Shown here: one piece after another, positions 1-64,000 of the stretch
Layout: each line of letters begins with the position of its first letter
Numbering within the stretch: the first letter of the stretch is position 1
Source of the DNA: Firmicutes bacterium HGW-Firmicutes-8
GTDB taxonomy: Bacteria > Bacillota > Thermincolia > Thermincolales > UBA2595
DNA length: 64,000 nt
NCBI GenBank assembly: GCA_002840165.1
Contig: PGZN01000001.1
Coordinates: 62,001-126,000 of the forward strand
Direction: 5' to 3'
Program-made: the position numbers and the translations under genes
Notes under the pieces: model-generated
Told to the model about the DNA's origin: nothing
Database searches by the model: none
The model's input: the letters and a program-made list of their open reading frames with translations, nothing else

Positions 1-53
1 CGGAAAAGGAAACACTATATTTTTCATAAATCAAGAGTCCTCCCCAGAGTTAA

Positions 54-3000
54 TTACAGGATATCCTCAATGCTGCCTTCCATCTCCAGATATATCTCCT
101 TGAGCCGTTCGACATTTTCTTCTGATGCGTTCCACATACCCCGCTGGTTAGCTTCAAGCAATCTTTCTGCTATATTATGTAAAGCCCATGGGTTAACTTC
201 ACGCATCCAGTCAGCAGTATCCTTGTCGAAGGCATATCTTTCTGCGATACGGTCGTACATCCAGTCGTCAATTACATCGGTGGTTGCATCCCAGCCGAAG
301 GTAATGTCAACCATTTTGGAAACCTCCATGGCGCCTTTATAGCCGTGGCGTTTCATGCCTTCCACCCACTTGGGATTGTTGATTCTGGCGCGCATTACCC
401 GTGAAGCCTCCTCATGAATTGAAAGCGTCTCTATGTGATCGGTATCGGCTGTACAGGGGATATATGCCGGTTTCTGCTTACCACTGTGCGTAGTTATGGC
501 TGAAACCAAGCCTCCAAAATAGTTGTAAAAATCATCGCTGTCGAGCATATCGCTTTCTCTTGCCGATACGTTCTTGACGGCTACGTTTGTCCTGGTCATT
601 CTGCGGGCAAATACTTCGGGGACTTTTTCACCATGGAGTTTTTTTCCGTAAACGTGGCTGCCCCAATTTGTATATACCTGTCCTAAGTCGTTCACAGTCT
701 GCCATTTTTTGCTGTTTACCACCTGATTGACGCCTGCCCCGTATGTGCCCGGAGGATCACCGAAGATGCGCATCGTCGAGCGTTCGAATGCCTGCTCACG
801 CTCCATGCCCTGCTCCATAAGTTCAGCCACTTCCTCGCTTACGTGCTTGCGTACAAAATTAATATCGTGAGGTTCATCAAGCGATGCCACCAGATTGACC
901 GCATCTTCTACTCTTTCTATTAAGTTGGGAAATGCATCCCTGAACAGACCAGTGATGCGAAGTGTCACGTCTATCCTGGGGCGCCCGAGTTCTTCCATCG
1001 GAATCACTTCCGCGCCCACAACCCGGTCACTGCTGCCCAGCCAAACCGGACGCACGCCAAGCAGATACAGGATCTCTGCAATATCGTCTCCGTAATTCCT
1101 CATCGCTTCCGTTGCCCAAACGAGTATAGCAACGCTTTCCGGGCAGCTTCCCTCATCTTTTATGTACCTTTCAATCAGTTGTTTCCCTAGAGTTTTACCA
1201 ACTTCCCATGCCGAGCGGGATGGCATTGCGCCCGGATCTACCGAATAGAAATTCCTGCCGGTAGGCAGAAGCCTGGCATTTCCTCTTGTGGGTTGTCCGG
1301 ACGGACCTGGGGGAATGAACTTGCCGTTTGTTCCGCCGATAAGATTATCCAATTCATCAGATATGCCCTGCACGCGTGGTTTAACAAAGGTGCATACGAA
1401 ATTGAGGCACTGCTTAAGACGCTTGGTGCTGTTTTTACTGTCGACTGCAAACCTCCCAATTATATCGCTTATAGTGGTGTCTTCAAAGTCCGTCTTTTCA
1501 AGTTCAAGAAAAATACGCCTGCCTATATCGTCCACCTCGGCAAGCAGGATTCCGTTTGATTTTCCATCATCCGTCATCTTTTCCGGTGCCGCCAGAAGCT
1601 CCTCAAAATCCAGGCCCAGCATATCACATATACCCTCACGCAGCGAAGCTACTTCGGCATTCCTTACACGAACCAGCATTTTCAGCATGTTTCTGAACCT
1701 ATCGCCTTCCGGAGGTTTTCCGAATATATGCAGCCCATCTGCTATCTCGCATGCCTGAATCTTGCTGGTCCAGGAATGAAGGCGTTCTATACAGCCGTCG
1801 ATATCGGAATCTGCCTCTTCCTGGGAAATACCGATGTCATCATTCAGCTTCATCCTGATCGCCAGATCCCAAATCTGTTTTTGTATAATCGGAAGCTTCT
1901 TCACATCAACCCTTTTTATATGGTAATACTGGCGCATCAACTCATCCATTTCGGTGAGCTCGTCATAAGTACCGCTCTCCACCATCGAAGGTACCATATA
2001 ATCAGCCAGCACCGCATCGGTCCGGCGCTTTGCCTGGGTGCCCTCGCCAGGGCTGCTTATGATATATGGATACATGTGAGGAATACAGGCTATGTTTAAA
2101 TCGCTATAGCATTCGCTGGAAAGCCCGACTTCCTTTCCGGGCAGCCATTCAATAGTCCCGTGGGTACCTATGTGCATGATTGCATCTGCTTTGAATACGC
2201 GCTCGACCCATTTATAGAAACCCACATACTGGTGAGGTACCACCATATCGGTGCTGTGATAAAGCTCTTCGGCCTTTTCCTCCTGAGCCCTCGGAGGCTG
2301 CAATCCAATAAATATGTTACCGTTTAAGATTCCAGGGACCAATAAGTTATCTTCAACAACCATGAATTCCCCTGGAGGTGCTCCCCAGTCCTCAGCCATT
2401 TTACTCCTGACTTTTTCACCAAAGCCACTGTACCACTGCCTGTAAAGGTCTCCGTTTACAGTATCAGTACTTCTTTCCAGCATTTTTTCAGGAGGAAGCC
2501 ATCTTCCATCATTAGTCAGGCCGACAATAATCCTGTCTATAATCTCTTTCCCATCGGCAAAATCATAATCCAGCTTTATCCCGCAGTTTTTGAGTTCAGT
2601 GATTATGTTATAGACAGAAACGGGTGTATCAAGGCCTGCTGCTCCTCCGATGGTATCATTGCGAGGAGGGTTATTATGAAGAATCACAGCTATCTTCTTT
2701 TCACTGTTTTCCATAAGTGCAAGCCGCGCCCAGTTAATGGCCAGCCTTACTACTTTGTCCACCCTATCGGTGATGGGAGTTGATACCTTTTTTTGTCCCA
2801 TCGGATGCTCCTCAATCTCGGTTGAAGCAAAAGGCACGGATATTATCTGGCCGTCGAATTCGGGCTGGAACACGCAAAAGCTCATGGATAGACCGTCAAT
2901 TCCGGTAAGTGAGCTTTTCCACTTTTCATAGGTCTGAAAAGTTGTCATAGCCTGCAGAACAGGGACATTCAGCATTGAAAATATACTTTCCTCCTTTGCC

Positions 3001-3806
3001 TTTGAACCATCGCCAGGTTCGGAAAGCACGCTTAAGGAAAAGGATGTCGTATTGATGATCGCTCCGACGATTGGCTTACCGTCGCGCATCATGTACCTTT
3101 CCAGTGATGCCTTTATACCCTCACACCCAAGATTTTTATCCGGAACAATGCCTGAATAAACGCAAAGAGGCGTTGAGCCAAGCTCCCTTATCCTTGCCAT
3201 CAAAGCATCTATATGCTTGAGGTCTTTGCTATGTGAAAGTCCAGCATGGATCAGAATTCCTATCACCGGTTTGGCTCCGGATATAGCCTTTTCAAGTATT
3301 GCATTTTCATCTTCAGTATCCAGCCACGGGTCATACAAGCCGTTCCAGCTCGGGCTTTCAGGCTCACAGACTTCATAACAGCCGTCACTGAATTCATTTG
3401 CCATCCATTTAAACATATTTGCATAGTTATTTAAGCCACCGGATTTATAGTATTTATAAAGCTTTGCATAATCCTCCGGCATGATTTTTAGCTTGTCAAA
3501 AAGCTCGCTCACTTCCTCTTCTATGCTTGTGGAAATAAAAAACCTTTTATTACCCTTGCATCTTCCAAAGTAGTCTAAAAACCGTTTGAAATAAGATATC
3601 GAACCATGAATTTTAATAAAGACGAAATCTGCTTCACTTGTGGCCTGAAGACAGGAGCTATAGTTATCCTCGTCATTATCCAGGGCCGTCGTATCAAACA
3701 GCTGAATGTTAAACTGCCCGGGATGTTCTTCTTCCAGTATCTTGACTGCTTCCCTGAGGGTCAGGAAAGGTTCGTTGCTTGTCAGTATCACTGCCAGATT
3801 CAGCAC
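54..3806 (-). CDS. cobN: CobN-like chelatase large subunit (CobN1)
   Basis: Large class-I chelatase subunit of the CobN/BchH family, about 1250 residues, the usual length. The conserved HIGTHG segment, followed by a Leu-Pro-Gly-Lys, lies near residue 543, and the C-terminal half carries the family's NPKWVEGMKRHGYKGA block. A GTG at 3806 is preferred over the ATG at 3821 because a GGAGG sits 8 nt upstream of it. The 5' end overlaps the radical-SAM gene by about 100 bp. Canonical CobN inserts cobalt with CobS/CobT, but none is adjacent; the nearest AAA+ partners are at 29-32 kb. It is last in an importer operon, so it may act on an imported tetrapyrrole (metal insertion or removal, as proposed for HmuS-type CobN relatives). 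The family is certain, the substrate is not. Confidence 0.9.
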   Translation of the reverse strand: MLNLAVILTSNEPFLTLREAVKILEEEHPGQFNIQLFDTTALDNDEDNYSSCLQATSEADFVFIKIHGSISYFKRFLDYFGRCKGNKRFFISTSIEEEVSELFDKLKIMPEDYAKLYKYYKSGGLNNYANMFKWMANEFSDGCYEVCEPESPSWNGLYDPWLDTEDENAILEKAISGAKPVIGILIHAGLSHSKDLKHIDALMARIRELGSTPLCVYSGIVPDKNLGCEGIKASLERYMMRDGKPIVGAIINTTSFSLSVLSEPGDGSKAKEESIFSMLNVPVLQAMTTFQTYEKWKSSLTGIDGLSMSFCVFQPEFDGQIISVPFASTEIEEHPMGQKKVSTPITDRVDKVVRLAINWARLALMENSEKKIAVILHNNPPRNDTIGGAAGLDTPVSVYNIITELKNCGIKLDYDFADGKEIIDRIIVGLTNDGRWLPPEKMLERSTDTVNGDLYRQWYSGFGEKVRSKMAEDWGAPPGEFMVVEDNLLVPGILNGNIFIGLQPPRAQEEKAEELYHSTDMVVPHQYVGFYKWVERVFKADAIMHIGTHGTIEWLPGKEVGLSSECYSDLNIACIPHMYPYIISSPGEGTQAKRRTDAVLADYMVPSMVESGTYDELTEMDELMRQYYHIKRVDVKKLPIIQKQIWDLAIRMKLNDDIGISQEEADSDIDGCIERLHSWTSKIQACEIADGLHIFGKPPEGDRFRNMLKMLVRVRNAEVASLREGICDMLGLDFEELLAAPEKMTDDGKSNGILLAEVDDIGRRIFLELEKTDFEDTTISDIIGRFAVDSKNSTKRLKQCLNFVCTFVKPRVQGISDELDNLIGGTNGKFIPPGPSGQPTRGNARLLPTGRNFYSVDPGAMPSRSAWEVGKTLGKQLIERYIKDEGSCPESVAILVWATEAMRNYGDDIAEILYLLGVRPVWLGSSDRVVGAEVIPMEELGRPRIDVTLRITGLFRDAFPNLIERVEDAVNLVASLDEPHDINFVRKHVSEEVAELMEQGMEREQAFERSTMRIFGDPPGTYGAGVNQVVNSKKWQTVNDLGQVYTNWGSHVYGKKLHGEKVPEVFARRMTRTNVAVKNVSARESDMLDSDDFYNYFGGLVSAITTHSGKQKPAYIPCTADTDHIETLSIHEEASRVMRARINNPKWVEGMKRHGYKGAMEVSKMVDITFGWDATTDVIDDWMYDRIAERYAFDKDTADWMREVNPWALHNIAERLLEANQRGMWNASEENVERLKEIYLEMEGSIEDIL

Positions 3807-4842
3807 TTTTGTTTCCTCCATTCATTGTATAATTGCATTTTTCTGCTATTTGAAACGCGGTCTTTTTGAGCACACAGTCAAGAGAGTTGAGCTGCTGCTC
3901 CCCGCTATAATTTACAATCATCCGCGATGGACAACCGCCCGGGCAAATGCTTCCGTATTTACACTCATCGCACTTACCGGGTTTGCCGCCGCAAAGTGAA
4001 ACAGACGTGAATTTTCCGTCATCTACACTGCCCATATAATACTCCTGCCTGCCAATCAAAGAACCGCACGGATAGATGTTTCCATCAGGCAGCACAACGA
4101 TAGACCGGCCACAGGATGCATAACAATAAGAGCCACTGCTTTGGCCTGCAGATAGCCGCTTTTTGGCTTCTTCAACTTCGCGAATAACGATACGCCTGCC
4201 GAATTGTTCATATATATCCATGCTTCTCTTATGCATGGATATTATTGCTGTCCGCAGTTGCTCTTCGCTGGGCTGAGATACTCCGTATTGGTTGTCTTTT
4301 GCCCTTCCTGTCATACGCAACAGATCCAGCCCTATACCGCCAACATTTCCAAGGTATAGCGCAAAATCCAGCAATCCTGGCAGCTTTTCCACGTTCTGAG
4401 CTGTCACCACACTATTGACATTAACCGTCACGCCTCGGCGGGCCAGCTCACGCATTCCTTCAACCGCCAGCTTTGTTCCACCCCGCAAGCACTCGTTGAC
4501 ATCTGCTGTGCCATCCAAGCTCACTCCCAATGCTACTTTCATGCGTTTTAACGCCCAGGCGCGTTCGCTGTTAATAAGCGTACCATTGGTCTGCATTTGC
4601 AGAGATGCATGATACCCCTTTTCCTTAATATAGTCATGCACCCGTTCAATTAACTCAAAGTTCAGCATCGGCTCGCCGCCTGCAAACTGCACTTTTATAG
4701 GGCTGGTTCCAACCATATCCAGAGCTTTACAGGCAGTTTCAAAGCTCATTTTCTGCTTGTCCTGCATAGCCGAAGCATAGCAGTATTTGCAGCGAAGATT
4801 GCATTCGCTGGTGGTCCAAAGCACAAGCAGTTTTTCCTTCAT
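3709..4842 (-). CDS. Radical SAM/SPASM protein
   Basis: About 377 residues. The radical-SAM CxxxCxxC (CNLRCKYC) is at residues 14-21, followed by a GGEP motif for SAM binding, and a C-terminal SPASM-type cluster region with CDECKYGSICPGGCPSR, which would hold auxiliary Fe-S clusters. Such proteins usually modify peptides or cofactors. The ATG at 4842 fits the upstream AAGGA better than the GTG at 4851. The last roughly 33 residues overlap the cobN start in another frame and have a low-complexity, hydrophilic look. Position between a FecCD-type ABC importer and a CobN-like subunit suggests anaerobic chemistry on the imported tetrapyrrole, or maturation of the chelatase; this is inference. No precursor peptide is visible nearby. 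Confidence 0.8.
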   Translation of the reverse strand: MKEKLLVLWTTSECNLRCKYCYASAMQDKQKMSFETACKALDMVGTSPIKVQFAGGEPMLNFELIERVHDYIKEKGYHASLQMQTNGTLINSERAWALKRMKVALGVSLDGTADVNECLRGGTKLAVEGMRELARRGVTVNVNSVVTAQNVEKLPGLLDFALYLGNVGGIGLDLLRMTGRAKDNQYGVSQPSEEQLRTAIISMHKRSMDIYEQFGRRIVIREVEEAKKRLSAGQSSGSYCYASCGRSIVVLPDGNIYPCGSLIGRQEYYMGSVDDGKFTSVSLCGGKPGKCDECKYGSICPGGCPSRMIVNYSGEQQLNSLDCVLKKTAFQIAEKCNYTMNGGNKSAESGSDTDKQRTFPDPQGSSQDTGRRTSRAV

Positions 4843-4903
4843 CAAATTCACATCCTTCTACACGACCTCGTCAAATCGTTCATAACTTCCTTCGATTCAG
4901 GAG

Positions 4904-6142
4904 TTATTCCGAATTAACGCTTTTCAGCCGTTCCCTGCGATCATGAAACGTCTTTGTTCCGTCACAGTGCTGGAGAATCTCCGCAGCAGTATGACAATAT
5001 ATCATTTCGTCCGCCCAATCCCCGTAAAGCTGCCTGTTCTCCTTTTTATCCCGCATCGTACACACCCGCTGTCCATCCTGCAGCGCTTCCAGAACCAGTT
5101 TCCGGTTGAAACTGTTTGATTCTGCAATGGGGAATCCGGTATCAACCACCAGTGAAGTTTCTCTTATAAGGTTTTGTGCTTCCCGGTAAGCTTTCAGTCC
5201 GATGTTCTGAAAAGGTTTTTCCTTGACCGTTATAACTCCTATGGTCTCGGCAATATGGCAATCTACATCATTTTCATGCAGTATCCCGGTACAAAAACCC
5301 ACATTGTTCCTGGTAAGCATCCTGTAGATTCCGGTCGCTTTTCCGGCCCCACCCACAATGAAAACAGAAGGTTCCCCGCTGTTGGAAATCTCGATTGTGC
5401 CCATAAAAGCGTTATAACCTGCGCAATCAATATCATAAAGGGCAGAGACTTCATTGTTACCCACCTTCTCCGGTGACCCACAACTCACGATTCTGCCGTC
5501 CTTTACCAGTATAGCTGTGTCACAGCTTTTTAAGGCCAGGTCTATCTCGTGGAGAGAGAAAATTACTGTGATGCCTTTCTCCCTGCTCAGCCTTTTCAAA
5601 ATGGCCATAACTTCCAGCTTATGCCGTACATCTAAGTGTGTGGTGGGCTCATCCAGGATGATCAGTTCCGGCTCCTGGGCCAGGGCACGGGCCAGTAAGA
5701 CCTTTTGCTTTTCACCGTCACTGAGTTCGTTAAAATACCTCCAGGCAAGCTTTTCTGCATTAACTACCCGTAAACAATCCAGAACTTTCGTTTTGTCCTC
5801 TGCCCCCAACTTCCCTAAGAAGCCGGTGTGGGGGTAGCGGCCCGTAGCAGTTACATCATAAGAGGTTAAAAATCCCGCATTCAGGCGTTCAGTCAGAACC
5901 ACCGCCAGTACTTTTGAAAGAGTTTTTCTCTTAATGCGCGACAGATCACTCCCATGGATGTAAATAGCCCCCTTTACAGGTGCAAGCAAGCCGGAAAGAG
6001 ATTTAAGTATGGTTGATTTTCCGGCCCCGTTCGGCCCCAGCAGAGCAATAAGATGACCTTGCGTAATTTCCAGGTTAATCCCCTCAACAATGGGCTTTTT
6101 TTCGTGTCCCACCGTCAGATCACGGGTTTCCAGCATTTTCAT
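4904..6142 (-). CDS. FecE/BtuD-type ABC ATPase with extra C-terminal domain
   Basis: The first 250 residues form an ABC ATPase of the iron-siderophore/cobalamin class: Walker A GPNGAGKST (about residue 36), signature LSDGEKQ and Walker B LIILDEPTTHLD. The ATG overlaps the permease stop as ATGA, so translation is coupled. Residues 255-412 are an additional domain starting with a glycine-rich VGGAGKA segment; it has alternating strands and helices like a small Rossmann-type nucleotide fold and an Asp-Thr-Gly segment (VVDTGFP). ATPases of this family normally stop near residue 260. The added domain could sense a ligand or gate the importer. Function of the ATPase part is well supported, and the substrate (corrinoid, heme or iron chelate) is inferred from neighbours. 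Confidence 0.88.
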   Translation of the reverse strand: MKMLETRDLTVGHEKKPIVEGINLEITQGHLIALLGPNGAGKSTILKSLSGLLAPVKGAIYIHGSDLSRIKRKTLSKVLAVVLTERLNAGFLTSYDVTATGRYPHTGFLGKLGAEDKTKVLDCLRVVNAEKLAWRYFNELSDGEKQKVLLARALAQEPELIILDEPTTHLDVRHKLEVMAILKRLSREKGITVIFSLHEIDLALKSCDTAILVKDGRIVSCGSPEKVGNNEVSALYDIDCAGYNAFMGTIEISNSGEPSVFIVGGAGKATGIYRMLTRNNVGFCTGILHENDVDCHIAETIGVITVKEKPFQNIGLKAYREAQNLIRETSLVVDTGFPIAESNSFNRKLVLEALQDGQRVCTMRDKKENRQLYGDWADEMIYCHTAAEILQHCDGTKTFHDRRERLKSVNSE

Positions 6143-7197
6143 AATACTGTCCTCCTGTTCATTAGCAGCCAGATTACAATGGGTACACCAAAAAATGAAG
6201 TAACGGTACTAATAGTCAATTCCGACGGTGCAAGTATTGTTCGGGCAACCAAGTCACATAATGAAGTGATTATTCCCCCGAATAAGATGGTGGCAGGCAT
6301 CAAAAACCGGTTATCGGAAGTACGCAAAGTAAGTCTGGCAATATGTGGCACTGCCATGCCCACAAAAGCAATTGGTCCCGCAAAAGCTGTAACTATTGCA
6401 GTTAGTAAGCTTGCAACAAAAATAATAAATATCCTGAAAAACTTAATATTGACTCCCATGCTTTTAGCATAGTCCTCACCCAACATGAAGGCATTCAAGG
6501 GTTTTGAAACTGCCAGAGACAGAAATAGAAACGGAACGCCGAGGAAGGTTAACAGCTTTACCTGTTCCCAGGTAAAACCCGCAAAACTTCCCATCGACCA
6601 CATCATAAAGCCTTTCACTTTTTCATTATCTGCAAAAGTTGTAAATAATCCGGTAGCAGCCGAACATAAATACCCAATCATCAAACCTATAACAAGTAAT
6701 GTTACTGCACTTCGAACTTTACAAGCAAATAATAAGATGGCTGCAGTTACAATTAATGCGCCAAGGAATGCGCCAAAAAACATGAAGAAGGGCGATAAAG
6801 TGGATATCCCGAGGGTAAATCCACCAAGCATAATCAAGGCCATAAAAAGTGTTGATCCGGAAGATACCCCGAGTACATATGAATCTACAATGGGATTCCG
6901 GAAAAATGTCTGCAGCATAAGTCCGGCTACGGCAATTGCCGCCCCTCCCGTTACCGCTGCCAATGACCTTGGCAGCCGGATATCCCACACAATAACGGAA
7001 TTGACGGAATCATTCCGGATCCTGTGGATTATTATACTGGCAACGTCCGGCAGGCTGATCTTTATTGAGCCGATACCGATATTCAGCAAGAATACGAATA
7101 CCAAGGCAGCGAACAAAAGGCAAAAAATCAATACGTTGTTGCCGGATAACAACCGATTTGGGTGCTTAGTGGCATCCCACACTGTTGAATTAGACAT
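6139..7197 (-). CDS. FecCD-family ABC permease
   Basis: A 352-residue polytopic membrane protein with about nine or ten hydrophobic segments. It carries the FecCD hallmarks, including RLPRSLAAVTGGAAIAVAGL near residue 75 and the cytoplasmic coupling region GPIAFVGMAVPHIARL near residue 280. It forms the channel for the neighbouring ATPase and binding protein and imports a siderophore, heme or corrinoid. The start is supported by AGGAGGG upstream. It lies 42 bp after the binding-protein gene and overlaps the ATPase gene by 4 bp. BtuC, FhuB and HmuU belong to the same family and cannot be told apart from sequence alone; local context favours a corrinoid or other tetrapyrrole. Confidence 0.88.
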   Translation of the reverse strand: MSNSTVWDATKHPNRLLSGNNVLIFCLLFAALVFVFLLNIGIGSIKISLPDVASIIIHRIRNDSVNSVIVWDIRLPRSLAAVTGGAAIAVAGLMLQTFFRNPIVDSYVLGVSSGSTLFMALIMLGGFTLGISTLSPFFMFFGAFLGALIVTAAILLFACKVRSAVTLLVIGLMIGYLCSAATGLFTTFADNEKVKGFMMWSMGSFAGFTWEQVKLLTFLGVPFLFLSLAVSKPLNAFMLGEDYAKSMGVNIKFFRIFIIFVASLLTAIVTAFAGPIAFVGMAVPHIARLTLRTSDNRFLMPATILFGGIITSLCDLVARTILAPSELTISTVTSFFGVPIVIWLLMNRRTVL

Positions 7198-7239
7198 TTA
7201 TACAGTTCCCTCCTAAGGGCACGATATTTTGTTTTAGGC

Positions 7240-8697
7240 TTAGTTTTTGGGAAGTTTGACCAGCTTAACCGGTTTATACCCGCTAAAAGCTCCCGGATGG
7301 AATACCGCGGCAATGTCTTTCACAAATACGTCGGCATCCGGGATAGTCTGCCACCAGTCAGGTGCGTAAGCCCATACATTTCCGTTCTTCACGGCTTTAA
7401 TATTGGCAAAAAGCGGGTTCTCTTTGATTATTTGGTTTATGGTAGGACTCTTCATATAATTTGTCGTGGACGAAAAAATGAATACATCGGCATCTTTGGC
7501 CAGAGCATAGAAATTTTCCGCACTGACTTGGGTATCGGTGCCTACTTTAAAGTTTTTGAATACATAATCCCCACCACACGAATTGATCCATTTGCCAACA
7601 TATGAATCGTATTTGGCAACATATACCTTCCCCGCCCACGAAAGTCCCCAGGCCACTTTCGGCTTGGGCAGACCGGCAACCTTAGCAGTGACTGTGTTGA
7701 TATTTTTGACGGCATCATTAAGTATTTTTTCTGCTTCCAGCTCTTTATCGTAAAAGGCAGCAATAAATTTGATCCATTCCAACCGGCCCAGGTAATCAGA
7801 CTCCTGGGATTCATTTTCCACGGCAAAAGGGATCCCCAGCTCTGAAAACTTTTTCATAACATACTGTTGTCCAGTTGTTCCGGTATAGACAAATACCAGA
7901 TCAGGACTGATGGCTTTGACCAACTCATAATCCGGGGGCTCCATATTATCGCCGCCCACATATTTGATTTTCCCCTGGCTCACCAATTCTTTTACCTTCG
8001 GAATGAACCATGTATTTTTTGAAGTGGTCACGGCCTTCAAGCTGTCCAAGACATTAAGTTTGGCCATCTGCCCGACAAATGTTGATGAAGCTGCCATTAC
8101 ATTTTTTGGTGGGATGGATATTTTTTTATTGGCAACAATGCCTTCGGGAGCCGTTTCCCCCCTCGGTACCAAAAGAATTTTGTAATTTTCACCGTCTGTA
8201 ACCAATTTACAACCGTTATCAAGGTATCTGATGCGGAAATTTTTCGAATAATATACTGGGAGTTCTTTAATCTTGATGCTTAACTTTGATGTTTTGCTGT
8301 TGTAAGAAGTTTGAAATCCAAATACATCCTGAATAAAATCCTCAGATACATAGATGGAACCTTTTGTTACACTGGCCGCGGCTCTAAGTTTGAATGCTTT
8401 GCCGTTTACATATACCGTGGATTTACCCTTCTTCAGAATAGAAATGTTGTTCCCTCTTAGAAGAGTAACGTTATTATTCACTCCATCCCATGACACATTG
8501 GCACCGAGAGCCTGCGCCATCTCTTGCAGAGGTAGCATGACGGCGCTTCCAGCAATGTATGGTTGATTACCTAATTTTACCGGTTTGCCGTTTATGTCCA
8601 CTTTAATTGCTGAAGCAGCAAGTGTATTTAAGGTCAATGATGCAAGGACAAAAGCCGAAATTATGAAAAAGGAAAATATTTTCATTTTTTTTAACAC
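7240..8697 (-). CDS. Secreted binding protein: stalk domain fused to BtuF/FepB-type domain
   Basis: 485 residues with an N-terminal signal peptide ending near ALAAS. Residues 30-130 resemble the copper amine oxidase N-terminal-like (stalk) domain common in Clostridia, with PLQEMAQALGANVSWD. From about residue 170 there is a helical-backbone periplasmic-binding-protein fold, with PPDYELVKAISPDLVF and a C-terminal ADVFVKDIAAVFHP. There is no lipobox, unlike most Gram-positive binding proteins, so the stalk domain may keep it in the wall. GTG at 8697 is preceded by GGGGAA. It is first in the operon with permease and ATPase. No cobalamin riboswitch is visible in the 188-bp leader, so regulation is unclear. 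Confidence 0.82.
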   Translation of the reverse strand: MLKKMKIFSFFIISAFVLASLTLNTLAASAIKVDINGKPVKLGNQPYIAGSAVMLPLQEMAQALGANVSWDGVNNNVTLLRGNNISILKKGKSTVYVNGKAFKLRAAASVTKGSIYVSEDFIQDVFGFQTSYNSKTSKLSIKIKELPVYYSKNFRIRYLDNGCKLVTDGENYKILLVPRGETAPEGIVANKKISIPPKNVMAASSTFVGQMAKLNVLDSLKAVTTSKNTWFIPKVKELVSQGKIKYVGGDNMEPPDYELVKAISPDLVFVYTGTTGQQYVMKKFSELGIPFAVENESQESDYLGRLEWIKFIAAFYDKELEAEKILNDAVKNINTVTAKVAGLPKPKVAWGLSWAGKVYVAKYDSYVGKWINSCGGDYVFKNFKVGTDTQVSAENFYALAKDADVFIFSSTTNYMKSPTINQIIKENPLFANIKAVKNGNVWAYAPDWWQTIPDADVFVKDIAAVFHPGAFSGYKPVKLVKLPKN

Positions 8698-8810
8698 TAT
8701 TAATTTCCCCTTTAAAATATTTTCAATTTGTTTTGATTATTGATTGATACCGGCGACTTCTTTCATTATTTTTACAGCAATCTTTTCGGGCCTTTTTTTT
8801 AATTGAATAC

Positions 8811-8846
8811 TGTATTTTCCTGGGGCAGCAGCCCCAGGAAAATACA
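8811..8846 (-). terminator. Strong hairpin after the barrel-DUF4430-SLH gene
   Basis: A perfect 16-bp inverted repeat (arms 8811-8826 and 8831-8846, 4-nt loop) lies 40 bp downstream of the stop at 8886. The flanking T-tract is poor on the minus strand, so it may be a weak terminator or a processing/stabilising hairpin separating this gene from the importer operon. Confidence 0.55.
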
Positions 8847-8885
8847 ATCTCTTTAATGAAATGTTACAAATTGCATATCATCATT

Positions 8886-11800
8886 TCACAGCAATTTTTG
8901 CAGCACCTTATATAACACCACTGCAGCTTCAGCTCTGGTAGCATTGCCCCGCGGTACAAACTGGCCGTTTTCCCGGCCAACCATCAATTGTTTCTGAACA
9001 GCCTGGGCTACCGGTATTTGTGCCCATGAAGAAATTCTAGCAATATCTTTAAAACCGGCAAGTTGCTTATTGGCATCAACAGCATTAGTTGCTGTATTCA
9101 GGCCTTTCTTGGTCATTAACCGCTCAATCATGGCAGCCATCTCTTCCCTGGTGATGGACTTGTCCGGCGCAAATCTGTCTTTATCTATACCACTGACTAT
9201 CCCGTTATAAACTGCAGCATCTACCGAACTCCGGTACCAGGCGTTATCAGGCACATCATAAAAATGTTTAGTCGCATCCGGAGTTGATGTTAAACCGGCT
9301 ATCTTGGCAAGTATGGTGACAAATTCAGCCCGGGAGATTTTGACATCAGGTGAAAATGCATTGCTGTTCACCCCGGCAACATACCCGTTTGCAGCCATAA
9401 CCGCTATTTCTTTGCGGGCCCAGTGCCCGTCTATATCGTCAAAGGAACAGGTAGCTTCCAGCAAAGCATATTGGCTGAAATGACTGGTCGTAAAAGTGAT
9501 GGTATTGCTTTGTTGATCGTATGTACCGCCCATGAAAGCCCATTTCTTACCGGTCTCATCATACCAATAGGCCATAACAGTTCCTGCCTGCGCGGATGCC
9601 CTGACACCTTCAGGAACTTGCAATGCGATCTTGCAACCGGGAACCTTTTCAATCTTTTGTTGTGTCCCATCCTTATTCACCAGTGCTAAATTAAACTCAT
9701 ACACTTCTCCGGCCAGCTTTAATCCCCCGGAAAACGGTGCTACTTTATTTTGCAGGCCCCAGTCGCTTAGTTTCTCAATACTGATGGCCAGCTGTGAATC
9801 ACTTTTTTTCAACTGATCCGCTAGTTCCAGTTTTCCCGGATCAAAAATTGCTTGTACTCCCTGAACAGTAACAGCCAACGGCTTAGCCTTATTTACTATA
9901 TCGGAAAATTGATCACCCGACAAAACCAGTGAAGTTTTGGTGTCTCCCGCCCGAATTGTGATGTTCCCGGTCGAATCAGCATTTTTGATGGCCGTACTTA
10001 GTTCACTGTCGCCGACAGTACCAGACGTTTTAGTATCGATTAAAGTCCCACTTGAATTGCCGCTGACGGTAGAACTCTGCTGAAGCTTAACCAGATCACT
10101 CCAGAGTGGCGGCTGGGCAGTCATGCTTGAAGCCCAATAGAAAACAATTTGGTCATCATTGTTGATGCTACAATTGCCAGCCATTTTCGTCCCATTCTTA
10201 CCGTTGAGAGCATACATCCAACCGCCCGACCCGGAGGCTGCCACCCCTGCGATTGAGTTTACACTATAGCCGTAAGGGTCCCAATAGGAAGTTTTGTATT
10301 CAACCCCAGAAGCATCAAGGGCACCTAATACTGACAGCCCCCATTTATTGTCATCCTGCACCTGAAAACTGGACGGGCCAAACAAAAGGTTCCCTTGTGG
10401 GCCTACAACCGCCATACTAACGTTCTTTACAACATGAGTTACTGGCGTATTGCTGCCTTGACTGGATGAATTTACTGTTAAACTAGCAGCAGCCGTAAAA
10501 CCTTTATAGACAGCATGAACTACTGTCTGTCCAGCCACATTGGCCTTGACCGAACCGTTGACTATACTCGCAACACTGCTGTCGGTCACAGACCAAGTTG
10601 CATTAGCTGTTACATCAGTGGTTACACCACCTATTTTCCATTTCGCCGCAAACTGCTGTTGGTCACCGACAGTCATCGTCTTACTGGGTGGGTCCAGTGA
10701 TAGTGGAGAATTTACCGTCAAAGCAGCAGTACCCGTTAGACCATTATAGACTGCCTGAACTGTTCTGGTTCCAACCTTATTCGCACTGACCAATCCGCCG
10801 TAAACCATACTTGCAACACCACTGTCATATACAGACCATGCTGCATCTGCCGTAACATCAGTAGTCACATCACCATTTTCCAGCGTCGCCGTAAACTGCT
10901 GTTGGTCACCGTAATCCAGCGTCTTACTGGATGGGTCCAGTGACAGTGCCGTATCTCCCGCATCTAGCCCCGCCAAATTATAAGCGTACAGGAACAAAGC
11001 CGCAGCCTGACTATTTGTACCGGCAAAACTGCCATCTGTATTTAACGCATGGTTCCGCAAATAGTCGACCGCACTATTGCCGTCACTGCTCTTCCATGCA
11101 TCAGCCGTCGGATCAATACCCAATACGTTCAGGGTAATTATCGCTTCCGCAGTGTTTTTGACGGGATCGTCCATCCCTTCATATACTACGAAACTACCGT
11201 CCGGTTTTTGTTGGTTTTTCATCCAAGCCAATCCGTTATTGATAGCATCCTGAATGTCAGAATCATTGTTGTCAATATCCAGATAATGAAGCGCCCTAAT
11301 GGCTTTGGCGGTGGTAACTAAATCAGCATAATATGTACCATAATATGGGGAACCCCACCAGTGATACACAACGCCGTTCACAGTAGAATTTTGCTGCTGC
11401 CCTAAAATATATACTTTGGCATTAACAGTGTTCATCTCATTAATTCGCCCTGTTGCGCCAAGTAGATCAAAAGCCGGGATGTCATAAGACACGTTTGCAT
11501 CAATTCCGTTCGATCCATTTGTTGTCTGTCTGGCAGCAAGAATTTGAACCAATGTGTTGGCATAGTCTACCTTGTTCAATACCGTTGCCGCCGCCAAATC
11601 CTGGGCCAGCACTTTTGCAGATAACGCTGCCTCATTTGTTATATCGCTGTACACTAAATCTGATACCGCATCTTCAAGTTTAATACCGTCTTTGTCCCAA
11701 TTACTAACATCTATGCCGGCCTGATTAAGTCTATATAGTACATATGAATCGATTTTAGTCCCGTATTTGGTATTTTGCACTCCGTTTTGACTGTAATCAT

Positions 11801-11936
11801 TTTGCACGAACTGCTTAGCAGTGATTTTCATAGTATGTGCAGCATAAACTGGCGGCACTGCAGTGAAAAATGTTCCCATTGTAAATAAAACCAGCAGCAA
11901 ACTAACTATTTTATTGATTTTTTTGCAATTTTGCAT
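8886..11936 (-). CDS. S-layer-anchored transcobalamin-like protein (barrel-Big2-Big2-DUF4430-SLH)
   Basis: About 1016 residues, starting at the ATG with AAGGAG upstream. Order: signal peptide (1-32), an alpha/alpha-barrel region resembling the squalene-cyclase/transcobalamin fold (about 40-330, with repeats such as GLAWMKNQQKPDGSF), two Big2 Ig-like domains (340-500), a DUF4430 domain (about 510-615; VSMAVVGPQGNLLFGPSSF and GGWMYALNG), a beta-rich region (640-810), and three SLH repeats (820-1010). In animal intrinsic factor and transcobalamin the same two modules, barrel and beta domain, clamp B12 between them. Two cobalamin riboswitches precede the gene. The inferred role is to bind corrinoids at the cell surface and pass them to an importer. 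The domain calls are by eye; B12 binding is untested. Confidence 0.8.
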   Translation of the reverse strand: MQNCKKINKIVSLLLVLFTMGTFFTAVPPVYAAHTMKITAKQFVQNDYSQNGVQNTKYGTKIDSYVLYRLNQAGIDVSNWDKDGIKLEDAVSDLVYSDITNEAALSAKVLAQDLAAATVLNKVDYANTLVQILAARQTTNGSNGIDANVSYDIPAFDLLGATGRINEMNTVNAKVYILGQQQNSTVNGVVYHWWGSPYYGTYYADLVTTAKAIRALHYLDIDNNDSDIQDAINNGLAWMKNQQKPDGSFVVYEGMDDPVKNTAEAIITLNVLGIDPTADAWKSSDGNSAVDYLRNHALNTDGSFAGTNSQAAALFLYAYNLAGLDAGDTALSLDPSSKTLDYGDQQQFTATLENGDVTTDVTADAAWSVYDSGVASMVYGGLVSANKVGTRTVQAVYNGLTGTAALTVNSPLSLDPPSKTMTVGDQQQFAAKWKIGGVTTDVTANATWSVTDSSVASIVNGSVKANVAGQTVVHAVYKGFTAAASLTVNSSSQGSNTPVTHVVKNVSMAVVGPQGNLLFGPSSFQVQDDNKWGLSVLGALDASGVEYKTSYWDPYGYSVNSIAGVAASGSGGWMYALNGKNGTKMAGNCSINNDDQIVFYWASSMTAQPPLWSDLVKLQQSSTVSGNSSGTLIDTKTSGTVGDSELSTAIKNADSTGNITIRAGDTKTSLVLSGDQFSDIVNKAKPLAVTVQGVQAIFDPGKLELADQLKKSDSQLAISIEKLSDWGLQNKVAPFSGGLKLAGEVYEFNLALVNKDGTQQKIEKVPGCKIALQVPEGVRASAQAGTVMAYWYDETGKKWAFMGGTYDQQSNTITFTTSHFSQYALLEATCSFDDIDGHWARKEIAVMAANGYVAGVNSNAFSPDVKISRAEFVTILAKIAGLTSTPDATKHFYDVPDNAWYRSSVDAAVYNGIVSGIDKDRFAPDKSITREEMAAMIERLMTKKGLNTATNAVDANKQLAGFKDIARISSWAQIPVAQAVQKQLMVGRENGQFVPRGNATRAEAAVVLYKVLQKLL

Positions 11937-12007
11937 CCTCTTGATCTCCTTCACTTTTCATAGTTCTAAACCAAAATCTTGATCTTCATCAACTCATTCA
12001 AAATTAA

Positions 12008-12034
12008 AACTCTTTACACAACGTGTAAAGAGTT
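12008..12034 (-). terminator. Riboswitch-controlled terminator candidate
   Basis: A perfect 12-bp stem (12008-12019 with 12023-12034, 3-nt loop) lies between the proximal cobalamin riboswitch and the gene start at 11936 and is followed on the minus strand by a T-rich stretch. It is well placed as the expression platform of the riboswitch. Confidence 0.6.
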
Positions 12035-12064
12035 AAATAATCGACCAATCTTCGATATATTCAT

Positions 12065-12262
12065 CCCTCCCATCCGCCGTGGGTCAGTGATAAAATAAAG
12101 CAAGCAGGTCTCCTGGCTCAGGTTCATTACCTCTTTGCGTCTTCCCGGGTTACCAGTGACATTTGCAAAAAGACTCCCCAACACAGTGGCGGGACCGCGC
12201 CGGATTTGCACCGGCTTCCCTTTTAAGCCTTCCTCCTCAGAGAAAAGCACTTACTCCAGACA
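12065..12262 (-). promoter_or_regulatory. Cobalamin riboswitch (proximal of tandem pair)
   Basis: The minus strand carries the canonical cobalamin-riboswitch signatures in order: an AAAAGGGAAGCCGGTG segment, AAATCCGGCGCGGTCCC, the B12-box GCCACTG (complement at 12186-12192), and the 3' GAGCCAGGAGACCTGC. It precedes the barrel-DUF4430-SLH gene. Corrinoid binding would be expected to reduce expression through the downstream hairpin at 12008-12034. Confidence 0.93.
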
Positions 12263-12389
12263 TATTCTTTTGTGAATTTTGTTCATCCTTAAAACCTACG
12301 GAAAGTATAATTACAGAGTCCCAAACGCCTAAAAAAATCCTTCGCCAACTGAATGATTCAAGAATTTTAGCCCGTATCAGGTAAGATAA

Positions 12390-12550
12390 CTAAAGACACA
12401 GGTTTCACCTCCCTAACCTCCCGTAGGTTGTCGTGACATTTGGTGAGTGGACTCCCTTTTACAGTGGCGGGTACCGCGTCAGCTTCAACTGACTTCCCTT
12501 TTAAACTTTTTCCCCTCGGGGAAACATGTGCAAGGATTTTGCACTTATTT
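12390..12550 (-). promoter_or_regulatory. Cobalamin riboswitch (distal of tandem pair)
   Basis: A second, diverged cobalamin riboswitch lies 130 nt upstream of the first on the same strand. On the minus strand: AAAAGGGAAGTCAGTTG, a GCTGACGCGGTACCC segment and the B12-box GCCACTG. The 3' part is shorter and less canonical than in the other copies: the usual GAGCCAGGAGACC is replaced by a GTTAGGGAGGTGAAACCTG segment. A T7 run follows at 12331-12337 (complement), without an obvious strong hairpin. Confidence 0.85.
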
Positions 12551-12571
12551 CAGCATTTCCTGTACATTCAT

Positions 12572-12600
12572 AAAATAGCCTGTAATCCCAGTATTATCAA
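12572..12600 (-). promoter_or_regulatory. Sigma-A-type promoter upstream of tandem riboswitches
   Basis: On the minus strand TTGATA (12595-12600) and TATTTT (12572-12577) are separated by 17 bp, and predicted transcription would begin about 15 nt before the distal riboswitch. The placement is convincing, but hexamer matches alone are weak evidence. Confidence 0.5.
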
Positions 12601-12651
12601 GGGTTCGGCGGCTGCTCAGCGGCCCCTAAATAACACTTTTAGGTGCAATAA

Positions 12652-12879
12652 TTAACTGTTTCGTATAATAAAAATTGAACAGAAATGCGATTCAAAACTC
12701 TTATATTGCATAATATCAGCATAGCTGTCACGACCGCAAGGATGTATGTAGATAGAATAAGGTTTAGGGCAGTTTGAATACAAAATCTTATGAGTTGCCG
12801 AATTTTCATTTTTCCTCGCTATTCCCACAATGTTGGCAGCTTCTGCAAATTCTCTTTTAAAATCAGGCATAGCCTTCAT
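12652..12879 (-). CDS. Short hypothetical ORF downstream of cobO
   Basis: A 75-codon reading frame with an ATG at 12879, 77 bp after the cobO stop, preceded by a small hairpin (12886-12906) that may terminate the cobO operon. It has no recognisable domain and no strong ribosome binding site. Two internal cysteines and a Pro-Tyr-Ser segment are the only notable features. It could be a remnant of a longer gene or spurious. Confidence 0.25.
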   Translation of the reverse strand: MKAMPDFKREFAEAANIVGIARKNENSATHKILYSNCPKPYSIYIHPCGRDSYADIMQYKSFESHFCSIFIIRNS

Positions 12880-12955
12880 CAAAGATAAGGAATTTTTAAA
12901 TCCTTAGCTTTTTAGTTCATTTTTGTTATTTTAAAAGCGGTTCCTCTTTTACAAA

Positions 12956-13483
12956 TCAAAACTCAATTCCTTCCCTTGCTGATATCCCCATATTTATTGG
13001 ATGCTTTATAGGATTTATTTCAGACACATAATCAGCTATCTCAATAATTTCCGCAGGGGCATTTCTCCCGGTTAAAACTATTTCTAACTTGTCTGGTTTG
13101 CTATTGATAAAATCAATAACATTATTGATAGGAATTAAGCCTAAAGTTAAAACAGCAAAAATCTCATCAAAAATTATTAAATCCCATTTATTGCTCATTG
13201 CAGCATTAACAGCGTAGTCAAACAATTCTTGTTGAATTGTTTTTTGTTCTTTAAGCTCAGCCTCGCTCATATCCCATGAGAAGTTTTTAAATTTCTCTTC
13301 CCTATAGATAATAAAACTAGATCCAAGTTTATCTACTGTGCTCATTTCTCCTGTTGTGGTGCCTTTAAGGAATTGTATCATAAGTACTTTAAATCCTCTT
13401 CCATATGCTCTTATACTAAGACCTACTGCGGCGGTTGTCTTCCCCTTCCCGCTGCCAGTATATATATGAACCAATCCAGCCAT
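12956..13483 (-). CDS. cobO: Corrinoid adenosyltransferase (CobO/BtuR type)
   Basis: 175 residues, the family's normal size. It transfers the 5'-deoxyadenosyl group of ATP to the cobalt of cob(I)alamin or cobyrinic acid diamide, making the coenzyme form. The P-loop typical of CobA/BtuR is at residues 9-17 (YTGSGKGKT), followed by LMIQFLKG and a WDLIIFDE acidic motif, and SGREGIEF-like C-terminus. The ATG overlaps the stop of the upstream propeller-repeat gene (TAATG), so it is the last gene of the riboswitch-controlled ECF importer operon. Its job would be to adenosylate corrinoid delivered by that importer. Confidence in the function is high. Confidence 0.95.
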   Translation of the reverse strand: MAGLVHIYTGSGKGKTTAAVGLSIRAYGRGFKVLMIQFLKGTTTGEMSTVDKLGSSFIIYREEKFKNFSWDMSEAELKEQKTIQQELFDYAVNAAMSNKWDLIIFDEIFAVLTLGLIPINNVIDFINSKPDKLEIVLTGRNAPAEIIEIADYVSEINPIKHPINMGISAREGIEF

Positions 13484-14787
13484 TATTTATCCTTCTTTCT
13501 CTTAAAGTAAAGATAAACCGTTATCGAACCCACAACAATAAAAGCCGCTGTAATACCAAGTGACAATAAAAAGATGACATTCTGTTTGCTCTCCGATTTC
13601 AATTTTAACAGTAAAATATCACTTCCAGCACTCTTTTCAATTCCTTTTTTCCCCACTATTATAGAGCTGCCGTCTTTAGCCTGCAAAATCGCGTAACCGC
13701 TGTTGCTGCCACTACCTTCAATTGTTTTCTCCCAAACGAGGGCACCGTTTCTATCTGTTTTAACCACATAGAGATTATAACCACCCCTAGTGGACTCTTT
13801 TTTGCCGGTCAGGATAAAACCACCATCATTCGCTTGGCTGACAGCATAGAACGAACTTCCGCTTTTTTTTGCATAAGTTTTTTCCCAAAGCTCATTTCCA
13901 TCATGGCCGACTTTTATCAGATAAGCCGCAAATCCACCACCCTGGTCGCTGACAATTTCTTTCTCCCCGGCAATTAAATATCCGCCGTCTTCAGCTTTCA
14001 GCAAAGACCAGCCATAATCAGAGCCTTTGCCGCCATATGTTTTCTGCCATATCATTTTCCCATTGCCATCCGTCTTTATAAGATAAACGTCGGGATTGAC
14101 CGCGCCAAATGAGTCAGTATTTCCCGCAACCAGGTAACCTCCGTCGTCAAGCTGCCTTACGGCATATGCGCAGTCAGAGCCTGTCCCTCCATAGGTTTTT
14201 TCCCAGATCTCGTTACCGGAAGAATCTAATTTGATTAAGTAAACATCATATATTCCTGCACCAAAGGACTCTGTTCCTCCGGCAACAATGAACCCTCCAT
14301 CGTTCGTCTGCTGAACAGCCCAGGCATAGTCACAGCGCGTACCACCAAAGGTTTTTGCCCACATTTGGCCACCTTTTTCATCAGTTCTCACAACATATAC
14401 ATCATGGTCATACCCATACTTAGACTTGGTCTCACCGACAATGATAAAACCACCTCCACTGATTTCCTGCACGCAGTGGCCGTCGCTGTAACCATTGCCC
14501 TGGTAAGTTTTCATCCACAATCTGTTCCCATCACGGTCACACTTGGCTAGGAAAACATCAGAACCTTCCTGCCGGGACTCTGTCCAGCCAGTTAAAATAT
14601 ATCCGCCATCCTTTATCTGCGCTACAAAGTGGCCCTCTCCTTTTTCAAAATTATGGGACCACTCTACCTCAGGCATTTTAGCGGAGGCTGCTTTTGCCAT
14701 ATCAGTAAAAAACGCTCCTAGTGTGATAAGGAAAAGGAACAGTGAAAATAGAAAAACCAGCAACATTCTTCTCATTATACTAAACAT
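13483..14787 (-). CDS. Membrane-anchored protein with seven propeller-type repeats
   Basis: 434 residues from the ATG with GGGAGG upstream; longer in-frame starts run into the preceding gene. A signal/anchor segment (about 5-28) is followed by seven repeats of 48-54 residues, each of the form DGG(Y/F)I(L/V)xGxTES... DVYL(I/V)KxDxxGN xxWxKTYGG, then a single C-terminal membrane helix and a basic KRKKDK tail. Seven such repeats predict a seven-bladed beta-propeller outside the cell. It sits between an ECF S component and cobO in an operon headed by a cobalamin riboswitch. BtuG, the high-affinity B12-capture protein of Bacteroides, is also a surface beta-propeller, so this may be a Gram-positive functional analogue. 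Homology to BtuG is not shown. Confidence 0.8.
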   Translation of the reverse strand: MFSIMRRMLLVFLFSLFLFLITLGAFFTDMAKAASAKMPEVEWSHNFEKGEGHFVAQIKDGGYILTGWTESRQEGSDVFLAKCDRDGNRLWMKTYQGNGYSDGHCVQEISGGGFIIVGETKSKYGYDHDVYVVRTDEKGGQMWAKTFGGTRCDYAWAVQQTNDGGFIVAGGTESFGAGIYDVYLIKLDSSGNEIWEKTYGGTGSDCAYAVRQLDDGGYLVAGNTDSFGAVNPDVYLIKTDGNGKMIWQKTYGGKGSDYGWSLLKAEDGGYLIAGEKEIVSDQGGGFAAYLIKVGHDGNELWEKTYAKKSGSSFYAVSQANDGGFILTGKKESTRGGYNLYVVKTDRNGALVWEKTIEGSGSNSGYAILQAKDGSSIIVGKKGIEKSAGSDILLLKLKSESKQNVIFLLSLGITAAFIVVGSITVYLYFKRKKDK

Positions 14788-14798
14788 ATAACCTCCCT

Positions 14799-15425
14799 TT
14801 ATAAATCTTCCAGATATTGAATATCCATTTTCTTGTGGAAGTATTGCAATATCTTCAAGGTCTGATAACCCAAAGCGGCGCAAAAAAGCAGGTTGCCTAT
14901 GGCCCGCAGGGAATCAAAGCTGAAACCCGCCGCCAATATGAGAAAATAGGTCTTGAATGTCAGCGGACGCATAAAGACGCTCCACTGCCAAACGTCCATA
15001 ATAGCGCCGTAAAGGTAGCCCCAGAAAAAACAAAGCGTAGTCAAGGTTTTATTCCCTGCTCCAGGAAATAGAGCCTTGACTACCGCCCCGGAAACACCTA
15101 ACATCCCCCAGCAAAGCATCTGAAAGGGCGTCCAGGAACCTTGGCCCATAAAGAAGTTGGAAATTAAAGGAGTCATTACACCTACAAAAAAACCGATCTG
15201 CACCCCATATACAAAACCTGTTATTTCCACCAAAAACATTGTGGGCTGCAAAAAAAGCAGACCGACACCCGTTACCGCCCTACCTGCTGCACACAATGCA
15301 GCCAACACGGCAGTAATGGATACCTGCCGCGCGGTAAGTTCTCCTTTTTTCTCCATGCTGAACATGAGCAAGGCAACAGAAAAAATGCCGATCATGGTTG
15401 TATAAAAACCCCAGTTTGTTCCCAT
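14799..15425 (-). CDS. ECF transporter S component, probably corrinoid-specific
   Basis: 208 residues with about six hydrophobic helices, the usual size for the substrate-binding S subunit of energy-coupling-factor importers. It contains TARQVSITAVLAALCAAGRA near the N-terminus, typical of the family. The ATG at 15425 overlaps the EcfA stop (TGATG). It is co-transcribed with EcfT, double EcfA, DUF4430 proteins and cobO, downstream of a cobalamin riboswitch; that context makes a vitamin B12 or cobinamide substrate likely (compare CbrT-type S components). Specificity cannot be read from sequence. Confidence 0.8.
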   Translation of the reverse strand: MGTNWGFYTTMIGIFSVALLMFSMEKKGELTARQVSITAVLAALCAAGRAVTGVGLLFLQPTMFLVEITGFVYGVQIGFFVGVMTPLISNFFMGQGSWTPFQMLCWGMLGVSGAVVKALFPGAGNKTLTTLCFFWGYLYGAIMDVWQWSVFMRPLTFKTYFLILAAGFSFDSLRAIGNLLFCAALGYQTLKILQYFHKKMDIQYLEDL

Positions 15426-17140
15426 CACGCATTCTCTCCTGTTCTTAGAAGCGTAATTGTCCTCTTATCCTCAATAAGAGGAAATATAATCTCCTGTGCC
15501 TCGGCAAAAGTGAGCACTCCCTCGCAGATGCCCATGCACATTTTGCCTATCTGAGGAGAGTAGAATATGGATTTACCCAGCACTTCATGCTTTTCTCCAT
15601 CACTAACAATTCTTCCTGAAAACATCATCGCCACTTTTGCGGCAAATTCAGCGGCAAACTCCACGTCGTGGGTCACTACAATTACCGTACTGCCTTTTTC
15701 TGCCTCCTTTTGCAAGAACTTGCCCAGGTCTGCCTTCAGGCGAAAATCAACCCCTCTGGTCGGCTCGTCAAGGATAATTAGCCTGGGTCTGGTAACCAGA
15801 ACCGAAGCCAGAGCAACCCTTTGCCTCTCTCCGCTGCTTAGGTCCCGTGGATTTGTTTTGCGGTACCTGGATAGATGAAATTTTTCCAGCATTTCATCAA
15901 CAACAGATATATCCGTTAAGGCAAAATTCTTCAAGGTAAAAAGAAGTTCATCTTCCACAGTGTCCTGAAAGAGATAATCATTGGGATTTTGGGACAGATA
16001 CGCCGTAAGCCTTCTAATCTCTTTATACCCGTTCTTACTTATGTCTTTCCCCAACACATGAACCTTGCCCCGTCCGGGCTTAAGCATTCCTATCATGTGT
16101 TTAAGCAAGGTTGATTTCCCCGCGCCGTTTTCGCCCAGGATAGCTACAAATTCTCCTTCCTTGATATCAAGACTGGCATCTTTTAAGACCTCCTGCCCCC
16201 CTGGGTAGGTAAACCAGACGTTTTTCAAACTAACCACGCTATTTTGCTCTCTTAAATCTTCAACATGAACATTATTACGACATAAACCAAATTGTATCTT
16301 ACTGGTAGGTTTTTTCCCTCTAAGGCAGGAGCGTAAGAGTTTTCTGCCTTCCTTCACCGTTATGGGCACCGAAGGGAAATTTAGGTCGGCAAAAAACCTG
16401 GCCACCGGCGGTACAAAAGGGAGGCCCATTTTTATTGCCTCACAAGCTTTTTCCTGTGCCTTTCCATCACAAACAATTTCGCCTCGTTCTATGAACAGGA
16501 CCCGGTCCGCTAAATGAAAACACCGCTCCAGCCGTTGCTCGATCATGATCACTGTAAAGCCCATCTCCTCATTAAGCCGCTTTACCAAATTCAATATCTC
16601 TTCCGCCGAAACGGGATCCAACTGGGAGGTGGGTTCATCAAGGATTAGCACGTGCGGCTGCATGGCTAAAACAGCAGCCAGAGCCAGTTTTTGCTGCTGA
16701 CCGCCGGAGAGATTGGCCGTAAACATCTCCCTGATTGATGTCAAATTCATGAAGCTAATCACCTCAGCAATCCTGCGTGACATCTCTTCAGTATCCAGTC
16801 CCAGATTCTCCAGGCCAAAGGCAATTTCTGCCTCTACATATGACTGCACCATCTGTTTCTCCGGGTCCTGGAAAACCATGCCCACTTCCATAGCCAACTT
16901 CCGACGGTCCATTGTTCTAATATCCTTCCCTTTAAAGAAAACCCTGCCTCCGATCCGGCCCCCGTAAAAATCAGGGATTAGTCCTGCCAATACCCTAGCC
17001 AAGGAGGACTTGCCCGAACCGGAACCACCTGCCACCAGAATGAATTCTCCTTCCTCGATCTCTAAATTTATGCCTCTTAGGGCGGCTTTTTCAGTTTCAG
17101 GATAATAATAGGTTAAATTTTCGACTTTAAAAAGCGGCAA
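15425..17140 (-). CDS. ECF transporter ATPase, two fused ABC domains
   Basis: About 571 residues carrying two complete nucleotide-binding domains: Walker A GGSGSGKSS near residue 40 and GENGAGKST near residue 340, signatures LSGGQQQ and LSSGERQ, Walker B LILDEPTSQLD and IILDEPTRGVD. It replaces the usual EcfA/EcfA' pair and powers the module with EcfT and the S subunit. A TTG at 17140 is chosen because GAGGGGTGG lies 5 nt before it; longer starts lie inside the EcfT gene. The overlap with ecfT is about 28 bp. The role as an ECF energiser is secure. Confidence 0.9.
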   Translation of the reverse strand: MPLFKVENLTYYYPETEKAALRGINLEIEEGEFILVAGGSGSGKSSLARVLAGLIPDFYGGRIGGRVFFKGKDIRTMDRRKLAMEVGMVFQDPEKQMVQSYVEAEIAFGLENLGLDTEEMSRRIAEVISFMNLTSIREMFTANLSGGQQQKLALAAVLAMQPHVLILDEPTSQLDPVSAEEILNLVKRLNEEMGFTVIMIEQRLERCFHLADRVLFIERGEIVCDGKAQEKACEAIKMGLPFVPPVARFFADLNFPSVPITVKEGRKLLRSCLRGKKPTSKIQFGLCRNNVHVEDLREQNSVVSLKNVWFTYPGGQEVLKDASLDIKEGEFVAILGENGAGKSTLLKHMIGMLKPGRGKVHVLGKDISKNGYKEIRRLTAYLSQNPNDYLFQDTVEDELLFTLKNFALTDISVVDEMLEKFHLSRYRKTNPRDLSSGERQRVALASVLVTRPRLIILDEPTRGVDFRLKADLGKFLQKEAEKGSTVIVVTHDVEFAAEFAAKVAMMFSGRIVSDGEKHEVLGKSIFYSPQIGKMCMGICEGVLTFAEAQEIIFPLIEDKRTITLLRTGENA

Positions 17141-18042
17141 TTTTTCCACCCCTCGCTCAAAATGATCGGCGCAGACAAATAAAAAATCACAACGGACAGA
17201 GTGGTAAGGGTTATCCTGTCCTTGATCAGAAAATCTGCCTGCGGATAAAATGTATATTGACCATACCCGTATTGCAAACCCCAGATTGCAGCAAACAGGG
17301 CCAGAAAACTGGCCACCATGCAAATGATATCTCTGGGCCTTAAAATGTTCCGGCTGTAAACTGAACGTTTACCGCTCCCAAAAGCCCTTGCCTGCATGGA
17401 TTCGGCAATCTCCAGGGAATCTTCCAGTGATGATAGAAGCAGGACATTATAAAGACAGGAGTATTTTTTTACTCTCGCCCACAAACTTCCTTCGTCAAAA
17501 TCAACGCCGCGAAACTGCTGCACTTCCTTTATCCTTTTTAAGTCTCTAACCATGGTGGGTAACATTCTCGTGGATAAGGCAATCATTAGAACTGATTTGC
17601 CCGCCACTTTTGAAAAAAGGTTCAGAACCTTGTCCGGATTGATCATCAGGTTGTAAAGACAGAATATGCTAATAATGACCAATAGTCTGATACTCGAAAC
17701 TGCTCCATAATATAGAGCTTCCATCGATATATCAAGCTTACCCAGGATGGGCAGTTCAGGGCCGTGCCAGATAATCGTGGCACCGGCCCTGATTACAAGA
17801 GGGTTGATAATCATGATAATAAGCATCAAAGATACGCCTGCTTTCAAAAACCCAGACCATGCCTCCATTCCATCTACCTCTATAATTAAAAGGACAAGGA
17901 AAAAAAACAGGCCTAAAAGATAAAGTGGATTTTGGTAGAGCAAGCTGAGCACAAAGAGTACGTTAAGGTACACAAGGACTGTAGCAGGGTGAAGGCTTTG
18001 CAAGAAAAGGCCTTTTTCCTGATAGAAAAGCTTATCAAACAC
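17113..18042 (-). CDS. ecfT: ECF transporter transmembrane coupling subunit EcfT
   Basis: 309 residues (CbiQ/EcfT family) with hydrophobic helices at both ends and the two cytoplasmic coupling motifs expected of EcfT: FRGVDF near residue 177 and ARAFGSGKR near residue 215, which contact the two ATPase domains. The start is a GTG with AGGAGAGG upstream. It lies 12 bp after the DUF4430 gene. With the downstream ATPase and S subunit it forms a complete dedicated ECF importer. Confidence 0.9.
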   Translation of the reverse strand: MFDKLFYQEKGLFLQSLHPATVLVYLNVLFVLSLLYQNPLYLLGLFFFLVLLIIEVDGMEAWSGFLKAGVSLMLIIMIINPLVIRAGATIIWHGPELPILGKLDISMEALYYGAVSSIRLLVIISIFCLYNLMINPDKVLNLFSKVAGKSVLMIALSTRMLPTMVRDLKRIKEVQQFRGVDFDEGSLWARVKKYSCLYNVLLLSSLEDSLEIAESMQARAFGSGKRSVYSRNILRPRDIICMVASFLALFAAIWGLQYGYGQYTFYPQADFLIKDRITLTTLSVVIFYLSAPIILSEGWKNCRFLKSKI

Positions 18043-18054
18043 TTTGCCTCTCCT

Positions 18055-18759
18055 CTACTTTTTTTGAACCAGATCATCCCATTGGGGAGTGGGCTGATCC
18101 ATACTTTTACTGTACCACCATATTACTTTATCCCCTGTTTTCACTGGATGTTTATCAGCCATATGCATGGGAACGTCACCGTTTACATTATACATCCACC
18201 CTGCCACACCACGGCAAGCCTGACCGCTAATCGAATCAACAAAATCAGGCCAAGTAGGTTTCATGGCGTAGGGAATTCCGGCGGCGTCAAGCGCGCCCAT
18301 GGCTGTGATTCCCCATTTGTTGTCCTTTTTGACAATAACCTGCGCAGGTCCAAACAGAAATTCGCCACTTTCTCCTACAACGGCAATCCCCACCTTACAG
18401 CCGCTCTCAGGCGCTACGACAGGTATACTATTGTTTGAAACCTGGGAACGTGGCATAGTTTCCCGGGAAATACTGGCGGACGTAGAATTATGTTGTTTTA
18501 TCGCCGTACTGCCTTGTTTTGTTTCCGCGGCAGGCTGGTCTTTATTCACCTCAGAAGAAACTTGACTATTACTGGCAGCAGTCTGACTCCGGTCTGTAGT
18601 ATTACCCTGCTCCTTTAAGCCATAATCGGCTGTTTTGCTGATTTCCACCTGTTTGTCTGGTTGGTTTGAACTAACGGTTTTGTGCATGTATAAAGCCGGC
18701 CCGATTGCTCCAGCCAAAATTACCAGCAAGGCAATAAAATAAATTAACTTTTGTTTCAT
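18055..18759 (-). CDS. Membrane-anchored DUF4430 (transcobalamin beta-domain-like) protein
   Basis: 234 residues: a short N-terminal membrane helix, a Ser/Thr/Gln-rich linker (35-115), and one DUF4430 domain (120-230) with VGIAVVGESGEFLFGPAQV, a RGVAGWMYNVNGD segment and a final WWYSKSMDQPTPQWDDL. The linker would let the domain extend from the membrane surface. DUF4430 is the family of the C-terminal beta domain of intrinsic factor/transcobalamin. Immediate coupling to ecfT suggests that it hands corrinoid from the S-layer proteins to the importer. It lacks the alpha/alpha barrel of its two neighbours. Confidence 0.82.
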   Translation of the reverse strand: MKQKLIYFIALLVILAGAIGPALYMHKTVSSNQPDKQVEISKTADYGLKEQGNTTDRSQTAASNSQVSSEVNKDQPAAETKQGSTAIKQHNSTSASISRETMPRSQVSNNSIPVVAPESGCKVGIAVVGESGEFLFGPAQVIVKKDNKWGITAMGALDAAGIPYAMKPTWPDFVDSISGQACRGVAGWMYNVNGDVPMHMADKHPVKTGDKVIWWYSKSMDQPTPQWDDLVQKK

Positions 18760-18796
18760 TAAACCACCTCATTAAAGATGCGGGATAAATCCCTGC

Positions 18797-21577
18797 TTAT
18801 TTTCCTAACTGTGGTAACTTTTGTAGTGCCCGATAAAGCGCTACCGTGGCTTCCGCCCGTGTGGCATTACCAAGCGGCGCAAACTGGTTGCTAGCCCTAC
18901 CGCTCATCAATTGCTCCCGAACCAGAAAGGCTACAGGCATGTGCGCCCATGAGGAGATATCTGCTTTATCTATAAATTTGGCCAGCACCTTAACCGCATC
19001 GGTGTCACTGATGGAGGTATTCAGGCCATTCTTCGCCATCAACTGTACAATCATGGCAACCATTTGCTCGCGGGTGATTAGCTGGTCTGGCGCAAATTTG
19101 TCTTTCCCTACCCCAGTTACCAGACCGGCGTTGACTGCTGCGCCCACCGCGCCCCGGTACCAGGCGTCGGTAGGCACATCACTGAAACGCACCGCCCCGC
19201 CAGGATTAGCCTTCAACCCAGCCACACGGGTCAGGATGGTGACAAATTCAGCCCTGGTGACTTTGTTATCCGGCGCAAATTTTTTGTCACCTACTCCGAT
19301 CACATAACCTTTGGTGGCCATGAACTCAATTTCTTTTTGCCCCCAGTGTCCAGCGACATCCTTGAAATTACCCGGCGAAACATCTTCTAGTAGGGCGTAC
19401 TTACTGAAATGATTGGTTTTAAAGATGATGGTACCGCTGGCTGCATCGTATGTTCCGCCCATTTGTTCCCACACTTTGCTATCTTCATTGTATCGGTAGG
19501 CCATTATCTTGCCAGTCGTTGCCGCTTCCCGCAATGCCTCGGGTACCGGCAATGATATCTTACAGTCAGGAAACTGCTTGATTTTTTGCTGCGAGCTGTC
19601 TTTATTTACCACCAATGCATTTAACTCATAAACGTCGCCAGCCAATTCTAATTTATCGGCAAAAGGCTTAATTAGACTTTGGGCATCCCCGTTACCTAAT
19701 TTCTGAGCGTTTAGTTGTAGCTGCGCTGCATTTACAGCCGTCATCTCTGGAACTTTGAGGCTATCTACGGATAGCACAAACTGCACTCCCTGGACAGTAA
19801 CGGCCAAGGGCTTGCCCGTGCTCAATATTTTGCTCAACTGATCGTTTGATAGAGCTAATGCAGTTTGAGTATTATCCGTTTGCAGGACAACCATGCCGAC
19901 TGAGTCGGCATTCTGGACGGCTGCATTTAAGGAGGTATCACTAACCGGGGCAACCGTTTGGATAGGAGTTTGCGCGCTGGTACTCCCGGATGAAGTCTGT
20001 TTCTGGTTCACCAAGTCGTCCCATTTAGGGGGCTGCTGATCCATGCTTTTACTGAAATACCAGATGATATTGTCACCGCTATTAATATTGTATTTTTCAG
20101 AACTGACACCGGGGATCTGTCCGTTAACAACATACATCCATCCGGTTAGCCCGCTGCTGGCTTGCCCCTCGATTGAATCAACCAAAATGCCGTAAGACCC
20201 ATTGGTGCTATGGTAGGAAATGCCTGATGAATCTAAAGCACCCAGGACAGTTAGCCCCCATTTATTGCTTTGTGTTACTGAAACAGAAGCTGGGCCAAAT
20301 AAAAGTTCACCACTCGTACCAACCACAGCCAGGCCCACCTTCTTTGTGGTCGGTACCGTCCCGCCGCCTGTGTCAGGCGAAGAACTTACAGTCAAAGCAG
20401 TTGAAGCCGTAACCCCGTTGTAAACTGCCTTGACTACCGTCTGACCTGCTTTTAAAGCGCTGACCAGACCATTACTTTCGATACTGACAATGCTGCTGTC
20501 CCCCACAGACCAGTCTGCGTACTGCGCTACATCAGTTGTCCCGTTGGCATTTTTCCAGATCGCCTTTAATTGCTTTTTATCGCCTGTATTCATGGTCGCA
20601 CTGGAAGGCTCAAGATAAAATTGGGTATCCAATAAATTATTAGCAGAAAGGAACCAAATGGCATCCATATCGTTTTTTGATGTCCCGAAGCTTCCGTCAG
20701 GATTCATGGCTTCACTGGCCAAATAGTCAGCTGCACTCCTGCCTCCACTGCTGATCCAGGTTGTTGGGTCGATACCCGTTAATTTCAAAGTCAAAATTAC
20801 TTCGCAGGTGTCGATTAAGGGATCATCCCAACCGGCAAGAAAACTTCCATCAGCCTGCTGCTGATTTTTCATCCAGTTTAATCCGCTGCTGATAGCTTGC
20901 TGTATCATAGAATCACTTTTACCCGGATCTAAACTGTTTAAGACCCTTACCGCCATCGCCGTAACTATAAAATCAGGATAATAGCTTCCACTATAGGTAT
21001 AACCCCAGCTACCGTATGCTGCGTCACTGGCCGTTGTATCCTGGGCTCCTAAAATATACGTTTTGGCCTGGTTCGTATTTATTTCGCTAATCAAATTCGT
21101 CCTGCCCAGAAGGTCAAAAGCCGGAATGTTGGAGAATATACCGTAGTCACCGCCGTCAAACCCAGTACTGGTTTGCCTGTTTTTTAAGATTTGAAGTATT
21201 TGATTTTTATAATCAGTTTTGTTTAAGGCTACCGAAGCGGCCAGGTCCTGGACCAATATTTTGGCAGAGTTCGCACCCTGATTGCTTATGTCATCATAGA
21301 CTGCGTCAATCACCGCGTCTTTCAGGCTTGTGCCATTATAAACCCATGAACTCACATCCACGCCCGCTTCGTTTAAAACAAATAAGGCGTAAGAGCCTAC
21401 TCCAAGGTCGTTGTTTTGCACGCCTCTGGTGTTAAAATCGTCCTGTAAAAATTTTACCGCCTTGTCTTTGGTGGAAACGGCTGCGCTTACTGCTCCAATT
21501 GGCATTACAAAGGCAGCAGCCATTAATAAAATCAAAAACAAACTTAATTTCCGGTAAACCGCTTGACGTAATTTCAT
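18797..21577 (-). CDS. S-layer-anchored transcobalamin-like protein (barrel-Big2-DUF4430-SLH)
   Basis: 926 residues, paralogous to the 8886-11936 product along most of its length. Signal peptide (1-33), alpha/alpha-barrel region (35-325; GLNWMKNQQQADGSF repeat), one Big2 domain (about 330-410), DUF4430 (420-535; VGLAVVGTSGELLFGPASV), a beta-rich region (560-735), and three SLH repeats (740-920). It differs from its paralogue in having one Big2 domain. The gene follows the barrel-SLH gene by 29 bp and has AGGAGG-type RBS. It is inferred to bind corrinoid with barrel and beta domain acting as the two halves of a clamp, held in the wall by the SLH repeats. Confidence 0.8.
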   Translation of the reverse strand: MKLRQAVYRKLSLFLILLMAAAFVMPIGAVSAAVSTKDKAVKFLQDDFNTRGVQNNDLGVGSYALFVLNEAGVDVSSWVYNGTSLKDAVIDAVYDDISNQGANSAKILVQDLAASVALNKTDYKNQILQILKNRQTSTGFDGGDYGIFSNIPAFDLLGRTNLISEINTNQAKTYILGAQDTTASDAAYGSWGYTYSGSYYPDFIVTAMAVRVLNSLDPGKSDSMIQQAISSGLNWMKNQQQADGSFLAGWDDPLIDTCEVILTLKLTGIDPTTWISSGGRSAADYLASEAMNPDGSFGTSKNDMDAIWFLSANNLLDTQFYLEPSSATMNTGDKKQLKAIWKNANGTTDVAQYADWSVGDSSIVSIESNGLVSALKAGQTVVKAVYNGVTASTALTVSSSPDTGGGTVPTTKKVGLAVVGTSGELLFGPASVSVTQSNKWGLTVLGALDSSGISYHSTNGSYGILVDSIEGQASSGLTGWMYVVNGQIPGVSSEKYNINSGDNIIWYFSKSMDQQPPKWDDLVNQKQTSSGSTSAQTPIQTVAPVSDTSLNAAVQNADSVGMVVLQTDNTQTALALSNDQLSKILSTGKPLAVTVQGVQFVLSVDSLKVPEMTAVNAAQLQLNAQKLGNGDAQSLIKPFADKLELAGDVYELNALVVNKDSSQQKIKQFPDCKISLPVPEALREAATTGKIMAYRYNEDSKVWEQMGGTYDAASGTIIFKTNHFSKYALLEDVSPGNFKDVAGHWGQKEIEFMATKGYVIGVGDKKFAPDNKVTRAEFVTILTRVAGLKANPGGAVRFSDVPTDAWYRGAVGAAVNAGLVTGVGKDKFAPDQLITREQMVAMIVQLMAKNGLNTSISDTDAVKVLAKFIDKADISSWAHMPVAFLVREQLMSGRASNQFAPLGNATRAEATVALYRALQKLPQLGK

Positions 21578-21606
21578 TATATATTCCTCCGCTAATTTTT
21601 CTTAGT

Positions 21607-23208
21607 TTATAATAGTGCGTATGTCTGCCATATCATAGCGGCAGCTTCCGCCCGCACTACCGTGTTGTCAGGTCTAAAGCTCCCATCCGGATATCCGCCG
21701 ATGATACCCTGGGCACAATCAATACCAATACCTGTTTTAGCCCAACCCGGAATCCTGTCTATATCGGTAAAAGACAACGTCTTCATGGTTGCCTGATCCA
21801 ACTTCTCTTCAATAATCTTTCCAAGAATTGTAGCCAATTCAGCCCGGCTTACATATGTACCTCCGTTAAAATTAAAAGTCCCATCTGATTCCTGGTAGCC
21901 TGAAACAATCCCTTCTCTTAGAGCTATGGCAGCATTGCCTTCAGCCCAGCTGGGGATTTTTTCGGCATCACTGAATTTTTCTTTTAACTTATTTAGATCC
22001 TGCGTTGAAGCCGGTTCTGAATTTAACATTTTAACAATCATCGCAATAATTTCATTTCGCGTTACTTTGCCCTCGGGGACAAATGTAACGTCTTCGTAAC
22101 CAGTTATGATTTCCAATTTAGCTAAATCGGTTATTTTTTGTTCCGCCCAGTGCCCTCTGATGTCTTTAAATATTTTTTCACCGAAATTGTTTTGGTAAGA
22201 AGATGCTTGCTTGGCTGACTGCAGATATGTATTAATTTCTTCCTGAAGCGCCCGGCAGGTCCAAACCACCCAAATAGCATCCATGTCATTTTGTGAACTG
22301 CCAAAGCTTCCGTCAGCGTTTAGAGCGCTATTCATAAAATAATCCAGGGGAGACTTTCCAGTGCCTGACACCCATTTGTTTTGATTTTTGCCCAGCGTTT
22401 TTAAAGTCACCAACACCTCACAGGTATCAATTAAAGGGTCATCCATCCCGGCAACAAAACTGCCGTCATTCTTTTGTTGTTTTTTTATCCAGGTCAGGCC
22501 ATCTTCAATTGCTTTCTGAATCTGCTGGTCCTTCTTTTCAATATCCATGCTGTCAAGAGTCCTGATTGCTTCAGTCGTAGCATTAAAATCAGCATAATAT
22601 TTCCCATCATCCAGGGAACCCCAGCTGCCAAAGTTTTTATCGCTTTCCGTCTTATTCTGAGCGCTGAAAATATAGTTTTTGGTCAGATTTAAATCAAACC
22701 GGTCTAACATGCCAACCCTGCTGATAACTTCAAAAGACGGCATATTACTGTATATACTCAGCGCTCCTGAATCATCAAATCCAGTAATTTTCTGTCTGCT
22801 TTTTAGAGTCTGGATTAATTTATCTACAATTTCATTTTGGCCAAGTATTTTAGCAGCTGCCAAATCCTGCGCCAGACCCTTTGCCGAAACTTTATCCGCG
22901 TTTACCATATCATTCCCGACAGTGTTTATAATCGCGTCCTTTAGATTTATACCATCATGCCTCCAGGCGCCAACATCAATACCTGCTTGAGTTAAAACAA
23001 AAACAGCGTAAGATCCCACACCGGCATCGGAATTATTTATACCATTATCAGCGTAATCCCGATTAAGAAATTGCACGGCCTTTTCCATCAGTATTGAATC
23101 TGCTGCTACTGCTTGATCTGGTATGGTAAATGATAATAATAGGCTCATTATGGCAATAATAGTTGCGCCTAAAAATGTCCTGCGCCTTCGATAATTTCTA
23201 ATAGTCAT
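21607..23208 (-). CDS. S-layer-anchored alpha/alpha-barrel protein (barrel-SLH)
   Basis: 533 residues from the ATG at 23208, which has AGGAAGAG upstream; a GTG at 23304 extends the frame but lacks a properly spaced RBS. A signal peptide is followed by a barrel region (about 35-320) sharing motifs with the two larger paralogues (GLTWIKKQQKNDGSF, YADFNATTEAIRTLD), then three SLH repeats (340-530). It has no DUF4430 domain; the separate DUF4430 protein at 18055-18759 may supply that half. First gene of the operon controlled by the cobalamin riboswitch at 23.6 kb. Confidence 0.8.
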   Translation of the reverse strand: MTIRNYRRRRTFLGATIIAIMSLLLSFTIPDQAVAADSILMEKAVQFLNRDYADNGINNSDAGVGSYAVFVLTQAGIDVGAWRHDGINLKDAIINTVGNDMVNADKVSAKGLAQDLAAAKILGQNEIVDKLIQTLKSRQKITGFDDSGALSIYSNMPSFEVISRVGMLDRFDLNLTKNYIFSAQNKTESDKNFGSWGSLDDGKYYADFNATTEAIRTLDSMDIEKKDQQIQKAIEDGLTWIKKQQKNDGSFVAGMDDPLIDTCEVLVTLKTLGKNQNKWVSGTGKSPLDYFMNSALNADGSFGSSQNDMDAIWVVWTCRALQEEINTYLQSAKQASSYQNNFGEKIFKDIRGHWAEQKITDLAKLEIITGYEDVTFVPEGKVTRNEIIAMIVKMLNSEPASTQDLNKLKEKFSDAEKIPSWAEGNAAIALREGIVSGYQESDGTFNFNGGTYVSRAELATILGKIIEEKLDQATMKTLSFTDIDRIPGWAKTGIGIDCAQGIIGGYPDGSFRPDNTVVRAEAAAMIWQTYALL

Positions 23209-23243
23209 TTTTACTCTTCCTTTCTTAGCTTTTTTCCACAAAT

Positions 23244-23271
23244 AATAAACCCTGGTCTGTCCGGACCAGGG
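23244..23271 (-). terminator. Leader hairpin just before the barrel-SLH start
   Basis: An 8-bp GC-rich stem (23250-23257 with 23264-23271) is followed on the minus strand by TTTATTATTTG. It looks like an intrinsic terminator 40 nt before the start codon and may act in attenuation. Confidence 0.55.
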
Positions 23272-23335
23272 AAGTGAAAAAGAAAAACGGCCTAATCTAA
23301 TCACCTCCTTAGCCTGCGGTGCATTAGAATAGACC

Positions 23336-23454
23336 GATTGCTTGTTTCCGGGTCATCATGAATGCAAGTTATTGATTCGGGTTTACATTCATTCTTCGGC
23401 CTTAAGCAATCAACACGGATACCGTTATTTAAGTTTTACCCCCCAGGGTAAAAC
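23336..23454 (-). promoter_or_regulatory. Structured leader element of unknown type
   Basis: Two nested complementary segments (23336-23343 with 23404-23411; 23358-23364 with 23386-23392) enclose internal loops and a 21-nt terminal loop, next to an 8-bp hairpin (23433-23440 with 23447-23454). This looks like a folded RNA domain between riboswitch and gene. I do not recognise it as a known aptamer. Confidence 0.4.
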
Positions 23455-23479
23455 ACCTATTCCAATATATTTGATTGTT

Positions 23480-23516
23480 AAAATAACATGCCCTCTGCAC
23501 AATTATACAGAGGGCA
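23480..23516 (-). terminator. Riboswitch-proximal terminator candidate
   Basis: A 9-bp stem (23489-23497 with 23508-23516) lies about 50 nt after the cobalamin riboswitch on the minus strand and is followed by a T-rich ATGTTATTTTAAC. It is the probable expression platform. Confidence 0.6.
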
Positions 23517-23544
23517 AAAAAAGCTAAAAGCTTTCTTCCTCCCC

Positions 23545-23740
23545 ATCCATCGTGGGTACCGGCGGTGAGTCAAAGCAAGCAGGTCTCCTGGCTCAAGGTC
23601 ATTGCCTGTGCTGCGCCTTATCCGGAATGTTCCGGTGACATCATGCAGACAGGCTCCCTTTTACAGTGGCGGGACCGCGCCGGATTCAAACCGGCTTCCC
23701 TTTTCAATCCTGTGAAAACAGGATCACTTACTCTTATTTA
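23545..23740 (-). promoter_or_regulatory. Cobalamin riboswitch
   Basis: Canonical elements on the minus strand: an ATCCTG/CAGGAT hairpin, AAAAGGGAAGCCGG, AATCCGGCGCGGTCCC, the B12-box GCCACTG (complement at 23666-23672), a CTGCATGATGTCACCGG segment and GAGCCAGGAGACCTGC. It heads the eight-gene surface-protein/ECF/cobO operon. Its 5' arm (23692-23730) is duplicated at 27546-27582. Confidence 0.95.
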
Positions 23741-23757
23741 TTTATTTATTTGACGAT

Positions 23758-23787
23758 ATTGTATCATGAAGGCATTCCAATTGTCCA
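23758..23787 (-). promoter_or_regulatory. Extended -10 promoter for the riboswitch operon
   Basis: Minus strand TGGACA (23782-23787), 18-bp spacer, then TGATACAAT, an extended -10 (TACAAT at 23758-23763). Transcription would start about 10-15 nt before the riboswitch. Confidence 0.55.
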
Positions 23788-23827
23788 TAACATTTTGGGT
23801 TTAGAAAAGGCTGGTATATCTATATGT

Positions 23828-24910
23828 TTATTTTATCTCTATACCCAGTACTTTGTCAGCTTTTTTTACGAATTCTAAATTTGTGATTTCTTCAAAAGCA
23901 GGAGCCGGCAGATCCAATAAACCGCTTCCATTGTTTACTCTGACAACAACATCATAACCTTCCTTTGAGGTGATTCCATTTGGGCTGAAGGCGCCTTTAA
24001 TTTCGGTTAAATACTTGACTAAAACGTCTCTATCCGCATCCGCCCAGTATTTGTCTTTCACAACATCAATACATTCTTCGGGGGTATGAGTATTTATGAA
24101 CTGCAAAGACTTCATAACAGCATTCACAATACGTTGGGTTGTCTCAGGATTTTTCTCTATGAATTCAGAAGTTAATTGAACATGGGCAAGAGGATATGTT
24201 TCAGCGCCTAAATACTCCTTGAGATCAGACTGTTTTGAATAGTCCACTACGACATGTGTGTCAGGTACAGCTCTCAGCAAATGGTCTCTCCATTCCCCAA
24301 CGGCGCCTACTGCGTCTACTTCATGATTCTTCATTGCGGCAATCATTGTTCCTTGTATTCCAACCGGTATCCATTTTACATCTTTATCAGGATCCAGCCC
24401 TTTTTTTTTCAGGGCAGCCCGGATAACAGCCGTAACTTCTTCCCCAACCTTAGGAACACCGATTCTTTTTCCTTTCAAATTCTCAATAGATTTTATATCC
24501 GAGAACGCAACCAGGTGAAACAAGCAATTACTGGTAATGTTGCAAACTGATTGCACTTTCTTACCCTGTTGATTAATTTTCATTTGTGAACCATAAGATA
24601 CCGCAATAAAGTCAGATTCACCTGCAATCAATGCTTCAAAAGCTTTTTGGCTAGGTGCTATCTTAACATCAACATCCAGACCCTCTTCCTTAAAATAGCC
24701 TTTTGCATCAGCTAAAAGTATGGGAAGTTTTATTAGATAACGCCCCGGTTCTACGTATGTAAGCTTTGCTTTTTCAGGTTTTTTAGCTTCATTTTTCTCT
24801 TCTGTTTTTGTTTCTATTTTGTCATCTTTTTTTTCAGCAGTAGTACATCCCACAATACCAATTCCTAATAGAAATACGATTAATGATATCGCCATGAGTT
24901 TCCGTATCAT
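23828..24910 (-). CDS. ABC substrate-binding lipoprotein, NMT1/SsuA-like
   Basis: 360 residues from the ATG with GGGGAGGAG upstream. A lipoprotein signal peptide ends in GIVGC, followed by a Lys/Glu-rich linker and a two-lobed binding fold of the NMT1/SsuA class: GYFKEEGLDVDVKI near residue 85, ALIAGESDFIAVSYGS, and LKGKRIGVPKVGEE. Such proteins bind sulfonates, taurine, thiamine precursors, nitrate or similar small anions. It is last in a four-gene operon with permease, ATPase and a TIM-barrel protein. The substrate is unknown. Confidence 0.85.
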   Translation of the reverse strand: MIRKLMAISLIVFLLGIGIVGCTTAEKKDDKIETKTEEKNEAKKPEKAKLTYVEPGRYLIKLPILLADAKGYFKEEGLDVDVKIAPSQKAFEALIAGESDFIAVSYGSQMKINQQGKKVQSVCNITSNCLFHLVAFSDIKSIENLKGKRIGVPKVGEEVTAVIRAALKKKGLDPDKDVKWIPVGIQGTMIAAMKNHEVDAVGAVGEWRDHLLRAVPDTHVVVDYSKQSDLKEYLGAETYPLAHVQLTSEFIEKNPETTQRIVNAVMKSLQFINTHTPEECIDVVKDKYWADADRDVLVKYLTEIKGAFSPNGITSKEGYDVVVRVNNGSGLLDLPAPAFEEITNLEFVKKADKVLGIEIK

Positions 24911-24955
24911 TAAAACTCCTCCCCTTTTCAACATTTATTCCCGACAAACAAAGGC

Positions 24956-25744
24956 TTATATCTTTGACTCATCGCTAGGCCTCCACTTAAGAAAATGGTT
25001 CTCTATCTTCCTCAGGCAAATATCCATAGCAATAACAATCACTGATAAGAGCAAAACTATGGACAGAACCCTTTGCGTCATGAATAGGGTTGAACCTTCC
25101 ATAATCAAATATCCAAGACCAGTATCAGCAGCCACAAACTCGCCTACAATGGCAGCAATTAAAGAGGCTCCCAAACTCGTCTTTAAACCGACAAATATCC
25201 AGGGAACACAGGAAGGAATTGATACTTTCAATAGTATTTGCCATTCATTGGCTCCCATTGCCCTGACAGAATCAATAAGATCCAGATTAACACTTTTCAT
25301 CCCTGCATAGGTATTGAAGAAAACCAAAAAAAACACTACTACCCAAGCAAAAACTATTTTTGCGGTTATCCCAAGTCCAAACCAGAGAATGAATAAGGGC
25401 GCAATCGCAATCTTAGGTATTGCGTAAAGTCCCATTATCACCGGGTCCAATACTCTGGCAAGAATTTCGAATTTCCCCAGAACAATGCCAAATAAAATTC
25501 CCGATAGCGAACCTAGTAAAAGACCGATAAACACTTCTTTCATCGTCATAATTATATGAGGATAAATTTTCCCTGTAAAAAATAGTTTATACAGATCAAT
25601 TGCAATTTCTGAGGGGCTGCTGAAAAAGAATGTATCAAGCGCCCCGGTACGCGCACCTATCTCCCAGCTAATAAAAAATAATGATAAAATTAATACTCTA
25701 AGAACTGTTACTATGAGATTTGGTTTCAGTTTAAATTTTCTCAT
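24956..25744 (-). CDS. ABC permease, SsuC/TauC-like
   Basis: 262 residues with about six membrane helices and the EAA-like cytoplasmic loop (SVRAMGANEWQILLKVSIPSCVPWI, here shown in parts: VRAMGAN and PSCVPWI) near residue 165 that docks to the ATPase. BPD_transp_1 family. The start overlaps the ATPase stop by 14 bp and has GGGGGGAG upstream. It partners with the NMT1-like binding protein. Confidence 0.87.
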   Translation of the reverse strand: MRKFKLKPNLIVTVLRVLILSLFFISWEIGARTGALDTFFFSSPSEIAIDLYKLFFTGKIYPHIIMTMKEVFIGLLLGSLSGILFGIVLGKFEILARVLDPVIMGLYAIPKIAIAPLFILWFGLGITAKIVFAWVVVFFLVFFNTYAGMKSVNLDLIDSVRAMGANEWQILLKVSIPSCVPWIFVGLKTSLGASLIAAIVGEFVAADTGLGYLIMEGSTLFMTQRVLSIVLLLSVIVIAMDICLRKIENHFLKWRPSDESKI

Positions 25745-26519
25745 CCGACTCCCCCCGAGATTTTTTAACTTCCATACTCAAATCGTTCCATAATTCTCTT
25801 AAAATTCTATTGAATTCGGGAGTAAGCCTGATATCTGTAGTTCGTGGTCTGGGCAGGGCAATTTTATAATCACTTTTGATAGTCGTAGGTCTGGCTGTCA
25901 TTAGAAAAACCCTATCGGCAAGAACAATTGCCTCAGATAAATCGTGAGTGACAAAAACTATTGTTTTTTTTGTTTCACCCCAAATGCGAAGAATATCATC
26001 TTCAAGCATATCTCTTGTTTGAACATCCAACGCCCCAAAAGGTTCATCCATAAATATTATTGAAGGGGCATATGCCAGTGTTCTAATAAAAGCTACCCGT
26101 TTTTTCATGCCTCCAGACAATTCAAACGGATAGTTTTTTTCGAAACCTCGTAGTCCGGTTCGTTCAATAAGTTCCTGAGCAATTCTTTTTCTTTCCCTGG
26201 AAGCTACATTTCTTAGTTCTAACCCCAACTCAACATTCTTAATTACATTGCGCCAAGGCAATAAGGAATCTGCCTGTGACATATAGCCTATACCATTGTT
26301 TGTTTTTTTCTGCACACTATCATTAATCAGCAGTTGACCTGAATCATACTTCAGAAGCCCCGCCAAAATACGGAGAAGTGTAGTTTTTCCACAGCCACTG
26401 GGTCCCACAATGGAAACAAATTCACCCTGTTTTATGCTTAGGTTCACATCTTTTAGGGCCTCGACTTTTCGGCCATCTTTAGAGATAAAAGTTTTATATA
26501 TTTTTTTGGCAACAATCAT
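25731..26519 (-). CDS. ABC ATPase, SsuB/TauB-like
   Basis: 262 residues from the ATG with AAGGAGAT upstream. Walker A GPSGCGKTT, signature LSGGMKKR, Walker B IIFMDEPFGALD and a VFVTHDLSEA switch histidine identify the nitrate/sulfonate/taurine subclass. The Q-loop region reads GYMSQADSLLPWR, usual for this subclass. It is 11 bp after the TIM-barrel gene. Confidence 0.9.
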   Translation of the reverse strand: MIVAKKIYKTFISKDGRKVEALKDVNLSIKQGEFVSIVGPSGCGKTTLLRILAGLLKYDSGQLLINDSVQKKTNNGIGYMSQADSLLPWRNVIKNVELGLELRNVASRERKRIAQELIERTGLRGFEKNYPFELSGGMKKRVAFIRTLAYAPSIIFMDEPFGALDVQTRDMLEDDILRIWGETKKTIVFVTHDLSEAIVLADRVFLMTARPTTIKSDYKIALPRPRTTDIRLTPEFNRILRELWNDLSMEVKKSRGESDEKI

Positions 26520-26529
26520 TTTTATCTCC

Positions 26530-27333
26530 TTAAATCTCATCCAAAAATGATTCCAGCAGATAACGAGTGTGTTTTACCTCTTCTTGGTCTCTAAGTTCGA
26601 TAACCCACCAATCGCATTTAGTGTTATTAATCAATTCCAATAACAAAGGCCTGATTATATCTAAATTCTGAGGGGCTACATGATAAGGTTCAAGCGTTTT
26701 TTCATCAATCTTTTCTATCTCGTATACATGGGCATTGATAAGATAAGAATCGACTGTTCTCAAGAATTCAACGCTTGTACACTGATTTTCAATAACTGAC
26801 GGACATGAGTTTGCATGTCCAAGATCGAATGTAACGCTTGCTCCCGTTTTTTCGATTAACTCAAGAAATGCCCGGGGGTTATTAGTCCATCCGGTTGTCA
26901 AATTTTCCAAACAAACAGTTATTCCTTTCTTGTCTCCGTAATCTACAAGTTTTGATAAATTTACCACGGCGTTCTCATAATCTATGTTATTTGGTGACTT
27001 AAAACCCAAGCCAATATGGGTCGTCAAATATTTTCCACCAAAACTGCCGGCCACATCTACACAGTCCCTTAAATATTGCAGGGAATAATCTGCTGTATTT
27101 TTATCGACATGAGCAAATTCTATAGATTTAAATGGGCAGTGATACCTGATATCCAAGTCCTCTCTCGCAATCTTCTCAATATATACCGCCTCCTGCTTCA
27201 AATCCGAGAGGTTTTGAGCTTCAAAAGAATAATCGATACCACAGTTGGTTTTCAAAGCATAATTAATCAGGTCCTGAGTTAAAAAAAACATCCTATTACT
27301 TATAGCAATAGTGGGATGTGAATTATTTCTCAT
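26530..27333 (-). CDS. TIM-barrel isomerase/epimerase-like protein
   Basis: 267 residues of the AP-endonuclease-2/xylose-isomerase-like barrel family. Candidate metal-binding and catalytic residues lie at strand ends: TTHIGLG, CLENL, TFDLGHANS, NAHVYEI and a C-terminal VIELRDQEE. Members isomerise sugars or inositol derivatives or process other polyols. It is the first gene of the importer operon (AGGAGGG upstream), so it may act on the imported compound. No specific reaction can be assigned. Confidence 0.75.
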   Translation of the reverse strand: MRNNSHPTIAISNRMFFLTQDLINYALKTNCGIDYSFEAQNLSDLKQEAVYIEKIAREDLDIRYHCPFKSIEFAHVDKNTADYSLQYLRDCVDVAGSFGGKYLTTHIGLGFKSPNNIDYENAVVNLSKLVDYGDKKGITVCLENLTTGWTNNPRAFLELIEKTGASVTFDLGHANSCPSVIENQCTSVEFLRTVDSYLINAHVYEIEKIDEKTLEPYHVAPQNLDIIRPLLLELINNTKCDWWVIELRDQEEVKHTRYLLESFLDEI

Positions 27334-27382
27334 AATTAAGCCCTCCTATGTAACATCACACCAGTGGAAATTATTAATTAGA

Positions 27383-27454
27383 ATACTATTCATAGTATAC
27401 ATAAATAAATTTTATTTTACCAATTAATATAAATTATGTTAATTGGTAAAATAA
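27383..27454. promoter_or_regulatory. Two operator-like palindromes upstream of the NMT1-type importer operon
   Basis: A 7-2-7 palindrome ATACTAT-TC-ATAGTAT (27383-27398) and a 16-bp inverted repeat (27412-27427 with 27439-27454, core ACCAATTAA) lie 50-120 bp upstream of the first gene. They look like repressor sites overlapping an AT-rich promoter. No regulator gene is adjacent. Confidence 0.5.
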
Positions 27455-27545
27455 TAAAAGAATCTAATAGAAAATACCTCATAAAAAAATGAAAAAGGGT
27501 TAAGATCAAATGTCTCAAACCCTTATGCGGTATGGTTTAACCTGT

Positions 27546-27582
27546 CGGCTTCCCTTTTCAATCCTGTTAAACAGGATCACTT
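27546..27582 (-). repeat. Truncated cobalamin-riboswitch 5' arm
   Basis: This stretch repeats the first part of the riboswitch at 23692-23730 almost exactly (22 identical bases, then one small difference, then 13 more), but diverges before the B12-box. It overlaps the stop of the ABC-2 permease gene. It is a riboswitch remnant or one arm of a duplication flanking the intervening importer operon. Confidence 0.75.
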
Positions 27583-28317
27583 GACTTTCCGTACTACTAT
27601 AACACCGGCAGCAAACAGAACCACAGAATAACCTAAGAACACCAGTAACGATACTGCAGGAAAATCATAACCCCATGCTATCGCCCGTAAAGACTGGCTG
27701 GCATGGGTTAAAGGCAGCAGTTCAATGAAATACCGGATAAACTCCGGAAGCTTCTCTGAAGAAAAGAAAGTACCACATAGAAAAGACATAGGTAAAATAA
27801 CAAAAGTAGAAAAGTTCGACATATCCTCATGAGAATCAATTGTCATAGCTGCCACAACCCCTAAAGAAGCAAACAGAAAACAGGTAAGTAAGATAATCAG
27901 GAAAAACCAGAAATTAACGGTTATTTTTGCCCCGAAGACGAAGGCCAATCCCAGAATAATTATGGAAGCCAATATCCCGCGCAGGCTGCCTGCCAGCACA
28001 TTGCCCAGAACTATGGAAAAAGCGCTGATGGGGGCAGTTAAATATTCTTCCAAGGTTTTATGGTAAAGCCTGCTCATGTTCAGGGAAGCGCCTACAGTAT
28101 TGAAGCTGGTATTCATGGCGCTTAAGGCAATAATCCCGGGTACCACAAACTGCAGGTAGTTACCGCCATTCATTTGGATGCTCCGTCCCAACCCCCAGCC
28201 AAAAGCCACCAGGTAAAGAAAAGGACTGACCATCCGGGAAACCAAAAACTTCTATAGTCTCCTTTTTAAGACTACCATTTCACGCCAGAAAACAATACAA
28301 AACCCTATTTTAATCAC
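27577..28317 (-). pseudogene. ABC-2 type permease interrupted by an in-frame TAG
   Basis: The frame begins at GTG 28317, overlapping the ATPase stop, and reads FWREMVVLKRRL, then TAG (28252-28254), then KFLVSRMVSPFLYLVAFGWG and on to a complete 222-residue membrane domain with six helices. Homologous permeases normally have a residue such as Tyr (RRLYKF) here, so a single base change explains the stop. The rest could be translated from TTG 28245, losing the N-terminal interface helix. It pairs with the DrrA-type ATPase. It may be a recent nonsense mutation, a sequence error, or read through. Confidence 0.7.
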
Positions 28318-29149
28318 CCACCTTACGTCCGGTCAGTTCAACAAAAACATCTTCCAGATTGGATTCCCGGATAATGACATTCTGCTTGAGACTCCTGGCG
28401 TACTTGACTGCCTGTTCCCGGTCAGCAAAAAATTTATATTTCGTACACCCCTGGTTGAGGGTTTCAACTACAACTTCCCCCACCCTTTTCTTCAATTCTT
28501 CCGGGGTACCCAGGGCAATTAACTGCCCTCGGTCCATAATACCTATCCGGTGGCACAGCATCTCGGATTCTTCTATATAATGGGTGGTTAAAAGGACGGT
28601 CATGCCGTCATTATTCATTCTTCTAATCAAATCCCAGATTCTTCGCCTGGTTTGGGGATCCAGCCCAACAGTCGGCTCGTCAAGAAATAATACATGTGGG
28701 TAATGCATCAAAGCCCTGGCGACCATTAACCGCCTTTTCATACCGCCGGATAACTTCCCAACCAGGTCACCTGCCCGGTCCCTGAGTTCGACATAGTCCA
28801 AAAGTTCTTGAATTCTCTTCCGGCGGTCATCTTTGGGCATTTTATGCAAACGCCCGTGGAGTTCCAGGTTTTCCCAGGTCGTCATCTCTATATCAAGGTT
28901 CATATACTGGGGAACAACGCCGATTTCTTTTTTAACCTTAAGTAAATCCCGGGTTATCTCATACCCGTTAATAAACGCTTTGCCGCCGGACGGTTTGGCC
29001 AGCATGGTGAGCATCCTGATCGTCGTGGTTTTCCCAGCCCCGTTGGGCCCTAAAAGGCCGAAAATCTCCCCTCCGCCCACATGAAGGTCAATCCCGTTAA
29101 CAGCCTTGATTTTCCCGTAATACTTAGTTAACTGATTAATTTTTATCAT
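28310..29149 (-). CDS. ABC-2 exporter ATPase, DrrA-like
   Basis: About 279 residues from the ATG with AGAGGTG upstream. Walker A GPNGAGKTT, signature LSGGMKRR, Walker B VLFLDEPTVGLD and a C-terminal domain typical of daunorubicin/multidrug exporters. It overlaps the permease GTG by 8 bp. It lies at the 3' end of the CobN2/ECF operon and could export a product or metal chelate. The substrate is unknown. Confidence 0.88.
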   Translation of the reverse strand: MIKINQLTKYYGKIKAVNGIDLHVGGGEIFGLLGPNGAGKTTTIRMLTMLAKPSGGKAFINGYEITRDLLKVKKEIGVVPQYMNLDIEMTTWENLELHGRLHKMPKDDRRKRIQELLDYVELRDRAGDLVGKLSGGMKRRLMVARALMHYPHVLFLDEPTVGLDPQTRRRIWDLIRRMNNDGMTVLLTTHYIEESEMLCHRIGIMDRGQLIALGTPEELKKRVGEVVVETLNQGCTKYKFFADREQAVKYARSLKQNVIIRESNLEDVFVELTGRKVGD

Positions 29150-29202
29150 GGCCGGCACCTCTGAAATCACTTCTCCAGTCCAATAACTTCACTAAATGAT
29201 AG

Positions 29203-30291
29203 CTACTTCACGGTATTGGTATGAGCATGACTATGGGCATGATTATGGGCATGGCTATGTTTAAACCCGGCCATTACACCCTGCAGTTTCTGCCGGTCAA
29301 CGGCCAGTTCCTGGAAGGGCTTACGCCGCATGCGGTGGAGCAGGGCCAGGTCTACCGACTGGCGTACGTCCTCTTCACTGACCTCTTCCCGGCCGTTAAA
29401 TGCCGCCATGGTCTTGGCCGCCTTCATCATAATCAGGTCGGCCCGGTGGCCGTCCACCCCCATCTCTATGGCAATCCCGGCTATCAAAAAGAGCATCTCG
29501 TCAGAAATCTGTACTTTGGGCAGGAGGGCTTTGGCCTCAATAATTTGCCGGCGGAGTTTATCCTGTTCCGCTTCCCACCGGTCAGCAAAACTTTCCGGGT
29601 CTTCTTCAAAGGCGGCCCGCCGCTTAACCACTTCCACCCTCAGCGCAGGATCAATAATCCCGGTGATATTAACACAGAAACCAAAGCGGTCTAAGAGCTG
29701 TGGCCTCAGTTCACCTTCCTCCGGGTTCATTGTCCCTACCAGGATGAAGTTGGCCGGGTGGGAAAAAGATACCCCCTCCCGCTCTACGGTGTTAACCCCC
29801 ATGGCCGCCGAATCCAAAAGCACATCGACAATATGGTCATCCAGGAGGTTAACCTCATCGACATAGAGGATACCCCGGTTGGCCTGGGCCAGGACCCCCG
29901 GTTCAAACCTTTTTTCCCCTCTTTTAATAGCCTGTTCAATATCGAGGGTTCCCACTACCCGGTCTTCGGTAGCCGAGACAGGTAAATCCACTACCCGCAT
30001 CTTTCGCCGCTCCCGGGGTAAAGTTTCACCATTTGCCTGCCGCTCCCGGCAGTTCATACACATGGTGGTTATGTCATCAGGGTTGCAGCCATACAGGCAG
30101 TCCGCAACCACCTCGATTTCCGGCAATAAAGCTGCCAGAGCCCTAACCGCAGTAGATTTGGCCGTACCTTTTTCACCGCGGATCAATATCCCGGAAAGTT
30201 TGGGATTAACGGCATTAAGCAGCAGTCCTTTTTTCATCTCTTCCTGCCCGACAAGCGCAGCAAAGGGATAAATCTTTTTCAGTTCACTCAT
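29203..30291 (-). CDS. Magnesium-chelatase-type AAA+ ATPase (ChlI/BchI-like)
   Basis: About 362 residues. AAA+ ATPase of class-I chelatases with Walker [10 protein letters not shown] (near residue 38), Walker [14 protein letters not shown] and a cysteine cluster (CLYGCNPDD, then CMNC). It ends in a histidine-rich tail, HSHAHNHAHSHAH, that could bind Co, Ni or Zn. ATG 30291 has AAGGTGG upstream. It follows the ChlI-ChlD fusion gene by 33 bp; together with CobN2 the three could form an ATP-driven chelatase. No Mg-protoporphyrin pathway is visible, so cobalt or another metal is more likely. Confidence 0.87.
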   Translation of the reverse strand: MSELKKIYPFAALVGQEEMKKGLLLNAVNPKLSGILIRGEKGTAKSTAVRALAALLPEIEVVADCLYGCNPDDITTMCMNCRERQANGETLPRERRKMRVVDLPVSATEDRVVGTLDIEQAIKRGEKRFEPGVLAQANRGILYVDEVNLLDDHIVDVLLDSAAMGVNTVEREGVSFSHPANFILVGTMNPEEGELRPQLLDRFGFCVNITGIIDPALRVEVVKRRAAFEEDPESFADRWEAEQDKLRRQIIEAKALLPKVQISDEMLFLIAGIAIEMGVDGHRADLIMMKAAKTMAAFNGREEVSEEDVRQSVDLALLHRMRRKPFQELAVDRQKLQGVMAGFKHSHAHNHAHSHAHTNTVK

Positions 30292-30324
30292 ATTTATTTC
30301 CACCTTCCGATTATCAGTGATTAT

Positions 30325-32361
30325 TTACTCCCTACTCACTGCTCTGCCCACTGCCTGAACCAAGGTATCGGCTTTCAACTCATCAATTTTATGGTACTCT
30401 GCCCCAAGGCTGTGGGCTAATTCCCGGGCCAGCCCAAATGTAAGAAAACCTTTATTTTCTACGTCAATGACCAGGGACTTGATCCTTTCCTCTTCCTGGA
30501 TGATTTCAGCAGCCCGCAGCGCCTCTTTTAGGGGTTTATCTGAACCGATACTTACATTTCCTTTCCCGTCAGAGATAATTATCAGCAGGGGTGAAATATT
30601 GGGATCTTTCAGCAGTTGGGTCTTGGCAACCCCATAGGCTTTAGTTAATCCGGCAGATAAGGGCGTCTTCCCGCCGGTAGGCAGTTCCTCAAGAAGTTTA
30701 TGGGCCATCTCCACACTGTTAGTAGGTGGCAGTAACACTTCGGCTGTATTTCCTTTGAAGGCAATCATACCTATCCGGTCCCTTTTTTGGTAAGCATCAA
30801 GCAGTAAGGACAAGATAGCTCCCTTGGTCTCTACCATACGCTGCCGGGCCCCCATTGACCCACTGGCATCAACCACAAAAAGCAGGAAATTGCCGATGCG
30901 CTTTTCACGTACTTTTTCCCTGATGTCGGCAGTTTCAATGGCAATGGCTATCTGCTCGCGCCGCCGGTACACCTGGTAAGGGGCTGCCGCCCGCAGTGTG
31001 GCGTCAAAAGCCAGGTCGTCATTTTTTCTCTGCATAGTACTGCGGACGTACCGCCCTGCCTTTGAAGCGGTCTTGGTATGTGAGCGCCGCCCGGAGCCTT
31101 TCCGTAAAATCCGGTCCCGGTCATGAGTTATCCTCTTGACCTGAAACGGCTGACCGACGGCAAAAACGATTTCCTGCGGTACCGCGGGCGGAGAATTGCT
31201 TTGTTCCTGCTCATTCTGCTCCTGCTCATTCCATTCATCCTCCTGCTTCTCCGGCTCGGAATCTGCCTGTTCGGCAGGCGGCGCCTGTTCAGGTTCAGGC
31301 TCCTCCAGTGATTCCGGTTCTTCTTGTTGTTCCCCGGCAGGTTCGGAAGGTTCGGGAGGTTTGGGCTGTTCCGGCGGTGGCGGGGGCGCCTGCCGGATCC
31401 GGTGGAACATGACCATATCCGCGACTTCGTAAACATCCTGTTCCGTTACTTCCTCCCTCCCATGCCAGGCCGCAATCGTCCGGGCGGCTGCTTCCATAAT
31501 AATGTCGGCCCGGTGTCCGGCGACAAAACCTTCCAGACAAAGTTGGGTAATTAATTCAAGCAACCCCAAAGATATGGTTACTTTGGGCAGAAGTTGGCGC
31601 GCAACGGTTATCCTGTCCTTTACAGCCTGCTCTTCAACGGCCCACCGGGCAATAAAGCCCATGGGATCAGCATCAAAAGCCTCCCGCCGCTTGGCGATTT
31701 CTACCCGCTCCCCAGGGTCCCTGACCCCCTCCACTTCTATACATAGCCCGAAACGATCTATCAACTGGGGCCGCAAATCCCCTTCTTCAGGGTTCATAGT
31801 GCCAACAAGGATAAACTCTGCCGGATGGACATAGGAAACACTCTCCCTCTCCACTACATTTATCCCCATGGCAGCGGCATCTAAAAGCACATCCACAATA
31901 TGATCATCCAAGAGATTGACTTCATCTACATAGATGATCCCCCGGTTGGCCTGGGCCAGTAATCCCGGTTCGAACCGGCGCACCCCGTGTTTGATGGCAT
32001 GTTCAAAATCCAGGCTGCCTACTACCCGGTCTTCAGTGGCCGAGACCGGCAAATCAATAACCTGCACCTGCCGAGAGGTTCTCTCCAGCTTTTCCCCGGC
32101 TGCCAGCAGGGTCCGGCACTGTTCGCAAAGCCGGGAGATATCATTAGGGTCACAGTTAAACAGGCAGCCGGCGACTACCTCTGTTTCCGGCAGCAGCGCC
32201 GCCAGCGCCCGGACTGCGGTAGATTTGGCCGTGCCTTTTTCACCGCGTATCAGAATTCCCCCCAGCCGCGGGTTAATGGCATTTAATATCAGTCCTTTTT
32301 TCATCCTTTCCTGTCCGGCAATGGCCGGGAAGGGGTAAACAAGCCGCTGAAATTTATTCAT
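30325..32361 (-). CDS. ChlI-ChlD fusion: AAA+ and VWA chelatase subunit
   Basis: 678 residues: an AAA+ domain (1-320) with GEKGTAKST and [12 protein letters not shown] and the same Cys pattern as its neighbour; a Pro/Glu-rich acidic linker (about 325-400); and a von Willebrand A domain with MIDAS motif DASGSMG near residue 497 and TPLSAGL later. This is the ChlD/BchD architecture that links the ATPase ring to the porphyrin-binding large subunit. The start overlaps the CobN2 stop by 8 bp, and the RBS is GAAGGAAG. Partner of CobN2 by context. Confidence 0.9.
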
Positions 32362-35300
32362 TAATAATCTTCCTTCTAACTTCGTTAATGTTCATAATAT
32401 CAATTGCGCCGCCTTGGAACTCTCCTTCTACATCACCCATCAGTTCCTCCATCCAGCCTTCGATTTCCAAATATGCTTCCTGCAGACCCTCCAGCACTTC
32501 CTGGTCAGGATTCCACAATTGACGCCGGTGGGCTTCCAGCAGCCGGCGGCCGATTTCCTCCAATGCCCATGGGTTATGCTCGGCAAACCACTTTCTCATT
32601 TCTTCATCCAGGATATAAGTCTGGGTAATATCATCGAAAACCCAATCATCAACCTGCCGGGTAGTCGCCTCCCAGCCGTAAACCCGCCCAATCCGCTTGG
32701 CCATATCTCCGGCGCCCTTGTAACCGTGTTTTTTCATGCTCTCAATCCATTTGGGATTTAATAGCTTGGTCCGGGTTACGCGGGCAATTTCGTCTGACAG
32801 ATCAGAAACATGAACCCGGTTAGGGTCTCTGGTATCACCATAGTAAGACTTGACCCGGTGACCGGAAAAGGTTTCCGCCGCGGTAGTCAGACCACCCTGA
32901 TAGGCATACTGGCAGCAGCAGCCAAAGAGGTCATATTCATCCGTAGCCGTCTTGTTAAAAGTTAAATCCACACTGGCCAGCTGGTGAACCAGTTGGTCCT
33001 TAGCTTCTAAACCAAAAATACCTTTCCCATAGACGTAACCGCTCCATTCCACGAAGATGTCAGCCAAATCAGCCTCATTCTCCCAAGCGCTGGCGCTGAC
33101 CGCCAGGTTAACTCCGGTCCCATAGGTTCCCGGCCGCGACCCAAAAATACGGGCAGTGGCCGAACGATAGTCATCTGTGTCAGCAGCACCGGACAATTTT
33201 TCCAACAAAGCCAGGGTATGTTTACGGACATAGTTCATCTCCGGCGGCTCATCCAATTCAGCCACCAGGCAGACTGCTTCATCCAAAAGATCTATTAAAT
33301 TAGGGAAACAATCGCGAGTAATGCCACCGATACGGACAGTAATGTCAATCCTGGGACGCCCCAGTTCTTCCAGATTCAATACTTTCAAACCCTTTACCCG
33401 CCCATTTGGCCGCCATTCCGGCTCTACCCCCAGTAGGTAGAGAAGTTGAGCCACCTGTTCCCCTTCACTCCACATCATATCTGTAGCAAAAAGGATCATG
33501 CCGCAATTTTCGGGCAGTTGTCCCGCATCTGAAGTATACTTTTCCAAAAGCCCGTTGGCTAGGCTGCGCCCCACTCTCCAAGCCGCCCTGGTCGGAAGTT
33601 TATAGGGGTCCATAGCGTAGAAATTCCTTCCGGTGGGCAAAACATCCCACCGGCCCCTGCTGATTAGTCCGGCCGGTCCGCTTTCGATGTACCCGCCATT
33701 AAGACCGTTTAACAGCGCTTCAATTTCCGCACACTCATCTAAACGCCCGGCTATAACCCGGACCAGGTCTTTTTGGTATACCAGTTCTTCCAGGAACTCC
33801 GGGTATCTGATATCATCAGCCATCACCCGGCGGGCCAATTGAGAAATTTCCTCCAGACCCAGGTCTTCAGCAGCCAGAAAACCGGATATTAAACCCTTGG
33901 CATATTGCTGGACCCTAACTAGGACTTGACCATAGGTCATAGAATCAGCCCATTCTTTGCCTGGGTTATCCAGCGCACAATCCAGGTTTACCCCGAGCAA
34001 CCGGCAGATTACCCTCCGCAGAGAAGCATTCTCGCCATTCTCATAGCGTAGTAAGTGGGCAATAAAGTCACAGGCATCCTCGCCACGGGGAATGGTTCCG
34101 AATATGTGCATCCCTTTATGAATGCTGGATTCCTCCATTCGACTTAAAACTTCTGCGGTCTGTTCCACTACTTGTTTAAAACCGTGGTGTCCCTGTAAGC
34201 CAACCTCTTTGGCCAGGTTTAATTCCTGAATCTTATCAATAATTACATGCTCCAAGGCATGACTGCGGGCCGGGTCCAAATCCGCAAGCTGACAGTACTC
34301 TGTCAGGTAGTCCGCCAGTTCCCGCCAATCGCCATATAACTCACTTTCTGTCATGACAGCTTGTAAGTGGTCAATCAGCACCGCATAAGCCCGGCGTTTG
34401 GCCGTAGTGCCTTCAGGCGGATTATCCGCATTGTAAATATAAAAGTGAGGAAGAGAGCCAATAGCAAGGTCCGGGTAACAATCGTCAGAGAGACCCACCG
34501 ACTTGCCCGGTAAAAACTCCAAATTGCCATGAGTTCCGATATGAACAACGGCATCAGCGCCCCATATCTCTTCAAGAAACCGGTAGGTAGCTATGTACTG
34601 ATGAGTCGGTGGACAGGCCGGGTCATGAAGGATTTTACAAACAGCGCCATTACATTGGGCTCCTGCGCAACCTCGTTTGGGCTGTACACAAACCACCACC
34701 TGGCCAAAGTTTATCCCGGTCACAAGAATATTGTCCCGGTAAACCATCGGGGCCGATAACCCCTCCCGGGCTTCTCCCGGCGGCTGGCCCCAAGTCTTTA
34801 CCATCTGCGCCTGGACAGTGGGGCTGAACCGTTTAAACCATTCTCTGTATTGCTCCTTGCTTACAATCCCTAAAACCCCACCCCTGGTTACAATTTCTTC
34901 AATAGGTGTCCAACGAAAATCCGCAACAGCTTTTTTCTCCATGATAGTTTTTATGAGTTCCTGCCCGTCCTGGGGGATTCCCTGCACGTTATAACCCTTT
35001 TCGGCCAATGCCTCCATAATCTTCACCGTACTGGCCAGGGTATCCAGGTTGGCCCCGCCTCCCACCGAGGCTTCCAACCCGGCACATGGACTGTTATGCA
35101 AAATCAGCGCTATCTTTCGTTCAGCCGGCCGCTTACGTTTCAGTCTAACCCATTTCACCGCTCTTGTAACCGCATGTTCAATCCGTTCAGGTATTGGCGA
35201 ATAAGTTTCCATAGTGGCCCCGGTCCGCTGGTCTGCAAACCGTTGCTCAGCACCTACCACCATAGGTTCAATGATGCCGTCAAACTCCGGCATGGATACT

Positions 35301-36214
35301 GCCCAGACACTGCTCTCCGGCAGCCCGTGAATATCCTGCCGCCATTCTTCTTCAGTTTTGTAATAACTCATCAATGGGTGCAGGACAGGAATATTAAACT
35401 CCTTCAATACAGCCCGGCCTGCTTCCGGGTAACCTTCCTGCCGTTCTTCAGGCACACTGACTAAAAAGAAAGACTGTAAGTCAAGGAGAACATCAATCAA
35501 AACACGTTCATTGTCCTTGAAAAAATGGCGCATAACAGTGTCATTTCCCCAGCTACCCAGTTCAACGTCTTTGGAACCCTGGGAAAACACGGGAATAACC
35601 CGCAAATTAAGCCGCTCCAAGTGTTCAATCAGACAATTTACAACAGCCAGGTTGTTATTTATCCAGTGATTACGGTAAAACAACAGTCCTGCTGCAGGTT
35701 TGTCCGTATCTATACAACCATACCGCCAAAGACAATATTCAGCAGGGCTGCCAAATACATCCGGAGCATCAGGGTAATAAATACCCTGCCACGGGATTTC
35801 TACCGGGTCCTGAGCATCCAGCGGAAGACCGCCCACAACACCGCCCAGGTAACAGAGTAAGCCCTTGATATTTTCCGGACCGCCAATACTCAGGTACCTG
35901 TTGGCCTTGGCGGCTATATCCTTATTTACGGTGGTATAACTCCAAAAGGACGGGTCAAAACCCAGACTTAACACCGGTACCACCAAGCCAATTTCCGGTA
36001 AATGCAATTTTATTTCATCCCAGGCTTGACCCGTAGCCGGGACCTGCAAAAGCAAATCCGCTTCCATTCGGGCCATAGCTAGAAATTCCTCCCTGCTATC
36101 TCGGTCGCCCATATCACGCATAGACCGAATCTGTAAATCTAACCAGGGCAGTTCCGCACTGGCCTGACTAAAGGTCGGCAGCATATTTCCCCACATAATC
36201 GCGCAAATCTTCAT
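32354..36214 (-). CDS. cobN: CobN-like chelatase large subunit with cysteine cluster (CobN2)
   Basis: 1286 residues, CobN/BchH family: [14 protein letters not shown] near residue 558 and [16 protein letters not shown] near the C-terminus. Unlike CobN1 it has a cysteine cluster at about 515-535 (C-x4-C-x4-C-x7-C, including [12 protein letters not shown]), which could bind an Fe-S cluster or zinc. The cluster resembles what I recall from methanogen homologues. Directly followed by ChlI/ChlD-type subunits and preceded by an ECF importer and DUF3344 proteins. The probable reaction is ATP-dependent insertion of metal into, or its removal from, an imported tetrapyrrole. Confidence 0.9.
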
Positions 36215-36245
36215 TTCCCGGTTACTCCTTTTCTATTGTAATCCA

Positions 36246-37745
36246 CTATAATCCACAGTAAGCCAACCCATTCCGGGGTGTTCCCGAGAAAATCACCCGG
36301 CCTTGCTCCAGGACAATAACCCTGTCAGCATACCCGGTGATAACATCCCAGTCATGGCTGATCATAAGAATACCGGTTCCCCGCTGTCTGAGTTCTGCAA
36401 GCAGATTCATCATTTCCTGCAAATGACCCCAATCCTGGCCAGTAGACGGTTCGTCCAGAACCAAAAGCTTAGGCTGCAGAGCCAGAACAGCAGCCAGAGC
36501 CACCCGCTGCCGCTGACCCCTGCTGACTGCCTGCGGGTGCCGGCCTGACAATTGGGCCAAACCTAAACTGTTTAGCAGCCAAATGATGACTTCACCTGCT
36601 TCCGTCAACTTGAAATTTTGCAAACCAAACCGCACTTCCTTTTCAATAGTAGCGCAAAATAACTGGTTGTCCGGATTTTGAAACAACAGCCCTACTTCCT
36701 GAGCCAGTTCCACTGTTCGTAATTGACTTAATTCCCTGTCCCGGATTAAAATCCGGCCTTTCCGGGGTTGATAAAGGCCAGCCAGCAAGTAAGCCAGGGT
36801 TGACTTGCCTGCCCCATTGCTTCCGGCTACAGCCAGGAATTCTCCGGCTTTTAACTCCAGACTTACGCCGTTCAAAGCCTGTCGCCCGTTTTTATAAGTA
36901 AAACTAACATTATCCACATTCAAAACCGCTTTACCAGTGTTCCGGCCTGTTTCCACATGACAAACAGGCTCCGGCGTCCCCTCCCGGACATGGTTCTCCT
37001 CCATAGTACCGGGAACTTTGAGGCCAAGACTCCGGATAACTTGGCTCTTTTCCCCTAATATCCTCTGGGGTAAATCGTCCAAAACAATCTTACCTTCATT
37101 CATAATCACCAGCCGGTTAGCCATGGGTCCAACTGCTGCCAGATCATGTTCAACAACAATAATAGTTGTTTTCAGGTCTGCCTGGAGTTTTTTCAACAGC
37201 CCGGCAACTGTTCTTTTGCCTGCCGGATCCAGGTCTGATGTAGGTTCATCAAAAACCAGCACCTGTGGCTGCATGGCCAGGACAGAAGCTATAGCCACCC
37301 TTTGTTTTTGACCGCCTGATAATTCACCAAGAAAGCTATCGGCCAAATCTTGGATACTTACAGCAATAAGGGCCGCTTCTACCCGCTCCCTGATGATATC
37401 CGGTGAAAATCCCAGGTTTTCTAAACCAAAAGCCACCTCGTCCCGCACAGTCAGGGTAAAGAATTGAGCCTCAGGATTCTGGAGCAGTGTACCAACCTTT
37501 AATGATAAGCGATGTACCGGCACTTCCGCTACCGGCTGCCCCGCAACAATCACCTGGCCCTCCGCCCGGCCGGTCAGCAGATGTGGAATAATCCCATTTA
37601 AACAATTTAACAAAGTGGTTTTGCCGCACCCTGACCTGCCTGCAATTACCACAAACTCTCCGGCAGAAATCTGGAAATTAATCCGGTCCAAACTGGGCTT
37701 ATTTTGGCCTGAATACCAAAAAGAAAAGTTTTCTATTTTAATCAT
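36246..37745 (-). CDS. ECF transporter ATPase, two fused ABC domains (second system)
   Basis: About 499 residues with two nucleotide-binding domains: Walker A GRSGCGKTT and GSNGAGKST, signatures LSGGQKQR and VSRGQRQR, Walker B VLVFDEPTSDLD and LLVLDEPSTGQD. The ATG overlaps the stop of the membrane-protein gene (TAATG), so the longer in-frame start is not used. It energises the second ECF module with EcfT2 (39923-40774). The second signature has Val-Ser-Arg in place of Leu-Ser-Gly, a mild deviation. Confidence 0.9.
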   Translation of the reverse strand: MIKIENFSFWYSGQNKPSLDRINFQISAGEFVVIAGRSGCGKTTLLNCLNGIIPHLLTGRAEGQVIVAGQPVAEVPVHRLSLKVGTLLQNPEAQFFTLTVRDEVAFGLENLGFSPDIIRERVEAALIAVSIQDLADSFLGELSGGQKQRVAIASVLAMQPQVLVFDEPTSDLDPAGKRTVAGLLKKLQADLKTTIIVVEHDLAAVGPMANRLVIMNEGKIVLDDLPQRILGEKSQVIRSLGLKVPGTMEENHVREGTPEPVCHVETGRNTGKAVLNVDNVSFTYKNGRQALNGVSLELKAGEFLAVAGSNGAGKSTLAYLLAGLYQPRKGRILIRDRELSQLRTVELAQEVGLLFQNPDNQLFCATIEKEVRFGLQNFKLTEAGEVIIWLLNSLGLAQLSGRHPQAVSRGQRQRVALAAVLALQPKLLVLDEPSTGQDWGHLQEMMNLLAELRQRGTGILMISHDWDVITGYADRVIVLEQGRVIFSGTPRNGLAYCGL

Positions 37746-38845
37746 TAGATAGCCGCCTCCCGCAGCCGTTTCGCCACGAAATATCCCAGGAAACCGCCAA
37801 TCAAGCCCCCGGTACAACCAATCCCTATGTTCATCCAGCTATACCAGGGAGCATAATATATTTTCCAGAGTGCCGGTGCAAAGAAGAAATAAAACAGCCA
37901 ATAACTCAGAAAGCTTCGTACCACTGCATATAATGTCGCGGTCCACGGCCGGTCGGCATAGTCAAACCCCAGAATGACAACCAACAGGTCAACCGCTACC
38001 CCGGGCAGCAGGTAGTATCCCAGCCAGGCCAAGGTATTGGTGCCCCAGACAACACTGGAAATCAGTTCCTCAACCAGCATCAGTAAAACCACCGTTCCCG
38101 GTTTGCGAACCAGATGCAAAGCAGTTATAATCAGTACTGCCGCCGGAATTGTAGACAGCAGGCCCCCCAAAGGACCCAATAGGTCATTAAAAGTCTGCCA
38201 AAACCAGCGGAACACAACTCCTCCCAAAGCAGCCAAGACCGCAATCAGGATCAAATCCTGAGTCGAAAACCTGCTTAACGCCCGAAATCGGCGGGCAATC
38301 ACCAGCAGTATCAAAAGAAAGACTACTCCCACTCCGGCAATTGAATAAGCCCACCAGCCCGGGGCGGGCCGTATTTCCACGGGTATCTGCTCTACCGACC
38401 GGTGGCTGCTTCCTTTTTGGTCCACCCAAGTTAGTTTTATCGGGACAGGGAAAACTTCCGTCTTTTTAATTTCAGGTGTGTTAAGCCGGAAGGAAACCAC
38501 TTTTTTGCTGCCGGCTGCCAACCGCGGGAAAGTAACAGTAATCCGGCTGCCTTCTCCCTTCACAGGTTCGGTAATCTCCTGTGTCGGAATCTCTACCCGG
38601 CAAATGTCCGGGAAATCTGCAGTCAGCACAACATTTTTTATCTCTTCCTGAGAAGATATTATAATTTGCCCGCTTTCAGACCAGGGAGTTCCACCTACCA
38701 CGTACCCGGAGCCATAAATATCCTTGTTTTTCAGCGGTATTTTCAGTTCTGCCTGTAAGGCTCCGGCCCAGGCTGTCCCGGTTAATAACAGGCCCCAAAG
38801 AACCACCAGACTTAAACCGAGGACTAAAACCAAGCCTTTTCTCAT
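37745..38845 (-). CDS. ECF S-component-like membrane protein with extracellular domain
   Basis: 366 residues from the ATG with AAAGGA upstream. Signal peptide (1-28), an Ig-like extracellular domain (30-165), one membrane helix, then a polytopic region (195-360) beginning FSTQDLILIAVLAALGGVVF, the style of YkoE-type S components, with a glycine-rich last helix. The genes on both sides (EcfA, EcfT) lack any other S subunit, so this is the likely substrate-binding subunit. An S component carrying a surface domain is unusual and could dock the DUF3344 proteins. Confidence 0.72.
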   Translation of the reverse strand: MRKGLVLVLGLSLVVLWGLLLTGTAWAGALQAELKIPLKNKDIYGSGYVVGGTPWSESGQIIISSQEEIKNVVLTADFPDICRVEIPTQEITEPVKGEGSRITVTFPRLAAGSKKVVSFRLNTPEIKKTEVFPVPIKLTWVDQKGSSHRSVEQIPVEIRPAPGWWAYSIAGVGVVFLLILLVIARRFRALSRFSTQDLILIAVLAALGGVVFRWFWQTFNDLLGPLGGLLSTIPAAVLIITALHLVRKPGTVVLLMLVEELISSVVWGTNTLAWLGYYLLPGVAVDLLVVILGFDYADRPWTATLYAVVRSFLSYWLFYFFFAPALWKIYYAPWYSWMNIGIGCTGGLIGGFLGYFVAKRLREAAI

Positions 38846-39885
38846 AAAGTTTCCTTTCTCCTTAACTTCCGCCATGATATTACCGCCATAAAAACTGTTA
38901 GCCCCAGCACAATAAACACAGACCTGGGAATTTGCCCAATAAACCGGTCCTGCCAGCTGGTTTGCGCCTGTTGTATACCCCGTTGAGTAATGCTCTTATC
39001 AATGCTGAGATAATTACGAACTACGGCAGCAGCCTCAGGCTTGTAATTGATTACCAACAAACCAATCATGGGGTGAAGATACTTTTCTTCTCCACGTTCA
39101 AAAAAAACGGTATTGCGCTGCGGTTCCAGGAAACGAGTCACATCAAAACAGTCATAGTCGGTATATGGCCCACTTTTTCCCTTGGCTACATCAACACCGA
39201 GCAATTTGTTATTAAAGCTCAAACGGTCTTTTTCTTTTTCGGTACCGGCAATGATCAAGGTATGCAGAGTAGCCTTCTCAACCATTTTCGTATCAACTAA
39301 CCGGTCACTGTCATTCCCTCCGGAGAAGGCATCAAATACCGCCTCTGTCTGCCCCTGATTTGGACTTAATGCCCGGTTGCCTTCAGTTAACCAGAATTGG
39401 ACAACGTTATTATTGGGATTTTCATACGCCAATACCAAATAAGCTCCGTAGGGCCCCCCGTTTTGGTTAATGCAGCGAACCTCCAGGATATTTTGGGAAT
39501 TCATTTTTACATTTTCAGTAATATCCAGTGCATAAGTAGCTACCCCAAACGCAGCCAAATAATTTGGCATACCTTGCAGTTTACCAAGGGAAGTTCCGTT
39601 GAAGACCGGCTCAAGTTCATCACCTGCATCATAATTCCATACGGGAATATATAACCTGGCAAACCTGACCAAACCCTCAGGTAAATTAAATACCTCCTTG
39701 TATGGGTTTTCCTTGGTATAACCGTGTCCACCCGCAACAAATACGTCCCCTTTGAATTTGCCGCTGGCCACTTCAGTCAATGGTGTACCGTCACCCCGCC
39801 AGGCTCCGGCCCAAACCCTGGAAACCGGGAAAGTTAAAAGAACCAAGATAATGAGCAAACAAACAGTTGACCGTAACCTTTGCAC
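38842..39885 (-). CDS. Secreted DUF3344 protein with C-terminal membrane anchor
   Basis: About 347 residues. GTG at 39885 or 39888 follows GGGAGG. A signal peptide ending near VWA is followed by a single DUF3344-type domain (30-320; FKGDVFVAGGHGY, RFARLYIPVWNY, HPMIGLLVINY) and a C-terminal helix with KLRRK tail. DUF3344 occurs in surface proteins of methanogens and Clostridia; its ligand is unknown. Overlaps the S-like gene by 4 bp. Confidence 0.75.
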   Translation of the reverse strand: MQRLRSTVCLLIILVLLTFPVSRVWAGAWRGDGTPLTEVASGKFKGDVFVAGGHGYTKENPYKEVFNLPEGLVRFARLYIPVWNYDAGDELEPVFNGTSLGKLQGMPNYLAAFGVATYALDITENVKMNSQNILEVRCINQNGGPYGAYLVLAYENPNNNVVQFWLTEGNRALSPNQGQTEAVFDAFSGGNDSDRLVDTKMVEKATLHTLIIAGTEKEKDRLSFNNKLLGVDVAKGKSGPYTDYDCFDVTRFLEPQRNTVFFERGEEKYLHPMIGLLVINYKPEAAAVVRNYLSIDKSITQRGIQQAQTSWQDRFIGQIPRSVFIVLGLTVFMAVISWRKLRRKETL

Positions 39886-39922
39886 CACTTTTCCTCCCAT
39901 CCTCTATTGTTAGATGTATGGC

Positions 39923-40774
39923 TCAACTGAAAAAAATCTCCTGGCACCATATAGCGCCAATAGATAGTGTAAAAACATAAAACAGGAAATAATAGTCAGG
40001 CCGGCCTAACCTTAATTCCCGTATAAAGGTTCGGTCCGGCAACGCCCGGAATGCCCGTAAGTCAGCAGCCACAGCCATTTGTCTGCTGTTACGTAATATC
40101 CCCACCATGACCGGGAAAAAGAGATACCGAAAGGTTTTTAATTTGTTTATCAGCCCGCCCTGCCAGGAAACCCCGCGAACCTTCAAAGCTGTCATAGTAA
40201 CAGTAATGTTCTGCACCAGAAAAGGTATAAAATTCAGTCCGGTAGTTACCATGAAAGCTATTTCATAAGGGAGTCCCACTGTCACCGTTTTTTTACCCAC
40301 TCTGAACTCAACTAACTTGACCAGCGCCAGTATAAACTCACTGGGGTGAGTACTGCCTGCCACAATAAGCGCTGCCCCCATGGTAGATAACAAACGCAGG
40401 GACTGGACTGCTCCATGAATAATTCCTTCTTTATAAATATATACGCCCCCGGTGATTCTGCCGATTAGAGGACAATCTTCCGGAATCAGAACCAACCAGG
40501 GCGCTTTGGCCCAGTAATAAAACAATGCCTGGGAAATCATAAAACTCAAGGTCAGGGAAGCAAATACCATCAGCACTTTTTTCAATTTGTCTTTGTCCGG
40601 TTTAAGAAGCAGCCAAAAGGGCCATGTTGAAATGAACAGTATCAAAAGTAAATAAGGCTCACGCAAGGCCACAGCCAGAAAGGCCAGGACAATCATCCAC
40701 AGCAGCTTAGCCCGCGCATCCAGCCGGTTCAATATTCCTTTATGAGCGCTGCTCTTGCTCAGAAAAAACTGCAT
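39923..40774 (-). CDS. ecfT: ECF transporter coupling subunit EcfT (second system)
   Basis: 283 residues with membrane helices and the two EcfT cytoplasmic motifs, KVRGVSWQGG near residue 193 and DLRAFRALPD near residue 235. The family's Ala-Arg-Gly/Ala pattern is slightly altered. RBS TAGGAGA. Located between the DUF2149 and DUF3344 genes, upstream of the S-like protein and double EcfA. Confidence 0.85.
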   Translation of the reverse strand: MQFFLSKSSAHKGILNRLDARAKLLWMIVLAFLAVALREPYLLLILFISTWPFWLLLKPDKDKLKKVLMVFASLTLSFMISQALFYYWAKAPWLVLIPEDCPLIGRITGGVYIYKEGIIHGAVQSLRLLSTMGAALIVAGSTHPSEFILALVKLVEFRVGKKTVTVGLPYEIAFMVTTGLNFIPFLVQNITVTMTALKVRGVSWQGGLINKLKTFRYLFFPVMVGILRNSRQMAVAADLRAFRALPDRTFIRELRLGRPDYYFLFYVFTLSIGAIWCQEIFFS

Positions 40775-40794
40775 AATCTATCTCCTAATACCTG

Positions 40795-41136
40795 TTAGTT
40801 ACCTGTAGAATTAGGTACAAATACCGTACTCCCGTTTTCCAACCGGTAGATTGAACCCAATTCAGTACCCCGGCCTTCACCGATCTGGCCGCTGGCCTTA
40901 AACCGTTCAATCTGCTGTCCCTTCTTATGGATTATTTCCATATTGCTCTGTCCGGGGTTTTTTACTACAAAGGTTTCTTTAGAAGAACTGAAGAATTCGG
41001 CCATGCCTACTGCATTTAACGACAGCATGGCAAAGGCCACCGCCAAAACCAGTCCTGCCTCAAATAAGTTGGCCATACCGTCTAGCGGGTCTCCATGGCG
41101 GTCAGGTATTCTTCTTCCTTTCCTTCTCTTGTACAT
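40795..41136 (-). CDS. DUF2149 membrane protein (ExbD/MotB-like partner)
   Basis: 113 residues, with a short basic N-terminus, a DPLDGMANLFEAGLVLAVAF membrane segment (about 17-36) and a small extracellular domain. DUF2149 proteins are found next to MotA/TolQ/ExbB-type channels and CobN-like proteins in methanogens and in Bacteroidetes heme operons (from memory). Probably the stator partner of the overlapping ExbB-like gene, coupling ion flow to work at the surface. Overlaps that gene by 55 bp; RBS GGGAGGG. Confidence 0.78.
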   Translation of the reverse strand: MYKRRKGRRIPDRHGDPLDGMANLFEAGLVLAVAFAMLSLNAVGMAEFFSSSKETFVVKNPGQSNMEIIHKKGQQIERFKASGQIGEGRGTELGSIYRLENGSTVFVPNSTGN

Positions 41137-41789
41137 ATTTGTCCCTCCCCCTGACGATTATACTGAATCAGAATGGTAATCAGATACTCCAAATCACTGA
41201 GGTCTTGACTCTGCATACTGTCTTTGAAAAGATTGACGGCATACCCAAAACCTCCGATAAGCAAACCGATTACAGTAGTTACAAAGGCTATTGTAAGATT
41301 GTTAGCCAGTGTTTGCAGGTCACCCTTGGTCAAAGCTTGCAGGGCAGGTCCCAGCGGTATTAGGGTACCCATCAGTCCCAGCATCGGCCCAACTCTGGTC
41401 AATACCCGTGGACCCTGGAGCTGGCGGGATGACATAATCTCCGCTGTCTGCATGATTTTTTCAGATTTAAGATGAAAAGTACCGTCAACCAGAGCCTGAC
41501 GGCTAAGATTAATGGCTTCTCTGAGCAGGTTACTGTACTTAATATCCGGCAAAGCTTGTGCCGCATCATCCCAATTATTATCTTGCATATATCGGCCAGC
41601 CTGAAAGACGTTCTCTTCGAACTTAGCGAAATCACGGTAAAAACGCCGTCCAACCACTTCAAAGAGAAACCCGCCAAATTCCATCAGGACATAAACTAAA
41701 GCCAATATTTCCACAATCATTACGGGATAGAAAAGGTTGGTGGCTATTACATATAACAGGTGTTCTATCTCCTTACCATACGAAAGCAT
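41082..41789 (-). CDS. MotA/TolQ/ExbB-type proton-channel protein
   Basis: 235 residues with three hydrophobic segments (about 10-40, 130-160, 170-195) and the family core RVGPMLGLMGTLIPLGPAL and a NNLTIAFVTTVIGLL helix. RBS AGGAGG. It would form an ion-driven motor with the DUF2149 protein. A Gram-positive cell has no outer membrane for a TonB system to serve, so what it drives here is unclear: perhaps movement of the wall-bound DUF3344 proteins or an assist to CobN. Confidence 0.85.
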   Translation of the reverse strand: MLSYGKEIEHLLYVIATNLFYPVMIVEILALVYVLMEFGGFLFEVVGRRFYRDFAKFEENVFQAGRYMQDNNWDDAAQALPDIKYSNLLREAINLSRQALVDGTFHLKSEKIMQTAEIMSSRQLQGPRVLTRVGPMLGLMGTLIPLGPALQALTKGDLQTLANNLTIAFVTTVIGLLIGGFGYAVNLFKDSMQSQDLSDLEYLITILIQYNRQGEGQICTREGKEEEYLTAMETR

Positions 41790-43372
41790 ATTGTCCTCCT
41801 ATCAAGTTTCCGGCAGTTTATCAACTTTGCCCGCTCAGTCCAAAAGCCAGCCGTTAAAGCCATCAGCATGGTAGTTAACATTAAGATAGCCCCCCGGTTG
41901 TCGGTCGGGGTTAAACCCTTTGGTCCGGTGAGGTTTTCGGCCCCGGTCCTGACCAATACCTTGCCTCTGACCAGGCCGTCTCCAGGGAAATCAATTTTAA
42001 TCCCAAGTTGTTTTAGCTTTTCCTCTGACCCGGGAGCTTTTTTCTCCGGTTCACCCGGTGTCTTTTTTTTATTTTGATCAAGCTGATCCTTCGCGGCAGA
42101 TTGAATACCGGTAACATTGTCCACATTTTCCGTTTGTCCGGAAGGCGGGTCGGATTTTCCTCCTGTCCCCTGAGCAGTCTTCAGCCTGGTCAAGAGTACG
42201 GCCCCACTGGGCACCATGTAGTCACCCAGGTCCCGGAAGCCTACTTCATTTTTTCCTCCTTTTATAGCCCTGGTGACATCCTGGATATTGTAGCTGAAAT
42301 CAGGATAAGGGTTGCCGGTCCAAAGTCCCTGGTAAATTCCCTTGTTGAAAATAAGCATATTCTGCCCTTTGTCCCCTGAGGGTACCAGGTTTATAAGAGT
42401 AGCCGTTTCTACTTCTTCCGGGTCAGGAACCTGGTCGAAATATGTCCAGGTAGTAGCCTCTTCGGCAGTAGCAAAGCTGTCCGGCCGGGCCATCAAAATA
42501 TCACAACCCTCATTAATCCAATACTTCAGCGGAGCCTTTTCGCTCATACTGTCCTCATAGATAATCAATAAGCCAATACCGTTAACGCAAAAAAAGTTTT
42601 CCGGGTGCCTGTTTTTTACCTCAGCAACATATGGTCCCTTGCCCGCAACCAACTTGGTAACATCATAAGTCCAGGTGCCGCTGGGGTAATCAAACTTACC
42701 CCAGCCTTTACGGTCGCTATACTGGCGGTCAGGTATCAATGGCTGGTTATCAAGACTCAATACCATCTGGGGATCGACTCCCATTTGTCCCCAATGACTC
42801 CATGTCCAGAAAGTAAAAAGGCGGGCCTGCTTAACAACAGCGCCGGCAGGCAGTTCAGGCAGAAAACGGACAGAGTAAACATCACTCTGCTTGATTTGCC
42901 CGCTGTACCGGCTGTCGCCAAGGGTAAAAATGAAATCACCCCTGGCTGCCTCACCGGAAGTAAAGGGCAGTAAACTACTGCTTCCTGCATTGCCATTGAT
43001 AATTGCAGTTCGTTCCTCTACCTCTTCTTGCAGTATCCTGGTTATATCCTGATCATCGGCCAACACCGCCCTGATTTCATGCTTGGTTAATCCTTCCGCC
43101 CGCCAGGAGAACTGATAAACTGATTGATTACCCTCGGCCAGTTGTTTTGCGCTCAGCAACTCCTGATCCGCATATAACGCCAGATACTTGCCGGCGTATC
43201 TTTCTTCGCTTCCGTATACTTTGACCGTAATGTTATTCGCGGAATTGGTAAACACATATTCCGGAACCTCCATTTTTAGGCCCAACGACTCTTCAGCCGC
43301 AGCCGCCAGAGGCAGCAGCAGGAAAATCCCTAAAACGGTTATCAGGCATGTTAATTTTATATTAGAGCTCAT
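41765..43372 (-). CDS. Membrane-anchored DUF3344 protein with N-terminal beta domain
   Basis: About 535 residues from the ATG with GGAGAAAT upstream. Signal peptide (1-26), a beta-sandwich domain (30-110), DUF3344 (about 130-405; GDFIFTLGDSRYSG, LKYWINEGCDIL, RDLGDYMVPSGAVLL), a charged linker, and a C-terminal helix. Its DUF3344 resembles the first and third copies in the 1524-residue protein. It overlaps the ExbB-like gene by 25 bp. It likely displays a ligand-binding domain just outside the membrane. Confidence 0.75.
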   Translation of the reverse strand: MSSNIKLTCLITVLGIFLLLPLAAAAEESLGLKMEVPEYVFTNSANNITVKVYGSEERYAGKYLALYADQELLSAKQLAEGNQSVYQFSWRAEGLTKHEIRAVLADDQDITRILQEEVEERTAIINGNAGSSSLLPFTSGEAARGDFIFTLGDSRYSGQIKQSDVYSVRFLPELPAGAVVKQARLFTFWTWSHWGQMGVDPQMVLSLDNQPLIPDRQYSDRKGWGKFDYPSGTWTYDVTKLVAGKGPYVAEVKNRHPENFFCVNGIGLLIIYEDSMSEKAPLKYWINEGCDILMARPDSFATAEEATTWTYFDQVPDPEEVETATLINLVPSGDKGQNMLIFNKGIYQGLWTGNPYPDFSYNIQDVTRAIKGGKNEVGFRDLGDYMVPSGAVLLTRLKTAQGTGGKSDPPSGQTENVDNVTGIQSAAKDQLDQNKKKTPGEPEKKAPGSEEKLKQLGIKIDFPGDGLVRGKVLVRTGAENLTGPKGLTPTDNRGAILMLTTMLMALTAGFWTERAKLINCRKLDRRTICFRMVRR

Positions 43373-43405
43373 TATATTTCTCCACATATTTGCTCTATCC
43401 GGCAA

Positions 43406-44878
43406 TTAATCTTTGAAATCCAACAGTTTTTTGACCATAACTACAGCCTGGGCTCTGGTTGCCGGCTCTAACGGACCGAACAGCCCCGGTTTAATTCCCT
43501 TTACGAATCCCTTTTTTGCCGCCATGGCTGCATAAGGTTTGGCCCAAACGGCAACTTTGTCTCTGTCCTGAAAATTTAACACCGTATTGACCTCGGTTTC
43601 CCCTAACTGGCGCACATCCTTTTCCAGACCTGCAGCCCGCACCAGCATAACCGTCATTTCCTGGCGGGTTACAGCCAGATCAGGGTTAAACTTGCCATTG
43701 CTCCCGGAAACAAGCCCGTTGGCAGCGGCAGTCTCAACAAATCTGTAACTCCAGTGACCGGACGGCACATCCCCAAAGGTGGACTTGCCGCTGTCTATCG
43801 GAGTCAGCTTCAGAGCATTGACTAGCAATACCGAAAACTGCGCCCTGGTAATCAAGCCGTCAGGGAGGAATTCTTGACCGTTAATGCCTTTAATAATCCC
43901 CGCCCGGGTAAATTCCTCAATGACAAGCCTGGCCCAATGATTCTCAATATCAGTAAAACCTGTCCCCTGTTGAACCGGTGTGGACTCTTGGGTTTTAGCC
44001 CCGGTGCGCAGGATTACCAGCACGGGATGAAGATAAGTATCGTCACCCCGGTCAAAAGTCAATTGGTTATCGCGAGCAGCCAATTTACCGGTAACATCGC
44101 GGAGGTCAAAGTCAAAGTAGTCCTCCCATTTTTCACCGGCCAGGCTCTGTCCCCCACCGTCAGCAGCATCAACAGCCAGAAGCTGCCCATTTAAGAACAA
44201 TTTATCCTGGTCGCCTTTGTTGCCGGCGACATAAACCGTAGTCAAGTCCGCCCGTTCAACATCATCCACGGCTACACTGCCCGGTAAAGTTAAGGTAGCG
44301 GTATTCAATGGTGTTTTGTAGTTTAAACCCACGTTTCCTTCGGCAATCCAATAACTTACTTCCGGCCGGTTGGCTTGTTCCAGGGCAGCTACCAATACCG
44401 CACCATACAGCCGGCCGTCAAAATTACCGGATACTGATTTGGTAGTCAAATCCACCCTGTTGACAGAAGCTTCTTTCACCTCTTTGGAAACATCACAGGC
44501 CACCCAGTAAGTTCCGCAGGTTGCGCCGTAAACCTCAGCCCCACCGGTTGCCACGGCTTTACCGAGCTTCACTGCCGCCAATTCAGTATTGTTAAACTTC
44601 GTCGTCAACTCACCTTCGTTATCACTGTTACCTCCCCAGACACCTACATATAAGCGCGCCCACTTAACCTTTCCGGAAGGAACCTGAAATAAGCGGAAAT
44701 AGGGAGAAGGCCCAAGGCCTTTTCCCCCATCCACAAAAAGTTCCCCTTTGATTGTTTCACTACGGATTACCTGTAAAGGCTGTCCGTCAAAATTATAATC
44801 GGCCCAGGCAACTGCAGTACCGCCAAGCATGACCAGGAAAGCCATGATGATAATTATTTTTTTGTTTTTGCAGAACAA
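43406..44878 (-). CDS. DUF3344 surface protein with three SLH repeats
   Basis: About 490 residues from a TTG preceded by AAGGGGG. Signal peptide, one DUF3344 domain (about 27-300; LFVDGGKGLG, WARLYVGVWGG, FDRGDDTYLHPVL), then three SLH repeats (305-490). The DUF3344 is about three quarters identical by eye to the middle copy in the next protein upstream, indicating recent duplication or gene conversion. The SLH repeats hold it in the S-layer. Confidence 0.8.
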   Translation of the reverse strand: MFCKNKKIIIIMAFLVMLGGTAVAWADYNFDGQPLQVIRSETIKGELFVDGGKGLGPSPYFRLFQVPSGKVKWARLYVGVWGGNSDNEGELTTKFNNTELAAVKLGKAVATGGAEVYGATCGTYWVACDVSKEVKEASVNRVDLTTKSVSGNFDGRLYGAVLVAALEQANRPEVSYWIAEGNVGLNYKTPLNTATLTLPGSVAVDDVERADLTTVYVAGNKGDQDKLFLNGQLLAVDAADGGGQSLAGEKWEDYFDFDLRDVTGKLAARDNQLTFDRGDDTYLHPVLVILRTGAKTQESTPVQQGTGFTDIENHWARLVIEEFTRAGIIKGINGQEFLPDGLITRAQFSVLLVNALKLTPIDSGKSTFGDVPSGHWSYRFVETAAANGLVSGSNGKFNPDLAVTRQEMTVMLVRAAGLEKDVRQLGETEVNTVLNFQDRDKVAVWAKPYAAMAAKKGFVKGIKPGLFGPLEPATRAQAVVMVKKLLDFKD

Positions 44879-44912
44879 ATTGGATCCCCCTTTTTGTCCA
44901 GACGTTATCTGT

Positions 44913-47900
44913 CTAGATTTTATCTTCGAATTCAAGTATGCGGGTAATTAAAGCTGCCGCCTGAGCCCTGCTGGTTGGCGCTTTGGGAAGAAGCTGATTC
45001 GCATTGACCCCTTTGACCAGTCCTTGTCCGACTGCCACGGCGACATACCTTTTGGCCCAATCAGCAACATTATCCTCGTCCCCGAAATTGAGCGCCTGGT
45101 TAATGCCCTCAGGGTTAAGATTTTCCGCCTCTTTATTCAGGCTGGTGGCTCTCACTAACAAAACCATCATTTCTTCACGACTGATGGTGTCATCCGGCCG
45201 GAAAGAAACCCCATCACCTTTTATTAATCCGGCTTGGGCTGCCGCCTCAATATATTCATAAGCCCAGTGAGTAGATTTCACATCAGCAAACTCCACTTTT
45301 TCAGCATCAGCCGCCTGGGGTATCCCCAGCGCTTTGGTAAGCAGAACGGTAAACTCGGCCCGGGTTACTTTTTGCTCCGGAGCATAATGCTGGCTGTCCC
45401 GGCCCTGCACAATACCCCTGCTCAGCAGAATTTCAATATTTTCCTTTGCCCAGTGGCTGCTTATGTCATCAAATGTTTTGTTACTCATTACGACAGCATA
45501 AATGCCGTATTTTTCTATGGGTACAGTAATGGTATTAGCAGATAAATCAGCTTTGCCACCCAGGTTATACCATGTCGTCCCATCATTAAAGTATACCGTA
45601 AGTTTATTGGGGTTTTTTCCCTGAATCTGCTGTGCATCATATTTGAAACAACCGCTGAGTTTTTCTTTTGGTGTTACTGTACCGGTAAATTCATATATTT
45701 CCAACAGTGTTTGCAAGTCTTCCTGAATTACAATCGTTGTATTATCTAATTGGTCCACTTGAATTTTGGCCTCTTCCGGAAAACTCCCCTGAGGAATCAC
45801 CAATTCCACAGCTCCGTTAAATGCTGTAACATTGGCAGCATTTTTCTGTATCGTTATATTTTCGGTACGAACTACCTGAATAATTAGAGGAGCAGCTACT
45901 CCGGGGATGCTAATTGACGTTCCTGAACTGCCGTCCGTTTTATAAGTCACAACTAAAAAGGCATTAGAAGGAACCATATAATCGCCATTATCCCTAATGG
46001 CAATATTATTACCACCGGAGTCTACCGTCACTTCCCTTTCGTCCACCGTGAGTCCATCTTTGGTATTATACACCCCGCTTTTCCAATTGGCGCCATTAAA
46101 AGAAATCTCATTTAATCCCTTATCCCCTCCTGAAACCACCGTGATCAACCTGGCTTTTGCCACTTTAGCAGTATCAATTGTTCCTGTAAAATCCGTTGTA
46201 GTAGTCGCCTCCGAGGAAGTAACCGGGTCTGTGGCAAAGATTATATCGGCGCCTTCATTCAGCCAGTATTCAAAGGATTTCCCGTTGGGATCACTATAAA
46301 CTATTACCAACCCAATCCCGTATATACTGATTTCATTTGGTCCGTTATTGGTCAGGACCGCGCGATAAGTTCCGTTTCCGGAAATTTTACCGGTAGCATT
46401 AAAAGAGATTGTACCGCTTGGGTAGTTATAGGGGTCAATTCCTTTGGTATCGGAATAACTCGTGATTTGCGAAACACTATTGTTGTTTAAAGTCATTTTA
46501 ACCTGCGCCGGTTTTCCACTTTTACTCCAGGCATAATAAGCATACAACCGGGCAGTCTTGATGCTGGCTCCGGCCGGAATTCCGGTAACATTGTAGTTAA
46601 CGGTATATGTGCCTCCACTTTTTATTGCGCCCAGGTAACTGCTATCCCCTATTGTGAAAAATAAATCTCCTTTATCCTTTTCATGTAAGGCATTCTCCAA
46701 CGGGTTGGTTCCTTTATAACCGCTCGGTACCGGAGTACCAGTTCCAGTGGAATCTTTTTTATAAACATATTCCGAAATACTCAACTCGTTGTTCGCCGTA
46801 TTGCTTTCCTGATATACATTTGACACCACCGTTTTCAATTGTACGGCGCCCGTTACTGCCGACCTGTATGTAAACAAAACATCGGTAGAGGAACCTTTGG
46901 CTAAGTCAGTTATTGATTTAGAATCCACCAAGCTGTTTCCTGCCCAAAAGCCAACGTCAAACTGACCGGAATTTCCCGTGCCCCGATTCTTAACCTGAAC
47001 GTTTATGCGATTGTCCTGATCTTTATAAATAGTGCCATCCACTGCAGAAATGGCAATAGGAACCAGGTCAGGAATACCGTTAGGATTACCCCCGGTCGTA
47101 TCATCGCCAGCTTGTATACGCAAAATTGTCAGGACAGGGTGCAGATAAGTATCATCACCTCGATCAAAGGTCAGTTGATTGTCCTGAACAGCCAACTTAT
47201 CTTTAACATCACGAGAGTCAAGGTCGAAGTAGTTGTCATCCCACTTATCACCGGTCGGGCTTTCTCCCCCGCCATCGGCAGCATCAACTGCCAAGAGTTG
47301 GCCGTTAAACAATAATTTATCCTGATCGCCTTTATTTCCGGCGAGATAAACAGTCGTTAAGCCGGCCAGTTCAACTTCACTCAGGGTGACACTGCCCGGT
47401 AAAGTTAAAGTAAAACTATTCAGCGGGGTTATATAGTTTAGACCTGCGTTCCCCTCTGCAACCCAGCAGCTTACTTTTGGACCATTGACTTGTTCCAAAG
47501 CTGCAACCAGTACCGTCCCATACAACCGGCCGTCAAAATTCCCCGTTACTAATTTCGTTGTTAATTCCACCTGGTTGGTGGAAGCTGTTTTTATCTCATT
47601 AGCTACATCTACACTTACCCAATAGGCTCCGCTCGTTGCGCCATAAACCCTCGCTCCGCCCTCTGCTACTTCTTTGCCTATGCTTACCGGAGCCAATTCA
47701 ACATCGTTGAATTTTACGGTCAATTCACCTTCATTACTGCTGTTGCCGCCCCAAATCCCTACATATAACCGGGCCCATTTAACATGACCGTCAGGAACCT
47801 GAAATGAACGGGAATAAGGAGAATTACCCAGTCCGTGTCCACCATCCACAAAAAGTTGTCCATTGAAGGTTTCATTGCTCACAACCTGCAAGGGATACCC

Positions 47901-49487
47901 ATCAAAATTATAACTTGGAACCGTTGCACTTTTTTCATAAACCATTTCAGAAACAGTCAACTCATTGTTTTCTGTGTTGCTTTCCTGATTAACATTTGAA
48001 ACCACTGCTTTCAACTGAATTGCTCCAGATACAGTTGGTTTAAATTTGAATATGACATCGGCAGAAGAACCATAGATTAAATCATTTACCGACTTAGATT
48101 CCACAAGGCTGGCGCCAGCCCATAAGCCTACGTCAAAAGACCCGGAATTGGCTGTGCCATGGTTCTCTACCTGTACTTTAACCGGATTGTCAAAATCTTT
48201 ATATAGCTTGCCATCCACCGGAATAATAGCTGTGGGCACGATATCAGGCGCGCCATTTACCGGACCGGCTCCGTCATCTGTTTTATAAGTCACCACCAAA
48301 AAAGCATTGGAAGGAACCATGTAGTCACCATTGTCCCTAATGGCAAAATTATTGTCGCCGGGGCGGACCGTTACTTCCCGTTCATCCACCACAGGCTTAT
48401 TTTTTGTATTGTAAACCCCGTTTTCCCAATTACCGTCATTGAATGAAACCGCATTTAATCCCTTGTCCCCTCCGGGAACCACAGATATCAGCTCAGCCTT
48501 TTCCACTTTAGCCGTATCTATTGCGCCTGGAAAAACCGTTGTGGTAGTCGCCTCCTCAGAAGTAATGGGAGCAGTGGCGGATGAAATTATATCTGCTCCG
48601 TCATTCAGCCAGTATTCAATGGATTTTCCGTTCGGGTCGCTGTATACGATTACCAAACCAATCCCGTACATGCTGATTGTATTTGTCCCGCAATTCGTCA
48701 AAACTGCTGTATAACTGCCATTACCGCTTATTTTATCTGTAGCATCAAAAGATATTGTCCCGCTTGGGTAGTTGTATGGGTTCATTCCTTTGGTATCAGA
48801 ATAACTGTTGATTTGCGTGACACTGTTGTTGTTTAAAGTCATGGCGGCCTGCGCTGCCTGGCCGCTTTTGCTCCAGCTGTAGTAAGCATACAACCGGGCT
48901 GTCTTGATGCTGGCTCCGGCCGGGATGCCATATACATTGTAGTTTACGGTATATGTGCTGCCCACGTTTACTGTGCCAGTGTAAAGGCTGTCCCCGATGG
49001 TGTAAATCAAGTCTCCCTTATCCGTTCCATGGACCGTATTTTCCAAAGGGTTCGTCCCTTTATAGCCGGTTGGACTGTCATATACAGTCACCGAAACAGT
49101 CATTTCATTATTATCTGTGGCGCTTTCCAGGGCTACATTTGACACAACTGCCTTCAGCTGGACCACTCCGGGCGCTGCCGGTTTATATGTGAACAGAATA
49201 TCAGCGGAAGCGTCATAGACTAAATCACTTACCTGCTTTGTTTCCACAAGGCTGTCGCCCGCATATAAGGATACATCAAATGGACCGGAATTGCCTGTAT
49301 CCCGGTTCTCAACCCGGACATTAATTAAACTGTCTTTATCTTTATAAACCGAACCGTTTACTACGGTAATAGCTGCAGGTACGATATCCGGCGCGCCATC
49401 CTCAGCATAGGCAATAAAATTAATTGGAACAGTTGATAAACACATTAAAATAACCAGAAGTATACTGATTGCTTTTTTCTTCAACAT
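44913..49487 (-). CDS. Giant S-layer protein: three CARDB-like and three DUF3344 domains plus SLH
   Basis: 1524 residues from the ATG with AGAGG upstream. Signal peptide; CARDB-like Ig domain (about 30-135); DUF3344 type A (140-410); CARDB-like (418-525); DUF3344 type B (530-795); CARDB-like (805-910); DUF3344 type C, closely related to A (930-1205); a beta-sandwich (1215-1320); three SLH repeats (1325-1520). The alternation of spacer and DUF3344 domains makes an extended multi-ligand surface arm. First gene of the large chelatase/ECF operon, preceded by two attenuator-like hairpins. The ligand is unknown; a tetrapyrrole or metal complex is inferred. Confidence 0.8.
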   Translation of the reverse strand: MLKKKAISILLVILMCLSTVPINFIAYAEDGAPDIVPAAITVVNGSVYKDKDSLINVRVENRDTGNSGPFDVSLYAGDSLVETKQVSDLVYDASADILFTYKPAAPGVVQLKAVVSNVALESATDNNEMTVSVTVYDSPTGYKGTNPLENTVHGTDKGDLIYTIGDSLYTGTVNVGSTYTVNYNVYGIPAGASIKTARLYAYYSWSKSGQAAQAAMTLNNNSVTQINSYSDTKGMNPYNYPSGTISFDATDKISGNGSYTAVLTNCGTNTISMYGIGLVIVYSDPNGKSIEYWLNDGADIISSATAPITSEEATTTTVFPGAIDTAKVEKAELISVVPGGDKGLNAVSFNDGNWENGVYNTKNKPVVDEREVTVRPGDNNFAIRDNGDYMVPSNAFLVVTYKTDDGAGPVNGAPDIVPTAIIPVDGKLYKDFDNPVKVQVENHGTANSGSFDVGLWAGASLVESKSVNDLIYGSSADVIFKFKPTVSGAIQLKAVVSNVNQESNTENNELTVSEMVYEKSATVPSYNFDGYPLQVVSNETFNGQLFVDGGHGLGNSPYSRSFQVPDGHVKWARLYVGIWGGNSSNEGELTVKFNDVELAPVSIGKEVAEGGARVYGATSGAYWVSVDVANEIKTASTNQVELTTKLVTGNFDGRLYGTVLVAALEQVNGPKVSCWVAEGNAGLNYITPLNSFTLTLPGSVTLSEVELAGLTTVYLAGNKGDQDKLLFNGQLLAVDAADGGGESPTGDKWDDNYFDLDSRDVKDKLAVQDNQLTFDRGDDTYLHPVLTILRIQAGDDTTGGNPNGIPDLVPIAISAVDGTIYKDQDNRINVQVKNRGTGNSGQFDVGFWAGNSLVDSKSITDLAKGSSTDVLFTYRSAVTGAVQLKTVVSNVYQESNTANNELSISEYVYKKDSTGTGTPVPSGYKGTNPLENALHEKDKGDLFFTIGDSSYLGAIKSGGTYTVNYNVTGIPAGASIKTARLYAYYAWSKSGKPAQVKMTLNNNSVSQITSYSDTKGIDPYNYPSGTISFNATGKISGNGTYRAVLTNNGPNEISIYGIGLVIVYSDPNGKSFEYWLNEGADIIFATDPVTSSEATTTTDFTGTIDTAKVAKARLITVVSGGDKGLNEISFNGANWKSGVYNTKDGLTVDEREVTVDSGGNNIAIRDNGDYMVPSNAFLVVTYKTDGSSGTSISIPGVAAPLIIQVVRTENITIQKNAANVTAFNGAVELVIPQGSFPEEAKIQVDQLDNTTIVIQEDLQTLLEIYEFTGTVTPKEKLSGCFKYDAQQIQGKNPNKLTVYFNDGTTWYNLGGKADLSANTITVPIEKYGIYAVVMSNKTFDDISSHWAKENIEILLSRGIVQGRDSQHYAPEQKVTRAEFTVLLTKALGIPQAADAEKVEFADVKSTHWAYEYIEAAAQAGLIKGDGVSFRPDDTISREEMMVLLVRATSLNKEAENLNPEGINQALNFGDEDNVADWAKRYVAVAVGQGLVKGVNANQLLPKAPTSRAQAAALITRILEFEDKI
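45930..46740 (-). repeat. Internal duplication copy 2 (DUF3344 type C)
   Basis: DNA closely resembling 48270-49070 in the same gene, encoding the third DUF3344 copy. Long identical runs are visible, for example around the FLVVTYKTD and ARLYAYY coding segments. It marks a tandem domain duplication and is a potential recombination site. Confidence 0.7.
48270..49070 (-). repeat. Internal duplication copy 1 (DUF3344 type A)
   Basis: Partner of 45930-46740; it encodes the first DUF3344 domain. Confidence 0.7.
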
Positions 49488-49601
49488 AAACACCTCTTCT
49501 CCAAACCTTTTTTATTACAATCTACACTCTTTAGTTACTGTCCAACCTGCTTCCAGACCACCACCTTAACATTTTTTAAAAGAATAATTTGTCAGGCCAA
49601 A

Positions 49602-49663
49602 TAAAAAAGACCATGCAGGCAAATCCCCCTTTTGTGGGATTTCTTTAAAACCTTCATGGTCTT
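49602..49663 (-). promoter_or_regulatory. ACCATGAAGGTT attenuator element 1
   Basis: Minus strand: AAGACCATG (49655-49663) pairs with CATGGTCTT (49607-49615), enclosing an inner stem, and is followed by TTTTATTT, an intrinsic terminator. The 5' arm contains the shared core ACCATGAAGGTT, which could instead fold locally (ACC-ATGAA-GGT). It lies 115 bp upstream of the giant DUF3344 gene. Confidence 0.65.
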
Positions 49664-49693
49664 ATCATCCTAAATATATATATTAAATCAAAC

Positions 49694-49712
49694 CAATATC
49701 TTCTTGATATTG
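49694..49712. promoter_or_regulatory. Shared palindrome CAATATC-N5-GATATTG, copy 1
   Basis: A 7-5-7 inverted repeat identical, spacer included (TTCTT), to one at 60194-60212. Both lie upstream of minus-strand genes in this metal/tetrapyrrole region, consistent with a common operator. No regulator is identified. Confidence 0.5.
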
Positions 49713-49801
49713 AATTATTTATATCCTTTGTGAATTATTTTTCGACGTAAGTGTAAAAATTCCTTCTTCTTTTTCAGAATTTTTAAATTCTTTTTGGTCA
49801 A

Positions 49802-49853
49802 ACAAAAAACCACTGCATCTGGTTTGCTTCAAAAAAACTCCAAACTTATGGTT
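49802..49853 (-). promoter_or_regulatory. Attenuator element 2 (variant)
   Basis: Minus strand AACCATAAGTTTGGAG, about 20 nt, then GTGGTTTTTTGTTTG. This is the same layout as element 1 with a diverged core, and shares a TGAAGC segment with the element at 58934. It is terminator-like. Confidence 0.5.
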
Positions 49854-49951
49854 GTCTTTATCGCGGTATATGCCGGTTGTCTGTCTTGATACATAAATTC
49901 AGCCTAAAACAGGAAACCTAGTAAAAAATGACTTTGAGGAGGACTTTATCT

Positions 49952-50185
49952 ATGAGTTGTTCCAGTATCAAACACCGTTTTGAGCAGCTTAAAGGCCAGG
50001 GTGGTATCAATTTTATCGAAGCCGCAGGTCTTTTTGATGACCTTAAAGGTTCTATTGACGCTCATAAACTGGAGCTGCAAGAGCTGCAGAAAACCGGTGA
50101 CCAGAATCGAATCAATCACCTGCAGCAGCATATTAACGATGGTACTCAGATGCTGTCTCAGTTAAAAAGCATGACCCTGCACTAA
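49952..50185 (+). CDS. Small helical orphan protein
   Basis: 77 residues from the ATG at 49952, which has GAGGAGGA 8 nt upstream. It is the only convincing plus-strand gene besides the transposase. The product begins MSCSSIKHRF and is rich in Gln, Leu and Lys with heptad-like spacing (about residues 25-70), so a helical or coiled-coil dimer is likely. No domain is recognised. It is followed by an excellent intrinsic terminator. It is transcribed divergently from the giant DUF3344 gene and convergently with the FmdE operon. Confidence 0.75.
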   Translation: MSCSSIKHRFEQLKGQGGINFIEAAGLFDDLKGSIDAHKLELQELQKTGDQNRINHLQQHINDGTQMLSQLKSMTLH

Positions 50186-50209
50186 AAAAGAGCTTCGGCT
50201 CTTTTTTTT
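50184..50209 (+). terminator. Intrinsic terminator of the small orphan gene
   Basis: A 10-bp stem (AAAAAAGAGC with its complement) with a TTCG tetraloop and T8. The A-run on the other side means it may also stop minus-strand transcription from the FmdE operon. Confidence 0.9.
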
Positions 50210-50229
50210 GAATCTGTATAAGAAATTAA

Positions 50230-50332
50230 TGGCCGCCGCCGGGGCAAGTTTGTATTACAGGGCTGTCATGTTGTCAAATGGGAGCTTGGGAGCATGAAAT
50301 GGGTCACGCGGGCTTAATAAGTGCGGCGGCCA
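50230..50332. repeat. GC-rich inverted repeat closing an 83-nt loop
   Basis: Perfect 10-bp arms TGGCCGCCGC (50230-50239) and GCGGCGGCCA (50323-50332) frame an 83-nt segment between the orphan gene's terminator and the FmdE gene's stop. No open frame, tRNA or SRP signature is seen. It could be a small structured RNA or a 3' structure of the FmdE transcript. Confidence 0.4.
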
Positions 50333-50340
50333 AGAACCGT

Positions 50341-50892
50341 CTAATTATACAATTTACTGTTTTGTTTCAATAATCCCCCGTTCAAGTCAGCATAAAAAAC
50401 ATCGAAAAGTCTCTTGTCCGGCCAGTTCAGAATCTTCCTTATCGCAATGTCAATAGCTGCCCTATACTGAAGCAGTTTACCAGGGTCCTGCAGTTGCGTT
50501 TCCACATCTTTTGCCATTTCCTTATTCAAGAGTTGTGGGTTATAAACAGGAGTCTTTATTTTGATAATTAAACCTTGGCCGGTTAGCGGCTGCAAAGGTC
50601 TCCGGGCAAAAAAGTATACATGCTTCCCCGTATCTTCAATGAAGAAACTCTGCTTGCCAATGGTGCATCCGGTAAGATACTGGATGGCGTCCACGGCGCT
50701 GGAAGAATTAGCTGCCCCGGCAATAAAATTTAAAGAATTTCCCCTGGTTATACCCAGCTCCGTGATAGCAATTTTACTGACCCTGTAGCCAATTGCCAGT
50801 TCCGGACAAAGGTGGCCATGGTATTGAACTAAACCCATCAGTTCTTGAGATACTATAACGGTACCAATCCTAAGAGACTCCACGTCGGTCAT
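50341..50892 (-). CDS. FmdE-family protein (short form)
   Basis: About 183 residues from the ATG with GGGGTGAT upstream. FmdE domain with QYHGHLCPELAIGYR near residue 28 (the HGHxCP metal-binding motif) and DAIQYLTGCTIGK, the conserved second motif. FmdE was named for its place in formylmethanofuran dehydrogenase operons but occurs widely near metal and molybdopterin systems; the domain likely binds a metal or metal cofactor. No C-terminal zinc ribbon, unlike the neighbour. Preceded by attenuator element 3. Confidence 0.83.
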   Translation of the reverse strand: MTDVESLRIGTVIVSQELMGLVQYHGHLCPELAIGYRVSKIAITELGITRGNSLNFIAGAANSSSAVDAIQYLTGCTIGKQSFFIEDTGKHVYFFARRPLQPLTGQGLIIKIKTPVYNPQLLNKEMAKDVETQLQDPGKLLQYRAAIDIAIRKILNWPDKRLFDVFYADLNGGLLKQNSKLYN

Positions 50893-50925
50893 TTCAATCA
50901 CCCCATATTTTTTCATAAAAATAAA

Positions 50926-50979
50926 AATTTAAACCATGAAGTTCCCCGTTTCTTACGGTCAAAACCTTCATGGTTTTTA
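50926..50979 (-). promoter_or_regulatory. ACCATGAAGGTT attenuator element 3
   Basis: Minus strand AAACCATGAAGGTT pairs with AACTTCATGGTTT with one bulged G, followed by AAATTTTTATTTTT. It lies between the two fmdE genes, 34 nt before the second start, so it would tune expression of the second gene. Confidence 0.6.
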
Positions 50980-51031
50980 AATGCGGCGCTGTTTTTAATT
51001 GTGACTAATTCATCCATGTCTCTCCTCGTTT

Positions 51032-51643
51032 TTACCACCCTTTGGTATATTCTTCTCCGGCACAAGCTAAACAAACCAGTTTGCCGTTTTTCACCCGCAC
51101 GCGGGGTTCCATGGCGCCCTCTCCACACTCCTGGCAAACCACGGTATCAAATAGGCGGGCTTTTTTCGGAAAATCTAAATCTACTTTTTTCACCCAACAA
51201 AATTCTTCATCAGGTAAATCCAGTATCTTTTGACAATATTCAAGGTGTTTCTGCTGAAATCGGTCCTTTTCTTCCGGAGCCGCTTCGCCATTCTTCAGTT
51301 TATCCTGAAGCTCCTTATATTCCTGATCCTTGGTTACAGTCCCAGGTTTGACGGCAACTCTCACCACTTCTCCGGTTTTACGATTGCCGAAGGTATATAC
51401 CTGTTTGCCGTAGTCCCGGTAAACCAAATTACCTTTGCCGATTGTGCACCCGGTCAAGACCTGTACAGCATCAATGCCGCAGGCGTCATTCTCCACAATG
51501 GCCACCAGTTCTTCATCCTGAGCCCTGGCAACTCCAAGTTCCCTCAAGGCTATTACTGCCACTTTGAAGCCTTTAACCAGTCCCGGGCAGGTATGCCCAT
51601 GAAGTTCCACACACTTTTCCCATGGAGTCAATTCCCTACACAT
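51032..51643 (-). CDS. FmdE-family protein with C-terminal zinc ribbon
   Basis: 203 residues with GAAAGGAGA upstream. The FmdE domain (1-145) has ELHGHTCPGLVKGFK near residue 13 and DAVQVLTGCTIGK near 60; the C-terminus has CQECGEG and CLACAGEEY, a treble-clef/zinc-ribbon of the FmdE long form. It follows the DUF4198 gene by 53 bp in the Dpp/Nik-type importer operon. Probably binds or delivers the imported metal or metal complex; function unproven. Confidence 0.85.
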   Translation of the reverse strand: MCRELTPWEKCVELHGHTCPGLVKGFKVAVIALRELGVARAQDEELVAIVENDACGIDAVQVLTGCTIGKGNLVYRDYGKQVYTFGNRKTGEVVRVAVKPGTVTKDQEYKELQDKLKNGEAAPEEKDRFQQKHLEYCQKILDLPDEEFCWVKKVDLDFPKKARLFDTVVCQECGEGAMEPRVRVKNGKLVCLACAGEEYTKGW

Positions 51644-51696
51644 TTGAATCTTCTCCTTTCGTTTGTTGAAACTTTATTTAATCCCTAACTGAATTT

Positions 51697-52464
51697 CTAC
51701 TTAGTTACCAACAGGGTTACCGTCCCGGTAACCTCACGTTTTTCATGACTACCGGTCACTCTGTCCGGAAAAGATGTCCGGACCAAAAACATATATTTTC
51801 CCGGTTCCGTTAATTTAACCACAGCGATTCCGTTCCCGTCGGTTATTGCAACTGAAGAACGGTTTTCATCCGGTCCCTGCCGGTTCTCGATAACCTCCTG
51901 CCCAACCATAACCTCTTTATTCAAAGTAACCTTTAATTCCAAATCGTCACCGGTCCGCCAAGCCTGCCATTCCTTCGGGCCAAGTTCCATAATGAAACCC
52001 GATTGACGAATGTTTCCGGTCAATCCGTGCCCTACCGGAACAACAGTGCGGTATATGTGGGTATAACATATCGAATCGACTGCTCCCGGCCACTCTCTCC
52101 GGGAACCGCGTAAAAATTTACCCTCAATGTCTATTGAATAATAGGCTTCGAGCAGGACAGTCACCTGATAGAACCATTCTGTTTCGGGAACAAAAGAAAG
52201 CGCGTAATAATCAGGGGAACCATCTTCAATATTCAATTCATTCATTCTTCCCTCGGGATCAACAACCCATGCCTTTAAATCCTCTTTCCGGCATAGGCCG
52301 TCAGGCTGCATGTTGTGACCCCACTTAAGGAACACTTCTGCCTTTTCCCCTGCATGCCCGTGGGTATGGGGGAATTCCAACCATCCCTCATGGCCGTATA
52401 CCAGCAGGTCGGTAGTATCATTGAAGTTTTGTTGGTCATTATTCACCCTTATCAACCCTTTCAT
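51697..52464 (-). CDS. DUF4198-like protein without a visible signal peptide (copy 1)
   Basis: 255 residues of beta-rich sequence with several histidines near the N-terminus (VYGHEGWLEFPHTHGHAGEK, KWGHNM) and a C-terminal Ig-like part ending in TVTLLVTK. This resembles DUF4198/NikK-type proteins associated with nickel and cobalt uptake. Those are normally exported, but the N-terminus here is polar, with no signal peptide. It has a close paralogue at 59380-60141. It follows the methyltransferase gene by 4 bp. Confidence 0.72.
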   Translation of the reverse strand: MKGLIRVNNDQQNFNDTTDLLVYGHEGWLEFPHTHGHAGEKAEVFLKWGHNMQPDGLCRKEDLKAWVVDPEGRMNELNIEDGSPDYYALSFVPETEWFYQVTVLLEAYYSIDIEGKFLRGSRREWPGAVDSICYTHIYRTVVPVGHGLTGNIRQSGFIMELGPKEWQAWRTGDDLELKVTLNKEVMVGQEVIENRQGPDENRSSVAITDGNGIAVVKLTEPGKYMFLVRTSFPDRVTGSHEKREVTGTVTLLVTK

Positions 52465-52468
52465 TTAC

Positions 52469-53227
52469 CTAAGTTTTCTTCCCCGCTATTATATAACGCC
52501 GGTGACTGTAAGCAATCCTGTATCTAACCGGCATAGCCGCATTTTCAGTTTGCTCAACTAATCTCATAGGTACCATATGTAAATCTCCAATTCCAGTTTC
52601 CTGCATTAATTTTAGAATCTCCTCGGGGGGTACATCGCCGTAAAGCGGCAGCTGCTTTGTCACTTCGTTTGAATAACCGTCCTTCCACGGATTTCGCCGT
52701 TCAGCAAGCATAATCATGATATTGCCTATCAGCCTTTTGGCCTTTGCCCATACACCTATGCTCCCCCACACTCCGTTTATAACAATTATCCTGCCGCCCG
52801 GTTTAAGTACCCGCAGCCACTCGGCAAGCGCCTTCTGTGGATCCGGCAAAGTCCATAGCAAATGCCGGTTAACTACCACATCCATACAACTGTCGGGTAA
52901 AGGCAACGCCTCGGCATCACCGAAATCAAAAACCAGCCGGTCCCCGAACCTGGCCCCTTTCATTTTCGCCTGTTCCAGCATTTTACAGGAAATGTCCAGC
53001 CCGGTACAGTGATGGCCCAGCTCCGCCAAAAGCAGGGCCAGGAAACCGGTGCCTGTTCCCACGTCCAGAACCCGGCGCGGCTTATTCCCCAGCGTTAACG
53101 CCAGTACCTTTTTCCACGCCTCTGACTCAACACAGCTTTTTAACCCATGGGCATACTGTTTATCATACGAAACAGACCATTGATTCCACTGTTCGGCAAT
53201 GTGCTGCTTAGCCTCAGTTAGTTCCAT
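52469..53227 (-). CDS. Class I SAM-dependent methyltransferase (copy 1)
   Basis: 252 residues from the ATG with AGGAGG upstream; the longer frame runs back into dppF. Motif I DVGTGTGF near residue 52, then GLDISCKMLEQAK, DAEALPLPD, and RVLKPGG, a Methyltransf_11/UbiE-like fold. It sits between the importer ATPase and DUF4198 genes. It could methylate a metallophore or a corrinoid/tetrapyrrole precursor. It has a paralogue at 63204-63863 in the second cassette. Confidence 0.82.
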   Translation of the reverse strand: MELTEAKQHIAEQWNQWSVSYDKQYAHGLKSCVESEAWKKVLALTLGNKPRRVLDVGTGTGFLALLLAELGHHCTGLDISCKMLEQAKMKGARFGDRLVFDFGDAEALPLPDSCMDVVVNRHLLWTLPDPQKALAEWLRVLKPGGRIIVINGVWGSIGVWAKAKRLIGNIMIMLAERRNPWKDGYSNEVTKQLPLYGDVPPEEILKLMQETGIGDLHMVPMRLVEQTENAAMPVRYRIAYSHRRYIIAGKKT

Positions 53228-54215
53228 CAATAATCCTCCTCTGTGAAGAAAGGTTAAAACAGGCAACCTGATGTTCGCCATTAATATGTAATAGCTCAGG
53301 TCTTTCTTCACTACATTTTTTAATAACATAAGGACAACGAAACCTGAATGCACAACCTGCGCCCTGCCAAGGTATCGAAATCCAAGTGTTTTCTTTTTCA
53401 CTTTTTTGGGTTTCATATATAGGTTTATTGGTTCTTAAACAGGGATGTTTTACAGGAACGGATGAGAGTAACAACCTTGAATAAGGATGTATTGGCATAT
53501 TGATGCTTCTTTTGGGCAAAATCTCTACCACCCGGCCCATATACATTACCGCTATGCGGTCAGATAAAAATTCAACCGCCCTTAAATCATGGGAAATGAA
53601 TAGATAAGCTAAACCATAACGGAGCTTCAGCTTTTTAAGTAAATTTAGGATTTGAGCCTGCACTGATACATCAAGGGAAGACATCGGTTCATCAAGTATA
53701 ATGAGCCGCGGATTTAAGATCAGGGCCCTGGCAATGCCCACCCGCTGACGCTGTCCCCCGCTCAATTGCCCGGGATACCGGCCCATAAACGTTTCATCCA
53801 GTTCAACAGCATCCAAAACTTTTTTTATTCTCTCTTTAAACGCTTCTTTGCTCAGTTTTTCGTAATTTAACAATGGTTCACCGATTATCTCCGCAATGGT
53901 AAATCTGGTGTCAAAGGATGACATGGAGTCCTGGAATACTATCTGCATGTGTTTTCTTAGTAATCTAAGCTGTCTGTGGGATAACCCTGTTAATTTGGTC
54001 CCGTCAAACCAGACCTGTCCCGAAGTAGGTCGTTCAAGCAGAAGAACCGTCCGCCCAAAAGTACTCTTACCACATCCGCTTTCACCTACCAAACCCACAG
54101 TTTCTCCCTGAGCTATGGTTAAAGATACGTCATCAACAGCTTTGATTATTTCCCTGCCAAAAATCCAGCCGATACCGGCTGAATAGTATTTCCGCATATT
54201 TCGTATTTCAAGCAC
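53214..54215 (-). CDS. Dpp/Opp/Nik-type ABC ATPase (F subunit)
   Basis: About 333 residues. The GTG at 54215 overlaps the D-subunit stop and has AAAGGAAG upstream. Walker [10 protein letters not shown], signature LSGGQRQR, Walker B LIILDEPMSSLD, and a C-terminal oligopeptide-ABC region with CAFRFRCPYVIKKCSEERPEL cysteines (shown here only in part: CAFRFRCPY, CSEERP). Works with the D subunit on the two permeases. Confidence 0.9.
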   Translation of the reverse strand: MLEIRNMRKYYSAGIGWIFGREIIKAVDDVSLTIAQGETVGLVGESGCGKSTFGRTVLLLERPTSGQVWFDGTKLTGLSHRQLRLLRKHMQIVFQDSMSSFDTRFTIAEIIGEPLLNYEKLSKEAFKERIKKVLDAVELDETFMGRYPGQLSGGQRQRVGIARALILNPRLIILDEPMSSLDVSVQAQILNLLKKLKLRYGLAYLFISHDLRAVEFLSDRIAVMYMGRVVEILPKRSINMPIHPYSRLLLSSVPVKHPCLRTNKPIYETQKSEKENTWISIPWQGAGCAFRFRCPYVIKKCSEERPELLHINGEHQVACFNLSSQRRIIDGTN

Positions 54216-55242
54216 CGGATATCTTCCTTTCTTCACTTTCTGCCCGCCAACAGGAAACCCAGTGTTCACCAGCAATTATGTACTGTTCCGGTTCTTTTTG
54301 CCTGCACTGCCTTAATGCTTCCGGACAACGCGGGGAAAAAGGACACCCTGGCGGTACATTGGCCATGTCCGGCGGTTGACCGGGAATTGCCGTCAGCCCG
54401 CCGTCCTCCTGTATGGGATTAATCGAAGTCAACAGCGCCCTGGTATACGGGTGCTGAGCATGGTCAAAAATGTCATATACACTGCCGATTTCCACTATCC
54501 TGCCGGCATACATAATCGCCACCCGGTCAGCCAATTCAGCAACTACTCCCAGGTCATGGGTAATCAAAAGAAGGGCGCTCCCGGTCTCTTTGTTTAACCG
54601 CTTCAACTCGGCCAGGATGCCGGACTGAACAGTTACATCCAGGGCTGTGGTCGGTTCATCGGCAATAAGCACCTTCGGCTTCATGGCCAGAGCTATGGCT
54701 ATCATCACCCGCTGGCGCATACCGCCGCTTAACTGAAAGGGGTAAGAGTTAAAAACCCGTTCCAGGTCTTGTAAGCTTACTTTGGATAACATCTGCAAAG
54801 CTTGCTGTTTAGCTTCCTGTTGGGAAATTTTTTCATGGGCCATTAATGCTTCAGTAAACTGCCGGCCTACAGTATATACCGGGTCAAATGAAGTCATGGG
54901 GTCCTGAAAAACCATACTGATTTCCGTACCGCGCAGCCTGCGCATTTCCCCTTCTGTCAGGTTTAGCAAATTAACCCCGTTTAGTAAAACCCACCCGTTT
55001 TTAATATATCCCGGAGGGTCGATCAAGCGCAGGAGAGACCTGGCAGTAACGCTTTTACCACAGCCACTTTCGCCAACTACGGCCAGCACTTGCCCGGCAA
55101 AAAGTGAAAAGCTCACTTCTCTCACAGCTTTTATTTCCCCTGCGGCAGTCAAAAAACTTGTGCTCAGGTCAACAACTTCCATAACCGGCGCACAGTTTAT
55201 ATTTTCTTTTGTCAGGCCGCTTCTTTTGAGATTTTTAACCAT
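54208..55242 (-). CDS. Dpp/Opp/Nik-type ABC ATPase (D subunit)
   Basis: 344 residues. Walker [10 protein letters not shown], signature LSGGMRQR, Walker [13 protein letters not shown], and the C-terminal cysteine motif [14 protein letters not shown] that can hold an Fe-S cluster in this family. The ATG overlaps the C-subunit gene by 31 bp, with AAGGTG upstream. Confidence 0.9.
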
Positions 55243-56075
55243 TTTTTAACACCTTCTTCTATCCCGGCGTTCCGGAGCATCAAAATGTGCTGCAGCCCGT
55301 CGCTGGCAAAAGTGATGGCCAGTACCGTACTAATTATCATTGCTCCCGGAAAAACAGGAATCCACCAGGCCCCGGCCAGAATCTGATTTTGCCCTCCGAT
55401 TAGCATGTTCCCCAACGAAGGCTGATGGGGCGGAATACCAAGGCCCAAAAAACTGAGCGATGTTTCAGAAAGAATGGCATGCCCTACGCCCACCGTGGCC
55501 ATTACTATTATGGTCGGCGAACAGTGGGGCACCAAATGGCGGAGAATAATTTTCCAAACCGGAGTACCGGCGGCAAGGGCTGCCAGTACAAATTCCCTTT
55601 CCTTCAAAGATAATACTTCGGTTCTAACCAATCTCGACATCTGCATCCAGGTGGTAAAACCGATTACTAATACCACATTAGTCAGGGATGGCCTGGTCAT
55701 AGACTGGATTACCAGCATAATAAGCATGCTGGGCAAGCATAACAGGGCATCAATAATCCTCATTAATACCCTGTCGACCCAGCCACCGGCATAACCGCTT
55801 ATTGCTCCGTAGGCAACCCCCAGAACAGTGGAAACAGCTACAGAAGCCACCCCTACCGACAAAGAAACCCTGCCTCCATAAAGCAGGCGGGTCCATATGT
55901 CACGGCCCATCTCATCGGTCCCCAGTAAGTTACCCTGCCCCGGTTGTCTTAACGTCTTTGTCAGTTCAACCCCAGTTGGATCCTTGGCAGTAAACAGCGG
56001 TGCGCCGATTACCATAACTGCCATCACTGTTAAAACTATGAAGGATATGACCGTCACTGTTTTGTACTTTGACAA
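55212..56075 (-). CDS. Dpp/Opp/Nik-type ABC permease (C subunit)
   Basis: 287 residues, TTG start with AGGTGA and AGG just upstream. N-terminal helix, the GNLLGTDEMGRDIWTRLLYG motif of the C subunits, and the EAA loop AALAAGTPVWKIILRHLVPH near residue 190. Forms the channel with the B subunit. Confidence 0.9.
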   Translation of the reverse strand: MSKYKTVTVISFIVLTVMAVMVIGAPLFTAKDPTGVELTKTLRQPGQGNLLGTDEMGRDIWTRLLYGGRVSLSVGVASVAVSTVLGVAYGAISGYAGGWVDRVLMRIIDALLCLPSMLIMLVIQSMTRPSLTNVVLVIGFTTWMQMSRLVRTEVLSLKEREFVLAALAAGTPVWKIILRHLVPHCSPTIIVMATVGVGHAILSETSLSFLGLGIPPHQPSLGNMLIGGQNQILAGAWWIPVFPGAMIISTVLAITFASDGLQHILMLRNAGIEEGVKKWLKISKEAA

Positions 56076-56126
56076 CCTGTATCACCTGCTTTCCGGCCTG
56101 GTTTTCAGGGCTATCCGTGGGTCCAG

Positions 56127-57059
56127 TCAGGCACAGAACAGGTCGGCCACAAGGCTGCCGCCTACCACCAGCACGCCGCTGAACAAAATCGTTCCCATTA
56201 ACACCGGGTAGTCCCTGTTGTTGGCAGCTTCTACAGACATCATCCCCAGGCCCGGCCAGGCAAAAATGGCTTCTGTCACAATAGACCCGGCCAGCATTAT
56301 CGAAATAGAAACACCCAGGTAAGTAACAAAAGGAATCATGGCATTACGGACAATATGCCTGGCAACTATTGCACTGTTTTTGATGCCTCTTGATTTAAGC
56401 ACCGTAACAAAATCCTGCTCTTTGGCAACTGCCACACTGCCCCTGATTAGTCTGATATAGTAGCCCATGTGTGTAAAGGAAAGTACCACAGCCGGAAGGA
56501 TTAAATGTTTCAGCATATCAAAAATACTGAAATCTGTCCCGATGGTAGTAAACCCTGATGAAGGCAGCCACTTCAGCCCGACACAAAAAACTAATATCAG
56601 CATCATAGCAAACCAAAAACCAGGCACTGACATCAGGATAAAAGATACCGTCGTACTGGCATAATCAAAAAACGAATACTGGCGCATACCGGCATATATT
56701 CCGATAGCCAAAGTCAGGCTGATAATAATCAGCGTTGCTGTAGAACTTAATATCAATGTACCCGGAAACCGTTCCATCAGCATGGTCTTGACATCCCGAC
56801 CGGTCATAAAAGACCGGCCCATGTCACCTTTAAGCACATTGGAAATCCATTTATAATACTGGACGGGCAAGGGCCGGTTCAAACCCAGGTTTTCCCTAAT
56901 CCGCTCCCGGTCTGCCGGCCGCATCTTTTGTATCTGGTCCCCATACAGGGCCATGGCCGGGTCACCCGGCGCCAGGTGAACCAAGCCAAAAGCCACTATA
57001 CTGATAATAAATAGCACTACAAAACTCTCAGTTAATCTGGAAAAGACGTACCTGCCCAT
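56127..57059 (-). CDS. Dpp/Opp/Nik-type ABC permease (B subunit), ends at an in-frame TGA
   Basis: 310 residues from an ATG that overlaps the stop of the binding-protein gene (TAATG). It has the family's helices and an EAA-type loop (SRGIKNSAIVARHIVRNA, near residue 215). The frame stops at TGA (56127-56129) after DLFCA, but continues past it with LDPRIALKTRPESR before a second TGA at 56082; LDPRI is the conserved C-terminus of this family. The following gene's RBS overlaps the second stop. The stop is thus likely a nonsense change (Trp-like position) removing 15 residues. It may still work. Confidence 0.85.
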   Translation of the reverse strand: MGRYVFSRLTESFVVLFIISIVAFGLVHLAPGDPAMALYGDQIQKMRPADRERIRENLGLNRPLPVQYYKWISNVLKGDMGRSFMTGRDVKTMLMERFPGTLILSSTATLIIISLTLAIGIYAGMRQYSFFDYASTTVSFILMSVPGFWFAMMLILVFCVGLKWLPSSGFTTIGTDFSIFDMLKHLILPAVVLSFTHMGYYIRLIRGSVAVAKEQDFVTVLKSRGIKNSAIVARHIVRNAMIPFVTYLGVSISIMLAGSIVTEAIFAWPGLGMMSVEAANNRDYPVLMGTILFSGVLVVGGSLVADLFCA

Positions 57060-58645
57060 TACTGTCTGTCCCACTCCTCGATATTCCACAGGAATCCCGC
57101 GCCATGATGGCCAAGAGTACGGGGCTTAATTCCGGTAATATTTTTGTTAACCCCATATAGGGCATCCAGATACACAATGAAGTTATAGGGCGGGTTGTCA
57201 GCCAGTTCCTGCTGGAACTGCCCGTATAATTCTTTACGCTTGTTCTTGTCTGCTGTAGTCCTCGCTTCTTCAAGAAGTGCATCAACCTTGGGATTACGAT
57301 AAGACATATGGTTATTACCGCCATTGGCTATCTGACTGGAATGGAACAGTTTATAGGTATGGTCATCGGGGTCAAAAGGACTGCCCCAGCCCAGAATAAA
57401 TGCTTCACACTCAGGGATCTTGATAACGCTCCAGTCCAAAGGTTCCGGAATTGCAGCAATGCCGATTTTCTTGAGTTCGGTAAACAGTGTATTGGCAATA
57501 CTCACCCTAACCGGATCTGTTACAGGGCAGGTAAGTTTAAATTCAAATTTTTTCCCATCCTTAACCAGGATTCCGTCCGGCCCCGGCTTCCAACCAGCTT
57601 CGGCCAACAGTGATTTAGCCTTATCAAGGTTATAGTCATATTTAGTAATATTAGGATTGTTTGCCCAGTTTAACTGCAGTGGGCCATAGGCAACCTGCCC
57701 TTTGCCCTTCAGGATGCCGTCCAGAACTGCCTGGCGGTCAATAGCATAGTTTACAGCCTTACGTACCCTGATGTCCTGCCATAAGGGGCTTTTCATATTG
57801 TACATCATCACCCGGTAATCCGCGGTGGGAACCTGGTAAACCTTGATGCTTTCAACTTTTTCGGCCCTCTCCATCTGGTCCGGTTCCAGGTAAGCAAGGT
57901 CAATTTCACCGGTTTCCAGCTGCAGAGCACGGACATTGGGATCAGGCAAAAACTTGAAAATCAGTTTATCCAGCTTGGGCCTGCCGTTATAGAAACTGTC
58001 ATTTGCCACCATAGTAAAGGCCTTACCCCGTTGCCATTCCTTAAACTTGAAGGGACCCGTGCCGACAGGACTATTGTTAAAATCGCCAGAGTTAATATCC
58101 TTGCCTTCAAGCAGGTGCTTAGGTATAACCCCTATACTCAGTTTATCCAGCAGCGGCGGAAACTGCTTGGCCAGCTTAATTTCAACAGTATAGTCATCAT
58201 TAACTTTAACTTCTTTTACCTGCTCAAATTCAGATTTGACAGGTGTATTTGTCTTTGGGTCTAAAATAGTATCAAGAGTAAATTTGACATCATTAGCGGT
58301 AAAATTCTGACCATCATGCCACTTTACATCCTTGCGCAGCTTAAAAGTATATGTAAGTCCATCAGAACTTGCAGTCCACGACTCAGCCAAATCGGGAACC
58401 ACCTCGTTTTTTTCATTGAATGTAGTCAAGCCGGTAAAAATCAGGTTGTCTACATTGGTCGTAGCAAGTACCGGATTGACCTTATCATATTCAAACTCAG
58501 CGCCGTAAACAACCACCTTTTCTTTGTTAGCAGCAGTTTTCTCAGATGAAACTTTTTCGCTTTTGCCGGAGCATCCTGCTGATAAAAACAACAGCATGCT
58601 CAGCATTATTGCCATAAACACGACATACAACCCATTTCTTTTCAA
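57059..58645 (-). CDS. ABC substrate-binding lipoprotein, SBP_bac_5 (Dpp/Nik-type)
   Basis: 528 residues, TTG start with AGGAGG upstream. Lipoprotein signal peptide ending LSAGC, then a family-5 solute-binding protein with LAESWTASSDGLTYTFKLR, NSPVGTGPFKFKEW and RKAVNYAIDRQAV. Family members bind peptides, nickel chelates or heme. The associated FmdE, methyltransferase and DUF4198 genes favour a metal chelate over a peptide. First gene of the operon, behind an attenuator-like leader. Confidence 0.88.
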   Translation of the reverse strand: MKRNGLYVVFMAIMLSMLLFLSAGCSGKSEKVSSEKTAANKEKVVVYGAEFEYDKVNPVLATTNVDNLIFTGLTTFNEKNEVVPDLAESWTASSDGLTYTFKLRKDVKWHDGQNFTANDVKFTLDTILDPKTNTPVKSEFEQVKEVKVNDDYTVEIKLAKQFPPLLDKLSIGVIPKHLLEGKDINSGDFNNSPVGTGPFKFKEWQRGKAFTMVANDSFYNGRPKLDKLIFKFLPDPNVRALQLETGEIDLAYLEPDQMERAEKVESIKVYQVPTADYRVMMYNMKSPLWQDIRVRKAVNYAIDRQAVLDGILKGKGQVAYGPLQLNWANNPNITKYDYNLDKAKSLLAEAGWKPGPDGILVKDGKKFEFKLTCPVTDPVRVSIANTLFTELKKIGIAAIPEPLDWSVIKIPECEAFILGWGSPFDPDDHTYKLFHSSQIANGGNNHMSYRNPKVDALLEEARTTADKNKRKELYGQFQQELADNPPYNFIVYLDALYGVNKNITGIKPRTLGHHGAGFLWNIEEWDRQ

Positions 58646-58771
58646 CTTTTTCGCCTCCTATAGGATGTATTTTAGCTATCTTACTAAAATAAGCGTGCTC
58701 CTTACACAATCACCTCCGTCTTCACATGGTTGTTATATTTGTAAGCAACGGTTTAACCGTTTCAGGTAATT

Positions 58772-58815
58772 AAAAAAGACCCCGGCAGGGAGAACTGTCA
58801 GATATCCTCCCTGCC
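58772..58815 (-). terminator. Leader terminator upstream of the binding-protein gene
   Basis: A 9-bp stem GGCAGGGAG/CTCCCTGCC (58784-58792 with 58807-58815) and TTTTTT on the minus strand, 125 bp before the start codon. A strong intrinsic terminator in a leader, so attenuation is likely. Confidence 0.85.
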
Positions 58816-58887
58816 AATTCGAAAGAAGGGGAAAACATAAAACAATATTAAGAAGGTTAATCCGGTCCTGAAAGTCGCTTTTCTAGC

Positions 58888-58902
58888 GAACCTTCATGGT
58901 TC
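58888..58902 (-). promoter_or_regulatory. ACCATGAAGGTT element 4b
   Basis: Minus strand GAACC-ATGAA-GGTTC forms a small hairpin, followed by a second one (TCGCT-AGAAA-AGCGA). It lies upstream of the terminator at 58772-58815 and may be the sensor half of an attenuator. Confidence 0.55.
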
Positions 58903-58933
58903 GTTTGTTGTTTATTCAATTTTTATTCATTCA

Positions 58934-58990
58934 AAATAAAAAACCACAAACCGGGAACGCTTCAGCAAACCTCCCAACCTTCGTGGTCTT
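58934..58990 (-). terminator. Attenuator/terminator element 4a
   Basis: Minus strand GACCACGAAGGTT, about 25 nt, then TGTGGTTTTTTATTTTG; ACCAC pairs with GTGGT. It starts 2 nt after the stop of the broken gene at 58992, so it may terminate the second cassette's transcript. Confidence 0.65.
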
Positions 58991-58991
58991 A

Positions 58992-59379
58992 TTAATCAAT
59001 TATTGTTTTGTCTTTTATAAAATTATTACAATACTCTTCAGTAAATGCCAAATGGCTTCTGCCATCTATAAATAGTTTTACTTTAATTCTTACTTCTTCA
59101 TCAATTAAAATATTCCTGCATGATGTTAATTTTTTTTTATAAGTTTTTATCGGTTGCTTACCGATTTTTCGCTATACACGCCAAATCATCATACCGGTAT
59201 TAGCTTCCACTTCCTCTTTTACCAACCCGTTAACTGATTCGTCCAAAATAATTTTATATATGGTTTCAAAAAATTCAGGTGTTATGTCTATATAACCGGA
59301 TAACCAGTCACTTAACTTCTCAGTCGTTAACCTGCCGCAGTATTTGGCAGATATGCTCCGTATGCAGCAGGATTAGGAT
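58992..59379 (-). pseudogene. Broken gene downstream of the DUF4198 copy, with in-frame TAG
   Basis: A single reading frame begins right after the DUF4198 stop and reads coding-like sequence (LTTEKLSDWLSGYIDITPEF, then EEVEANTGMMIWRV), meets TAG at 59172-59174, and continues in frame (RKIGKQPIKTYKKK, ILIDEEVRIKVKLFIDGRSH) to TAA at 58992. No credible start or RBS is present. It looks like the C-terminal part of a lost gene with a nonsense codon. I do not recognise the family. Confidence 0.5.
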
Positions 59380-60141
59380 TTACTTCTGCTTAGTTACCGA
59401 CAGTGTTACCGTCCCGGTTACCGAGCGCTTTTCATGGCTGTCAGCCACTTTTTCCGGAAAAGATGTCCGGGCTAAAAACATATATTGTCCCGGTTCCTGT
59501 AAATTGACCTTAACCACCCCTTTTTCATCAGTCGAGGTAACTGAAGTCCGGTATCCATCCGGTCCATTCCAGGCCATTATCACTTCCTGCCCCGCCATGG
59601 CCAATTCATTAAGAAACACCCCTATCTCCAGGTCACTTCCGGCCTGCCAGCCCAGCCATTCCCTTGGACCGATCTCCATAATGGTTCCCACAGGGTTAAT
59701 AATACCTGTCAACTCATGCCCCACCGGAATTATGGCACGGTAGACCTGAGTATAAAATACCGACTCGACCGCTCCCGGCCACTCATGCCTGGAGCCGTGC
59801 TGGAATTTGCCTTCAATGTCAATTGAATAAAAATTCTCGAGTCGGGCAACCACCTGGTAGATTCCTTCAATCTCAGGAATGAAAGAAAGTTTATAATAGT
59901 CAGGGGAACCGTCTTCAATACCCAATTCTTGCTTTTCACCAACTGGATTGATAACCCACGCCTTTAAACCCTCTTTCCGGCATAGGCCATCGGTTTGCAT
60001 GTTATGTCCCCACTTAAGAAATACTTCCGCCTTTTCCCCTTTATGGCCGTGGGTACGTGGAAACTCCAGCCATCCCTCATGGCCGTATACAAGTAAATCT
60101 GTGGTGTCGCGAAAAGATATGTTAGATATACAATTTTTCAT
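59380..60141 (-). CDS. DUF4198-like protein without a visible signal peptide (copy 2)
   Basis: About 253 residues from the ATG with GAGGAGTG upstream. Closely related to the 51697-52464 product: both share TTDLLVYGHEGWLEFP, KWGHNMQ and DGLCRKE near the N-terminus, and an SHEKR segment near the end. It also lacks a signal peptide. The N-terminal His cluster (HGHKGEK, KWGHNM) suits nickel or cobalt binding. The insertion sequence at 60212 now separates it from the rest of its cassette, but an RBS and a palindromic candidate operator remain upstream. Confidence 0.72.
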   Translation of the reverse strand: MKNCISNISFRDTTDLLVYGHEGWLEFPRTHGHKGEKAEVFLKWGHNMQTDGLCRKEGLKAWVINPVGEKQELGIEDGSPDYYKLSFIPEIEGIYQVVARLENFYSIDIEGKFQHGSRHEWPGAVESVFYTQVYRAIIPVGHELTGIINPVGTIMEIGPREWLGWQAGSDLEIGVFLNELAMAGQEVIMAWNGPDGYRTSVTSTDEKGVVKVNLQEPGQYMFLARTSFPEKVADSHEKRSVTGTVTLSVTKQK

Positions 60142-60193
60142 TTTAATCACTCCTCGTTAATATAATTTTTCATACAGGCTAATTACTTTGAAT

Positions 60194-60212
60194 CAATATC
60201 TTCTTGATATTG
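60194..60212. promoter_or_regulatory. Shared palindrome CAATATC-N5-GATATTG, copy 2
   Basis: Identical to 49694-49712. The insertion sequence begins at its last base; the TATT target duplication restores the same palindrome on the empty-site reconstruction. Confidence 0.5.
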
Positions 60213-61878
60213 AATCAATTTCATAATTTCAAACCCTTGAATATCAAGGCCTTGCGAGTACTAAAAAAAGGAGTACCTCCCCAAAATCTCGAATAGAGTA
60301 GTAGTCAACACAACTCAAAGAGAAGGGAAGGTCTCCTCATGTACTCTATTCGCCAAGAACGTTTGTTTTCCTTGGAGCAGTTATTAGAAATGTCACCAAG
60401 GGAAGGATACGAATTAATTTTTCAAGACTTAGATATAACTCCTTTTTTGCATGCAAATTCAAAGAATAATCATTTCGGGGCTCCGGTATCATTGAATTAT
60501 ATGGCTATGATCTATTCCCTCTTCATTCGCGTGGTCGAAAGGATTCCAACGATTAAAGACCTCGTTCGCCGTTTAAAACGAAGCATTGAATTTCGTGACG
60601 ATTGTGGTTTTACAGGGGCTGATCAAATACCCAGTGAAGCTGCATATTCCCGAATGATTAAAAAGATACAAACAGCCAACATCTTGCAAAGTACACATCA
60701 TCAGTTAATTGCCCAAGCTTTTCAGGAAGGCTTTATCGATGCTACTGTGGTTGCTATTGATGCCACACATATAGAAGCAAGAGATCGTCAACCCGAAAAG
60801 AAAACAGAAAACAGCGAAGCATTACCGACAGAGCTGCCCAAAAAGAAACGTGGACGTAAGTCTAAAGCCGAACGAGAACAATGGCTAAAAGAACAGGAAG
60901 AATTAGAAGCAGCCCGGTCTTTATTTGAAAAGAAAGTGGAACAACAACTTCCCTATTCTTTTGACGAATTAGATAAGGAAATCCCTCTTGATCCTGAATG
61001 GGGAGTCAAAAAGAACTCCGAGGGGAAAAATGTATTCTGGTACGGATTCAAGGGTCATCTACTTGTTGATTGCCAAAGCCAACACATTCTCACAGCACTT
61101 TTTTCTTCTGCTCACATAAATGACGGTAAGATGGCAATTCCACTGTTAAAATCGTTAGCAGAACATCATCCCTACTTATTGGTTAAGCATGTATTAGGTG
61201 ATGCTGGCTATGACCTCGGACCAATTTATAAACAAGCAGAATTATTAGGGGCAAGGGCATTAATTGACTACAATAGACGCAACGAACAACCAGTCGAAGG
61301 AAAAGACAAATATTTCCGTCCCGTGTGTCAACAGAGTCATCCATACCTGTACGATAGCTTTGATCCTAAGTACGAGACATTAAAATATACACAGCCAAAG
61401 GAATGTAAGCAGTGTCCTTTAAATCATGGCCAATGTCAAAAGGTCTTCAAGATTAAAATATCTACAGATTTAAGGAAGTATACAGTACCCGCCAGAGGTA
61501 GTGATAGCTACAAAGATTTATACAAGCAACGAACTGCTGTGGAACGGGTAAATGCTTATCTGAAAGAATTTTTTCAGCTGAACAATATTCGCCACCGTAC
61601 AGGACACCTGGCAAAAGTAGATTTCCAAATTTCTTGCCTTACGTACACGCTTTGTAAGCTTGCGGTTGACCGTGTAAATCGGTATCAAAAGACATTTAAA
61701 GAAGTTGCTTAGAACCAGCTAAGAATCAATTGTTTACTATGCCCCCAATAAACAAGTCTTGGATTGATTTGGAGGTTTTTACACCAGAATTTTAGATTAC
61801 AAAAACCAATTTTAAAAAGACCAATGACGTAAAGGCAGATTCATCAAGTTTTTTCAAAAAGCATTATGAAATTGATTC
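60212..61878 (+). mobile_element. Insertion sequence, about 1.67 kb
   Basis: Perfect 16-bp terminal inverted repeats, GAATCAATTTCATAAT at 60212-60227 and its complement at 61863-61878, flank one transposase gene. A TATT target duplication is present at 60208-60211 and 61879-61882. A second imperfect inverted pair lies inside (about 60268-60287 and 61766-61786). It interrupts the second importer cassette between the F-subunit ATPase and the DUF4198 gene. Confidence 0.8.
60339..61712 (+). CDS. DDE transposase (IS1182/IS5-like)
   Basis: 457 residues. An N-terminal DUF772-type helical domain (about 40-110) is followed by a DDE catalytic core: Asp in VVAIDATHIEARD (about 148), Asp in VLGDAGYDLG (about 290) and Glu in RTAVERVNAYLKEFF (about 400). 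A basic/acidic insert (KKKRGRKSKAEREQ) and a cysteine knot-like KECKQCPLNHGQC are also present. The frame is intact, so the element may be active. Codon use and direction differ from neighbours. Confidence 0.9.
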   Translation: MYSIRQERLFSLEQLLEMSPREGYELIFQDLDITPFLHANSKNNHFGAPVSLNYMAMIYSLFIRVVERIPTIKDLVRRLKRSIEFRDDCGFTGADQIPSEAAYSRMIKKIQTANILQSTHHQLIAQAFQEGFIDATVVAIDATHIEARDRQPEKKTENSEALPTELPKKKRGRKSKAEREQWLKEQEELEAARSLFEKKVEQQLPYSFDELDKEIPLDPEWGVKKNSEGKNVFWYGFKGHLLVDCQSQHILTALFSSAHINDGKMAIPLLKSLAEHHPYLLVKHVLGDAGYDLGPIYKQAELLGARALIDYNRRNEQPVEGKDKYFRPVCQQSHPYLYDSFDPKYETLKYTQPKECKQCPLNHGQCQKVFKIKISTDLRKYTVPARGSDSYKDLYKQRTAVERVNAYLKEFFQLNNIRHRTGHLAKVDFQISCLTYTLCKLAVDRVNRYQKTFKEVA

Positions 61879-61887
61879 TATTGTTAA

Positions 61888-62694
61888 TTAATTAAGGCCT
61901 TTATTTTTTTGGGGTTGAACCCTATCCGTACTTACCAGCGGAATATGGGCATCAACAAAGCTTCTGGTATAAGAATTGCGTGCATGAAATAACGAACTTG
62001 CTGCCAACTGCTCGACAATTTCTCCGTTATACATTACTGCCACATGGTCAGAAATTTGCTGAACCACGTCCAGGTCATGTGATATAAACAAGTAGGTAAG
62101 CCCCATTTGCTCCTGCATGATGCGTAAAAGATGTAAAATTTGTGCTTGAACCGATATATCCAACGCTGAAGTGGGTTCGTCCAATACCAGTAGTTCCGGT
62201 TGAAGACTGAGAGCACGCGCTATGACTACACGCTGGTTTTGACCGCCGCTGAGTTCAAAAGGATACCGGTGATAAAATTCATGACCCAGACCCACCATGG
62301 CAAGCAGGTCAGCAACCCTGTCTTTCAGATATCTTCCCGGAACCAGGCGATGAACTTTTAACGGCTCGGTCAAAAGGTTCCCAATAGACATTCTGGGATT
62401 AAGCGCTGCCTGCGGGTCCTGGAAAATTATTTGTATTTTTGTTCGTAATTGAATCCTGCCGGTTGACGGCAGTGAAAAGATGTCTACTCCTTGAAAAAAA
62501 ACTTTTCCCCCTGTAGGGTATAACAACCCGGAAATCAGCTTTCCGACTGTGCTTTTACCTGATCCACTTTCACCAACCAATCCCAACGTCCGGCCTTTCT
62601 CCAAAGAAAATGAAACACTGTCAACAGCTTTAATATACTGTTTACGCCAAATTCCTTTTGAAAAGTATTTTGTCAATTCTTTCACAATAAGCAT
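61888..62694 (-). CDS. Dpp/Opp/Nik-type ABC ATPase (F subunit, second cassette)
   Basis: 268 residues, apparently intact. Walker A GESGSGKST, signature LSGGQNQR (Asn in place of the usual Arg/Lys), Walker B LLVLDEPTSALD. It lacks the C-terminal cysteine region of the first-cassette F subunit. Its partner permeases are missing, so it is probably an orphan on the way to loss unless it serves the first importer. Confidence 0.85.
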   Translation of the reverse strand: MLIVKELTKYFSKGIWRKQYIKAVDSVSFSLEKGRTLGLVGESGSGKSTVGKLISGLLYPTGGKVFFQGVDIFSLPSTGRIQLRTKIQIIFQDPQAALNPRMSIGNLLTEPLKVHRLVPGRYLKDRVADLLAMVGLGHEFYHRYPFELSGGQNQRVVIARALSLQPELLVLDEPTSALDISVQAQILHLLRIMQEQMGLTYLFISHDLDVVQQISDHVAVMYNGEIVEQLAASSLFHARNSYTRSFVDAHIPLVSTDRVQPQKNKGLN

Positions 62695-62970
62695 CGATTA
62701 CACCTCACCCAGTGTCCTGGCGCTGCCTCATAAAGAGGCGGTTCTTCCCGCATACATAAATCATGAGATATTTTACAACGGGGATGAAACCTGCATCCGT
62801 TGGGGATATGAATTAAAGAAGGAGAAAAACCCGGAATCGGCTTCATAGCGCCGCTTGGATGGGAAGCTATAAGTCCTTTTGTATACGGGTGTTTGGGATA
62901 ATAAATCACCTTCTCCGCCGAACCGCGCTCTATAATTTGCCCTGCATACATCACTGCAACATCTCCCATG
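62682..62970 (-). pseudogene. Remnant of a D-subunit ATPase (C-terminal third)
   Basis: The frame resumes as GDVAVMYAGQIIERGS, matching the post-Walker region of D subunits (compare [16 protein letters not shown] in the intact copy), and ends with the CRFHPRCKISHDLC cysteine motif. The nucleotide-binding domain is absent. Overlaps the F-subunit start by 13 bp, as in an intact operon. Confidence 0.8.
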
Positions 62971-63184
62971 TGCAGACATCTGTTTGCTTCCATGAAGAAG
63001 CAAGTACCGGTTTAATTTGATAGTTTTCATCAATATTCACCAGGCTTTCAGTAATGTGTGCCTGTTCCTTCAGCGGAAAACCACTATCCAGGGTACGTAC
63101 GTTATCCCGGCTGCCTACTACTAAAACCTGATCCTTGTCACTAACAGTATTAACCGAACTTCCACAACCGGCCAGCAATCCCAA
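62971..63184 (-). pseudogene. Remnant of a family-5 binding lipoprotein (N-terminal part)
   Basis: Encodes a lipobox-like GLLAGCGS, then VLVVGSRDNVRTLDSG and PVLASSWKQTD, the start of an SBP_bac_5 protein, and then runs out of frame at the junction with the D-subunit remnant near 62970. The signal peptide's first residues are also lost (TAA just upstream of the TTG). One deletion has removed most of this gene, both permeases and the first two thirds of the D subunit. Confidence 0.78.
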
Positions 63185-63203
63185 ATGTTATGAGGCGCCA
63201 TTT

Positions 63204-63863
63204 CTAAAACATCCCCGGTTTATGACCTGAAATCAGGTAGTTAGCCCCGTGATGACTACCGGCAGCGGAAATATCTTCAATTTGAATATCCACCATACCG
63301 GCACGCCTAAACAAGTTTCCTACTTCCGCCGGATCTAAGTTCTTATTAAACGGTAATTGGCCGCCAATTTCAGCAGGATAGTGATGGTCTTCTTCTCCCT
63401 GCTTGCGATGAGAGATATCTGCCAGCACCCAGCCCTCCGGTTTAATCACGCGGACCCATTCCTGCAATGTCTTCTCCGGGTCTGTCAAGGTCCAGAGAAC
63501 ATGCCGGGCTACAACAACATCAAACGTCTCATCAGAAAATGGCAGGCTCTCGGTATCACCTTGTATAAAATCAACCTGATAGTTGGACTCTTCTGCCTTA
63601 GCCCTCGCTTTTTGAAGCATGGCAGCTGACCAGTCAATACCTGTTACACGATGCCCCATTTCAGCCAGCAGGAGAGCCAGGAACCCCGTTCCGGTACCGA
63701 CATCAAGAACATTAAGAGGTTCTGTACCCAATCGCGCTAAAATACTTCTCCATATTTGGATTTGTTCCGGGTCTTTTACCCCATGAGCTTCGACATGGTC
63801 ATAGACCCTGTCACTTTTTTCCCACCGTTCTCGTATCGCTGCTTTCAATTCACTTTTTAACAC
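63204..63863 (-). CDS. Class I SAM-dependent methyltransferase (copy 2)
   Basis: About 219 residues from the GTG at 63863, with AAAGGA upstream. Motif I DVGTGTGF near residue 54, then GIDWSAAMLQKARAK, DTESLPFSDETFDVV and RVIKPEGW. It is related to copy 1 but shorter, and is first in the damaged cassette. The C-terminal part differs. Preceded by attenuator element 5. Confidence 0.82.
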   Translation of the reverse strand: MLKSELKAAIRERWEKSDRVYDHVEAHGVKDPEQIQIWRSILARLGTEPLNVLDVGTGTGFLALLLAEMGHRVTGIDWSAAMLQKARAKAEESNYQVDFIQGDTESLPFSDETFDVVVARHVLWTLTDPEKTLQEWVRVIKPEGWVLADISHRKQGEEDHHYPAEIGGQLPFNKNLDPAEVGNLFRRAGMVDIQIEDISAAGSHHGANYLISGHKPGMF

Positions 63864-63891
63864 GCAAACCACATCCTTTCTTTTTCGCTAA

Positions 63892-63953
63892 ACAAAAAAC
63901 CATAAAAATCGTGTCATTTTCCTATCAGAAACAAACCTTCATGGTTTTTTTTA
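63892..63953 (-). promoter_or_regulatory. ACCATGAAGGTT attenuator element 5
   Basis: Minus strand AAACCATGAAGGTTT (63933-63947), 29 nt, then TTTATGGTTTTTTGTTT. AAACCAT can pair with ATGGTTT as a terminator, or AAACC with GGTTT as a small hairpin. It lies about 30 nt before the methyltransferase start. Confidence 0.65.
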
Positions 63954-64000
63954 AATTTTGTATGTAGTTATCTTATTTTACATTAGCCTTAGTCATTTAG

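Follow-up and report, generated by a model that had tools for sequence, protein, structure and literature searches.

The 22-kb gene cluster at 27577-49493 of the window (the whole 64,000-nucleotide stretch analysed), called locus A here, is tentatively interpreted as a surface-to-cytosol system for acquisition of a metallo-tetrapyrrole, most likely expressed within nickel supply (Table 1). DUF3344 jelly-roll proteins, anchored by SLH domains or in the membrane, would catch the ligand outside the cell, and an ion-driven ExbB/DUF2149 motor would act on the C-terminal helix of the 546-aa DUF3344 protein, so that the cargo is moved or released. An ECF complex, whose S subunit has an extracellular domain of its own, would then import the cargo; cytosolic CobN-ChlI-ChlD would take out or put in the metal using ATP, and an ABC-2 pair would export the leftover. 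The ligand is likely a tetrapyrrole because a chelatase is encoded in the locus, and nickel is the leading metal. Our literature search found no description of the whole machine, nor of nickel-tetrapyrrole uptake by a bacterium.

Gene content and layout of locus A

Locus A consists of 14 genes, all on the minus strand and most overlapping, which run from three DUF3344 proteins through the motor pair, EcfT, a fourth DUF3344 protein, the S component and the fused ATPases to the chelatase and exporter genes. Overlapping genes in one direction, with these parts, had been proposed in an earlier sequence-only reading, and Pfam finds each part in its place: MotA_ExbB (PF01618, 37.6 bits), DUF2149 (88.9 bits), CbiQ (69.9 bits), CobN (1284.8 bits), two ABC_tran domains in one fused protein, a ChlI-like AAA domain with VWA, a second ChlI-like AAA protein, and ABC with ABC-2. 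The ExbB and DUF2149 pair is therefore present, as is a full class-I chelatase with a CobN/ChlH large subunit, ChlI and ChlD. DUF3344 occurs in four proteins (six domains), two of which carry SLH; the proposed SLH anchoring thus holds for those two, whereas the other two are membrane-anchored, as judged, like all topology in locus A, by hydropathy.

The listed frames overlap by at most 73 bases or lie at most 64 bases apart, and matches to promoter and terminator patterns in the interior are about as numerous as expected from shuffling. A single transcript is therefore plausible from the sequence, and the splitting of the locus by separate internal promoters, which the earlier reader had considered, is not indicated. 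The terminal ABC/ABC-2 pair is present as proposed, but the permease frame has its true start near 28317 and carries an in-frame TAG where the sister gene in L068 stays open; either a sequencing error or gene decay could account for it.

Table 1. Features of locus A in 5' to 3' order, followed by its leader and by related loci of the same contig (positions in the window)
Feature	Position	Strand	Remark
1526-aa secreted protein	44913..49493	-	three DUF3344 (A, B, A subtype), three CARDB, three SLH
509-aa DUF3344 (B subtype) protein	43406..44935	-	three SLH
546-aa DUF3344 (A subtype) protein	41765..43405	-	signal-like N terminus, C-terminal membrane helix; proposed ExbB/DUF2149 partner
ExbB/MotA-like channel protein	41082..41789	-	40% identity to archaeal ExbB of exported-CobN loci
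DUF2149 protein	40795..41136	-	one membrane helix; ANLFE here, conserved form ANLFD
EcfT (CbiQ family)	39923..40774	-	45% identity to Methanosarcina
352-aa DUF3344 (B subtype) protein	38842..39900	-	C-terminal membrane helix; archaeal counterparts adjoin EcfT and S
ECF S component	37745..38875	-	behind fused extracellular Ig-like domain
Fused EcfA-EcfA' ATPases	36246..37817	-	
CobN/ChlH-type chelatase subunit	32354..36214	-	cytoplasmic
ChlI-ChlD (AAA + VWA)	30325..32361	-	'putative cobaltochelatase' TIGR02442, 832 bits
ChlI-type AAA protein	29203..30303	-	His-rich tail; 96% identity to sister locus
ABC ATPase of ABC-2 exporter	28310..29170	-	
ABC-2 permease	27577..28317	-	in-frame TAG 28252-28254 in assembly
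Promoter and leader	49494..49793	-	common to sister locus and Nik-type operons; CAATATC/GATATTG hairpin 49691-49713
Intrinsic-terminator-like hairpin	49603..49661	-	strong, -23.3 kcal/mol; within 5' leader
Locus B			copper-amine-oxidase-N/beta-propeller protein, S-like protein with ectodomain, EcfT, EcfA, CobN, ChlID, ChlI, SLH protein, ABC, ABC-2
Locus C, start (cobalamin riboswitch)	12086-12269		then alpha-toroid/DUF4430/SLH protein, BtuF-, BtuC- and BtuD-like proteins, radical SAM, CobN
Locus C, past window edge			ChlID, ABC, ABC-2, ChlI, nitrilase-type protein, CbiZ
Locus D			cobalamin riboswitch, DUF2162, ExbB, DUF2149, 1688-aa exported CobN
Second cobalamin riboswitch	23561-23746		then toroid/SLH proteins, another ECF importer, CobO

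An ECF importer with an unusual S subunit had also been proposed, and this is borne out by EcfT, the two ATPase domains and the fold of the S protein. In Pfam the S component is marginal (PF09819, 26.7 bits versus a cut-off of 25.2). Its AF2 model (pLDDT 76.8) comprises an Ig-like ectodomain and a membrane part, and the latter matches the ECF S component 5edl, which we take to be the thiamine-related YkoE, with a TM score of 0.68 by target length; a sequence comparison with solved structures gave no match. Distant Bacillota relatives of the S component lie near molybdenum-cofactor riboswitches. Reading the ligand from these kin was judged uninformative, given the small-vitamin-type fold match and the molybdenum-cofactor riboswitches nearby.

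No Omp85 was found in the 91%-complete assembly, which indicates a cell without outer membrane and agrees with the earlier suggestion of an uptake and chelatase system in such a cell. Together with the SLH proteins, this suggests a Bacillota-type host. A TonB-dependent receptor is likewise missing from the Pfam matches in locus A.

DUF3344 proteins and the motor pair

To our knowledge, no function has been assigned to DUF3344, archaeal DUF2149 or DUF2162. In a sample of 250 genomes of the same phylum, DUF3344 occurs in one, and two DUF3344 patterns scanned across 84,980 species yield 58 loci, all in archaeal records and mostly in Methanosarcinales, ANME-1, ANME-2 and their kin; a plasmid search gave no DUF3344 match. 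In archaeal loci L007, L015, L017 and L021, DUF3344 lies beside CbiQ, fused EcfA, the S component with ectodomain known from locus A and the short membrane DUF3344 protein, and the same grouping is seen in L029, L031, L037 and L038 and partially in L035. As it recurs in Methanosarcina and ANME loci, the surface/ECF grouping of locus A is more than chance. Cytosolic CobN and/or ChlID adjoin DUF3344 in L012 and L040, and ChlID does so in L014 and L021. On a Methanoperedens plasmid, genes for NikR, DUF3344 and EcfT/EcfA are found together (PMC9674854). The gene families thus co-occur in other genomes, as the sequence-only reading had asked, but the genome-level association of DUF3344 with DUF2149 is not significant (Fisher p = 0.17), owing to the wide spread of DUF2149 (84 of 120 genomes); the link between the two is physical and confined to a subset of loci.

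Alignments of DUF3344 domains split into an A and a B subtype. The A domain model (pLDDT 94.7) is all-beta and predicts a double beta jelly-roll, for which no match was informative: searches of solved structures by sequence gave none, and the best matches of the model are PNGase F-like and BcsB-like jelly-rolls at TM scores of 0.32 or lower, which neither name a ligand nor exclude glycans. A screen for fibrillar adhesins retrieved DUF3344, whose function there was ambiguous (PMC9210967). The proteins could accordingly be adhesins or glycan binders of a fibrillar adhesin cluster, with incidental adjacency to transport genes, and a jelly-roll fold near PNGase F, BcsB and GH86 structures on CARDB and SLH stalks would suit such a role. 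This is very unlikely, however, as membrane-anchored DUF3344 proteins adjoin EcfT and S in both the bacterium and archaea, and DUF3344 genes accompany ExbB/DUF2149 in several lineages.

CobN proteins fall into two kinds by topology and partners. By simple hydropathy, of the 30 CobN genes that lie in ExbB/DUF2149-defined loci, 29 encode an N-terminal hydrophobic segment and 23 a C-terminal helix in addition, several of the remainder being truncated frames; neither feature is found in the five CobN genes adjoining ChlI/ChlD, including that at 54-3821, whose ChlI/ChlD genes lie just past the window edge. The CobN of locus A, with adjacent ChlI and ChlD and neither signal nor membrane helix, is of the cytoplasmic kind. 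A signal plus C-terminal helix characterizes 28 of 30 large same-strand neighbours of ExbB/DUF2149; among the remaining large genes of these loci the figure is 24 of 90. In several ANME-type genomes (L119, L147, L149, L151) such loci have no CobN, and the neighbour there is DUF3344 or a CARDB giant. In locus A, the protein with these features is the 546-aa DUF3344 protein encoded directly upstream of ExbB. Because CobN here is cytoplasmic and travels with ChlI/ChlD, the ExbB/DUF2149 pair most likely serves the 546-aa DUF3344 protein, not CobN. A conserved ANLFD opens the DUF2149 helix; its acidic residue resembles the ExbD/TolR/MotB carboxylate and is Glu instead of Asp in locus A.

Chelatase cassette, leader and candidate cargo

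The contig holds at least four related loci (A, B, C and D). The surface/ECF proteins of locus A are closest to archaeal ones (DUF3344, 37-44%; ExbB, 40%; EcfT, 45%; S, about 40%; 37-46% identity overall to Methanosarcina and ANME loci); in the compared parts of the same contig their kin are weaker or absent. The chelatase and exporter proteins are closest to those of the neighbouring locus B (CobN, 60%; ChlID, 83%; ChlI, 96%; ABC, 89%; permease, 91%). Most simply, a capture/ECF module of archaeal type would have been added to a chelatase-exporter cassette that was already resident and had recently been duplicated. The CobN tree includes some rows with biased composition and long branches; in it, the CobN proteins of A and B and two archaeal DUF3344-linked CobN proteins form one clade (support 100/100), apart from the riboswitch-controlled and the exported CobN; the riboswitch-controlled CobN has at most 37% identity to any tree row. 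On this contig, three different capture/import modules are each followed by the same kind of chelatase-ABC-2 exporter cassette, and as one copy is under a cobalamin riboswitch and ends in CbiZ, the cassette is tied to ring cofactors.

The leader of locus A suggests a relation to nickel. Rfam searches gave no family in its 5' region, with no cobalamin riboswitch upstream, and none in the archaeal loci. The promoter and leader, with a small hairpin and a strong terminator, align over 112 bases at 86% (E 1.6e-31) with those of locus B, and an alignment with the leader of a Nik-type operon has an E of 2.4e-29. Its hairpin motif has four exact copies in 2.65 Mb, all on the same contig and strand: before locus A, locus B, the Nik-type operon, and a DUF4198 gene with a second Nik/Opp-type operon; it is absent from all 249 other genomes sampled. 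The leader could have spread by duplication. In the first Nik-type operon, NikB and NikC score above curated nickel cut-offs and the binding protein below, and the second operon scores below them. DUF4198 is encoded in both operons and just upstream of locus A; the family has a characterised nickel-binding member with a Kd of 18 nM (PMC12537917), and the copies here have no obvious signal peptide. In L015, an archaeal locus, 375 bases separate NikR from a DUF3344 gene. Of 24 archaeal NikR genes, 3 have DUF3344 within 10 kb versus 0.5 expected (P = 0.013; post hoc, small), as do 2 of 11 nicotianamine synthase genes versus 0.22 expected (P = 0.02; post hoc, small, one syntenic lineage). Since the leader is common to Nik-type operons, nickel is favoured over heme; the earlier proposal of heme, corrinoid or metal scavenging therefore stands for uptake with chelation and gives way for heme.

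Two further explanations bear on the cargo. Locus A might import cobamides or metal-free corrinoids, into or from which CobN-ChlI-ChlD would insert or remove cobalt. The chelatase subunits score as cobaltochelatase, and cobalamin riboswitch operons of the same contig encode transcobalamin-like SLH proteins, another CobN, CobO and CbiZ; however, locus A has the Nik-type leader instead of an Rfam riboswitch, and its CobN belongs to a clade different from the riboswitch-controlled one, leaving a corrinoid system rather unlikely. Alternatively, ECF and DUF3344 might bring in chelator-bound nickel or cobalt, with CobN loading a ring made in the cell, as the Nik-linked leader, DUF4198 and the archaeal NikR and nicotianamine synthase neighbours would allow. 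Yet the same chelatase-exporter cassette is combined with different importers in loci B and C, and because the riboswitch of locus C marks it as one for corrinoid uptake, an imported ring is the better candidate for processing; a metallophore importer is thus somewhat less probable still.

Several observations weigh against acquisition of a nickel-tetrapyrrole by locus A: the weak DUF3344 fold matches, the small-vitamin-type match of the S component, Glu for Asp in the motor and the stop in the permease. The scores of the second Nik-type operon and the post hoc, small NikR and nicotianamine-synthase tests are further such points.

Comparison with known systems

The Bacteroidota hmu operon (HmuYRSTUV) encodes, like locus A, an ExbB-like protein, DUF2149 and a CobN-superfamily protein (PMC10434189; PMC12583661), a likeness from which the sequence-only reading had drawn its hmu parallel and which would point to heme iron scavenging. 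HmuS, the heme dechelatase, is membrane-bound and NADH-dependent and works without ChlI/ChlD, and hmu has a TonB-dependent receptor, whereas locus A has a cytosolic CobN dependent on ChlI/ChlD, ECF import and no sign of an outer membrane. Moreover, the exported CobN kind of this genome sits under a cobalamin riboswitch. Heme scavenging is thus highly improbable, and the topology of CobN led us to reject an hmu-type assignment. As two defining features are absent (exported CobN without ChlI/ChlD; TonB-dependent receptor and outer membrane), locus A does not belong to the hmu family, though its parts may work like those of hmu.

The methanogen cluster of DUF2162, ExbB, DUF2149 and exported CobN, seen also in locus D, has ExbB/DUF2149 about 40% identical to those of locus A and the same order of the motor pair. 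Unlike locus A, it has no DUF3344 or ECF genes and its CobN is exported; in locus A, DUF2162 is absent and a DUF3344 membrane protein stands ahead of ExbB. The operon of exported CobN, ExbB and DUF2149 is placed under a cobalamin riboswitch, and that of cytosolic CobN and DUF3344 in an apparent nickel regulon. Archaeal CobN homologues without known role have been named as an open question in the HmuS study (PMC12583661). As a broader and rather doubtful proposal, ExbB/DUF2149 motors might form a new class that pulls type-I surface proteins, exported CobN in one branch and DUF3344 or giant CARDB proteins in another, and hands a bulky metallo-tetrapyrrole to an ECF importer and a cytosolic dechelatase in single-membrane cells; the cargo would possibly be nickel F430 or a nickel porphyrin from neighbouring archaea. 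If the motor model is true, TonB-like energised uptake needs no outer membrane.

The vitamin B12 transporter ECF-CbrT has the same ECF architecture (T, A, A', S) as locus A, in which the S component differs by its extracellular domain and by the lack of a sequence match to solved S components. The closest likeness in gene grouping is to the DUF3344-ECF loci of Methanosarcina and ANME and the Methanoperedens plasmid region, which have EcfT, fused EcfA, S with ectodomain and DUF3344 in common with it. In the archaeal loci, ExbB/DUF2149 usually lie elsewhere in the genome and genes are on both strands, whereas locus A is one-directional, SLH-anchored and joined to a chelatase cassette of bacterial paralogues.

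Leader and reading frames around the main locus

The leader, present four times across the entire genome, bears a hairpin and attenuator-like terminators and matched no Rfam family; it may represent a novel regulatory RNA or the target of a protein. The 85-aa frame has a terminator of its own and is probably a real small gene. FmdE-family genes recurrently adjoin Nik-type and CobN loci. The ABC-2 permease gene contains an in-frame TAG close to its start (window 28252-28254), a position at which the reading frame is open in the sister gene (L068).

Coordinates of the features (C50, the contig; L067, a stretch of the same contig)
Feature	Location	Remark
DUF2162-ExbB-DUF2149-exported CobN operon with cobalamin riboswitch	L067:9953-17459 (C50 about 19953-27459)	
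Leader copies	C50 38081, 55102, 111691, 122191	last two, window 49691 and 60191
SLH-anchored alpha-toroid proteins (n=3)	window 8886-11954, 18797-21577, 21607-23304	downstream of cobalamin riboswitches
FmdE-family genes	window 50341-51643; L067:17943-19070; L070:325-942	
85-aa frame	window 49928-50185	plus strand; between FmdE gene and main locus

Related loci in archaea and Bacillota

At six archaeal loci (L119, L147, L149, L151, L120, L062), ExbB and DUF2149 are adjoined by giant surface proteins (2200-3000 aa) with a C-terminal helix, and CobN is absent. In Bacillota, molybdenum-cofactor riboswitches lie near short S-component relatives (L157, L162), which suggests an uncharacterised ECF substrate there.

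Surface proteins and exported CobN downstream of cobalamin riboswitches

The SLH-anchored alpha-toroid proteins, two of three with a DUF4430 domain, recall animal transcobalamin and intrinsic factor. The cobalamin riboswitch lies immediately 5' of the exported-CobN operon, an hmu-like motor/chelatase unit apparently under B12 regulation, unlike hmu of Bacteroidota, whose known role is in heme.
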